Shown here piece after piece: positions 1 to 64,000 of a stretch of DNA of 64,000 nt. This DNA comes from Thuidium tamariscinum (taxonomy: Eukaryota; Streptophyta; Bryopsida; Hypnales; Thuidiaceae), in the NCBI GenBank assembly GCA_947034885.2, contig OX344749.2, positions 40,205,682 through 40,269,681 of the forward strand, read 5' to 3'. The position numbers and the translations under genes are program-made. The notes beneath the pieces were generated by a model. The model was not told the DNA's origin. It saw nothing but the letters and a program-made list of their open reading frames with translations, and searched no databases. The first letter of the stretch is position 1; each line of letters starts with the position of its first letter.

Positions 1-284
1 TGTGAGTCCATGAACTTAGAATTCTATACACCTATAGTATAGGTGTCTATATTATAGACACCTCAATGATTATAGTGTATCTATGTTCTAAACACCTATA
101 TTGTAGGTGTTTATGTTATAAACACCTTCAATGAATATAGGGTACTTATTTATACTTGGGCTCAAGGCTCATAGGCTCACACTTCTATACTCACATACTA
201 GCATTGTTGGTTAACATAATGCACTCTCCTACCATAATGGTCACTAAAGATGTGATTGTTGTTTGAAATTTTTTTATGTCAAAG

Positions 285-4785
<4,501 letters not shown>

Positions 4786-6381
4786 ATTCTGATTGTGGCA
4801 CTACCCAACATTGTTAGATGGTTCCACAGCATCTCTTGGATTTTGGCATTGGCCGTAGGGTGGTGATGTGGGAGTATGTGCACTACGAATATTTGTTTCT
4901 GCTGGAGAGGATTTTTTGTGTGACAAACTCATCCACTCGTTTTCATCGTTGACCTCAAGATGTGAGAATTTATGCGGGTGAGACTGCATTAGCTGACAAA
5001 GAATTGAAGAATCTTGGATACCTTGATTTTTCCCATGAAATAGGATCCGGGCCCCACGATGTTTGCATATTCTTTCCGGAATGTCATAAACCTAAATTAA
5101 TTGCTTGATCGCAGATTGAAGATTCAGGGTTGCCCAAGGTTTAGGTACGTATCCATCAAGTCACGCTCTGGGGGAGTCTTAATATGCTATAACTACTTAT
5201 CTCTCAATTTTAGGAGTAGTAACTATACCTCTGTAATTATATGTGTTTATAGATTGTATTAGGGGACAATTGAGGAAACATTTGCAGTGGTCAGTCTATC
5301 CGAATGGCTGGTGGGATTTATGGCGGACTCAGAGGACCATCTCCACTGTCCACTCATACAAGAACATCTACAAGAAGACCGCGGAAACTTCCTTTTGTTA
5401 AACTATTACCTCAGCTTGGTAACATTTAATTTCAAAACTATTGAGGAATTCCAAACGATGAGTCGTTCCTTACATGCATCGTTGAGGAGAGTTTATAGGT
5501 TATAAGGCTCCGTTCGAGGGTAAGCTCTCTAGGCAGTGTTAAAATGCCAAGCCGCCCAAGTTTGTTACATTGGTTGCCGTCATCTTGAGATTTAATATGA
5601 AATTTTCCATGTTAGTTATCCTACTTAAGAAAACCAAATTTTGTATCACACAGGTCACCAGCAAACGAAGTTTCGCTCATCCTAACCAGTTCCATTTTTT
5701 TGAGTAATGGTCTGCAAGAGTGGAGGGCCACAGATTCACGAGTCTCTCTGAAGAACTTCCACGGGGACTCGTCATTGGGAATTCTATGGGAGTGAATTCG
5801 GACCTGGTTTATGAAGCGTACTTCACGTGTTTTTGCTCTCGTAGGTCCCAAGTCCTGTGAAGGCGGCATGACGAGAAAACGAGGTCGCCAAGATTCTGAC
5901 GATGAGCTGCGGATTTAGGAAGAGGACTCCGCAAGTGAGGTTGAGTCTACCCGGCTGTTTTTGGTCCACATGAGTCAATCGAGTGTTTATCAACTTGGTG
6001 GGGAAAGGTTCTATTTGCACAGTTGCAGATGTCTGCAAAAATGACTGTAATTTTTATAAAAGCTTTGATTTTTTCAATGAAAACTACGAATACTTTATAG
6101 CGGCGATTCATCTCGTGAGTCAGGGATGTGGTTTAGTCTGCAACACGAATTGAGATCTCCATAAAAATAGAGTTCTCACGCTCTCGTGGTGGGAAAGTAG
6201 CCCACCAAGCCTCAGTCTGTTCAAGAAAATTTTGAAAGTCACGCCTTTCTGAAGAATTCTTAAGATTGAGGATGAAAAGATGTACTTTTGTTCTGCAAGG
6301 AAAGATTCTCTGTCTTCCATCGGACACCAATTGTCCTTCAAGGGTTAAGCATGCTTCAACCCTGAATTTTGCTTAAATAAC

Positions 6382-6660
6382 TTACAAAACTAACCGGAAA
6401 AGATTTGAGGCTATTTTATTTTTCTCCCAGTAAGTATATACGTTGTCGCCATACTTGGCATTTACCCATTCCTCACCCTCATATCTGGAGAGGAGCCTAC
6501 GAAGCCTGTTTTCTAAGTCGAGAAAGTCGGGCCTTTCTGAAGGCTCCGGATGCCAGCATGAATGAACTTCATATATATATACATGAATCTTCACGCATCT
6601 TCCTATCCTGTAAATCCTTTGAGTTTGCCATTCAAACAATTCTTTTGCTTTAATACACAA
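6382..6660 (-). pseudogene. Possible relic of a protein kinase C-lobe
   Basis: The minus-strand reading of 92 residues contains CWHPEPSERPDFLDLENRLRRL. This resembles the last helix region of protein kinase domains (subdomain XI pattern CW-P--RP-F--L---L). No upstream catalytic motifs can be found in the neighbouring AT-rich DNA, so I treat it as a fragment. It may belong with the minus-strand relic at about 5620-5870. Chance similarity is possible because the match is short. Confidence 0.3.
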
Positions 6661-9639
6661 GTACCTCTAATGTTATGAATAAGTTTAGTTTTTCCAACAT
6701 TTTGTCACTCTATTTTTGTCCCATAATTACCACATTATGAAGCCTAGGTTGGAACAATGATAGCAAATATATAATTTACCATGCATTTGATGAGCTCCAC
6801 AATATCTACGTCGAAGCGAAAATTTTCACAGAGCAAATATATAGAGGATATGATGTTTTTGTTTTGTTTTGGGAGAAGTACTAAAGTTGAAAAATGATGT
6901 AGTCAAATAATTTAGTATTGATTTATATTTTGGATGTAACTATCATTTCATTCATATATTTAGATGAGATTGATTTAAAATTGGCAATTTAAAAATTGGC
7001 CTATCTATCCACAGTATTTTCAAAATTAGAAAAACTTGACATGATCTTATTTTTCTCAAATTTTTACGTATTATTTTTGATGCTTTTAGGAATATAAATA
7101 CCTAAAATAAGAATCCTTATTGAAGAATAGCAAATGGAACTTGTGGAGGATGTACTCAGGGTGGAGATCCTACATCCTAGCATTTGATTCAATACTAAAC
7201 AAATAGATAATATTGATAATATTTGGATCAAAGGAGCCATTTCCAAAGTAAACTCATGACTAGATTGTACTTCCATTAAGTAAGATATGTGCAGTTATAA
7301 GTGACACTTTCCAAATTGCTCACATATCTATAGTTGTCAAAGATTTCAAATTTGGATTCTTGGACCATTATAGATAGGTTGGCAATTAGGAAAGTGTCAC
7401 TTTCAAGTGCACATATCCTACAGATATCCACCTATATGAGTGGCTTTACTATTATATGTCTATGGTAAAATCTATGACAATATAGGCAATTCTCTAGGAA
7501 TCATTCACAATTCTAAGTTTCCTACTATTGATTGTAGACTTGTCATAGCTTATGAGTCCTGACCAAAACCAATTGTTGATTCCTACCCACAAGAATGAGA
7601 TGCAAAATCATGTGGACTGACGATCTAGGAGATTAGCCTAAATACAATACAAAACAAATACACAAACTATTCATTTCAATAGTATAAACATGATTGGAGT
7701 GTAAATATTGAAATAGAAATATTAGAATAATTTTGAAATATAAAATTATTCCAATATTCTACTTTTGGATGAAATTACTATGAAAAGTTTTAAAAGATGA
7801 TGATATCTCGACATTTGGAGGATTCATTGGACATATTTTTCAAGGAAGTATAATTGATGACTTGATGTTTCATCATATATAGGATTTTATTTTTGGAGCC
7901 CTATTTTTCCTTGAGTTGCAATGTTAGAATAAAAATACAAAAAACATTTTGTAAAACATTTTCCATTATTCATCAAGTAAAACTACCATAATTTGTAAAT
8001 CCAAACATTCTCCAAGAGAAAAATACTACAATGGTAAATTACATTGATTAAAAATAACACTATAATTCCACAACTTTGGCACTTTTTATGGTTTGCACTC
8101 CACAATCTCAAATTTGTTCCTATCCTAGATGGTTGTAATCTATACTAGTCTTTGATGATTGAAATCTATACATGTTCTAAATGGTTCTAATTTATACTAG
8201 TCTTTGATGATTGAAATCTATACATTTCCTAAATGCTTGTAATCTATACATATCTTAGATGGTTTAAAATCTATACCCATCTAAGGTGTTGTTTTTGCAA
8301 TTTACACTCTTAATTTGATTCATCTAAAAATAGCATATAAAATTGTCATTTTAATGAAACTCACCATTATTAAAAATTCATCATAATTCAAATGGCTACA
8401 TATAGATGTATCATTCAAACTCAACTCATATGTATGAATGTCAATACAACAAGGTGAAGGTAAAATCATCTTATCAATATGAATGGTCCTTTCCTAGATC
8501 ACCACCTAGAGAATCTCCATTCTTTAAAATTCATTATGACAACTTTTTTCACGCTAGATGGCTCTATAAGATTCCTATACTTGCAAATAACTAATGGATA
8601 GATCAAAGGTTTGTTGATGGAATTAGGAAAGAAACCAATTGCAATTTACAAACATTGGCAAAAAATTGGTGAATTTTTTTTATAAAATTCTATTTCGAAT
8701 AAAGAACTAACAAAAATGATTACACTCAATACTTGAAAATTTGGTTCAAATTGGGAATTCATGGAAAATAGTCAGGGAAGATTCAAAGTCATCTATTGGT
8801 CACTTCTTCATTAAAGTGTCCATGCCAATAGGATTAAAGAAATTTGTTTGAAACATGAAGTATACAAGACTATAATGTTGGTATTACAAATGTCATTCAA
8901 ACTATTGATATGCAAAAAGGATGTGTGTCATTAATGTGTATTTTGTTGTTCACGATATATGTGAATATAAATGATTTCAAACCAATTGTTATTGCACCAT
9001 TGTAATGTTGTAAGTAACCTTTATCTTGAAGGATACAACATCCCATGACCAAGATAGTCACTAAATTCTCTAATTATTGAACTAGAAGGTGTATTTTTTG
9101 TTCTTTTCAAGAATGAAATCATCCATGAGACACTTTTGGTTCTAATTGTTTTTTAAAGGCTAAAGGATGCAAACTCCTTGACCAAGGTAGTTACTGAAAC
9201 AATTATTAAAGCAATAGGTGCATTCTTTGTTTTAGCAATTAACAATAAAGTCAAACATTGACCACTTTTCAACCAATGTCTTGCAAGGCTTAATTTTTTT
9301 TCCTGGACATTATTTTGTCAAGAAAAACACCAAATGTCAAGTGAGACATAATATGGGGGGTTGTTATCAAATAGTAAAATATTTTTTAAATTCCAAAATA
9401 TTAGTCAGTGCATAAAATAATCATAGGTCCTTGGTTTATGGATTTTGAATCATTTAAAGCCAAAATGAAAAACTCATAGCCAAAAAACTCATCAGCATAC
9501 AATGACCCTCTATCACTCTTTTGAAGAAAAAACCCATATGATATATGTTTATGAAAAGAATCAAAAGACACAACAAAGATAATTTTCATTGTTCATTATT
9601 ACTCCACTCTAAATGAAATTGCACAATGTATAGAGTAAA
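6661..9639. other. AT-rich intergenic DNA without a recognisable gene
   Basis: Strongly AT-rich, with only short open frames that look random. A short phrase around 'tctttgatgattgaaatctatac' is repeated at about 8150-8220. I see no RNA gene, coding gene or clear transposon end in this stretch. Confidence 0.5.
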
Positions 9640-10368
9640 GGGTAATTGCAAGAAACACTTGTCCTATTTTTTGTCCCCTTAACCTCCAATAAGTAGTTTT
9701 TTGCTCATAACTTTTGCATAGTTTTCCCTATCAACTTGAAATTTGGAGTGAAGGTGCACACAAAAGTTTTTGGGGTGGGTAATTTTTCAATTTTTTAAAA
9801 ATTATTCTACTATTTTTAAAGTGCCCCCAATTGGCTGTCTACCTTGGCCATTTGGGAGGGGGTTTAGTCCTATTTTTGACCCAAAAATGCAAATTTCGAG
9901 TTGAAAATTGTCATGCAAGGACCTCACCTAAAGTTACACAAGACCAAGAAGAGATTTTTTGAAAATACTATACTATTCAACCTCCACATGTCGTCAAAAT
10001 GGTTGACTTTGCACAAGTGTAGAGAATAGAATTAATTTTTTCCAAAGATGAAATTTGTTGGAAAAGAAAGACCTTTACTTGAAGAAAAAAAAATATTTTT
10101 CATTTTCATTTTTTGAATTTTTTTACTATTTTTACCAAATTAGTGAAAAAAGAGCTATTTTCATTGTATTTTCCATTGTCTATAACATTTAGAGAAAAAA
10201 TTTCTTAGGTCTGAATTTCAAGAGACATAATATTCTCATTTCTCTTCAAATTATCCATATTTTTTTCAATTTAAAAAAAATGTGCTTCAAAGGGTCATAG
10301 GACTCAAAGGACTCATTGATTTTGAGCCATTTTGAGCCAAAACCAGTAAGTGTTTCTTGCAATGACCC
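9640..10368. mobile_element. Non-autonomous inverted-repeat element, copy 1 (about 730 bp)
   Basis: It begins GGGTAATTGCAAGAAACACT (9640) and ends AGTGTTTCTTGCAATGACCC (10349-10368). These are inverted repeats of about 20 bp with one mismatch. It is flanked by TAAA on both sides (9636-9639 and 10369-10372), which fits a short target duplication. No coding capacity. The internal sequence matches the partial copy at 15464, and the ends match copy 2 at 12856. A 3-bp TAA duplication cannot be excluded. Confidence 0.75.
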
Positions 10369-10372
10369 TAAA

Positions 10373-10811
10373 AATAGAAGAACAAATATTAATGGTTTAC
10401 ATATCTAATATCAAATGTCAAACCAATTGCCTTCCAATCTATACAAATTCAACATTGATTTCAAAGGTCTAAAATGTTAGATAAGTATAAGCAAAGAGGC
10501 CATTGGGTTGAGACTCTATATTCACTATCTATACATACCCTAGTAAAGCATATAGACAACAAGGGAATATATGATGTACATAAACAAAACCTAGAAATTT
10601 ATTGCTTAAATTAGTGACATATACATAGTAGTTCAAATTTTGTATTGCTTTAAATGAAATCTTCTAATTCATAATAGCTACTACAAGCCTATATTTGTAA
10701 GTGCATTATAGACTCATGCCGTCCTCTCAAAGATGTAGCCACATGGCATATTGAAAGGTTTGGATGATTATAGAAATGACATGACTATTTCATGCCCTAG
10801 CTAGGGGCAAG
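10373..10811. other. Intergenic, downstream of the SKP1-like gene
   Basis: AT-rich. No gene recognised; it presumably contains the 3' end of the SKP1-like transcript. Confidence 0.4.
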
Positions 10812-12095
10812 CTAGTAGATGCTTTCTTCATCAAAAATTAAGTTCTCAATCTTCGACCTATCTATGCCATCGATCAAACCTTTGAAGATGTCCATTTCCA
10901 TTTGGTCTACCGACTCTGTGTGTGCCCCTTCACTTTGATGAGGAGAGAAGGGCATCATATAACATGTTTGCAACACAAGAGTGTTGACCAAACCAAGATC
11001 TATATGCAAGAGAATGATGGCGATTTGGTCATGCACATTGTAGACATCATAAAGGTTGGTGAGCTCCACAACTAGCATTTGGGCATTTGCATCGTATTGC
11101 CAAGGGCTGTAGTCTCCATAGTAGAATCTTTGTCCAACTTTCACCTTGATCTCAAGTTGAAGTTCCATTGGTAATGACCCTATGAATGAAGCTAGAATTT
11201 GGGTCTCGTTTGGTCCAATCAAGTGTTCTTCTCCTCTTCTTGTAAAGTCATTCCCGGAGTTGAATATTTGCTGAATTTCTCCAAATTTCTTCTTGGCAAT
11301 CATCATAGCTACAATATGATATATTTGATGAAGCAAGGTGTCAATATGCATGTAGTTGGTCGCCTGGTCATCACACACATTTTCAGTCTTTATTATTACC
11401 ATATATATATGATCATTGCTTTAAGCCAACAAGTTTCATAAACATGAAATGCAAATTCAAAACTCAATGTGACTATGTGAGTCTTTGTAAAGCTCCCAAA
11501 ATAAGAACCAATTACAAAATGGTTGTGCATTCAAAGAAAATCCTAATCTACATCAAGTAGAAAGTAGAAAGTAACAAGAATAGTGTGGCAATAATGCACA
11601 AGTTAGAACAATCTCTTATAAATTATGTATGTCAATCAGTACCAAAATTATCATAGGCAAGAACTCGCATGTGAACAAGAAATTTTCGAACTTGAGCTCC
11701 TCCAAAGTCCAAACCAAAGTTTTTTGCTACAACACAAGGTTAGCTAGCTAGTAGCTCCGAATTAAAACTCATAACTTACATGTTGTACGTACCATGATCA
11801 AGTCGTAGAGATTCTTCATGTCAACCTCTCCAACAAAGTTGGGATCGAGGATCGGACATCCACGAGAGTCCTCGGCAACATTCGACGTCCGATCTACGCA
11901 ACGCTTGCAGTGCTGGAGCACCTGTTTCAGAACATCGCTCGACACGTTTGGCAATGGAATGGGGCTGTCATCAACGCCCACATCCTCCATCAGGTTCCTC
12001 ACAAATCGGGATTGCAAAGCCACCGCCTCGGCAACCTCAAAGATCTCGCCACTGGCGCTACTCAGCTTCACTATCCTGCGCCGTTGCTCAGCCAT
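10812..12095 (-). CDS. SKP1-like protein with unusual C-terminal extension
   Basis: Two exons on the minus strand: 12095-11793 (101 codons, starting MAEQRRRIVKLSSASGEIF) and 11363-10812 (183 residues). The intron is GT-AG in phase 0, and the join yields DLIM-ATNYMHI, which aligns with the canonical SKP1 DLILAANYLNI. SKP1 links F-box proteins to cullin-1 in SCF ubiquitin ligases. The BTB/POZ-like N-terminal half (FEVAEAVALQS, IPLPNVSSDVL, QHCKRCVD) and the C-terminal helices (HIVAMMIAKKKFGEIQQIFNSGNDFT) are both recognisable. SKP1 normally stops soon afterwards with a WAFE end. Here that end is missing and about 125 further residues follow, with no domain I know. The total of 284 residues compares with about 160 for a usual SKP1. 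It could be a functional divergent paralogue or a decaying one; the open frame argues for some constraint. Confidence 0.8.
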
Positions 12096-12158
12096 GTTCA
12101 ATCGGCTCAATGCAAAGCTTTCACTGACTGTCAACAAAGAACTGTTACGGAGTAGTAG

Positions 12159-12490
12159 TCTCTAGCTAGCTAAGGAACTCACACTCTCACTTGGTAGGTC
12201 GGAGAGAATTCAAGCAGAGACCTCAATCAAAACTGTAACAAGTCGGAAGGCCCGGGTGGTTATATAACCCTGAGTCAATCGAGCCTCGGAAGTTGGGGTG
12301 AAATTTGGGACCCTAAATTTAAACTGTAACTGTGAGGAAGTAGTACTCTCTAGCTAAGGAAATTACAACTCTCTCATATCATGGCAGGTTGGAGAGAATT
12401 CAAAGTGTGACCTCAAAACTGTGACAAGGGGGTTATATATCTCTGATTCAATCGAGCCTCGGAAGTTGGGGTGAAATTTGGGACTCATGA
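12159..12490. repeat. Tandem duplication (about 150 bp, two copies) in a promoter region
   Basis: The blocks at about 12159-12310 and 12348-12490 share a long collinear sequence, including the AATTCAA, TATA-like and GAGCCTCGGAAGTTGGGGTG portions. They lie just upstream of the SKP1-like gene and each copy has its own TATA-like motif. Confidence 0.7.
12261..12267 (-). promoter_or_regulatory. Candidate TATA box for the SKP1-like gene
   Basis: A TTATATAACC stretch on the minus strand lies about 165 bp upstream of the start codon, in the nearer of the two duplicated blocks. The further block carries a similar GGTTATATAT at about 12431. Position and sequence fit a plant core promoter; this is inferred only. 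Confidence 0.4.
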
Positions 12491-12855
12491 TTCAAAAAAT
12501 CTCGAAAGTTGGTTTTGTTAAATTTTGGGGTACTAGTTCTACTAGTATAGGTTACTAATATTGTCCAATTGAGGAACTTCCATGGCTTTGGGATTCATAA
12601 TTATATAATTATATTAAATTATTTGATCTCAAAAGTCAGTTTTGTTAATTTTTGCACTCTAGCAGGGCTATTCTTTGGGCAGAGTAGTGACAAATTGCAC
12701 CAGCAAAAAATAATTTTGCTAAATTTTTTTTTCCTAAAAAATTGGTGATAATTTGGGAAGTTTTTCACTGGAAGATGACAAATTGACCCCTTTAGTTCTT
12801 AGACTTAGGATGTTTACTCCAAAAACAGTCAAAAACTGCCATTTTTAGTACTAAT

Positions 12856-13588
12856 GGGTGATTGCAAGAAAGACCGGTACTATTTTGCGTCACACTTTGA
12901 ATGACGGAGTTGTTATTGATTATAACTTTTAAAGTATGAACCATATTAACTTGAAATTTTGACAAAATATTTTTGACATGACAAAAATCAAATTCCTTAT
13001 TTTTCAAAAAAATTCAAAAATCATTTTATAATTAAATTTCAATTAAGCTAATTTGTCACACTTTGCGGTTTAGGGGTTTTTAGTACTGGAGAGCATCCAA
13101 AATTAATGATCTAAAGCTGAAATTTCTGTGGCCTATTCCCATACTAGGTAGGCTTGTTTCTACCAAAGGAAATCTTAAAAATCATTATTCTCTTTCCTTT
13201 ACATATGCGCAAACAAGCCTCCCTTGCGCGCATACTTTTGAACATTTAAGATGGTTTTGAGATCATTCTTTTGGTGAAATCTCTTCATCATAAAGTTCTC
13301 CTCAATTGCCAATTTTTAGTTTTTTTTAAAATTCTTTTTCCTATTTTTTACAAATTAAAATGTCAAAGTACCTATTTTCATGAAAATTTGCACTTTTATA
13401 GTTCTCCTACTTAGAGAATTTTCCTACACTTTTCCTTCCTAGGGTACCTTCTTCTTAGAGGTATATACCTAAAACATATTTTTTGTATTTTTTAAAAATT
13501 GTTTTTCTAATTATACAGTACTCCCGAAAATTTCAGCAGTATTGTAGAAAACACTACATAAATCGGTCGGTCTTTCTTGCAATGACCC
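12856..13588. mobile_element. Non-autonomous inverted-repeat element, copy 2 (about 730 bp)
   Basis: It begins GGGTGATTGCAAGAAAGACC (12856) and ends GGTCTTTCTTGCAATGACCC (up to 13588), an inverted repeat of about 20 bp with one mismatch. It is flanked by TAAT on both sides (12852-12855 and 13589-13592). Length and end sequence match copy 1, though the interior has diverged. No coding capacity. Confidence 0.75.
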
Positions 13589-13592
13589 TAAT

Positions 13593-15463
13593 AACAATAC
13601 CAATTTTTAAAAACATTTTTTGAGATTTGTAACCATAGGACCTTTTAGAAAATTGGATTGATAACATGGGGAATTTTCTTTTAAAGTTTTCCATCATATA
13701 AACTACAAGATATTAGTGTTTGAAACTTTGAATGCTCAAAAATAGTTTTTTTCACCTTGCCGAAAATAGGGTAGATGCACTTTGAAAGGCAAGAATCATA
13801 TGAAAAATGGTCCAAAATGGTTGTACCTCTTTGGCTTCATTAATTGTTTAGGCCAAGTAAAGTATTTGCCTAAGAAATTTCAAATTATTTGGAATTGTAC
13901 AACATATAAGAAAAAAATAGTAAGCAAAAAGAAGTAGCAAATGATCCAAAATACAAAATTGTTAAGAATTTATTTATGGAATCAAAAAATTCCAATCCCA
14001 ATGGTCGGGGAGTTGTTATAAACAATATACATCCTATGATTTTATTTTTCTTCAAAATATATTTAAAATTGAATAAAATAAAGGACTTTAAATTTTATTT
14101 TATAATAAGGAATCCACAGCCGCTTGCAAACTAAAGCTCCTCATAACTTTTGATTCAATGATTCATTGATCAAATTGGAATAATTAAAAGCTGTCCTCAC
14201 ATAAATAAATGGAGAAAATGAATTTCATATTTCTGTTTTTGAAAAAAGTGATTTTTTCCAATTGGCCTAAATTGGCCATTCATAGAAAAAAAAACATATT
14301 CGGCCATAACTTTTGACTCATATTTCCAAATGTCTTGATTTTCAGTACACATGAAAGATATTCTTCATTCCTACCTTCTATTAAAATTTTGGCCCAAAAT
14401 ATCGAAATCTCTAATTACACATGCTTGCCTAAACTTATTGTATTGCCAAATTTAGCAAGTTGGTCTTGAGGTTGGTCTTTTAGGGATTAATAAAAATCTT
14501 GGATGAAATTTCTAGATTGTTAATGAAAATTTAATTATGGATACATAATATACGTCCTAATGTGATATTTTCAATCCAATATGTGGATGAATAGTGAAAT
14601 TTGAAGCATGACGGTAACATTTTACATTGCTACTAATCTTTGACACTTAAAAAATGTGAAAAAAAATTGATTATTAGTTATATAAGTATTGTGAAATTGG
14701 TGGAATTTCATGGCTTTGGTACTCTTTTCAAGGTGTGCTTTGTAAATTATAAATCTATCCTAGTCTAATGAAAACCCATAAAGTCTCATTGTCTCCTCAA
14801 AGGCAAATGGGATATAGAGTAGGCTTCTATGGTCTCAATTTTCATTCTGATTTGTTGAAATTGTTCTAGAAGATAATAATCACATCAAATTTTTGGGAAT
14901 GTAATTTTTTATTCAATCAATACATGAAAGAAGATGTTCAACAAGCCTAAGCCCCAAATTATAGGGTTCCTTGCATAACACCAAAAAGATCACAGAAAGT
15001 CAAAACAAGAATTTTCAAATTTTTTGTAGAGAATATTCAATCTTGTCTACATTGAAAATTTTCATATTTATTGAGTTTGGATTAGGAATGAAAAGGTTAT
15101 GAACAATCTTGTTTTTTGAGCAATGTAAGCATTTAAAAAGAAAAATTTATTGGATTCATTTAGTTTGAATATAAAATTCACAATTTTTCAAAAAAAAATG
15201 TTTGACTAAGTGTTGTTCACTTGTTAAAACAATCTTGTCATTGGAATTATTGTATTTCAGTTTCATCTTAGAGATATTAACAAATTAATTTCTCATTCTA
15301 TCTTAAACCTTTTACTCAGCAATTTCTTAAAGAATGAAGACTAAGTATGTGTGTCTTGAATTTTCTTGCCTAGACTTCAAAATCAATTTTTAAATATAAA
15401 TAATTTGAAATTCAATGTGTATAGTGCAAATTTTTGGTATTGTCAATTTCAAGCTTTAGAACA
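13593..15463. other. AT-rich intergenic DNA with dispersed repeat
   Basis: No gene seen. About 15050-15450 belongs to a dispersed family that is also present at about 25190-25600 and, inverted, at about 53760-54130. Its signature is a GAACAATCTTGTTTTT phrase followed by AAGCAT and GGATTCATTT. Phrases like 'cataacttttga' recur and resemble the interiors of the inverted-repeat elements nearby. Confidence 0.5.
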
Positions 15464-15872
15464 GGGTGATTGCAAGAAACACTTGTCCTTTTTTCTGTCC
15501 CCTTGACCTTTACCAGGTAGTTTTTTGCTCATAACTTTTTCACCTTTTGTTTTTTTGACTTGAAATTTGGATTGAAGGTGCACACAAAAGTTTTACATGT
15601 TGTGTAATTTTTTCAATTTTTCAAAATTATTTTACTATTTTTAAATTGCCCTCGATTGGGTATCTACTTTGGCCATTTTTTTTGGGGGGGGGGGGGTAGT
15701 CCTATTTTTGATCCAGAAAAGCAAATTTTGAGCTGAAAATTGGCATGCTTGGACCTATAGTATAGTTACACAATCCCTAGAAAGAATTTTTGAAAATATT
15801 AAATTGTCCAACTTCCACATGTACTCAAAGTGCACTATCAAGGTACACTTGTATAGAATACAAAATACTTTT
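15464..15872. mobile_element. Truncated copy 3 of the GGGTNATTGCAAG element
   Basis: It starts GGGTGATTGCAAGAAACACT and follows copy 1 closely for about 400 bp (for example AGGTGCACACAAAAG and GGCCATTT). The right inverted end is missing. The similarity stops shortly before the tandem repeat at 15955. The right boundary is approximate. Confidence 0.65.
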
Positions 15873-15954
15873 TTAATATGCATCCCTCCACTTCTTATAA
15901 TTCTCAAAAGCCAATGTGATTGACAATTCATATGGGATTTTATCCATATCCTTA

Positions 15955-16135
15955 TTCAATATACATATTCAATATTGTATATGTATTCAACATTGTATAC
16001 ATACTCCGTACTATATATGTATTCTATATTGTATATATATTCTATATTGTATATATATTCTATATTGTATATATATTCAATATTGTATATATATTCAATA
16101 TTGTATATGTATTCAATACTATATATGTATCCATA
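15955..16135. repeat. 18-bp AT tandem repeat
   Basis: About ten degenerate copies of an 18-bp unit of the type TATTCAATATTGTATATA. Open frames across it are an artefact of the repeat. Confidence 0.85.
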
Positions 16136-16139
16136 TCTA

Positions 16140-16903
16140 ATATTTTAGTACTATGTACATATTCAATATTTGTATCCATATCCGTATTTGGATGGTTGAG
16201 ATTAAATTTCACAAGATCAATAGCTTGTGATTTTTTGAGAAATTGATAGTGATTTCAAAGGTCACCATTTTTTTTTTAACTATCAAACGGCCTATAAATT
16301 TTTGGAAAGGGAAGGGGGGGGGGAATGCAAACAAGGGTGGGTCACATCTTTTTAGAGGATAGTCAATCATGCATTTCTCCACATATGGGGTTCAATGATT
16401 GATAGTTGTGAAAACAAGGAATAACAAGGTTGTTAGATATTGTGAACATCTTTCCTTGAACTCTACTAAAAATGTCACTTTTGGTGTTTCCACAAAGATG
16501 GTATTTTGAATGTTGTAAAAACAAATATACAACTAATAGTGTGCCTAAGGTTGTCTCAAATTTTAATCATCCTTTCTTGAACACTACTGTAGTAAAAATT
16601 TCAAGAATAAAAAAAGAAAATTAAAACCATCTTTGGATGGTTGACATATGTAAACAATTTCATTCACCCAAGTTCATGCTTGTAGCTTTGAGTAAGACAA
16701 GTGACACATTGGTTACATACCTTCGCAAAAGAGAGACCTTATTTAATTATTGCTAAATTAGAAAAATAATAGATAGAGGAGAAAAAAAATGGTTGTAGTT
16801 GACTAGTTCTAAGCAATAAAGAAGGTCAAGGAAGGTGCGCATTTTAGAATGTAAGTCATAGGATTTTGCAAGTGAAGTGGGCATAGATTATTAAAAAATG
16901 CCA
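16140..16903. other. Flank immediately left of the giant element
   Basis: AT-rich, with no gene. A G-run is present near 16312-16322. The last bases, ATAATAGT at 16904-16911, are the target-site copy of the giant element. Confidence 0.5.
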
Positions 16904-16911
16904 ATAATAGT
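16904..16911. repeat. Target-site duplication of outer element, left copy
   Basis: ATAATAGT, identical to 51513-51520. Confidence 0.93.
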
Positions 16912-16926
16912 CAGGGTTGTCATAAC
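16912..16926 (+). repeat. Outer element left terminal inverted repeat
   Basis: CAGGGTTGTCATAAC. It matches the inverted right end (51498-51512) at 14 of 15 positions, with the first 13 perfect. Confidence 0.93.
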
Positions 16927-17206
16927 GGACGAGTCAGGGTCACCGGACGTCCCGGACGGACGTGTCCGGACGGACCGGACGGCTCCATTTTTCAAAGTAG
17001 TGGGACTTTTTTGGGTTGACACGTCAGCTTAGAAAACGAGATCCAGGGCGCGGACTTCATCGTGTCACCGTCAGGGCGCGGGCGCGTATAGGTAGGGCGC
17101 GGACTTCACCGTCAGCGTCAGGGTGCGGACTCGAACAAGTAGGGCGCAGACTTCTGCGTGTACGTCAGGGCGCGGACGCGTATAGGTAGGGCGCGGACCT
17201 CAACAT
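16926..17206. repeat. Outer element left subterminal repeats
   Basis: First comes a palindrome-rich block with repeated CCGGACGTCCCGGACGGACG-type sequence (16929-16985). It is followed by several AGGGCGCGGACTT-type motifs in forward orientation (17044-17206). The same motif types occur inverted at the right end (51196-51332 and 51430-51500). This is the usual layout of transposase-binding subterminal repeats. Confidence 0.85.
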
Positions 17207-18111
17207 AAGGGATGACTTCACCAAAAAAAAATCATGGTAAGAAACTTATTTTTTAGCCCTTCGTAGGGTGTCAAAATTGGTAATTGTCAAAAGTTTCAAA
17301 GAACTACACCTGTTGAGAGATTTCAAATATCTTCTTCACCAAACCTTTTTTTACCTTGAAATGGTTTGAAAACATATTAAGAACATAGAGATTATTCCAT
17401 GACAAAAATTTCACGGCAAAAAAACCAAGACTCAATCCTTACTCCTTAAAAAGGTGTCAAAGTTGAAAGTAGTGAAATGTTTCTCACTACTACCCATCTT
17501 GGTAGATTTTGAATAACTTTTCTTTCCTAAATCTTTTGGCCTTGAAATTTGTCATACATATAATTAACTTCAAGGTTATGCTGTGGAAAAAATTTTGTGG
17601 TTAAATACTATTTTTTGAGCTCACGGGAGGCTTTCAAAATTGGCCATACCAAAAAAATTCTCACTACAAATTTGAAAAAGACTTTTTCTTTATTGGTACC
17701 CCATTGTACAAAATAAAATAGCCACATCACAAACCTTGAAATTAAATTCAACTATCAAACCCAATTCATCATTGAAGTCAAAGTGCCTCTCATATTAAAT
17801 AGAATTAGCCTACAAAATATATTACATGATTGCACTCACCAATGTTTCCAACATGCACGTCAAAATGTCAAATACAAAAACATTATAGACATATTAGTCG
17901 GCTTCAATCTTTATGATAACCAAAAGTATTTATAAAATTCATGCATTGCAATTTGCAAAGTACAATAACAATACAATGAATCTATACTTCCTAAATATGC
18001 CCACTTTCTCATCGGTTATCTAAGCCATCCTTTGGCTTCTCGTCCATCTTTCTTTTAATTGCTACAATTATATTCAACTCTTAAAGACACGAGATCTACC
18101 ATTGGTGCAAC
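17207..18111. other. Outer element noncoding DNA past the transposase 3' end
   Basis: AT-rich. No gene seen. It presumably contains the 3' untranslated region of the minus-strand transposase. Confidence 0.45.
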
Positions 18112-20540
18112 TCAGTTATTGAAACGACTCGACCTACGAACTTCTTGGGCACTAGGATCCACTACATTAGCATCTCGAACAACAACATCATCATCCTGTG
18201 GTGCCTCATCGCAGTTTGGATCATCCTCGTCATTGGCATCTTCGTTGCTGTCATATTCATCTTCTGCTTCACCACTATCTGTGGTCCAATGTCCCTCAAT
18301 CTCTGAGTTTTCATTTCGAAGCTCTACAATAGTTTGACCTTGACTACGTTTGCGCTTGAACCTCTTATGTCGCAGTGCGTTGGGGTCTTCTGCATCAGAA
18401 TTTATAGTGGGCCCACTTGAAACTCGAGGAACAACAAATGCCGGGGTTGACCTACTAGGTCCTGGTACGTATGTATCCAAGAACGGTTCTACCACCCTAT
18501 TTGAGTCTCTTGCCCCTATTCCAAGGAGTGGACGATGAGTAGGCCTTGACGATGATGCTTCTCCAATATGTGGACCTTCTCTTCCTCCACGGCCTCCAAT
18601 CCCTCCTCGGCCTCCAACCCTTCCACGGCCTCCCGTCCTTCCACGGCCTCCCATCCTTCCACGACCTTGTTGATATTGACCCACTTCATGATGAATGGAG
18701 GGCCGAGGTGCCATAGGTGGTCTACCACCAACAGTACCACGAGAAATGTTTTGAGGAGTCATATCAACATTTCTCATAGAGCCTAACCCTTCTTCAAAAG
18801 GTCTTTGGATGGCATTGGAAGTTGCTGGTGAAGATGGGTCTAGGGAATGTGGTGCTTGGCTAGTTTGGTCAGAACCAACTGGAGTGGGTTCACGCGCAAG
18901 GTCTTCTGGTGCATCAATAAATGCAAAAACATCATTGTAGTCTACATGCTCTGGATCAAAACGCCTTCTCACATTACTTGCCGATTGATTCCTTCCAATG
19001 GGGCGAGCCATTCTTGCATTTCTAACGTTTCTGTCATGGTGTCGTTCAACAACAATATTGCTACGAACTGATGCTCCCATTCTTGTAGGCCCTGTATTGC
19101 CATCTTGATTGTGAGAAGATCCTCCACAATTTGGATTTGCAATCCTCCCCATATTTCCGCCACCATTTCCATTTCCATTTCCACCACCATTTCCATTTCC
19201 GCCGCGATTTTCATTTTCACCGCCACTTCCATTATTGCTTCCATTTCCATTTCCGCCGCCATTTCCTGGAGGGAGGTCGTCATCATTGTCGTTGTTGTTA
19301 TGGGAGATGCCATCATCCACGTCATCGTCATTTGGATTGGCGGCCTCTGAAGAAGATGACAAAGCTTGGACTTCTGCGACCCCTTCATTTTGAGGAGGAG
19401 GAGGTGAAGGACTGCGACGAGGATTAGGTACCCAAGGACCCCAACGACCACCAACGGGTTCTTCCTCTCCATCGTCAGCATCTCCATAGTAGTTTCTCGC
19501 TTCCTCGAGGTGATCGGCACCTCGCCTCCAAAGATCTGGGTTCGCCGGATACTCTTGAGGTGCTTCATTGGCTTCCACACCAACCTCTTCTTCTTCCTCT
19601 GCTTGCATTGCGTCAAATTCCCGATTGCGTTCATTCAAAGGGATCGGACCAAGGGCATCTGGATCGGAATCCTCCGAGTACATATTTGCATCATACCAAC
19701 GAACTGGATCGGCTCCTGGTCTTTCCTGAAGTACACGGCTATTAGTATAAATATATACCAATGACTCTGCCTTCGCGGGGGCTAATCGATTTCGGACCCT
19801 ATTGTGAACAAAGGAATACATACTCCAATTCCTTTCACAAGAGCTGGCCGAACACGTGAGGGATAGAATACGCATGGCAATTTTTGAAAGAGCCCGATCT
19901 CCAACCCTATGCCACCATTGGTGGGGAAGCATTTGTGTCACACGGATGTTGGGTGTCTCAGCTGCACTGTACGGTCCACTACCCTCCTCAAATTGAGTTA
20001 ATTCCGCCAACACATCATCAAAAGTGACACCCACTACATCTTCCATTTTGTGGATGACTCTGTACAATGCACGTAGCGCAGTTCCATCTACCCTGAGCGC
20101 CACGTTATCCAAGAGGTATGGATTCAAAAGGGCCGCGGCATAGTGCGTATCTTCAAAAATCATGTCCCATCTTTCATTGAAAGATCTCTCCAAAGTGACT
20201 GCTATGTCATCTCGTAAGCTAAAAGGTGGTTCTCTCAAAGAATACACGTGTCCTCGCAAGTTGTGCATCACGAGCCACGCCCGACCCATGGCTGGTTCTC
20301 GTCCATCAAACACACGCAAAGCCTTCAATACGTCTTCAGTCATGTACACGTAATTCACACATCGTTGCCAAAAGGCCACATCTTCAATGGTTCTTCTGAC
20401 ATTACGTGAAGCGGTAGCTGCCTGTGGTCCATTCTGTTCGTTTCGTAGGGTATCATAATAATTTATAACACGGGGGTGGTTATTCAACCGCTCCAAGACT
20501 CCTCTGAGTTTGACCACTCGCTGTAACATGAGGAAATTAC
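18112..20540 (-). pseudogene. Outer hAT transposase, 3' part (interrupted by inner element)
   Basis: This is the C-terminal two thirds of the outer element's transposase, cut off from its 5' part (37374-38541) by the inner element. It resumes at CNFLMLQRVV, directly continuing SETRFA of the 5' part. It contains the hAT C-terminal dimerisation region with SASSCERNWSMYSFVH and LVYIYTNSR (including the catalytic-type Glu) and a WWHRVGDRALSKIA stretch. A long acidic, Gly/Asn-rich and RGR-rich tail follows. Open all the way to its stop at 18112. The two parts join exactly in frame: 1168 + 2429 nt = 1199 codons including the stop. So the break is purely the insertion, with no other decay seen. Confidence 0.92.
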
Positions 20541-20548
20541 AAGCAAAG
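20541..20548. repeat. Target-site duplication of inner element, left copy
   Basis: AAGCAAAG, identical to 37374-37381. Confidence 0.93.
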
Positions 20549-20559
20549 CAGGGTTGTCT

Positions 20560-21195
20560 ATCCTGACGTGACGTGGGCTTTTCCCGTCGGGATGTCATGA
20601 CGCGGCAGGACGCGTCAGAGGCCGTCCCGAATGCTGACGGCGTCGTCGACAGCGCGGATGAAGTCCGTCGACAACGCGCAGACGGCCTGTCGGCCGCCTC
20701 GACGACTGGCCGTCGCGTGGACGGACAGAGCGTCCGCGGCTTTAGGGTTTAGGCGCGACGGCCAGGCCGTCGCCTCGACAGTTTTCTGTTCAGCGGACGG
20801 TCACGGCGTCCAGAGTTCGTCCACGCAGCGGGGACGGCCAGAGCGTCCGCGGCTTGTGCACTTCGACGGGACGGCCAGGTCATCGCCTCGACAGTTTTCC
20901 GTTCAGCGGACGGTCACGGCGTCCAGAGTCCGTCCACGTAGCGGGGACAGCCAGAGCGTCCGCGGCTTGTGCACTTCGACGGGACGGCCAGGCCATCGCC
21001 TCGACAGTTTTCCGTTCAGCGGACGGTCACGGCGTCCAGAGTCCGTCCACGCTGCGGGGACGGCCAGGCCGTCGTCTGGACAGCGGGACATCCGCTGGAC
21101 GGCCAGAGCGTCTGCGGGGACGGCCACGACGTCCCGTCCGCGGCTGTCCACAGTGCGCCAACGGACAGGCCGTCGACTGGACGACTGCTGCCAGG
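20560..21195. repeat. Inner element left subterminal GC-rich repeats
   Basis: Dense GACGG/CCGTC and GGCCAGGCCGTCG motifs. They include a tandem array of about three copies of a 113-bp unit; a CGCCTCGACAG landmark falls at 20771, 20884 and 20997. The array lies between the transposon end and the transposase gene, so it may serve both as terminus and as promoter region. Confidence 0.85.
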
Positions 21196-21340
21196 CCTTC
21201 ACAGTATATAGCACAAGCCGTGTATTTGAAGGTCACTTTTCCTTGCTGATCTCTGCTCTTATGACCTGGTTGGCACACAGCCATTGCACTAGAGTGAAGT
21301 CCAAGAAGAGTGTGTGGGAGGAACACTTGCTGTGAAAGCA

Positions 21341-21398
21341 GTAAGTGTTATTTCCACATCACATCCAAACTAAATACTAACCTGTTTTGTTTGTGCAG
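21341..21398 (+). other. Probable leader intron of the inner transposase gene
   Basis: A 58-bp interval with GTAAGT donor, TACTAAC branch-like motif at about 21375 and TTGTGCAG acceptor, just before the first ATG of the transposase. The frame upstream of the splice meets a stop at 21295 with no ATG, so the intron lies in the 5' untranslated leader. Confidence 0.6.
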
Positions 21399-21424
21399 TT
21401 TCAAGTGAAGAACCAGTGGGAGCA

Positions 21425-24400
21425 ATGGGAGGGGGGAGGACACAATGGGAACCCTGGTACAGGCTACAAGAGGATGGGAAAGTGGAATGCAAGTTCTGCA
21501 AAACGAAGATTAGTTACCGCAAGGATCGCTTGCTTTTCCACTTGGGTTATAGACGAAATGACACCCTCCCCGGAGTGAGAATGTGCAACAAGGCCAGTGC
21601 AGCAGTGAAGGCTATGTTTTTCAATTGTAGGGGGAATGTTCCTACGGTCTCCGAAGACGAAGAGGAACATGATGTGGAAGTGACATCACCGTCATCGAAT
21701 CCAACGAGGGTGGTACGTGATCAAGAATTACCCAATGCTTCAATCTCAATTAGTGGAGGGGGAGGAAATACTTTGGGCCAAAATTCTCAAGTTCGATCAT
21801 CAGAGGCGCCTGTCCCTTCTTCGACCCATAGTCGACCGCTGAGGCAATTATCCGTACAAGAAGGGATGGACACATCCAAAAAGCAAGTACTAGACAAGAA
21901 GTGGGCAAAGTTTTTCTACGAAGCAAATATCCCATTCAATGTGGTGAGACACCCCGCTTTTGTGGATGCCGTGAAATCAACCTCCGAGTCCAGAGTTCTT
22001 TACAAACCTCCACCTTACAATGCCATACGTACGAAGCTCATGACATCAACAAAGGAGGAAGTGGCTGCACTGGTAGCGGAGAAGACAAAGGGGCCTATCC
22101 ACAAGTACGGTGTCACTATATGTTCTGACGGATGGGACAATGTCAGCCATCGGCCATTGATCAATGTAATGTTGTCGTGCACGAGTGGAGAAGTATTTTT
22201 GGGATCGGTGGACACTACAGGCGAAAGCAAAGACGCTGTTTATGTGGCTAATCGCATGATCGATTACATTGACGCGGTGGGGGGACAGAATGTGGTGCAA
22301 GTTTGTACGGACAATGCGCCAAACATGCGTTTGGCTGGTACTCAAATTACTCGCGAATTCCCTCACCTATATTTCCAAGGTTGTTCCGCGCATGCACTTG
22401 ACCTTCTACTTGAAGATTGGGGCAAGCAACTTTGGGTGGTCAAAATGGTGAAGAAAGCAAAATCAATCGTGAAATTCATTCGCACGCATCACATGCCACT
22501 CGCCATTTTCCGACGACATTCTCCTAACCTCATGTTGAAGAATCCCATTGAGACACGTTTTGCGACCATGTTCCTCATGATCGAGCGTTTGGTCGAGGTC
22601 AAGGAAGCCGTGGAATCTACAGTCCATGATCCGCAGTGGAACGAATATGTGAGGTCCTCGAACGCTGCAATACACAATAAGGCAGAAAAGGTTCGACGTA
22701 GGGTTCGAAAGGACGAGTTCTGGAGGAGGTGTCTCAACTTTGTGCATATGGTAGAGCCTGTGTTGGTGGCTCTTCGAGAGTTTGATGGAAAACATCCGGT
22801 CATGGGCAAAGCATGGATCGTGATGAAGAAGCTAGAAAAGCATGTTTTGGCTTTGAGGAATCGACCATTTTCATTGGAGGCAAATTATGCGGACCGTGTT
22901 GAATACGCGTTTTACGAACGATGGGATTTGATGAAGACTGATTTGCACTACGCAGCTGCCCTGCTCAATCCATTCCTCCTTGATGAAATTATACTAATAG
23001 ACGATAACGAGGCAAAGGAGGCCATTCTTAGAGTACTACGCAAATTGGCAGTTGGAGGGTTGGGATATGCAGCCGCTTTGTTTGAGTACCAATCCTTTCG
23101 AGACCGCCGAGGCATGTTCGCTGGACTTCCCGATGTGAATACTTTGAATTTGGAGCCGCATGAATGGTGGGATCTTCTCGGAGCCGCTGCTCATACGCTT
23201 GCACCTATTGCAAGAAGGATCCTCGTACAAGTATGTTCCGCATCATCATGTGAACGCAATTGGAGCATGTATTCATTTGTCCACAGCAAGTCTCACAACA
23301 GATTGACATCTGAGCGCGCGGAGGAATTGGTTTACATTTATACCAATTCGAGGACTCTCAGGGAAAGGGGTGCGGCGGATGCAGCACGATGGTACACTGA
23401 GAACATGTTGTCCGAAGATTCCATGACAACCGAATCAGATGGCTTGGATCGTGGTTCGGTTATGTCAGATGCTAACAACGATGACTCAGACGACAGTTCC
23501 AATGGCGATGATGATCCACCATTTCGGCCTTTGGGTGAAAGGCAAGAAAGGGGTCCCCTAATTGACGAGTCCGTATTTGACTTTGATGGCGCAGATAATG
23601 ATGGAAATGACCACGGGGGAGATGAGGATGGAAATGACAACGGGGGAAATGATGGTAGTCCGTCATGGATGCCACATACATCGATTGCGGGGTCAAGTGG
23701 TGGAAATCAAAACGAAGGGGTTGAAGCCCCACCTTCGCCGGTTATAGGGCCGATTGAAGAAGAAATGCGTACCCGGAGACATGAACATGTCGTTGTGGTA
23801 GAAAGACAAGGCGAAGATGAGGTCGTTGCCACAGATCCCCCAGTGGCGCGGAACACTCGTAGCCACAGATCCCCCATTGGTGTCGAGATAGACTTTCGCA
23901 CATTGCGTCGAGACACGAGCGGCGTGCGACCACAAGCGCCTAGCTTGGATGATCCACCCGTCCAAATTTCAGCACGGCCTTCATCTTCTAGAGTCCGCCC
24001 CAACCAAGAAACTCCATCAGTCGGTACACGATTGGCCGGTCTCTTCCCAACTCTAAATATGACCGAGCGAAGGAATGCACCTCCATCCTCAGAACAACCC
24101 GTTGCACCGCCTACACGCACTACTAATCGACGCCCGCGGCCACGTGAAGAAAGCCCTACCAACGAACGTGTGAGTAGAAGAACACGTAGAAGGCTAAGAA
24201 GGGAAGAAGCGGCGAGTATACCATTTCTCCGCGAAGGTCTTCTCCCTGGACCGACGGGGCCCAGTGTGGATACCGCTGGAGATGGAGTAGGAGGGCGAAC
24301 AATCCGCAAATTGGCTTCTATAGTAGGTGAAGGCTCAGACAGCCCTGACAACTCACCAAGCGAAGTCGGTAGGGCAACGTCCAATCATGATGATGAATCC

Positions 24401-24559
24401 ATGGGTCCTAGTATAGGTGAAGATGGTGAAGTTCCGGGAGATAGTGATTATAGAGGGACTCGTAGAGGTCCTCCACCTGCACCTCAAGACAATCAAGCAA
24501 CCACGCGAGAGGCTGCTGCAAGGAGCATGGCTCCTAATCGTACACGTGCAAGACGTTGA
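21425..24559 (+). CDS. hAT-family transposase of the inner element
   Basis: Intact 1044-residue protein (first ATG at 21425) that would cut and paste the inner element. A BED-like zinc finger (Cys22, Cys25, His39 and a following Cys in VRMCNK) should bind transposon DNA. The DUF659/RNase H-like region carries catalytic-type aspartates in ICSDGWD (Asp235) and VCTDNAPN (Asp296), then CSAHALDLLLEDW. The hAT C-terminal dimerisation region follows, with SASSCERNWS (Glu610) and LVYIYTNSR. The last 400 residues are low-complexity: acidic Asp/Asn/Gly-rich, then Arg-rich (RRTRRRLRREE). Typical plant hAT transposases are about 650-800 residues, so this tail is unusual. The outer element's transposase has the same domain order and a comparable tail. 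The gene lies 0.9 kb from the left end, behind the GC-rich repeats. Confidence 0.94.
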   Translation: MGGGRTQWEPWYRLQEDGKVECKFCKTKISYRKDRLLFHLGYRRNDTLPGVRMCNKASAAVKAMFFNCRGNVPTVSEDEEEHDVEVTSPSSNPTRVVRDQELPNASISISGGGGNTLGQNSQVRSSEAPVPSSTHSRPLRQLSVQEGMDTSKKQVLDKKWAKFFYEANIPFNVVRHPAFVDAVKSTSESRVLYKPPPYNAIRTKLMTSTKEEVAALVAEKTKGPIHKYGVTICSDGWDNVSHRPLINVMLSCTSGEVFLGSVDTTGESKDAVYVANRMIDYIDAVGGQNVVQVCTDNAPNMRLAGTQITREFPHLYFQGCSAHALDLLLEDWGKQLWVVKMVKKAKSIVKFIRTHHMPLAIFRRHSPNLMLKNPIETRFATMFLMIERLVEVKEAVESTVHDPQWNEYVRSSNAAIHNKAEKVRRRVRKDEFWRRCLNFVHMVEPVLVALREFDGKHPVMGKAWIVMKKLEKHVLALRNRPFSLEANYADRVEYAFYERWDLMKTDLHYAAALLNPFLLDEIILIDDNEAKEAILRVLRKLAVGGLGYAAALFEYQSFRDRRGMFAGLPDVNTLNLEPHEWWDLLGAAAHTLAPIARRILVQVCSASSCERNWSMYSFVHSKSHNRLTSERAEELVYIYTNSRTLRERGAADAARWYTENMLSEDSMTTESDGLDRGSVMSDANNDDSDDSSNGDDDPPFRPLGERQERGPLIDESVFDFDGADNDGNDHGGDEDGNDNGGNDGSPSWMPHTSIAGSSGGNQNEGVEAPPSPVIGPIEEEMRTRRHEHVVVVERQGEDEVVATDPPVARNTRSHRSPIGVEIDFRTLRRDTSGVRPQAPSLDDPPVQISARPSSSRVRPNQETPSVGTRLAGLFPTLNMTERRNAPPSSEQPVAPPTRTTNRRPRPREESPTNERVSRRTRRRLRREEAASIPFLREGLLPGPTGPSVDTAGDGVGGRTIRKLASIVGEGSDSPDNSPSEVGRATSNHDDESMGPSIGEDGEVPGDSDYRGTRRGPPPAPQDNQATTREAAARSMAPNRTRARR

Positions 24560-24940
24560 GAGCATCTAGGGAAAAAAATGTCTCCATGTCATCTTATGTA
24601 ATATTGTGTAAGGCTGAATACCTTGCATGTGAAATTCGGCATTAATTATAAATACTACACATGCTTCCTGTGCTCATGTAGGGCGCATGGGTAGAAATTT
24701 TTTATCTTCACATGTCACAAATTCTACAACGCAACAACGGATCCATTTATGCATATTTGTCCCAAGAAATGGAAATATTTGCTTTGTCGTTTGCCATGTG
24801 TTCTATACTCTTAAATTTGGATTCATTCTTCGAAGTTGGTTACCTACATGCTTGGATATTTTGAGATCATTATGAATTTTGCCATGTACAAGAAAACAAA
24901 TGTAATCTGGAATATGGAGAAAATGATTGAAAGTACTGAA
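24560..24940. other. 3' flank of the inner transposase gene
   Basis: AT-rich. No gene recognised; likely 3' untranslated region and spacer. Confidence 0.4.
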
Positions 24941-24944
24941 TTAA

Positions 24945-25862
24945 CCCCTAAAGGACCAAGAGTCCCCTCGGGGAACTTTAAGAATTAGGGCAAGTACTTG
25001 TGACTTCAATTTTTAATGAATTTTATTGAAATTTTCACATAAGATAAAAAAACTGATTAGCTCCGTGGAAATATTCATTTTTTTTCAATTGGTGACCGGG
25101 AGCAAAAGTTATGCCATCATAAACATTATTTTTATGTTGCCGGGCAGAAAAAAAATCTACAGAAACTTCAAAATTAAAAAAATAATTTTTTTTTCTTATA
25201 GATTATATTTTTGTCTACAAGTAAAGCTTTGATTCATTCCATTTGGATTAGTAATGTGAAAGTTATGAACAATCTTGTTTTTCGGGCAATCTAAGCATCT
25301 TCTTGAAAAAATAACTTCTAGGATTCATTTGTGAATGCAATTTCCACAATTTAAAAAAAAAAATTGTTGGACAAGGTTGATTTTGTTTTCTAGAACAATC
25401 TCACCATTGGGATTATTGTGTTTCAATTCCATCTATGAGATATTTGCAATTTAGTTTTTCTTTCAATCTTGGACCTACATCTACTTGACAATTTTTTAAA
25501 GAATGACAAAAAGTCTTTATTTTGTGAATTTTTTTTCCTAAGCTCTTAGCTCAATTTCTCAATAAAAAAATTTTAATTCAAGGTCTGTAGTGCAAAAAGA
25601 TTACATAAATGGAGGACAAAGTCATTTGAAGTTGCAAACTAGTGTTTAAGAAAACTTTGTTTTCCAACTTTGAATTCTCATATCTTCCTATCTATACGGT
25701 CAAACTTCATGAAATTTCACCACATCATCTTAGTTAAGTAAAGTTCAAGATCCTATGGTTAGATTCTAAAAATTTAGTTTTTTTGTTTTTCATGGATGAA
25801 TGGAACAAAAATGGCAGTTTTGAGTGGTTTTGGGTTGAAAAACGGCCGTGGTCCTTTAGGGG
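24945..25862. mobile_element. TTAA-flanked non-autonomous element inside the inner transposon
   Basis: It starts CCCCTAAAGGACCA (24945) and ends with the exact reverse complement TGGTCCTTTAGGGG (25862). TTAA is present on both sides (24941-24944 and 25863-25866). A TTAA target and CCC-starting ends are piggyBac-like. About 918 bp, no coding capacity. Part of its interior (about 25190-25600) matches dispersed copies at 15050-15450 and, inverted, at 53760-54130. A TAA- or TTA-target superfamily cannot be excluded. Confidence 0.7.
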
Positions 25863-26078
25863 TTAACATGGCATTCAGTCCAAAATTTACGAAGGGACAG
25901 AACTACTCACAAATCCACTCACCGGAATCATACTCGAATGGAACAAAAAGATTTACATATATTTATTTCAAAAAGGAGTTAGTACAAAATTCAGTGACGC
26001 AAAGTTCGTGGACTATACTGTGGTAAAAGCAAGTACTAAGGTACGTCTACGATTACATTGCCACTAAAATACTATTCT

Positions 26079-27740
26079 CTAATCTTCATTCCTTGCTTGT
26101 TCTTGTAGAAGTACTTGCTCCTTGCGGGCCTCGCGGTAGCAATCAACGGGTGGAGTCCAAAATAAGGGGGCGCCACTAATTCGTCCCACGGCGTACGTTA
26201 CCGTGCGTCGTTGTAGTGGGTCCTCTTTGCACAATTCGCCCAATGTGGCTTGAAATGTACCAAACGCTGTATGGTCGGGAAGCATTTCCGTATTTTCGCG
26301 GTCTTTCTTCCATATCTTCTCCGCAAGCTTCCCAACAGCATATCCGTCTGTATGTATACTAACACACGGTGCCCCATCTGCACGAGTGGGGGATACCGAA
26401 GTGCCCGCCTCTCCAGGAACATACATCAATTCAGGGGCCACCCACCAACGTTTCTGACGTGTAGCCCGCATTTGGCTTGCACATTGAAACTGGTACAAAG
26501 AATGGGTTTCTTCATTGATACGACTAGCCATTCCCCAATCACATAGCCCAATCCACACTGTTCGCCCATCATCATTCGGAAAATGCAACATGATGTTTTC
26601 TGGCGTGATGTCGTTGTGGAGCACCGAAGATTGTTGCACCGCATCCACGATGCAAATTAACGCCCATGCAAGCTCGGTGCGGTTTCTACGATAAGCCAAG
26701 AGTCTTTTGGCTTCTTGCATCGTCTGTGGAGTTGCATGGTAGGCAAGCTCCCCGATCTCAGCATAATCTCGGTTTTTTTGGTCCAATGCGAACATGGCTC
26801 CCAATGTTCCTCCATTCCACCATTGAGAATAACACTCCATGGTCATGTCATTTATAGCAAAAAATTTTATGACCCCTGGATGATTACATGGACAAACCAA
26901 AGCCTCGATGGACAACTTCTCCCGCGACTTCTTCAATTGATCCACATATAGGGCTGTCTTGCCCGCCAATTCCATCATGGGGGGAATGTGCCTTGAATTT
27001 TGGAGGCTCACTTTACGCACCCTCCCGTGCCCCCCTTGTTTGTTGTGGCCTGACAATGGAACCACCACCACTCCTCGTTCAAGAAATACCACTCCTCCCG
27101 CACCCGCTTGGCCTAGGGACAAGCTTTGGCTCTGCTGAAACCATGGGGCAGAGCGGATATTGCTGGAAGACAGCGCTCGCATTGCGTCATGCCACCAATA
27201 CACCTTTTTGTGCAACAAATGCAATGCTTGTTGCTTCGGCGCTACATCTCGTTTGAAGCCCTTTACCGATGCGGCGACTTGGGCGATGTTGAAAACACAA
27301 GTTTGCACTTGTTCGTCAAGCCAACGACGGAAGTGTTCCTTTGTGCGATCTTCAAGCCACTCATCCTCGCCCATTGTTGTCCAAAACATGTGGGTGAATT
27401 TTTTTTTAATTGTCTCCACCCCTTGCAATCCACGCGAGACGTAGGTCGTATTCAATTGAGCAATCGTATATTGCTCCAAAAAATCCAATGCCACTTCCTG
27501 CACTTTCCTGGTCGCAGCCTTCCTTGGCCAGTCGTTTGTATTCGTAGCCTTGTGCCTCCGCCTGCTCTTTTTTTTCTTGGCCCCCGAAGATTCTCCTCCA
27601 GCCGCACCACCGACCCCTTCTCCGGCCAATACTGCCTCTGATACGCAGTCAATGGATTCTGGAGACTGCTCACCAACAGGATCTCCGATGCCTGAAAACC
27701 ACTCATCAACCTTGCGCTTCGACGCACCTCGCCCGTCCAT
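26079..27740 (-). CDS. Atypical protein kinase of the inner element
   Basis: Intact single-exon gene for 553 residues, starting MDGRGASKRKVDEW. Lys-rich N-terminal segment (KKKKSRRRHK, about residues 54-63), then a helical region conserved with the outer kinase (TKEHFRRWLDEQVQ). The kinase domain has a glycine-rich GGHGRVRKV, Lys261 (LAGKT), a helix-C-type Glu before CNHPGVIKF, HND at 375-377 with ENIM, DWG at 401-403 and VAPEL near 435. The catalytic Lys, Asp and Asn are present, but HRD is HND and DFG is DWG. It could therefore be an active non-RD kinase or a divergent pseudokinase. Cargo of the inner transposon, divergent from the RING gene. Substrate unknown; transposase, RING partner and host chromatin factors are only guesses. 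Confidence 0.85.
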   Translation of the reverse strand: MDGRGASKRKVDEWFSGIGDPVGEQSPESIDCVSEAVLAGEGVGGAAGGESSGAKKKKSRRRHKATNTNDWPRKAATRKVQEVALDFLEQYTIAQLNTTYVSRGLQGVETIKKKFTHMFWTTMGEDEWLEDRTKEHFRRWLDEQVQTCVFNIAQVAASVKGFKRDVAPKQQALHLLHKKVYWWHDAMRALSSSNIRSAPWFQQSQSLSLGQAGAGGVVFLERGVVVVPLSGHNKQGGHGRVRKVSLQNSRHIPPMMELAGKTALYVDQLKKSREKLSIEALVCPCNHPGVIKFFAINDMTMECYSQWWNGGTLGAMFALDQKNRDYAEIGELAYHATPQTMQEAKRLLAYRRNRTELAWALICIVDAVQQSSVLHNDITPENIMLHFPNDDGRTVWIGLCDWGMASRINEETHSLYQFQCASQMRATRQKRWWVAPELMYVPGEAGTSVSPTRADGAPCVSIHTDGYAVGKLAEKIWKKDRENTEMLPDHTAFGTFQATLGELCKEDPLQRRTVTYAVGRISGAPLFWTPPVDCYREARKEQVLLQEQARNED

Positions 27741-27954
27741 TCTGAAAAAAAATATGCGATGGTAAAACCAAGGAATTAGGGTTCAGTACTCACAAATGTG
27801 AAAACTATCCCCCCTTCCTCAGCCGAGCCTCCTCGCAAGCACCCGTGCTCCCAAGCAAGGACTGCAACCAATCCAGGGCAAGAGAGCACCGTCAGAGCAG
27901 GAGAGACTCGTGCAGAGTGGGGGACCTGGCCCACCTTATATAGTTGTTGGCGAG

Positions 27955-28260
27955 CCGTCGCATGGACGGCCGATCCGTCCAAGGAACTCGAAAGCCGTCG
28001 AGGGGTGTCGGGAACTCCGAGACCGTCGAGGGGACGCGCTGAAGCCGTCGAGGGGAATGTCGAGGACGATGAGGCCGTCGACGGGACGCACCCATCCGTC
28101 CCGGGAATTTCGAAGCCGTCCAGGAAACCGTCGAGGAACTGCGAGACTGTCGACAGGACGCACAAGCTGTCCTGGGAATTCGGGGGTCCGTCGTGGAACG
28201 AGGCCGTCCACGCGACCCCACAGGGCGTCCCGGGAATTCTGAACCATTAAGGGGATCGTC
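27955..28260. repeat. GC-rich CCGTC/GACGG repeats upstream of inner kinase
   Basis: Many copies of GCCGTCGAGG/GCCGTCC-type motifs in a few hundred bases. They begin about 215 bp upstream of the kinase start codon and are the same motif type as at the inner element's termini. Open frames across it are artefacts. Confidence 0.85.
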
Positions 28261-28437
28261 GGGGAAGCACAGGGCGGTGAAGATGCCAGCAAAGACTTAA
28301 TGGCAAGCCTCGTGCAACTGAAATTCCTCTACAAGGTAATAAGGTAACAGGCCAGAAACCGCCCATCTAAGGGCTGACACTGAATTTTGAGAAGGTCAAA
28401 AACCCAGCCTAAAGCCCTTGCCCAACCGAAGGTTTTA

Positions 28438-28481
28438 GGATTTAGGGTTTAGGGTTTAGGGTTTAGGGTTTAGGGTTTAAG
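28438..28481 (+). repeat. Interstitial telomere-type repeat (TTTAGGG)
   Basis: About six tandem TTTAGGG units, the plant telomere sequence. They lie within the inner element between the kinase and RING genes. AAACCCTA motifs recur at about 29630-29680. In plant promoters such telo-box motifs can be regulatory. Confidence 0.85.
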
Positions 28482-29744
28482 TTCCTTTTTACTTTTGCGT
28501 AAATGAGGGTAAAATGTCTAGTTTAGTAATTTAATAACTTAAGAAGTGCATTATAATTTGTATTCGGTAATTGATCTTTATTTTCCTAGCGTCAATCTAA
28601 TTTTGCAAATTTTGAAGTAATTAAAAGAAATAACATGAAATGATTAAACTTATTGGTTCTAGTCTAAACACATACCTCTTCGGTTGATGCGTATCCGTTC
28701 TCAGTTGTGTCGTCAAAAAGCTCTACTTCCTCCCTTTCCATCTAATTTCATTCTCCCCCGTAAATTTAGGAAATAGGAGCTAATTTTAATAATTTAATCC
28801 GGCTTAATTAGCATTTGCTATTTGATGGTCACACTATAACTCCTTGAGGAACTTAAATCATTTCCGTACAATGACTTTGCCTAAATCTAATTCAAGCGTA
28901 CATACATCTATTTTACAAAATGGGGTCACATAAAATGCCTAATTGAATTCTTCAACCCAATTATATTGTTGTAACTTACTAGGAATCTAGGATGTTTTTT
29001 GGTATGAAAGATGTGCATATAGATGTTTCCTACATATCTCCTCTTTGCAAATTAATGCTAATTCATCACCAATGTTTTATAATCAATTATCATGCTAAAC
29101 CATGAGTTTTGAATGAAACAATTCACCAAATACTGAATTTGACTTATGTGAAATCCACATTTGGTATGCTTGATTATATTATGCAAAATTTGTTTCAATG
29201 GCAGAATTGGATGATCCTAAACTTGTTGGTGGGTAGTGTGTAATGTACACGGCTAAAATTTTACATTGCCTTCCAGTGCTTCATCTCATATCGAGAATGG
29301 CTGAAGTGATGGACCCTAAATTTTAGAAGTTGCCCTACGGATATGTAGGGATTTAAACTTCTCAATTTTAAATTCGGGAGCCATCCGACTAGGCATGTAT
29401 TTTTTAGGAAATTAGATTAGTACTACATGTATATATTAGTATATTACTATATTGCATAATATTCTGGTCATGTAGTCATGTACTCTACTTATGAGTTATG
29501 AAACTATGAGTTATGAAAGTATAAGTGAATGGCGAGCACTAATTAGGAGTTTAGGACGGGGGCACTGGCAAGCAAGACTCCGTTAGTGGGCACCAACCAA
29601 TTTTCAGAATTCAGACTCTTCTGCGGAACCCTAAACCGCTCTAATCCTCTCTTTGCCGAAGTGTATGATAAACCCTAGAAGAAAGAGTTAGAATTCCGCA
29701 AGTGTATTAATGGTTTGAACCAAAAATACACGTCAAAGGGTTAA
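28482..29744. other. Inner element spacer between kinase and RING genes
   Basis: AT-rich, no gene supported. Confidence 0.4.
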
Positions 29745-30120
29745 AAAAGTTACCCCAAAAAAATATAGAAAGGGTTTGGAAAGAAATTGTCGAGCCCTGT
29801 TCGAATAAAAAAAATGTGGAAATGGGTTGGAAAAAAATGTGTTAATGGTTCAATTAAAAAAAATAGGGAAAAGGTTTGAATCCCCAAAATGGAAGTGGTG
29901 TGAATAAAGCAAAACGTTAATGGTTTCGGGTGTTGGGCAAAAATATATAGAAGGGATTTGGACCAAAAAATGGGTTAATGGATCGACTAAAAAAATATGG
30001 AAATGATTCGGTTTGGAAAAAAATGTGGAAATGGTTTGAATAAAAAAAATGGGAATGGTTTGAATAAAAAAAATGGGAAAGGTTTGAATAAAAAAAATGG
30101 GAATGGTTTGAATAATAGAC
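29745..30120. repeat. Degenerate AT-rich tandem array (GGTTTGAATAAAAAAAATGG type)
   Basis: Repeats of about 24 bp. The same unit, reverse-complemented and much longer, makes up 35490-36720 on the other side of the RING gene, so the two arrays form an imperfect inverted pair inside the inner element. Confidence 0.8.
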
Positions 30121-31734
30121 TTGGGGGTTCACCCCCTTTATCTTTTGGTAACCACGTGCGATAATGGGGTATTTAATGGGGGGGTATTTATGTCCTTCTC
30201 ATGTTTTTTTCCCTCCCTATTAGTAGAATAAAGCTACCGGAGTGTATTTTAGAGTACCCTATTTTCTTTTGTAAATTCTTTGAAGGACTATTTTTGAACA
30301 CCCTATTTTTTTTCTACATTTCATAATTACAAAATATTGAGAAGATCAAAAACATTGTATACAAGGAAACATGTGAGCTTCAAGGATTTTGATGAACTAA
30401 GAACATGGTGAAACGCACAGCATATGCTATCTATATGCCACTAAAGAGTTTGAAAATCAAAAATCAAAGCTACAACTATTTATATTTCACCATTTATAAG
30501 AAAACAAAGCACACAATAGAGAAATTAAACTATAGTATACAATCCTAATTAATGCAATATTTAAAACCAATTTAAAGGCACAAGAGCATATTCACATTCA
30601 TTTATATAATAAGGAAAACTTAGGGAATTTAATAAGCCGATTGTGTTTAAAAACACAAGTATCAGTAAGTCTGCAAATCCATTCTAACATTTAAAATGAA
30701 GAAGTTCAAGGACCTCTTGCTCTCAAATCAACTATTATGGTAGGAAGCTCACACGGAGGTTAATAAACTATGCAGGCTTTTTTATCTGCTTAATAGGACT
30801 ATAGGAGGGTCTGAAATCTGAATTGGAAAGCTCATAGTGAGGAAACTAATTGTGGATTATATTGAAGCATGCTAAGATTTGATTTTTACTATATGAATGG
30901 ATGGTTTTAGAGTTACAATGGATTCAATCGTAACTAAGTGTACTTATAGGTGTCTACTAATTTTATTCAAAATAAAAAATGGTTGTTAAACTATCTTCTT
31001 TCAAATGTGAAATTGTTTTGAAATAATGATTAATTGAAGAATTCATTTCAGATTTTGAAAGGGACACATTTAGAAACCATTTCAAACCATTTTTTACATG
31101 TTGCATTACTAGTTTATTCACCAAACCAGATTCTTTTAGAAACTGTGCATGTATAGATTTTCAAGGCTTACTGATCACAAATAGGGTCCTATGACAAATT
31201 GTGTTTGAAAATTAATAATTAATTCAATTTTTCTTCCAAAAAATATGAAACAACTTGTATTAGATTCCTCATCTATTTCTCCTTGACTGAAAAATAAACT
31301 AAAAATATTTTCATCTAAAGACATACACGAAAAAGGCAAATCAACTCTTAATTTAAATAAGTGCAATCTTTGCCTCCTACCATGCATACATGGCTAACAC
31401 ACTTGTCACAATCATGAATCCCAAAAAAATTTAAAAAGAAATACAAGATCTGAATGAGTCACACACTTGTCACAACCATGAATGAATCCCAAATTTTTTT
31501 AAAAAGAAATGCAAGCTGTGAATGTTAACTCACTGAGCTCCAATAAAAATTACAGTATACAGGTACTGCATTGGCAATCTTCACCAGTTCACCCACATTA
31601 AAATTCTGCTGTCTTACAGCTTATTGCATCTCAACTGCCTAAATGAATACCAATTGCGTAATTGGATCTTGGCTGTCTAATTGGATTCCACCTGCCTAAT
31701 TGAAATTCAGTATATATTGGGCCCACCTATTGGG
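30121..31734. other. Inner element spacer
   Basis: AT-rich, no gene recognised. A tandem duplication of about 65-75 bp lies at about 31397-31535 (CATGAATCCCAAA...AAGAAATGCAAG). Confidence 0.4.
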
Positions 31735-32480
31735 CCCGTCCAGGACCTGGGCAGGCCGTCACGGGGACGGAGAGCGTCCAGAAAACCGTCCAGGACCAGG
31801 GCAGGCCGTCACGGGGACGGAGGGCGTCCCTAAAACCGTCCAGGAAGACGGGCCTGTCGAGGACGGCCAGGGAGGACTGACCCCTCTATTGCCCCTTTTT
31901 TACCCTTGTAGAAAACCCTGGAATTTCTTTTATTTTTCACACAAATTCTTTTTTGCAAATTCTGAATTCTTATTTGGAATCAGAGACCTCGATTTAGCTA
32001 GGGGACGTGTTGAAATCTAAAATTTAATCGGCACAAATTAGGGGGGAATTTTTTACATTTACCCTCCGGAGGGGCAATAGAGGGGTCAGTCCTCCCTGGC
32101 CGTCGAGGCCCTGGGCAGGCCGTCACGGGGACGGAGGGCGTCCAGAAAACCGTCCAGCAACACGGGCCCGTCCAGGACCTGGGCAGGCCGTCCGCAACGA
32201 ATTTGGCTGCGGGCCGGAGCGTCGACCTGTCCGGGCAGGCTGTCCACAGCGGAACAGTGGCCGTCCAAGACCACGGGCAGGCCGTCACGAAGAGCCATTT
32301 TTGGCCATCGAATTTGCAATTCGGCGGAGTAATTATGGATTTTCGAACTCATGAGTGTTTTCGAACTCGTTGACGGCGCCGGACCTGTGGACGGCCTCTG
32401 TGACGTCATCCCGAAGCTGTCGACGGCCTCCCGAACCTCCGTCGACGCTCCCTGGACGCCCCAGCCGTCGATGGCCGTCC
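31735..32480. repeat. GC-rich CCGTC/GACGG repeats upstream of inner RING gene
   Basis: Two blocks (31735-31870 and 32085-32480) of CCGTCCAGGACCTGGGCAGG-type repeats. A roughly 33-bp near-perfect inverted repeat (about 31864-31896 against 32068-32100, containing GACTGACCCCTCTATTGCCCC-type sequence and its complement) brackets a loop of about 170 bp. The array ends about 290 bp upstream of the RING start codon. Confidence 0.85.
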
Positions 32481-32767
32481 GCATCAACGGCTCCAGGTGG
32501 TGCATGGCGATGTGATTAGACACAAATTAACACTCCTAACGAGGCTTGGTAATGGGGAGTATAAATCCCAAATTCAGCCACAATTAACCTTGCTTTCTCT
32601 CTTGAGTTGCTCTGTCCTAGCTTGAAAAAAGCTTTACATTGCAATTCGGGAGGAAGTCAAGCATTTGGCTATTGCTTTGCCACATTCCAGTTGCCCTCAC
32701 GCAACAAGAGGCAGAGTATAGTCATCTGTACATACACATCCGTGTTGTGGCATTGTGTGCAGGTACT

Positions 32768-35131
32768 ATGGCCTTAAACCCACTAGAGATGGTAATACAT
32801 GTGGAGAACCCCCCCATGGCAGAGAACCAGGAGGTGGTAGTTCCTGGAAATCACCCCCCAGTGGTAGAAAACCAGGAGATGGTAACCCATGAAGGTGAAC
32901 CCCCACACAGGAGGCGTCGTGGGAACAGGAGCACTGTAGACTGGGCGACTTTCAACACTGGAGAAGTTTTGGCCGGGCACGGGTGGGAACAGGCGCTTGA
33001 GCCATGGACCCGCACCACATGTCAGAGATACGTGGACTGGGCCCACATCAACCGCCATTTTCCACGGGAGAGAAATGAGACGCAAGTGCGATCTGGCGTT
33101 GCATTGATCAAGTATTGCGTACACCCAACGTTCAAGAAGCGGTTGACCGAGGTGGCATTGGCACTTTGGGGGACCCTCTCGAAGAAGGATGGGACCCTCG
33201 CATTGTGTCAAATGGCGTATGCGGAGGTTTTTTTGGGCAAGGACGTGGATTGGAACACGTATCCGGCTAAACAACGGGGCGGCCGTTTCCCTACTAAAAG
33301 CCGTAGAATTCCACCAAATCCTGAAGTGCAATTGGAAGGCGAAGGAGTGGCTGGGGCACAAGGGGACGAAGCGGCGGCCGCGGACCCCATGGAGGTCGAC
33401 AATGCACCTCAAGGCGCCAACGAACAAAATCCGGTGGCTCCCGAATTGGAGGCGCCCATTGCCGGTCCAAGCGAGCCTATGCCACTCGCCATTCACCCAA
33501 TTCCCCCGTCCATGACAATTAATGAAGTATTTGGAGCAAATGGGGAATTAGAGGCATTACGTGCATTGGTGATTAAGCTGCGTGAGGATGGTGCAAAAGC
33601 TGAGCGAAGGCACGAGATGGAGGTACAAGCCCACAACGCACAAGTGAAGGCTTTGGAGGAAACGAATGCTAAGTTACTAGCAAGTAACATTGACTTGCTT
33701 GAACGTGAACGTCGCCAAAGCACGGATGGCACTCCACCATTGGATGAGGTCGTGGAGCGGGCCACATATGGTCTAATTGAGCCAGCTGACCCATTGACGG
33801 TGCGCCGGGTGCGGCCTCATGGTATATTCCCAACACCACATTTTCGTGGTGAGAGTTCAAATGCGGCAACCCAATCAACAGATGCATTGGGCCAAGAGTT
33901 CATAAGCGTTGAGCGCGTGGCATACGATGCCCTTGTGGCACGAGCGGAGCGTGCAGAGGGCGAGTGCAATGAGGCCAAGGCCAACATGGAGACTGTATCA
34001 GCGGCTTTGGAGGGACTACAGGACGAGTTGGCATTTGTAAATGCCATGAAGGATAGATTGTTGCAACAAACGTCAACTACGAGGGAGCAAAAGTTGCTTG
34101 CCATGAGCAACATGAGATTGGCATGCACTTTGGCTATGAACAAGGTCGCACAACTGCAGCGTGAAGTCAGGAGAATAGCTGCAGAATTTAGAGATGGTAG
34201 CCAACGTTATTTTGGCTTGACATCGTGGGCCCGACTGGAGGATATGTTTCCAGTTACATTGCCCCAAAATCGCGATAATGCAAGCATTGATTGGGACGGG
34301 CATCCGCATCTAGACTTCCAATTCAACACCGCGAGATATCGATACGGGCCCGTGGATAGAGAAGGCAATGCCCCCTTACTGTGGCCCATAGTTCCCGAGT
34401 TTGTGAAGGATGGAACGACGTGTACGATTTGCATGGAACCGTTTGGACCCGAAGGTGGATTTTGCCTTGGAACGTGTGGACATATGTACCACCCCGGATG
34501 TCTCATTCCGCACATGGTCACAAGAAAGCGGTGCGCACAATGCAAGGCTCCTTTGCACCGGCGGTTGTACGTCCAATTTGGGTTGGAGGATTACATGCCC
34601 CCACACTTCGAGTTGAACGAAGAGAACTTGCCTGGCGATGAGAATAGAGGGAGTTGGGGTAATGACATGATATGGATGTGGAAGTGGGGCCATGACAGTA
34701 GACACCTCGCCGTGCGCAGCGTGCAAGACATTCCGTGGAACGATGATGCGGAGATTACGGAGGTGTGCAAGAAGCTGATTAGTGCGGGCGATCCAGGGCG
34801 GCGAGTATTTTTTGGCCAACTTGCTGGTGGCCATTGGGACTTGGACCGACAAGAGTTCGTGCGCCAACCACATCCAGAGAATGTGGTTTTTGACTCCAGT
34901 GGAAATCCTATCGGAATACTCCAAGACATGGATCATGAGGCACAAATGAGGTTCATCGAAGACACTACGTTCAATGAGGTGCAAATGTTGTCAACCATTT
35001 CTTCCTACTTGCACGATCGATATGATCGGACCGTAGTGGCTACGTTGAACAGTTTGCAATCTAGAGAAGGATTGCAAGATTTTTTGAGAAATAGTATAGG
35101 CAGAGGCATTGTAGAACCAGAACAAGGTTGA
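32768..35131 (+). CDS. RING-H2 coiled-coil protein of the inner element
   Basis: Intact 787-residue protein (first ATG at 32768, just after a TGTGCAG acceptor-like site, so the leader may be spliced). The N-terminal region has EPWTRTTCQRYVDWAHINRHFPRER, a domain I do not recognise but which the outer element's homologue shares (PWTYETCANYIEWCHI). A long helical, coiled-coil-like stretch (about 255-475) follows. The RING-H2 finger (Cys552 to Cys592, pattern CTIC...CGHMYHPGC...CAQC) and a conserved C-terminal region (YMPPHFE, GGHWDLD) complete it. RING-H2 fingers usually make E3 ubiquitin ligases, so ubiquitination of an element or host protein is a reasonable inference. The target is unknown. 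Divergently placed to the kinase gene and preceded by the element's GC-rich repeats. Confidence 0.87.
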   Translation: MALNPLEMVIHVENPPMAENQEVVVPGNHPPVVENQEMVTHEGEPPHRRRRGNRSTVDWATFNTGEVLAGHGWEQALEPWTRTTCQRYVDWAHINRHFPRERNETQVRSGVALIKYCVHPTFKKRLTEVALALWGTLSKKDGTLALCQMAYAEVFLGKDVDWNTYPAKQRGGRFPTKSRRIPPNPEVQLEGEGVAGAQGDEAAAADPMEVDNAPQGANEQNPVAPELEAPIAGPSEPMPLAIHPIPPSMTINEVFGANGELEALRALVIKLREDGAKAERRHEMEVQAHNAQVKALEETNAKLLASNIDLLERERRQSTDGTPPLDEVVERATYGLIEPADPLTVRRVRPHGIFPTPHFRGESSNAATQSTDALGQEFISVERVAYDALVARAERAEGECNEAKANMETVSAALEGLQDELAFVNAMKDRLLQQTSTTREQKLLAMSNMRLACTLAMNKVAQLQREVRRIAAEFRDGSQRYFGLTSWARLEDMFPVTLPQNRDNASIDWDGHPHLDFQFNTARYRYGPVDREGNAPLLWPIVPEFVKDGTTCTICMEPFGPEGGFCLGTCGHMYHPGCLIPHMVTRKRCAQCKAPLHRRLYVQFGLEDYMPPHFELNEENLPGDENRGSWGNDMIWMWKWGHDSRHLAVRSVQDIPWNDDAEITEVCKKLISAGDPGRRVFFGQLAGGHWDLDRQEFVRQPHPENVVFDSSGNPIGILQDMDHEAQMRFIEDTTFNEVQMLSTISSYLHDRYDRTVVATLNSLQSREGLQDFLRNSIGRGIVEPEQG

Positions 35132-35489
35132 ATACCTTCTGGTGATGAGTTAGGCCATTAGACGGATGTATAGTATATTAGTATTGTAAATAGTATTTGG
35201 CTATGACGACCATTTACGAGCGTTTGTTGCTCATGTTGCAAAAGTACATTTTTTGGGCAATGAAGCATTTTCATTTTTCTCGTACAACTGTATTGTTTGT
35301 TAAACACTTAAACTGAAAACTTAACCATGAACAAATGAAAAGAATACTCAATACGTTTGCTTGAAATGTATGTGCAACAAGTTCATTTAAATCCAATGCC
35401 ATACTTTCACTTAAAGTAGATTTTGTAAGTTCACTTTTAAAAATTTCCAAAATTCTATTTTTTACATATGCCACAAGTATATATGCTTT
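35132..35489. other. 3' flank of inner RING gene
   Basis: AT-rich; no feature recognised. Confidence 0.4.
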
Positions 35490-36720
35490 TGTTTTTGATT
35501 CCCACCATTTCGAATTTTTTTAATCAAACCATTAACCCAAGTTTTTCCCACCGCATTTTTCCACATTTTTTTTTTCCACATGTCAAACCATAACCATTTT
35601 TTTACCCTAACCCATTTCCATTTGTTAGATTCAAACCCTTTCCATATTTTAGATTGAACCCATTTCCATATTTTTATTAGTCGAACCATGAACACATTTT
35701 TTTAAACCATTTCTATATTTTTTTGTCGTCCACATTTCAAACCATCAACGTTCTTTTTTATTCAAAGCATTCCCATTTTATTGATTCAAACTATTTCCAA
35801 TTTGAGCCTTAACCATTAAGGCATTAACATTTTTTTTCCAAACCATTTCTAAATGTTTTTTATTCAACATTTCAAACCATTTCCATATTATTTTTAATCA
35901 AACCCTGAACACATTTTCTTTCCAACTTATTTCCATATTTTTTTTAGTCAAACCATTAACACATTTTTTTTCACGACCCTTTCTATAAGTTTTTTCCCAA
36001 CCTTTCAAACCATTGCCTTTTTTTTTATTCAACCCATTTCCATATATTTTTTTTATTCGAAGCATTTTCATATATTTTTTAGTCGAAACATGAACACATT
36101 TTTTTTCCAAACCATTTCTATATTTTTTTGTATTCAACATTTCAAATTATTAACTTTTTTTTAATTCAAAGCATTTCCTTTTTCTTTTTCTTTGATTCAA
36201 ACCATTTCCATATTTTTTTTAGTTGAACCATTAACCCATCTTTTTTCCAAACCATTTCTATATTTTTCTTTCTAACACCCTATACCATTACCGTTTTTCT
36301 TTACTCAAAACTTGGCCATTTTTTTACCCTAAACCATTTCCATATTTATTCTAGTCAAACAATTAACACATTTTTTCTCCAAACCATTTCTAAATTTGTT
36401 TTTCCAACATTTCAACCCATTTCCATATTTCTTTTAGTCAAACCCTAATCACATTTTTTTCCCAACCCATTTCCAAATTTTTTTGGTCGAGCCATTAACA
36501 CATTTTTTTCCAAACCCTTTCTATATTTTTTTTTCATTCAACATTTCAAACCATTAACGTTTTTTTTATTCAAACCATTTCCATAATTTTTTTATTCGAA
36601 CAATTAACACATTTTTTTTCAAAACCAGTTTTACATTTTTTTTTATTCACAATTCCAAACCATTAACGTTATTTTCATTCAAACCATTTCCTTTTTTTTG
36701 ATTCAAACCACCAAAACCTT
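35490..36720. repeat. Long degenerate AT-rich array (AACCATTTCCATATTTTTTT type)
   Basis: About 1.2 kb of degenerate repeats with TTCAAACCATTTCCATA and CGAACCATTAACACATTTTT phrases. It is the inverted counterpart of 29745-30120. Open frames here are artefacts. Confidence 0.85.
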
Positions 36721-36884
36721 TTTTTTAAATACAAAATATATATTATATTTAGACTATGGAAGGCCTAAAATACAAAACCATGGGAAATTATTTTTTGAGA
36801 GATGGTTAAACCTCATAGACTAATGAGAAAATTTTGATTGCGAATATGAACTCAGACTTTTAAGTCTTACAAATAAAGAGTTCC

Positions 36885-37365
36885 AGTCCACGGAGCCCAG
36901 GCCGTCCATCCTGACCGTCGACGGCACGGCCAGGCCGTCCATCGAACCCAGGCCGTCCAACCTTCCTCTCAATCCAAGCCGTCCTTCCCAAGCGTAGACC
37001 GTACCCAGACCGTCGATCTGGAGGCGTCCGTCCAGGCCGTCCACTAGACGTCCTATCCATCGGGGCCGTCCATACCCCGCGAGCGGGGCCGTCCCCTAAA
37101 ACCGTCCACCGGATCCGGACCGTCCGCAGAACCCAGAGTGTCCATCCAAGCCGTCCAGTCAGCCAGGACCGTCCATCGGAACTGTCCACCGAGCACGTCC
37201 TTCCAGGCCGTCCACGGAGGTCGTCCGTGAGGGCGTCCACGACCGCTGTCACGATTTTTCATCCTCTGTCGCGGATTCTGTCGTGAATTTCATCCTGACG
37301 GACGCTCGGCTCCCCGTCACGTCAGCGGACGGACATCCTGACGGACGGACGTGACGCGACGGAAG
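36885..37365. repeat. Inner element right subterminal GC-rich repeats
   Basis: Dense GGCCGTCC/ACCGTCCA motifs up to the right terminus, in the opposite sense to the left array. TCCTGACGGACGG and GACGTGACG phrases close to the end resemble those just inside the left end. Confidence 0.85.
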
Positions 37366-37373
37366 CAACCCTG

Positions 37374-37381
37374 AAGCAAAG
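37374..37381. repeat. Target-site duplication of inner element, right copy
   Basis: AAGCAAAG, identical to 20541-20548. Confidence 0.93.
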
Positions 37382-38541
37382 CGAGTTTCGCTAGGCACTA
37401 CGAGTTGTAGGTTTGGACTCAACTCACGAAAAACCGACATGGTTGCATGATGGTTTCGAATGTATTGGCACAATCTTCTTGCCCTGTCAATTAAATCGGA
37501 AAATTCCTGAATCTTGGCCCAATCTTCCAACATCAAATCCAATGCATGTGCCATGCAGCCTTGCGCAAATATGTGCGGATAGGTTAGAGTAATGTCTCTC
37601 AATGCCCCAAGCATGTTTGCTGCATTATCTATGCAAACTTGTGTCACATATTTGGAACCCACCTTCTCAATGTAAACTTTCATTTGGTCTGCTATATAGC
37701 ACATGGTTTTCTTTTGTGAGGTAGTGTCAATTGACCCCAAAAATACATCACCTGCGGGGCATGACATCATCACATTCATGAGGGGCCTCCGATTGACATC
37801 ATCCCAACCATCGGTGCATATCGTCACCCCGTAGTGCTTGACAGCAAAACCAACCTTCTCTTCAATCTTCTTCTCGATTTGCAACCTCCTTGGTTCAATT
37901 AAATTAGTCCTAAACTGATGGTAAGAAGGCGGACTATATTCAAACCTCGCCACTGAGGTTGCCCTCACAGCCTCAATGAAGGCTGGATGCCTTGCCACAT
38001 TAAATGGCACATTTGCTTCATAGAAAAAACTTGCCCACTTGTCATCCAACTCCTTCCTCTTTGCAATGTTGAATGCGTCCGCCATGCGTCTCTGACGTAA
38101 TGATCCCGATCTTGTAGAATTTGAACCTGCAAGACTATTGGACGTTTGTAGAATTTCATTTCCTTCAGGAACGTTTGCTCGTTCTTCCGCTCTCCCACCA
38201 GTGACCCCATCCGTCACCTCATTTTCAGTGGCTTCGCTTGAACTTGCAAGTGGAGTTGCTCTAGCCGGTCCACTGTGAATTGGTTCTCCTTCACACATGT
38301 TCCCGGCATCCACTCGTAGTGGGACAAAACCTGCACAATTGGCAAACCTATGTCGCACTTCACGAGGCATATTTGGACAAATTGACCTCTCCGATTTTGC
38401 GCCATATCCGAAATGTGCAAAAGCATGCTCACGTTTGTAACAGAAGGTCCCAGTACAGAAAACACAAGTCACTTTAGTCCCATTCTCCGTGAAGTTCAGC
38501 CATGGTTCCCAGTCCTTGGTCTGCCTCCTCTGACTTGCCAT
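37374..38541 (-). pseudogene. Outer hAT transposase, 5' part (interrupted)
   Basis: N-terminal third of the outer element's transposase, starting at an ATG at 38541 (MASQRRQTKDWEPW). It holds a BED-like finger (CVFC...FAHFGY...ICPN) and the DUF659 region with TICTDGWDD and VCIDNAAN catalytic-type aspartates and CMAHALDLMLEDWAK. The frame breaks after SETRFA, where the inner element begins; the reading frame then runs into the inner terminus and stops at 37249. The remainder is at 18112-20540. A possible leader intron precedes the start, but its sites are only weakly supported. Confidence 0.92.
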
Positions 38542-38814
38542 TGCATTTACAGATAATTTGAAATGCCTTCCCCTTCTTTGTGCTGAATTTAAGAAGACAG
38601 AAGATCTAACGGGCAAAGTATCAGTAACATCAATTAGCGCTAATCCACTGCTTGAACTGATTTTGACATCACCTCAGCAGCAAACCAGGGCAATCTGCCA
38701 CCCAAGTAGACTCACAAGGAGCTCAAAATGAATTGAAGTCCAAGAGATAGAGGCCAAGGTGACAAATGTAGGGAATGCAAGGTTCAGGATTTCCTTTATA
38801 TACTTGGGGAAGGT

Positions 38815-39385
38815 AGGGGCGCGGACTTCACCGTTACAGGGCGCGGACTTCAGTCCCAAAGTCTATGCACACCTAAATCCCTGCCGTCAAGGCGTCGACT
38901 TCAGGGCGGGGACTCCTGCACAGGGCGGGGACTCGAGGGCGCGGACGGGAAGTCAGGGCGCGGACTTGAGGGCGGTGAACTTTGACAACGTTCAAAATGC
39001 ACACCTGAATCCCTAGCGGTCTGGGCGGGGACGGGAAGGCAGGGCGCGGACTTCAGGGCGGAGAATTTGTGAACTTTGACAACCTCCAAAATGCACACCT
39101 GAATCCTTGGCGTCAGGGCGGGGACGGGAAGTCAGGGCGGGGACTTCAGGGCGGTGAACTTTGACAACGTTCAAAATGCACACCTGAGTCTGGGCGGGGA
39201 CAGGAAGACAGGGCGGGGACGGGAAGTCAGGGCGGGGACTTCAGGGCGGTGAACTTTGACAACGTTCAAAATGCACACCTGAGTCTGGGCGGGGACAGGA
39301 AGACAGGGCGTGGACTTCAGGGCGCGGACTTGAAGTCAGGGCGCGGACTTCAGGGCGCAGACTTGAAGTCAGGGCGCGAACGTCC
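38815..39385. repeat. GGGCGCGGAC repeat array upstream of outer transposase
   Basis: More than a dozen AGGGCGCGGACTT/AGGGCGGGGAC motifs. They alternate with a repeated 'gtgaactttgacaacgttc' and 'aaaatgcacacctgaatc' phrase, giving units of about 90-120 bp. The array starts about 270 bp upstream of the transposase start codon. Confidence 0.87.
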
Positions 39386-40400
39386 TCGTCCAGCACTATT
39401 TGCAGTGCACTTGGGCACGAGATTTTTGAATTCACCTTTTGTTGGAGCGGTAGAACCATTAATGTAACCAATACAGCTTGTTCTAAATTCAGAGAACACC
39501 ATGACAACAAGATGCCACCTTAAAGAGCTGAACGGCCTAAGATTTGGAAGGTATTTATGGAAGTGCATGTCCCGTTTCTTGTGTTGCAAGATGTCATTCC
39601 TTAGTTCTCCTAACCATTTTACCACTTTGAAGCAAGAAATATTTTATTTCCCAAAAAAATCACACAAATTCTTTGATTTAGGAATGTTTAGGAAATACTT
39701 AATAAATGTATAGGACATACTTAAACCGTATCATTCATACAAAACCTTTGGCTTTGTTGTTTAATAAATGCAATGGTTTAGGGTTCTTTTCTTTTAAAAA
39801 AAGAAGAAACCAAAATTAAGAGATCAACAAAAAGAGATTGCAAAGGAACTTCTTGAAAAACCATGTCCCCTTCTTTGATTTGGAAGATGTCATTGTTTAC
39901 TTTGTAAAGAAACAACATTGAAGGGAAATATATGTACTGATGAAAACAAACAGCTCAAAATATTTTGTTTTTCACTTTCAACATTCCTCAAGCAAATTCT
40001 TTGTTTGCGTAAAGGCTACGTTTCATAAATTATGCTCAATTTTGTTGAATGTTTAAAGTATTATTGTAATGCCAAAAGGGATTATTTATGAAATGAAAGT
40101 TATTCAATTCTTGTAGACTGATGTTCACCACATTCAATTCCTTAAACAATTGCTGTAGGGGAACAATTCTAGTTTACGATTAATTAAATCTTACATTCTT
40201 TTGGATTTACGTAAACAAATTCATTTTTGTTTTATATTTCATACAAGGGATTTTTTTAAATGAATTTCTATTGCTTTGTTTGTTTTTTGTTTTTTGTTTT
40301 TTGTTTTTAAAACGAGTGGCAAACCATTGCATTAAATGAATACTATTTTGTTTTATTTCAATCACATGGAAGGGATTCACTTTTGACCATTTTAACTACA
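39386..40400. other. Outer element spacer
   Basis: AT-rich; no gene recognised. Confidence 0.4.
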
Positions 40401-40850
40401 ACTCTACAAGGGATTCTTTTTGAACGAGAACTTAGATCTTCCATTCTCTTGGATTCACGTGAAGGGAATTGTTTTTGTGGATGCTTGTTACAAATAATTC
40501 GTGTAGCCTAAGGTATGAGCATCATACTCTTGAATTCACTATTCTTATAAGGGGATGCATTATTGACCATTTTAACTACAAGGGATTCTTTTTGAACGAG
40601 AACTTAGATCTTCCATTCTCTTGGATTCACGTGAAGGGAATTGTTTTTGTGGATGCTTGTTACAAATAATTCGTGTAGCCTAAGGTATGAGCATCATACT
40701 CTTGAATTCACTATTCTTATAAGGGGATGCATTATTGACCATTTTAACTACAAGGGATTCTTTTTGAACGAGAACTTAGATCTTCCATTCTCTTGGATTC
40801 ACGTGAAGGGAATTGTTTTTGTGGATGTTTGTTACAAATAATTTTTTTTA
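40401..40850. repeat. 172-bp tandem repeat
   Basis: About 2.5 nearly identical copies of a 172-bp unit containing GAACGAGAACTTAGATCTTCC and TTGTTTTTGTGGATGCTTGT. Identical short open frames in each unit are a by-product. Confidence 0.85.
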
Positions 40851-41493
40851 AACTTCCAAGTTCAGTTTCTTAGATTCACGTAGAAGGTAGTCATTTCTAA
40901 ATAAAAGGTACAAGATATTCTTCTTTTGAATGAGAACTTTACATTATTTTGGATTCACATGAAAAGATTCACTTTCTTGAATAATTGATAGAATGCATTT
41001 TTTTAAATGAACAAATGAGTTCCATTTCTTCAAATCCATTATTCATAAGCAAAGATTCTTTTTTTCTGCATAATAACTACAAGGGTTATTGACTTATTGT
41101 GGGGAAATGGAAAATTATAAGTTATATTTTGTTCTTAATGTGAAAGGATCCATTTTTATAAATACTTGTTACAATGGATTCTTCCTTAATAAAACGTACA
41201 ACTTAAATTGAAGTAGAAAGGTTGTAAATGGAATCCACAATTAGAAATAATTGCTACAATAAAATCTTTTTTACATGAACTTAGAAGACATATTTTTCAG
41301 ATGCATGACATAGGTTCTTTTCCGAAGGTTTAGAATACATTGATTTGTTTTTTAATTCAACCCTAAAACCATCTGAAATGAAGTCAAACAATCCAAACTC
41401 AAACCCTAAACCCTAATACTCCAAACCCTAAACCCTACACTCCTAAAACCTTTGAACCAAAGAAGCCAAGGAGTTGGAGGGACGCCAGGTCAG
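40851..41493. other. Outer element spacer with telomere-like motifs
   Basis: AT-rich. Just before the next GC-rich array, about 41365-41445, there are repeated AAACCCTAA/CCTAAACCCTA motifs, similar to the telomere-type repeats in the inner element. Confidence 0.5.
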
Positions 41494-43125
41494 GGCGCGG
41501 ACTTCAAGGCGTGGATTCCAACACAGGGCGCGGATTCCAGCGCAGGGCGCGGACTCCAGGGTGCGGACCATTCTTGGTGCGCAAACGTGCATGCAAAGAA
41601 GAAGAGGTTGACCTCCCGCATGGGATCCCTCCTTGCTCCTATTTATTGCTCTTGGAAGATGGTGTCCCTCCTTTTCATGGAAACCGGGAACCATTAAATT
41701 TAGTCATGCCGTCTTCTACATTATGGAGAGACACGAACGCTTTCTCTCACTAATGTTTTCGTTACATTGTCTGTGTCATGGCGCGGACTTAATGTCAGGG
41801 TGCGGACTTGAAGTCAGGGCGCGGACTCCAGGGCGCGGACTTGAAGTCAGGGCGCGGACTCCAGGGCGCGGACTTGAAGTCAGGGCACGGATACAGCACA
41901 AGAGAGGACTTTGAAATGCGATCGGGCATGAGAACCAGGGAAGCCAAGGAGTCGGAGGCTTGAACTTCACTGCATTGGCGCTACTCAGGGCGTGGACGTC
42001 AGGGCGCGGACTCCTGCGTAGGGCGCGGACTCCTGGACAAGGCGCGGATTCCTGCGCAGGGCGCAGACTCCTGGACAGGGCGCGGACGCCAGGGCATACA
42101 TCACAAGAGAGGACTTTGAAATGCGATCGGGCATGAGAACCAGGAAGCCAAGGAGTTGGAGGCTTGCATTGGCGCTACTCAGGGCGTGGACGTCAGGTGA
42201 GGGCGCGGACGTCAAGGCGCGGACTCCTGGACAGGGCGCGGACGCCAGGGCATACATCACAAGAGAGGACTTTGAAATGCGATCGGGCATGAGAACCGGG
42301 AAGCCAAGGAGTTGGAGGCTTGCATTGGCGCTACTCAGGGCGTGGACGTCAGGTGAGGGCGCGGACGTCAAGGCGCGGACTCCTGTACAGGGCGCGGACT
42401 CCTGGACAAGGCGCGGACTCCAGGGCGCGGACGCCAGGGCATACAGCACAAGAGAGGACTTTGAAATGCGATCGGGCATGAGAACCGGGAAGCCAAGGAG
42501 TTGGAGGCTTGCATTGGCGCTACTCAGGGCGTGGACGTCAGGTGAGGGCGCGGACGTCAGGGCGCGGACTCCTGGACAGGGCGCGGACTCCTGGACAAGG
42601 CGCGGACTCCAGGGCGCGGACGCCAGGGCATACAGCACAAGAGAGGACTTTGAAATGCGATCGGGCATGAGAACCGGGAAGCCAAGGAGTTGGAGGCTTG
42701 CATTGGCGCTACTCAGGGCGTGGACGTCAGGTGAGGGCGCGGACGTCAGGGCGCGGACTCCTGGACAGGGCGCGGACTCCTGGGCGCGGACCATTCTTGG
42801 TGCGCAAACGTGCATGCACTGCAAATGAGGTTGACTTCCCGCATGGGATCCCTCCTTGCTCCTATTTATTGATCTTACAAGATTGTGTCCTTCCTTTCAT
42901 GGAAACCAGGAACCATTAAATTCAGTCATGCCTTCTTTTAGATTCTTTATAGTGATGGAGAGACAAGAAAGCTTTCTCTCACCAATGTTTTCGTGACATT
43001 GGCTATGTCAGGGCGTGGACGTAGGGCGCGGACTTGAGGGCGGACAATTCTAATACGTGGCGCGGACTTGATGTCAGGGCGCGGACGCCAGGGCACGGAC
43101 TTGAAGTCAGGGCGCGGACGCCAGG
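41494..43125. repeat. Large GGGCGCGGAC array with 189-bp higher-order units
   Basis: Dense GGGCGCGGACTCC/GGGCGCGGACGCC motifs. They are embedded in a higher-order unit containing GAGGACTTTGAAATGCGATC, GGGAAGCCAAGGAGTTGGAG and GCATTGGCGCTACTCAGG. The ATGCGATCGG landmark falls at 41916, 42121, 42277, 42466 and 42655, giving spacings of 205, 156, 189 and 189 bp. A diverged copy is near 43158. Flanking segments (41567-41730 and 42783-42960) are themselves near duplicates. Long open frames on both strands are produced by the repeat and are not called as genes. Confidence 0.88.
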
Positions 43126-46005
43126 GCATTCAGCACAAGAGGGAGGACTTTGAAGTGCGATCGGGCATGAGATCCTTCAATCTTTCCTTTTCTTGGAGCG
43201 GGGGAACCTTTAATTTTAGGAAGAACAACTTGTTCAACATTCCGACAAGACCATGAAAGCAAGATGCCAAATTGAAGAGCTCAATGGACTAAGGTTTGGA
43301 AGAAACTTCGTGGAAGAGCATGTAGCCTTTGTTGTGGTGGAACATGTCGTTCCTTATGTCTTCTAACACTCCGAACTACTTTGAACCTTATTTGTGTCCC
43401 CAAGAAGAAACTAGTACTTTGAACTAAAAAGAATTTTTAGATTTAAAAAAAGAAGTCTAAATTCTTCTATTTAGCAAATGTTCCGGATATTTTGAGGAAA
43501 TATTTAGGGAATATAGAAGAAATGTAGTGTACTAGATACAAGGCTAAAACTTAATTTGTTTAAAATGAAAGAAGTAGTAGAGATTTAAACAAAAAATTGT
43601 AGACCTCCAGTACGCCACTTCAATTTTTCATCTCATCATCCCCTTTCCAATTTTTTATGCATCGAAAGCAAAACTATCTTATCCGAAGTCAATGCCATCT
43701 TTTTATTTCTTAATTCAATTCCTTGTCCATTTCTTTTGCTTCATTAATTAGCGAAACTCTTATATTTTTGGCCTCTAATGCAAAAATTCTTTTATGTAAA
43801 GTCATTGTCATTCCTTTTTGTTGAATTATTTAGCCCCCTTGTTTTGTGGCATCATTCCTTATGTATTGAATCGTTTTATCTCCTTTTTTTTTACTTCATT
43901 CCTAAAACTCTTGCATTCAAATTGAATGCCAATTTTTTTTACGTCATTCGTTTTCCTATTTATTTCCCATTAATTAGCAAAGCTCTCATTCCCCAACTGT
44001 ATGCCATCCTTTTTTTGTTGCATCATTCTATCTTTTTTTGTCACCATTTTCTTTTCAGATTTTCATTTCTATTGGTCTTCATTAATTTCTAGAACTCTTT
44101 TATCGTAATTAGCAATACCAATATTTATTAGTTGAATCATTGCATTGCCTTTCCTAAATGTATTTGGCTTCATTGATTAGCAAAGCTCTTTCATCCAATG
44201 TGAATGGGAATTTCTTTTGTACCACCAGCTAACCAACCTCTTTACTATTTCTTATTATGTTTTTTACTTTATGGTTTAGCAAAACTTGTCCATGTAACTC
44301 AATACCAATTTTTTTTCGCCCTCATTCTCGTTCCTTATTTTTTAACCCTGAACCAAAATCTTTTCCGTCTTAATAAATTGTAATTTTTTTTCCCGTCAGT
44401 CCCTTTCCTATTTTTTTTATTCATTAGGAAAACTCTTCCATCCCAACTCAATAATAAATGTTTTTTATGGTAAGAAATGGAAGTCTTTCCATTCGCTTTC
44501 CATTTCTCGTTTATTAAAATAGGTAATCAAACACAATGTTTGTTACATATCTCTTTCACATTTGTTTGCTTTTATTAAGAACATCTAAAATGCACTTTCA
44601 CTCCAACTAAATGACGTTTTTTTCCCTTACCTAATTTTTTTCATAGATTGGAAATGAATTCCACTCCAATTCAATGACTTTTCATTTCATTCCGTACATG
44701 TTTTTATGATTGAATCCTATTCCAAGTCAATGACATTTTACTTCATCAATTTCAAGTCAATGAAAATTGATTTTTTCACCACTAAATTTTTTTATATTGG
44801 GTAACCATTTTTTATTAAATATGTACCTATTTCCATGCCAATTTAATCATCCCTACTTACTTTTCCCATTTTTTTGTACTTTGGGTAACAATACACTTCC
44901 ATTGTAGGTCTGGCAATTACGTGATAGGAAATTGAAGGATGAGTGTTTGGGATTATAGTCAATCACTTTAACTTGTAAGTGAAGTTTAGAATCATTCCCA
45001 AATAAAATTTACGAAAGCTTGGGTCTCTCTACCCCTCTTTTGGGTGCATTTATTTTGAAAGCACTTACATTCCAAGTCAATGCCTTTTCAACTTTTCTTT
45101 TGTTGGATTCCTTTTCTTTCATTTTTTTTGGCTTCATTAGCATAATTGTTCCATCTCAAGTTATGGAAGAAGTAAATGGCACTACTGTTGTCTTCCTAAC
45201 TTTTTTCCAACCGAATGCCATTCATTTTTCTTTGATCATTACCTTCCTCATTATTCGAAATTCATTAGCCACATGTTCCATCCCAACATAAGACGATTTA
45301 TTTCCTAAACTCTTTATAGTTTTATTTTATTGATTTGGAAGATTATTTTGTCCCAATTGAATGCCATTTTTTGTGGATATCATTCCCTCCCTAATTGTTT
45401 TTGGCAGCATTTGCAACATTATCCCATGCCATCCCAATGCACTTTATTTATTGTATATCATTCCCCCCTACTTTTTTGGGGCTTGATTAGCGAAATTGTT
45501 CCATCTCACTAGAATGCCCTCTATTTTTTTGTGGTATCTCAAGTGAATGCCATTTACTTGTTTTCTATCATTAGCAACATTAGAAATGAGTTTTTTTCCA
45601 ATATAATGGCATTTGTTGTCCTTCCCTAATTTTATTCATTCATGGAAAAATGGAAATGAATTATAGTACAATACTCCAATTCAATGACATTTCATTTTAG
45701 GATATAATTTTTGTATATGTATGATGTTGTTTCAAAAGAGTATGTGCAAAAAAAAAAAAAAGTGATTTTGGCCTGGATTTTGGGCTAAATAATATATATT
45801 TCATAAGCGTCATGGAATACATAGTTGGAAAAGTATATGACAAGGTTACTATGACCATGACACCATCTAAAAATGCATGTGCCAATATCTAATATAACGA
45901 ATAATATCTATTGCCGAGATCAAAATTCTATAAGCCTATATTAAGCTAGGACCCTAAGTCTTCTATGAAAACATAAGTTCACTAGCTAGATAGTAGAAAC
46001 TTCAC
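43126..46005. other. Outer element spacer with degenerate AT-rich repeat
   Basis: No gene recognised. A phrase of the type CATTAATTAGCAAAGCTCT(T)..ATCCCAA..AATGCCA recurs irregularly from about 43740 to 45550. It indicates an old tandem repeat with a unit of roughly 100-150 bp. Confidence 0.5.
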
Positions 46006-48291
46006 TTAGTCTATGTCCATTGCACTGCCACTTGGGCCAGCCTCGTTGTCATGTGTCCCTGCAATGACGGGAAGGTCTTCGTCCGAGCCTAAACGAAGTC
46101 TACGAACTGCGGATCGAGTTCTCCGCGCTGGTCCATCTTCCTCCAATACAGCCCTCATGATCTGTGATTGTTTGAGGCTCTCAAGACATTGGCGAGTTCG
46201 AGGGCTATGCTGTTCAAGCAAGAAATCCATCCCTTCATGTCGAAAGGTTTCTCGCCACTCTGACTCCTCTAGTTGAACTAGTTCAGCAGGGTTAGGCATG
46301 TCAATGTCGTCCACCATACGAATCCCATCGTCGTTAGTGATACGAACTCCATCCCTATTCCAAAACCACTGTTTAGGATGAGGTCCAAATTGAAAGTTCT
46401 CAAAAACCTCGTCCCAATGCCCATTGAAGCACTGATAGAAGAAATTCCGTCGTCCTTGGCTATACTTGTCCTTCATTGGAATCAAGTGTTGACACACCTC
46501 CACTATTTGAGCTGGATTTTTTTCCCAACCCCATTCGGCAGAAAGGTTTTGTTTATCCAAGGAATGGAGCTTCAATTTCCAACTCCACACCAAGTCAGTT
46601 CCCCACTTCTGAGCATGATCAGGGGCATTTTCAGCATTATATTCCCAATGTGGTGGCATGTATGAAAGTAATCCAAATAAATCATACAATCGCTCATGGA
46701 AAGGAGCCTTGCACAAGGAACACTGTCGACGAACAACCATCAAGCTAATCAAACAAAATGGATGGTACAAGTGTTCGCACGTGCCTAGGTGCATTCCACC
46801 TTCAGGGCCAAATGGATTTAGACAAATGGGACACGTAGTACCATCATACACGAAGCTTGAAGGATTTGGCCACAATAATAGTGGATTGCCGTTCTGGTCG
46901 AGGGAAGAGCCAACTTCATTCTTGAAATCCCAATGGTGTTTGGACCAATCGATGATTGTTGTTCCACCACCAATGTCTTTGGTCACCATTTCATCCATGT
47001 TGAAATGATCATCCACAAGGGCCCACGATGTCAACCCAAAAACCCTCTCTTGATTGTGTGCGCCATAATTGTTGTCGATTTTTTGGAATTCTGACGCCAT
47101 TTGCTGAGTCCTGTCAACTGAAAAGACGCATGCCATCTTCCACTGGTAATATTGCTCCATCAACGCTTTCAATTGCTCTTTCAATATCAAATTGTTTGCA
47201 AGTGCGTCCGTCAATTGAGTGCTCTGGTCAATTGGCATTGCTTGACCTGCATTTGTGGGTAATTCTCCAAATGACAGTGCATCATCTTGAGTACCCTGTG
47301 TTGCACCAACTTCAACATGTTGCACTGGAATTTCATCATGGATTGGAGGCCCTTCCGCTCCCCCTCGTGGATCCTGACCATCATTGGCCAATGTGGCTGC
47401 TTCAAGAGCATGCTGCAGCGCCTCTATCTGACGTTGTTGTTCACTTATAATATTGTTCTTCTCTTTGAGTTCATCCCTCAATTTAGCAACATCTTCATAC
47501 AAAGAATGCAGATGCGCATTGCTCTCTTCCACTTCAATCCTCAAACTCTGAATTCGATCTGCAGCTGCTGTAACATCAACAATTCCTATTGTTGGTTCGT
47601 CAGTAGCTGGCACCTGTCCCTCCACAACATTTTCTTGTACACCCTCTTGAGTTGCACGCTCAGCCCTCCTCTTTTTAAGCCGTAGATTTGTTCTATAGCT
47701 GAGTGCATGTGGCACATGAGATCCATCCAAGTCGTTATCTGTAGCAAAGTCCTCAGTGTCATGTAGTGGTGGTGCTTCAACTTGTGTCATTGTTTTACCC
47801 AGTCCACCTTGCGGGTACCTTTTTACCCCCCTTGGAATGAATCCATTTGCTGGTGTTGGAATGTTGACTTTCTCCCCCATTGTCTTCAAAGTTGACCAGT
47901 CCATTCTCTTGTTCAACTTCAATTCCGCATGTACCCCTCGTGCAATGAAGAGATGCACTTCATTGCGTTTGACAATAGGGACATCATACAACGCCTGGTA
48001 CACTTCGATGCACCGATTTGTAAACTCCTCATCAATGCAATGTTTTAAATTTGCCTTGTGGAAGCGTCGGTGATAGTTGTGTCGCTCTTCTGGGAAGACC
48101 TTGTCAATGTGGCACCACTCGATGTAATTGGCACAGGTTTCGTAAGTCCATGGGTCAGGCACGTCTTCCCACCCTTTGAATGCAAGCTTTGCGGGATTAC
48201 GTAAAACATGCAACCGCTTACGATGTTTGTTTCCTCCTCGTAGTCGGGTCTTATCTCGTTCCTCCTTCCTTGGTCTTGTCGGTGTAGCCAT
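46006..48291 (-). CDS. RING-H2 coiled-coil protein of the outer element
   Basis: Intact 761-residue protein starting MATPTRPRKEERDK at an ATG at 48291. The order matches the inner homologue: N-terminal PWTYETCANYIEWCHI...FPEERHN domain of unknown function, coiled-coil-like stretch (about residues 240-310, LRIEVEESNAHLHSLYEDV), conserved VFGLTSWALVDDHF, then RING-H2 (Cys487 to Cys527, CPIC...CEHLYHPFC...CSLC) and YMPPHWEYN and NGHWDEVFEN. It ends with a basic region near the C-terminus (RRTRSAVRRLRL). A probable E3 ubiquitin ligase by family rule; target unknown. Transcribed divergently from the adjacent kinase, from a 0.69 kb region packed with GGGCGCGGAC motifs. Confidence 0.87.
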   Translation of the reverse strand: MATPTRPRKEERDKTRLRGGNKHRKRLHVLRNPAKLAFKGWEDVPDPWTYETCANYIEWCHIDKVFPEERHNYHRRFHKANLKHCIDEEFTNRCIEVYQALYDVPIVKRNEVHLFIARGVHAELKLNKRMDWSTLKTMGEKVNIPTPANGFIPRGVKRYPQGGLGKTMTQVEAPPLHDTEDFATDNDLDGSHVPHALSYRTNLRLKKRRAERATQEGVQENVVEGQVPATDEPTIGIVDVTAAADRIQSLRIEVEESNAHLHSLYEDVAKLRDELKEKNNIISEQQRQIEALQHALEAATLANDGQDPRGGAEGPPIHDEIPVQHVEVGATQGTQDDALSFGELPTNAGQAMPIDQSTQLTDALANNLILKEQLKALMEQYYQWKMACVFSVDRTQQMASEFQKIDNNYGAHNQERVFGLTSWALVDDHFNMDEMVTKDIGGGTTIIDWSKHHWDFKNEVGSSLDQNGNPLLLWPNPSSFVYDGTTCPICLNPFGPEGGMHLGTCEHLYHPFCLISLMVVRRQCSLCKAPFHERLYDLFGLLSYMPPHWEYNAENAPDHAQKWGTDLVWSWKLKLHSLDKQNLSAEWGWEKNPAQIVEVCQHLIPMKDKYSQGRRNFFYQCFNGHWDEVFENFQFGPHPKQWFWNRDGVRITNDDGIRMVDDIDMPNPAELVQLEESEWRETFRHEGMDFLLEQHSPRTRQCLESLKQSQIMRAVLEEDGPARRTRSAVRRLRLGSDEDLPVIAGTHDNEAGPSGSAMDID

Positions 48292-48393
48292 TTTCACGGG
48301 AAAATGTGAAAACCTCCCACGTGGCAATCAAGAAGACCCTGCACGACGCTCACAACCAACTCAATGAAGAAGTGGAAGGCTTGAGAGTATGCA

Positions 48394-48780
48394 GGGCGGG
48401 GACAAGTGAGGCGGGGACGGGTTTATATAGGGGCAGGCGGGGGACGTCAGGGCGCGGATGCCATCGCTGTCAGGGCGGGGACTCCATCGATGTCAGGGCG
48501 CGGACGCCTCCGTCAGGGCGGGGACTCCTTCGTTGTTGGGGCGCGGACGCCTCCGTCAGGGCGGGGACTCCTTCGTTGTCGGGGCGCGGACGCCTTCGTC
48601 AGGGCGGGGACTCCTTCGTTGTCAGGGCGCGGACGCCTTCGTCAGGGCGGGGACTCCTTCGTTGTCAGGGCGCGGACGTCTCCGTCAAGGCGGGGACGCG
48701 TGTGTCAGGGCGGGGACTCCACGTGTTGGGGCGGGAACGCGATGGGGATGGGGCGGGGACGTGCGGGGGGGGACTATATA
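48394..48780. promoter_or_regulatory. Bidirectional promoter region built of GGGCGCGGAC/GGGCGGGGAC repeats
   Basis: Repeats alternate GTCAGGGCGCGGACGCC and GTCAGGGCGGGGACTCCTT. They lie between the start codons of the RING gene (48291, -) and kinase gene (48979, +). TATATAAAG at about 48775 suits the kinase direction, and TATATAAACC on the minus strand near 48425 suits the RING direction. Open frames through it are artefacts. Confidence 0.75.
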
Positions 48781-48978
48781 AAGCGAGTCCCCGCCCTCAT
48801 TCCTTTGCCAAGTCCGCGTCCTATGCCTCACATGCTAGTTCGTTCCCACGGCCTATGCGAGTGAGTTTGGTGGGTGCTGGGCTTGGCCTGCATATGTGAC
48901 CCGGTTTTTTTGAATTTTTTTGAAACTTTCTTGCTTCGGGATTGATACGGAGGCCTATTGGAACTTTTTTTTTCCATT

Positions 48979-50559
48979 ATGGCAGGTGAAGGGAGTGGAT
49001 CGGTGGACAAACGTCCTATGTTTGTAGACTTGGATGATATCGGTGAGACGGTAATTCCATGTACAAACACGTTGATGGCCTCAGGTTCATCAAATCCTTC
49101 CTCATCAGGCCAAAAAAAACGCAAGAAAGAACAAAATCCCCAAATACTTGGACATGAATTCATAGTCGAGGGGAGAAAAATAGCTGTGGTGTTCTACACT
49201 CGTCGAAGTACAAATATGTTGAACAGGGAGTATGTGTCGCTCAACGAAGAAGGGTACCACAAACTGACGAGGGACCTGCGAAGGGAGTTGGAGTCAAAGT
49301 TTGAAGAATCAGAAGAATTCAACAACTTCTCAGATTATTGGTTGCACCAAGAGTGGCTGGATAAACAAGTGGTCGCCTTGACAACCAATATAGTGTGTAA
49401 TTGGTGTTATCACACGGGTAAGAAAGAAGATGGTAGCGACTGGGACACGGAGGACAGAGAGATGGTTACAAAAGTGAAGGAGATTCAAACGTTTGCTCAA
49501 CGATATTCTTCTTCACGTAGAAAAAAGCAAGCACCATGGAAAGTGACAATTGAAGAAGCGATAACGGCTCATTGCGTGAGTGGAACATTCAAGTGGCTAG
49601 GAAGTTCCGTGAAAGTCATCCCCATGCCGGAACAAATTGCGATTGGGTCGTATTGGACCGTGAGGAAGGTGATCTTTACGAAACTTGAGAGCATTCCTAG
49701 TTGGATATTTTTTGCTGGGAAGAGCTTGAAGACTAAGAATAAAAAGGAGAAACGCCAAGCAATCATCAATGAGGCAGGAGGGTGTCCAGTGAATCATCCT
49801 GGCATCATTCGAATTGCGTACCTCCACCCTAAAACAATGGAAGGCTACACACTATGGTGGAATGGAGGATCTCTAATTTCTTTCTTGTCCAAATGCAATG
49901 CGAAAGTGAGCGAAGCACTGGATTTGAATGAGATTGAGAATGACATTTCTACGGGGCTAACGAAAGAGGAACTTTCATGGGTTGCAACGTATCGGAGAAA
50001 TCGAGTGAAATTGGCATTGTCATTACTTGTCACTGTGGGGAAATGCCATGATGCGCAGTACATGCACAACGACATATCTCCATCCAATGTTTTGCTCCAT
50101 TTTGATCCTTGGGAACGAAATAGGGTGTACATAGGGATATGTGATTGGGGACTTTCTAGCCGAGTTGTGGAGAAGGAACCATCAAGGTATGGCTATCCTA
50201 GTATGGAGATCCTTGCGAAGGAGAAAAAAAAGCGAAGGTTTGCAGCCCCAGAATTGTTTTATGTATACGGAGAGCAGGGTTCATCAAACTCCATTGAGGC
50301 CATGCAAAAAACGCATTTGTATTCTATGGCAGCTGATGCATATGCAGTGGGATGGATAGCTTCTGCAATTTGGAAAGAAGAGTGGGACCCTAAATACTTC
50401 ACAACAAAAAACCCAGAGCAGTATCAGAATTTCATGATCAAATTGGGAAGCCTCGTAAAAGAAGATGTGCGTGAAAGGGCAACAGTGCCAGATGTTCTAG
50501 AGAAATTGAAGAAGGCCCCCCACTGTTGGACGATGCCGGATTGTTGTTATCGTACATAG
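48979..50559 (+). CDS. Atypical protein kinase of the outer element
   Basis: Intact 526-residue single-exon gene, starting MAGEGSGSVDKRPMF. Homologue of the inner element's kinase: conserved WLDKQVV helix before the kinase domain, TVRKVIF, Lys248 (FFAGKS), INEAGGCPVNHPGIIR, LWWNGGSL, the YRRNRVKLALSLL helix, HND at 363-365 with SNVL, DWG at 389-391 and AAPEL near 423. The catalytic Lys, Asp and Asn are kept; HRD is HND and DFG is DWG. Because the same changes occur in both elements, they are family traits, not random decay. Role in the element unknown. Lies 0.95 kb from the right end and is divergent to the RING gene. Confidence 0.85.
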   Translation: MAGEGSGSVDKRPMFVDLDDIGETVIPCTNTLMASGSSNPSSSGQKKRKKEQNPQILGHEFIVEGRKIAVVFYTRRSTNMLNREYVSLNEEGYHKLTRDLRRELESKFEESEEFNNFSDYWLHQEWLDKQVVALTTNIVCNWCYHTGKKEDGSDWDTEDREMVTKVKEIQTFAQRYSSSRRKKQAPWKVTIEEAITAHCVSGTFKWLGSSVKVIPMPEQIAIGSYWTVRKVIFTKLESIPSWIFFAGKSLKTKNKKEKRQAIINEAGGCPVNHPGIIRIAYLHPKTMEGYTLWWNGGSLISFLSKCNAKVSEALDLNEIENDISTGLTKEELSWVATYRRNRVKLALSLLVTVGKCHDAQYMHNDISPSNVLLHFDPWERNRVYIGICDWGLSSRVVEKEPSRYGYPSMEILAKEKKKRRFAAPELFYVYGEQGSSNSIEAMQKTHLYSMAADAYAVGWIASAIWKEEWDPKYFTTKNPEQYQNFMIKLGSLVKEDVRERATVPDVLEKLKKAPHCWTMPDCCYRT

Positions 50560-51195
50560 TATTTTGTTTTTAATATTTTTTGTAGTTTAGCATATATTTC
50601 AGGCATAGAAGAAAATCATCCTCGTAGAGGAGCCTATGTACCTACTTGGCAATTGCCAAACAGCTTGAATATATATTAAATCGGATGTGTAATTGTGTAC
50701 CATACTCAAAATCCCAAAATATATTAATATGCCCTTTCATTGGTCTTTCCTCATGGCATTTTTTATGACTTCTATGAATTGATGATAAAACGTAAATGAA
50801 AACTATGGATGCAATAGTTTGGTATAAAAATGCATACACTTAATTTTTTCCACTATGCCTATGTTTTAGGAGTCACATATGCAGAAGTGATTTGGATATG
50901 GAAATGGTTTGCATGTTATAGTGAGGTAATTTAACACCTCCTAAAAATATAAAATGGTGTAGTGATTTGGATATGAAAATGGTTTGGATGTTAGAATGAT
51001 GTAATTTCACACCTAAAAAAAATGGAATGGTGGAGTAATTTGGATATGAAAATGGTTTGGGTATTAGACTAATTAGAGTGATATGATGTAACATTAAGAA
51101 AAATATAAAGTGTTGGAGTGACTAGGAAAGTGGGAATATGGAATATAAAAAGGAAATATGTAGAAGCATATTAATTAATTTTAAGGTGGTCCCAA
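50560..51195. other. 3' flank of outer kinase gene with short tandem repeat
   Basis: About 50890-51110 holds roughly three copies of a 70-bp AT-rich unit (GTGATTTGGATATGAAAATGG...ATGTAATTTCACACC). No gene seen. Confidence 0.55.
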
Positions 51196-51500
51196 ATCCT
51201 GTCCGCGCCCTGACGATCGCGTCCGCGCCTTGATGATCCCATCCGCGCCCTGACGACCGCGTCCCCGCCCTGACGATCCCGTCCGCGCCCTGACGACCGC
51301 GTCCCCGCCCTGACGATCCCGTCCGCGCCCTGCATGTTCGGGAATCCACATGGCAACCACGTGGCAGCCACATGGCAGCCACGTGGCCTATTTTTCCATT
51401 ATCAAAAAGTCAACTATGTGTTGACTCTACCGGACGGGCGAGAGCTCTATCGGACGTCCCGGACGGACGGACGGACGGGTGAACCGGACGTCCGCCTGGT
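51196..51500. repeat. Outer element right subterminal repeats
   Basis: Six to seven GTCCGCGCCCTGACGATC-type motifs (51196-51332) are the inverse of the GGGCGCGGAC motif at the left end. Then a GGACGTCCCGGACGGACG palindrome-rich block (51430-51500) mirrors 16929-16985. Confidence 0.87.
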
Positions 51501-51512
51501 ATGACAACCCTG
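51498..51512 (-). repeat. Outer element right terminal inverted repeat
   Basis: GGTATGACAACCCTG, the inverse of the left end, with 13 perfect terminal bases. Confidence 0.93.
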
Positions 51513-51520
51513 ATAATAGT
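51513..51520. repeat. Target-site duplication of outer element, right copy
   Basis: ATAATAGT, identical to 16904-16911. Confidence 0.93.
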
Positions 51521-54500
51521 AGGCAAATGTTGCCATTGCTTTAATTTGACATTCTTTTTGTATACTAAATTCTAAGTAGGAATAAGGAGAATCACTCAAA
51601 TCCAGACATGTCTTTTAAACCTCATTGTAAAAATTTTAAGGAGTAATAGATAAGGTTGGTACAATAATTTAAACAAAATTGATGCTATGTAGTAAAATTT
51701 GATATCCAAGTACATCAATTGTATTATTGTGCAATTACACTATGGATTTTGGATTAATTTATCTTATATGTATTTTGCATAGCATTCCATTTGAGGATAT
51801 TGAGATTAAAAGTATGAATTTTTGAAAATTTATAAGCTAAGTTTGATTCTAACTTCTTATTAGTTTTGCAAAATATAGTTGAATGTTGTATTTTGAATTT
51901 CCTAACTAAAGTTGCAACTTGTCTTTTGGTGATTACCAAGTGTACTACACATTAGTGTTGGCTAAGATATTAGCCCTATGAAGCCAATTAAGCCAAAAAA
52001 TGGTTGATGAATGACTTTCCAAATTGTTTATGTTAAGGTAATATTGTACTGTATTAACTTATGAAATTCTAAGGTCATATGGTCAATTTCGTTAAAAACT
52101 TAAAATGGCGATATTCCAATAAAATGGCATAACATTCTGCTAAAATGGCACATTTTCTTCTTCTACCACTAAGCCTGTATGTCAAAATGGTACACAAAAT
52201 ATGTCAAAATGACACTTGAAATTTGTCAAAGTGGCACATGGAATATGTCAAAATGGCACTCGGAATACCGCCATTTTAACAAAATTGACCATTCATTTTT
52301 TTATCTAAAAACATTCAACAATGTTATTACTATTGTATTTGCTTAAGAAAATAGAAGAATATTTTACTTAAAATCTATCCATGATAGGAACTTATACTTG
52401 ACTTATTTAAGATCACATAGTAATGTTTTATGAAGTTTGATAATACAAATTGAGAGATATTAGCATTCTAAGTTTAAATTGAATGGTGTGTTGCAACTTT
52501 AGATGACATTAGAAAAAAATTTAGGTTCCAAAAGGGCCACCTAGAAGCAACATCTTATGAATTTCAATATCCCACTTGGCCCTACAAAATCATGTAAAGT
52601 AGATGGTTACGACATCTAATTTTTATTAAAGAAGTCAAGCTACAATAGTCATAGTGCAACAAAGGTGCTCCTATTTTTTAATCAATTTAAAATCCATTTG
52701 ATATTATTTATCAATTTAGACTTTAAAGTATCTAATTAATAAATTCTTATGATTTAGGCAATTAGCTTCAAATTGAAAGCCACTTAATTTGGTATTTGTC
52801 AAAATATGAAAAAATCTCTTTATACAAGTAATTTAGTGGTAGGTAAAGCAATCTATGTGGAAAATGTTGATTAGGATTAATATGAACTCAATTACTTGTA
52901 GTTAAGTCAAAATGTGGGAAATTTTAGACTTCATTTTAATGTAGAAAAAAAATTATAAAAATTTTGCTAAAAAAATTTGGAGAATCAAGTTAAGTTTTAT
53001 CTTCCAAAATCCATTTCAGGTTTTGATACTCCAATATATAGTTATGAACAAAATTCAAAGAAAGAGTTCTAAAATGTCAAGAAGAAAATGTTTTCTCAAA
53101 CCCCTCTCCCAAATTTGTTCATAATAGTTTTAGTTGGAATTTTAAAATATCAAACAAATTTTTGGAAATGAAACTTATCTTAATTTCCCCAAATTTTTTC
53201 AATCCATAGTTTTTTGAAGAAAGATATTTCCTTTTGCTAAAATGATGTCTGAAATTCTATTATGAGCACAATTCTTGCATTTTGACAATGAGCAATCAAA
53301 CTTTGATCTTCAAATTATCCCATACCTTTTGAGGGTTCACAATGTACAATTGGATTCATTATAAAAACAACATCTTCACCCTTCATACACACCAAATGTC
53401 AATAAAGTAAAACTTTCACATTGTCATAAAAAAATTCTTGATAGTGGATGGTAATTAGACTATTTTGGACTTTTTTTTGACAACTTGGTTAGAGTGCAAG
53501 ATACATCAAATTTCCAAGGTTTTTAATAATGAATTAACCTCCAATACTCAAATTTTGAGCCACTCCAAAGATTGACAACCATCTAACATCCTAATATAAT
53601 ATGAATAGCAATAGGGAGAAAATAATAAAAATAAAAGAGAAAGCATAAGATATAGGGGCCTTGAAGGGTTTCTGGTGGCCCTTCAAGGCTTGAATTTTCT
53701 CTAATGCTTTGACTACAATTTGTAAAAAAAATTGGGACTACATTCTTTGTATTGAATTTTTTTTATGATGAAGAATATAGTCAAAAGTCTAGGGTAAAAA
53801 TTTCAAAAAGATAAATACTTGAGCTTTATTTTTTAACACTATTGTTTAGTAGAAGTAGGTATAAGATTGAATGAAAAACTAATTGTTTATACCTCTAAGA
53901 TGGATTTGAAATGCAATAATTCAAATAGAGAGATTGTCATAGAAAACATACATAATCCTAATAATTTTTAAAAAAGAATTGTGAAATTGCAATAAAAATG
54001 AATTATGTAAGTTGGTTTTTGAAAGAAAATGCTTAGGTTGCCCCTAAAACAAGATTGTTCTTAATTTTCTCATCATTAGTCCAAGTAGAATGAGTCAAAG
54101 CTTCATATGTAGACAAAAATATAATATTTCATGAAAAAAATTTAAGGAAACTAATTTTGACTTAATGTGATCTTTTTTGCATCCTACCAAACTCCATTTT
54201 CAGCTTACTATGCCATAATTTTTTGCTTTCACAAGCACCAAGAGAAAAAAGTTTGTATTTTCAAGAAGTTTATATGTTTTTCTAGCTTAAGAAATTTTCA
54301 ATAAAATTTAAAATGAAATCATCTAGCAGATTCATAATAAAATTGGAATTTGGAGTTCCAAACCCAACATCCTAGATAAACTATTGACTCCTAAAAAAAT
54401 GGGGCCTATGCCTAAAGATTGAAGCATCTTGATTATTTTTTCTATTTGTCGACATTTTGCAACAAAGTATGAATGAAATATCTTGCATTCATTTTTTAAA

Positions 54501-56007
54501 TTAGAAATCTCATGTCTTCTATAAGAAATAAAAATTTCGTATTTTTTTGTGAAAATTTGAAACTATTGTAAATTTCTTTAGGAAAAACTGAAGAAAATTG
54601 ATATAATGATATCAAATAGAAAATGTGCTGAAAAAATAATTTTTTTTTAGAATAGGTGTAGTTTGTAGTGTAAAATACAAACTAAATCATCATGGTATAA
54701 AACAAGTTGTCCTATCTTATAAAATTAGAAAATTAACAAATCATGGATATAGGCCTAAAGTTCAATTTGCAATAAAACATTGAATTGTAATATTTCTTCT
54801 ATTTTCTAGTTAGAATTGAAATGGAACTTGGTAAGCTTCATTTCATTATTTGGTCTTAAAAACTAAAAAAATATCACTTTTATAGCTAAAATTCACATCA
54901 AAAGTAAAGAGCAAGAATTGTCCAAAATACAAGGATGATTCAAGGATCATGCATTATACTTTTTAAGAGCAATCAATGAAACTACAAGGAGTAAATATGA
55001 AATAATATTATAGTGAATTTTGTTAAAATGTAAACATTCTTGTAGAATGGCACAACATTCTATGAGAATGACATTGAATATGTCAAAAATGGCACAACAC
55101 TCAATTCAAATAACATGGAATATAGCAGAAATGACCAAAAAAACACTACCATTTTAATGAAATTCCCCATCATTCACTGTAAATGCATTCAAGCAACTCC
55201 TCCTAAAATTGGATGAAAATACATTTTTTTTCTATCCTATAGTCCTACATGAAGTCATCCAAATGACAAGAAAATGTCTTCAACATCCACTAACGAATAA
55301 AGGAATGCACCCACTACCATAATCATGAAGAACAGATAACTCACATATGAAACATAAGAGCATTCCCATGCCAGACCCCTCAAGCAGGCGTGCCAAATGG
55401 GGTTTGTCATGGGTTGATGGTTAGTGAAGGTGCTTCATGCCCCATGCCTACACTCTTAATTCACTCACTAAACACATCTCCCAAGCCAAAGAACTACCTA
55501 TATCAAGCTAGGTGAAAGATGTCAGGCCAAGTGTTGGGCCTCCAAGCTCCGAATGGCTGAACATTCCCTGAGAGTGTGCTAGAATTGAGGAAATCAAGAT
55601 TTAGTAAGCCACGGGGAAGAAACACAAGAGTTGAGTGCAATTATTACTTTGAAGTTTTTGCTAGCTAAATATATTGTTTGGAGTGCTTGGCATGGGATAG
55701 TTTCACAGGGCAAATACGCTACATTATCATTATTCAGCCCTTTGGCGTGCACGCATGGGGATGCTCTAAGACCTTTAAGGGGTAGAGTTGAATTGACACA
55801 GCACAACATCCAAAACAACCCGGCATGAGAAAGCTGAGGATTACACACCTTGGGTATCCCGCCAAGAACAAGTTGACAAACAAACCCTTTCTGCATGAGC
55901 ACAGGAAGCCCCCGCTGTGAGCAATGCTAGCATGGGGAGTTGAGCCCAGAACTTCATGGAATCATGCAGATTTCAAAGCATCTGAGTTTTCCTTGCAAAA
56001 TTTCCAC
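51521..56007. other. AT-rich intergenic DNA right of the giant element
   Basis: No gene recognised. About 53760-54130 is an inverted copy of the dispersed repeat also present at 15050-15450 and 25190-25600. A hairpin with GCCTTGAAGGG...CCCTTCAAGGC arms lies at about 53658-53690. About 55010-55170 is a diverged relative of the small inverted-repeat element at 52081-52290. Confidence 0.5.
52081..52290. mobile_element. Small inverted-repeat (MITE-like) element, 210 bp
   Basis: It starts GGTCAATTTCGTTAAAA...AATGGCGATATTCC and ends CGGAATACCGCCATTTTAAC...AATTGACC, an imperfect inverted repeat of about 30 bp with a 7-bp indel. The interior repeats ATGTCAAAATGGCAC phrases. No target duplication can be defined. 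Confidence 0.5.
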
Positions 56008-59525
<3,518 letters not shown>

Positions 59526-61071
59526 CTGATGGAGGGCCACAGATTCGCAAATCTCTCTGAAGAACTTCCACGAGGACTCGTCGTTCCACGATTCAGGCCC
59601 AAGCAACTGATCTATTATATACACCAATTCAAGGCTGCCTGGTTTCAAGAATTCTCCCTCGATTGCCCAAACCTGACCTGCTAAAAATTGAGATGCATGA
59701 AACTAGAATTTATACCGATAGAAGCCTAATTTATACGGTTGATACTGGGAAGGAGAATGTCGAACTAGGATCATCATGTCGGTAAATGATTCTAGTGAGG
59801 GGCCGGAAAGAAATTTTGCCACTGAAACCTTGTCAAATATCAAGTGTGACGCAACGGACAAGGATCTGATCGACGAGATTGAATAGTTATGGCGAGGTTC
59901 TTGGACAGAACAGTGGAACCAGACAGACGACTTTGGCTGAATGGATCCCACCAAGATGAATGTCGTCGAATTACAATTTGAGACAACCTTGTTATTTGTT
60001 GTTTTTACAACAATCAAATGCCGTATTTGTGGAAACACTACAAGTGACATTTTTATTAAAGTCAAAGAAAGATGCTCGCTGCAAAGCTCAAGAGCTAGTT
60101 GCACATTCAATTGCATGACTGACACCCGTTGCAATATGCGATGAATTGAAGCTGCCGATGACGAAGCGGGAACGAGGGCCTGCAATTGCAAAAACTCGTC
60201 GACATGCATCTGGGACACTCTAGCTCTTGAACCTCCCGGCCATTGCTTATCAACCACCTACTCAAGCTCCCACAGTCGTCAGTTTTGTTTAGTAAGTTGG
60301 CGAGATCTCGAAGCCAAAAATTTCAGTCTGACAGACATTGATCTACTCAAAGCTCTCAAAACTAGGTTAACTTGATAAATTTATGTTTCAGATTGCTTGC
60401 GCGTCTTGCATGAAAACTGTTGAAGTACTGGAATACCGCCAAGTCAACGAATTTCTCAACTAACAACAACCATGCTCAGTCAGAACCTACACAAGAAGAT
60501 TATTCTACTAATTCAGGGACATTGTGTGTTACAAATCAACATTCCCCCGTGAGTGACCTCATACATTGGAGATGAATTTGCAACTGATTTCCTTGACCTG
60601 TTCTTTGGGGGAGGAAAGTGAGACCTGAAGGGATTTGTATGCAAGCTTAGTTATGTTACTTACAGCATTAGGGATTTGTATGAATTCCCGTGTCTTACTT
60701 CCCCCTTGCTTAGAAGTTTATTTTACTTTTGTATGTGTGCTAATTTCAATACATTAGAGTAAATTTCAACACCAAATCAGGAAGTGAACCTTCTTCACGG
60801 ATTGCATTTGGAGAACGTAATCGGATAATGCCAACTGAAGGCAATCTATTGAATTCAAACTTTTCAAAACATTTTCGAAGCTCAGATCGATACTTTTAAG
60901 TAGCCAATTGCATGGGTTACAATTAGTATTAAGATTATTTGTTGTAATGCCAAAATTTACTTAATATTTCAAATCTAATGTGGTATTCTACTTGGTTGAA
61001 AAGAAGAAGACGGATTACCGTAAGTTAGCGCACAAACCTCCCGTTTGGAGTTTAGAGAGCACCAATCTTCT
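59526..61071. other. Intergenic between AKR copy B and the helicase gene
   Basis: About 59530-59600 (minus strand) matches the coding relic seen after copy A (WKFFREICESVALH). A minus-strand open frame of 184 codons at 59703-60257 has no family I recognise and may be part of that relic. No intact gene is supported. Confidence 0.4.
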
Positions 61072-62724
61072 CTAGTCGAGCGCCGGGTACTGGCGAGCAA
61101 GTTGTGGCGGGACTTGGCTGCCACTCCGCACCAACACCTCCATGAGATCACGAAACACAGCAGAGTCTCCCGAAGTCAGAAACGTAATGGCCACCCCTCG
61201 CTTCCCTGCGCGGCCCGTACGTCCAATCCGGTGCGTGTACTTCTCAATCGTTTCTGGCATATCATAGTTCACAATTTGTGCAACATCCGGAATATCGATC
61301 CCGCGACCCGCCACATCCGTCGCAATCAGGCATTGAGACCCCAATTTCGAGTTTCGGAATGTTTCCAACGTCGCCTCGCGCTCCTGCTGCAGCTTGCCCC
61401 CGTGCAAGGTCACCACTTGGTAGGAATCCCTACTTCTGTCAAGGTCTCTTGCTAGGGTTTCGGCTTTGTGTCGTGTGTTGACGAAAACTATGGTTTTTCT
61501 ATTGACGCTTTGCTTGTTGCTCAAGAGACTACGAAGTTTGTCTAATTTCTCGTGTTCATGGAGCATATGCACGGTTTGGGAAATGAGGTTGGTTGTCTGG
61601 CCGGCGGATCCAATCGTTACGATCACTGGGTCGCAGAGGTAGTTTCTAGCGATGCGCTCTACTGCTGGTGGCATTGTGGCGCTGAACATGACGGTGGTTC
61701 TGTGAATGGGAGAGCAAGGGTTAGAACTTTGGATTTCGGGTTTCTGATTGCTGCAAGGCATAGCATCCAAGACGGTTGTTACCTGTTCCTCGAATCCCAT
61801 GTCGATCATGCGATCGGCTTCATCCAGGACCACGTACTTGCACTGGTTGAGCACCGCATATCGTCTTTCCAAGCAGTCGAGAAGGCGTCCCGGAGTGGCC
61901 ACGACAATTTCGCACCCGTGCTGGAGTTTTTGGCTCTGCTCTTCAATGGATTGGCCTCCCACGATAGACACCATGTGGATGTCAACACCCTTGAGGAACC
62001 GTGCAAATTTCCCCACCTCGGATGCAATTTGCATCACGAGCTCACGAGTTGGAGCCATGACAATTGCGTGAGGTCCATCTTCAGGTGTAGCTTTTGGAAG
62101 CTTTGAAATGTAGTTGAGCATGGGCAACACGAATGCAGCTGTCTTCCCGGACCCTGTTTCTGCGACGCCAATCACATCCTGCAACTGGTTACCAATTGGA
62201 ATAGCAGCCATCTGAATTGGGGATGGCTTTCGGTAGCCGACTCTGTGCACAGCATCTACAAGCTCCAAAATCAGCCCGCTCTCCTCCCAGTTACGCATCG
62301 GTTGTGCATGATTGCGGGAGCCCTTGTAGGAAATGTCGTGATCCTCACCGAAGATACGCCAATCTCTCTGGGTCATCTTCTCACGCTCCTTCTCAGACCA
62401 ATGGGGCTCAACTGCAAATCGATCTACCCCTCGTCCAAACACAAGCCGAGCGTCATGTGGACGCTCGTAGAGTGGCTTAGTGTCTTGAGATGTGTCTTCA
62501 GTGCGCTGCCAGTCGAAGGAGAAACGAAACTTCTCACTTGGCTTTGTGACTCGTTTCTTTGCCTTCTGAGCTCCCATGTACCGTTCCCTGATTGCCTCCA
62601 ATTCCTTCCTACTTAATTTTGGTTCTTCTTCTCGTGGTGAGTAATGTCGTTCAACCCTCTTACTCTGTGACCTGATGCTACGCACTTCGTGCTTCAAAGT
62701 ACTATGAGTGGGATAACGGGCCAT
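61072..62724 (-). CDS. DEAD-box RNA helicase, PRP28/DDX23-like
   Basis: Single open frame of 550 residues. PRP28 helicases are spliceosomal ATPases that help exchange U1 for U6 at the 5' splice site, acting in the nucleus. All core motifs are visible: Q motif (GYRKPSPIQ, 163-171), AETGSGKT (188-195), PTRELV, TPGR, DEAD (301-304), SAT (348-350), [16 protein letters not shown] and HRIGRTGR (498-505). The [16 protein letters not shown] and [19 protein letters not shown] stretches before the core are typical of PRP28 rather than other DEAD-box helicases. The RS-like N-terminal extension seen in longer plant members is missing: the protein starts [14 protein letters not shown]. The absence of introns and the shorter N-terminus raise the possibility of a retrocopy, but the frame is fully open. 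Confidence 0.9.
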
Positions 62725-62851
62725 GGCTGCTGCTGCTGCTCAAGTCTCTAACTACCAAGATGAACACATCGTTGAAACTTCGTCTCCAGCAAAACTGACT
62801 AACAACTACACTACACCAGGATGATTCATATACCATCCTTCTCATTTAATG

Positions 62852-62900
<49 letters not shown>

Positions 62901-63742
62901 TCCTTCTCATTTAACAAGTCCTCTTTTACTTTGGATTTTACTTTGACGTTCAGTCATTGGAGCCTTGCACATCACTCGTTTGCAATTGAAGTAGTCCGCA
63001 CTCCAAGGTGTGGTCATCCAAAAGACAAAAAAACATCCCCATTGGATGTGCTCTAGCCCTCAGCCTCTGACCCAATTACACACGTGCTTGAATTCTCTAA
63101 CATTTCATAGGCTAGATTTCAATGCCAAGTCTCCCGGCCTGTGCCTACTTTTCATAGCTCGAGGCCCAGGAGACGCTCCGCCCAAGATCAAGGCCTTCCC
63201 AATCTTGGGAAGAATCTGCAAGCCATCCGTTACTAGCTGAACGCTTCGCCCACAGTGACCTTGACAAATCAAAGACTTCTTTTCGCATGATTTGCCCACC
63301 CCCCCCCCCCCCTCTCGATCTGCTCGAATCTATACAACATCTCCCACTCAAATAGCCCCACCCAATTTTTAGCTCTTTTTTTGGTAAATAGTTTTCTCAA
63401 AAGGACACACGTTCAATTGCAAGAAAGAGGGACACACTCAGTAACTTACAACCCAAACAACCAAAAAAATGAAGGGAGTCCCCCCATTTTTGGACTTTCG
63501 GCTCCCCCAATTCCGAGGCCCTTGAATTGCCCTGGTTTTCGATTTGTATTGCTGGCCTGCTTTTACCTACCTGTAGACATGGCGACGTGAGGATTTCCTG
63601 GTTCGAGGACACAAGCTTGCCACTCTCCTGCACTTTAATTTGGTAATGGAGGTTCGAAACTGCTGAATTGGGTTGAAGGTCGATCGATCGATGTAGGTGT
63701 TGCAGGAGCCAAAAGGCGACGCAAATTGTGGGCGAGAAGGCG
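62725..63742. other. Region between helicase and right-edge gene
   Basis: It contains the helicase promoter region (minus strand) with a (TA)n microsatellite at 62854-62898. This is flanked on both sides by a CCTTCTCATTTAA-like phrase. A C-run lies at about 63298-63312. No other gene is supported. Confidence 0.5.
62854..62898. repeat. (TA)n microsatellite
   Basis: About 45 bp of alternating TA, 130 bp upstream of the helicase start codon. Confidence 0.95.
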
Positions 63743-64000
63743 ATGGATTCGACTATAGAGCTTACAAAGCCACGGAAACTTGGAGCTTATCAGCTCAAGC
63801 ATCGGTATGAATCTCCAATTCGATTCCAACAGTGCCCTTTAGATTTGTCCGTCAAATGCTGCGAAGGGATGGAATTCAAGTCGATTATGTCATAATGGTC
63901 GTATTTATCAATTATATAATTGTTGATCAAACTAAGACAATTATTGTATGTATTGCAGCGAAGATCAAACTACTGGAACGCATCAGACGACTCAGACACC
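63743..64000 (+). CDS. Partial gene at right edge (first two exons), unknown product
   Basis: The ATG at 63743 opens MDSTIELTKPRKLGAYQLKH. The exon ends at 63804 before a GTATGA donor. A TATTGCAG acceptor at 63958 joins in frame to REDQTTGTHQTTQT, which runs off the window. The family is not recognisable from these 34 residues. The start is chosen by the frame-consistent splice; a further upstream start is possible. Confidence 0.5.

Follow-up and report, generated by a model that had tools for sequence, protein, structure and literature searches.

Two nested hAT elements

The window, that is, the whole 64,000-nucleotide stretch of Thuidium tamariscinum DNA analysed here, contains two nested hAT elements, with element A (20549-37373) lying inside element B (16912-51512). 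The insertion point of A falls within B's transposase gene, splitting it. The ends of both elements are CAGGGTTG, and the target duplications of both are 8 bp long and perfect; B measures 17,768 bp once the nested A and one duplication copy are subtracted. According to the duplication ATAATAGT, the span singled out in the preliminary description corresponds exactly to the borders of the outer element B. The features are as follows, with the strand given where there is one.

16904..16911: target site duplication of B, left (ATAATAGT)
16912..51512, minus strand: element B, hAT; TIR CAGGGTTGTCATA at both ends and 8-bp duplication ATAATAGT
18112..20548, minus strand: B transposase, C-terminal half (hAT dimerisation), cut by A (Pfam, A/B comparison, ORF)
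20541..20548: target site duplication of A, left (AAGCAAAG)
20549..37373, plus strand: element A, hAT, 16,825 bp; TIR CAGGGTTG and 8-bp duplication AAGCAAAG
21425..24559, plus strand: A transposase (ORF), 1044 aa from its ATG; contains a DUF659 and a hAT dimerisation domain
26079..27740, minus strand: kinase of A, 553 aa; PF00069 35.6 bits, cut-off 31.7
32768..35131, plus strand: RING-H2 protein of A, 787 aa; C3H2C3 pattern; PF13639 26.9 bits, under the cut-off
37374..37381: target site duplication of A, right (AAGCAAAG)
37374..38541, minus strand: B transposase, N-terminal half (DUF659), cut by A (Pfam, A/B comparison, ORF)
46006..48291, minus strand: RING-H2 protein of B, 761 aa; C3H2C3 pattern; PF13639 24.8 bits, below cut-off
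48979..50559, plus strand: kinase of B, 526 aa; PF00069 37.4 bits; divergently oriented relative to RING
51513..51520: target site duplication of B, right (ATAATAGT)

A transposase, a kinase and a RING-H2 protein in each element

Both elements carry the set of transposase, RING and kinase genes that the preliminary description assigned to them, except that in the window an unbroken transposase is found only in A. The collinearity it reported holds for the protein sequences over most of their length but not for the gene order, which is transposase (forward), kinase (reverse) and RING (forward) in A, and kinase (reverse), RING (forward) and transposase (forward) in B. As it also stated, kinase and RING are intact in both elements: all four frames are open, and the A and B proteins are about 30% identical (kinases, 30%, E 8e-62; RING proteins, 29%, E 3e-80). 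The A transposase scores 124.5 bits against PF04937 and 32.7 bits against PF05699; the latter, the hAT dimerisation domain, is above the cut-off in A, in the C-terminal half of B and in a further family, C, described below.

The kinases retain the motifs AGK, HND, CDWG/CDFG and APE in A, B, C and the fourth family, E, so that the catalytic Lys, HxD, DxG and APE are all present. Among nine aligned metagenome relatives, P0003 alone has HNN in place of HND. With these motifs kept and the Pfam Pkinase cut-off passed, the earlier label of an atypical kinase applies only in a mild sense. The predicted structure is weak in the N-lobe and aligns to its PDB matches at low TM-scores. A viral origin was considered and rejected, as the kinase profile had no relative in IMG/VR and the fold matches among viral proteins had low TM-scores and were to kinases of a generic kind; a bacterial or archaeal origin was likewise set aside, no relative being found in a search of one genome per species.

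The RING protein is a likely ubiquitin ligase of the RING-H2 type, as predicted from its sequence. The C3H2C3 zinc-binding pattern is present in A, B, C and E and in 4/4 metagenome relatives, and a six-sequence RING profile matched RNF24 at 6.5e-06. The Pfam RING cut-off of 27.3 bits was missed by A, B and C (PF13639; 26.9, 24.8 and 21.0 bits, respectively), and a structure model of the RING was poor (mean pLDDT 46.7) and had no match in a PDB search. The N-terminal domain of the RING protein is also found in two additional family C proteins.

Families and linkage in the genome

Genome searches revealed at least four families among the matches listed, A, B, C and E, with element sizes of 16.8, 17.8, 36.9 and 29.6 kb, respectively. 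Short terminal inverted repeats starting with CAGGG are found in all four; A, B and C have complete ends flanked by duplications. Eight further copies of A all have both ends, and seven of them an identical 8-bp duplication; an 8-bp duplication also flanks one C copy, as it does A and B in the window. In one E copy, matching ends are present and a target site duplication was sought and not found. The arrangement of kinase, RING and transposase is constant inside each family and different in all four families. Many copies of the elements coexist in the genome.

Among the matches listed for this one genome, the kinase, RING and transposase genes of the same family adjoin far above chance. The clustering near DUF659/hAT transposases that the preliminary description had proposed to look for was evident: 120 of the 150 kinase-core matches listed have a listed transposase no more than 30 kb away, compared with a mean of 5.4 and a maximum of 13 in 1000 trials of random placement. 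Both own-family partners were found for 37/49 C kinases and 62/86 E kinases among the matches listed, where kinase B is also paired with RING B in 52/62 cases and RING A with kinase A in 48/57. Kinases with neither partner among the matches listed amount to 2/49 in C, 6/86 in E and 10/78 in A, and 58/150 DUF659 matches are without a kinase or RING partner among those first listed. The scored matches listed contain no host-gene population away from elements, the distribution, mainly as ordinary host genes, that the preliminary description had named as speaking against its claim. A captured host gene was rejected as the origin of the pair, there being no host-only member among the same matches.

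Selection on the kinase and RING genes

Between families C and E, both genes evolve under purifying selection, with dN/dS values well under 1 (kinase, 0.138 [0.098-0.187]; RING, 0.216 [0.167-0.267]). The value near 1 that the preliminary description had given as its second refuting outcome was therefore not seen in this comparison. Recent RING copies give values of 0.5-1.6 on few changes, too few to carry weight. The DUF659 regions of the same two families are mostly 71-76% identical.

Family-specific motif arrays

The elements further contain short GC-rich motifs, one for A, one for B and one common to C and E, with 34 (A), 44 (B) and 37 (C) copies in the elements read. None of these copies lies in coding DNA in A, B or C, and each motif has 0 copies in the elements of the other motif groups and 0 in 29.4 kb of window flank. 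At all 14 gene starts examined, at least three copies are found within 1 kb upstream; the clusters lie 204-426 bp or more upstream of these starts and also occur near the element ends. The kinase, RING and transposase genes have their family's motif upstream in common. A motif scan placed the following arrays in the window.

17046..17189: B motif array (GGGCGCGGAC), left end
20620..21168: A motif array (GACGGCC), left end and transposase upstream region
27965..28202: A motif array with three copies, kinase upstream region
31754..32473: A motif array, RING upstream region
36900..37206: A motif array, right end
38817..43110: B motif arrays, B transposase upstream region
48496..48668: B motif array, intergenic stretch separating the divergent RING and kinase
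51201..51321: B motif array, right end

These observations bear on whether the kinase and RING are captured host genes, copied along with no function for the element. Protein kinase and RING folds are common in hosts, and gene capture by plant transposons occurs, as described in PMC13317346. We nevertheless disfavour this reading as very improbable, given one gene set in four families and four arrangements, the C/E purifying selection, the motifs matched to each family and the lack of a host homologue among the scored matches listed. The original proposal that the pair belongs to the transposon rather than being captured debris is supported by the recurrence beside family-matched genes in four families, the selection and the motif held in common with the transposase gene.

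Possible roles of the kinase and RING pair

Together, the recurrence of the gene set, the C/E selection and the motif arrays make the kinase and RING look like integral genes of the element that are probably under one element-encoded regulator. Since the gene set is shared and the family motif lies upstream of the gene starts examined, the pair likely serves the transposon itself. As to how, we lean, tentatively and with somewhat less than even confidence, towards giant hAT transposons with a predicted phosphorylation-ubiquitylation module that would aid escape from host silencing and transposition. The motif would be read by an element-encoded DNA-binding protein acting on ends and genes together, for which the transposase, or the N-terminal domain common to the RING protein and the two further family C proteins, are candidates. 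The kinase would mark nuclear targets, and the RING protein would ubiquitylate the marked targets, of which silencing factors at the element are the likeliest. More doubtful is a full phospho-ubiquitin counter-defence circuit, in which a tag reader would bring kinase and RING ligase to disable silencing factors, and tag and reader would change together as families arise. The favoured reading has a precedent in VANDAL/VANC, where dense family-specific motifs are described as being read by the transposon's own anti-silencing protein (PMC5735166). It also draws on the linkage, the C/E selection, the motif arrays and the retained active-site and zinc-binding residues; against it stand the RING scores under the Pfam cut-off, the poor RING model, the weak N-lobe and low TM-scores of the kinase model, the DUF659 matches without a partner among those first listed and the dN/dS of recent RING copies.

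The main rival to counter-silencing is that the pair controls the transposase, with the kinase phosphorylating it and the RING protein limiting its amount. Because the Ac transposase is described as binding subterminal AAACGG repeats (PMC3260210), the present motif may simply be a transposase site, in which case all genes would be under transposase autoregulation. Such a role, which we consider possible but doubtful, fits the arrays at the ends and upstream of genes and a motif common to C and E, whose DUF659 regions are so similar; the many coexisting copies are not by themselves suggestive of tight limitation. Alternatively, the pair may be transposition accessories that assist unusually long elements in excision, repair or re-integration, for example through modification of the host's repair factors at the element ends. 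The element length of 17-37 kb and the recurrence of the RING N-terminal domain in family C speak for this, but Pfam searches found no known repair or integration domain, and we regard it as rather unlikely.

Comparison with known transposons

The usual picture of a hAT element such as Ac is that of a parasite with a single gene. The present elements resemble the hAT superfamily (Ac/Ds, DUF659-type) in their 8-bp duplications, CAGGG ends and DUF659 and hAT dimerisation domains, but differ in that conserved kinase and RING genes accompany the transposase. Ac likewise has subterminal repeats, but is given as 4.6 kb, compared with 17-37 kb here (PMC3260210). Our literature searches found no description of such giant kinase-RING hAT elements. 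They represent a hAT lineage with a shared multi-gene programme that includes two likely signalling enzymes, is kept at about 30% protein identity across families and is tied together by a motif shared upstream of its genes. This makes a DNA transposon's manipulation of the plant nucleus testable, and the predicted family-specific DNA addresses are supplied for binding assays.

Starships and Teratorn, giant transposons of eukaryotes, are similarly large and carry several genes; Starships are described as using a tyrosine recombinase and Teratorn as a piggyBac-like fusion, whereas the present elements have a hAT transposase. Pack-type and other gene-capturing plant elements also hold non-transposase protein genes between transposon ends, as described in PMC6431247. 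However, Pack-type elements carry varied gene fragments without constraint, whereas the genes here are open, form one set in four families and show dN/dS of 0.14 and 0.22.

The Arabidopsis VANDAL/VANC system, a MULE, shares dense family-specific motif arrays restricted to non-coding parts and an accessory gene retained with the transposase, according to the account in PMC5735166. It belongs to another superfamily, VANDAL being described as a non-TIR MULE (PMC13317346), while the present elements have TIRs and a hAT transposase; a kinase and a RING protein take the place of accessory proteins here, and their anti-silencing role is putative. If true, the counter-defence circuit would be the hAT counterpart of VANDAL/VANC, using signalling enzymes.

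Two nested elements share one gene set

The window holds two nested giant hAT elements, A and B, with A inserted into the transposase gene of B:

Window 16912-51512: element B; ends CAGGGTTGTCATA, duplication ATAATAGT
Window 20549-37373: element A; ends CAGGGTTG, duplication AAGCAAAG

Their lengths are 16,825 bp (A) and 17,768 bp (B, with A and one duplication copy subtracted). Both carry genes for three proteins, namely a kinase, a RING-H2 protein and a transposase of the DUF659/hAT type, and the remaining ORFs of at least 90 aa, judged by position, overlap those genes or lie in repeats. A pyrimidine-rich tandem array is found 3' of RING A (window 35492-36750), and a shorter array with inverted similarity to it lies between kinase A and RING A (window 29709-30113). 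On both sides of the nested elements lie the copies of a 3.4-kb direct repeat (window 1439-4785 and 56141-59529), which share 90% identity. On the minus strand, window 61072-62724 contains a 550-aa frame for a DEAD-box helicase that includes a DDX23-like domain and is probably a host gene or retrocopy.

At least four families in the genome

We searched the genome (363 Mb, 19 contigs), in which a chlorophyll a/b-binding protein gave 49 matches and a radial-spoke protein gene gave four exon matches in one place, which suggests a green plant with motile sperm, probably a moss. Of 634 candidate places for kinase A we scored 78; every one is 98-100% identical across 552-553 residues, and 51 have no stop. 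RING A had 1330 candidates; the 57 that were scored all show 98-100% identity, and 47 are stop-free. Among the matches listed, 48 of the 57 RING A genes had a kinase A within 25 kb, on the opposite strand every time, a DUF659 match lay near 62 of the 78 kinases, and 42 kinases had both partners. The window's strand arrangement recurs in 41 of these 42 complete sets, and all three frames are open, by our own criteria, in 15. In eight further A copies both terminal sequences are present, matching exactly in six and with 1-2 right-end mismatches in the other two, and seven show an identical 8-bp duplication, the exception being C1:42.81-42.83 Mb.

In family B, kinase and RING lie on opposite strands with a median gap of 645 bp, and such pairs take in 52 of the 62 kinase pieces listed and 51 of the 56 RING pieces. 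The link to the transposase is seen in the window copy and in 19 of the 62 kinase pieces, which lie near a listed DUF659 match.

A third family, C, accounted for 22 of the 84 matches listed for kinase B (32-33% identity) and, as pieces, for 6 of the 62 listed for RING B; a sister family, E, was found via the kinase core search:

C2:6851939-6888834: family C element, 36,896 bp; TIR CAGGGTTTTCT, duplication AGGCAGAC
C5:29714777-29744326: family E copy; ends matched, duplication not found

The C element was read at its two ends, between which lie matches to kinase, RING (one stop) and transposase. The E copy contains an open kinase of 551 aa, an open RING gene of 824 aa and a transposase match inside a 1134-aa frame. 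A family C copy on contig C9 encodes two more proteins (408 aa and 463 aa) in which the N-terminal domain of the RING protein recurs, at 42-47% identity to RING B and C and 36-37% to RING A. A domain scan of the 408-aa protein returned no RING match; in the 463-aa protein, sequence similarity ends after the N-terminal domain. Family C proteins with this domain and without a RING match lie at L010:7116-8615 and L017:1689-2915 (two sequence pieces), and because such proteins exist, the domain appears able to act alone.

A further kinase remnant, 29% identical to kinase A (C7:26593307-26594716), is paired with a RING N-domain remnant (C7:26597068-26597439); the pair (C7:26593307-26597439) adjoins a family B copy. 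Many diverged or stop-bearing kinase and RING matches lie on C11, the smallest chromosome-sized contig (17.5 Mb), which may be a sex chromosome or one that recombines little.

Linkage and gene order

Core-search matches (150 kinase, 150 transposase, 150/151 RING) were sorted by identity, with C at no less than 84% and E at 60-83%. Among the matches listed, own-family partners within 30 kb of C kinases comprised RING in 40 of 49, transposase in 44, both in 37 and neither in 2; for E kinases, the corresponding numbers were 72, 70, 62 and 6 of 86. Overall, 120 of the 150 listed kinase-core matches lay near a transposase, whereas random placement put 5.4 of them there on average and never more than 13. 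As counterevidence, 58 of 150 DUF659 matches had no partner among the listed A and B matches, a count that precedes the discovery of C and E.

In C, RING lies upstream on the same strand (40/40) and the transposase downstream on the same strand (42/44); in E, the transposase lies upstream on the opposite strand (70/70) and RING downstream on the opposite strand (71/72). The arrangements thus differ in A, B, C and E: one gene set in four arrangements.

Divergence and selection

Kinase identity is 29% for A-B, 32% for A-C and B-C, and 72% for C-E; RING identity is 32, 30, 41 and 71% for A-B, A-C, B-C and C-E. Silent sites are saturated in the A-B, A-C and B-C comparisons. By Nei-Gojobori, with intervals from 500 bootstraps, C versus E gave a dN/dS of 0.138 (0.098-0.187) for the kinase (526 codons, dN 0.175, dS 1.26, near saturation) and 0.216 (0.167-0.267) for RING (820 codons, dN 0.190, dS 0.88). 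Ratios of 0.19-0.55 for kinase B against five diverged relatives and 0.20-0.69 for RING B against three mix constraint and decay. Recent copies, with few changes each, gave 0.27-0.80 for kinases, 1.60, 1.20, 1.42, 0.72 and 0.50 for RING, and 0.28 for transposase C.

Features of the kinase and RING proteins

Kinases A, B, C and E retain AGK, HND...N, CD(W/F)G and APE. Close to the N-terminus they also carry basic stretches that, from their sequence, could be nuclear signals. The 50 PDB matches listed for a structure model of the kinase (mean pLDDT 63.6) are all protein kinases (best E 3.4e-06, TM-scores 0.2-0.5), and a 13-kinase profile matched the MAP kinase FUS3 (1.6e-07). Among 5.8 billion metagenomic proteins searched, we found 14 kinase relatives (7,995 scored candidates) and 4 RING relatives (7,996 scored), whose longest contigs span 1-15 kb. 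The C3H2C3 pattern is intact in RING A, B, C and E and in all four of these RING relatives.

Family-specific motif arrays

The enriched word differs between families: GACGGCC in A (34 copies), GGGCGCGGAC in B (44 copies) and GCGACCGC in both C (37 copies in 34.5 kb read) and E (29 copies in 20.9 kb read), each chosen from the very elements counted. No copy in A, B or C lies in coding DNA (27-43% of sequence), and in counts covering the elements and window flank, no word occurred in elements with a different word or in 29.4 kb of flank. All 14 gene starts read (three each in A, B and E, five in C; the E transposase start was not among them) have at least three copies in the 1 kb upstream, the closest of them 204-426 bp away; 16-31% of element positions would also qualify; the starts are not independent, and those of B RING and B kinase have one common cluster. 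The 1 kb downstream of 10 stops contained no copies except three at the B kinase, where the element ends.

End clusters are separate from gene starts at the right end of A, both ends of B and the left end of E, and common with an adjoining gene start at A left, C left and E right; two copies lie near the C right end. A nine-copy family C cluster with no recognised gene beside it (G000:C9:22589714-22590354) perhaps marks a missed gene or enhancer.

Integral genes and a possible role

On the linkage, selection and motif evidence, both kinase and RING appear to be integral genes of the elements, sharing one address system with the transposase and the ends. The likeliest task of the pair would be counter-silencing via phosphorylation and ubiquitylation, the main rival being that it controls the transposase instead.

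Searches of openly licensed papers listed no description of a giant hAT with kinase and RING. In the portions available, a plant hAT survey reports hAT to be absent from the moss Physcomitrella and does not mention 'kinase' (PMC6027215), and reviews of giant transposons (PMC6431247) and, from 2026, of gene capture (PMC13317346) mention neither 'hAT' nor 'kinase'. The closest published logic to the motif arrays is that of VANDAL/VANC, in which an element protein binds dense family-specific non-coding motif arrays and strips methylation (PMC5735166), together with that of the Ac transposase, which binds subterminal AAACGG repeats (PMC3260210).
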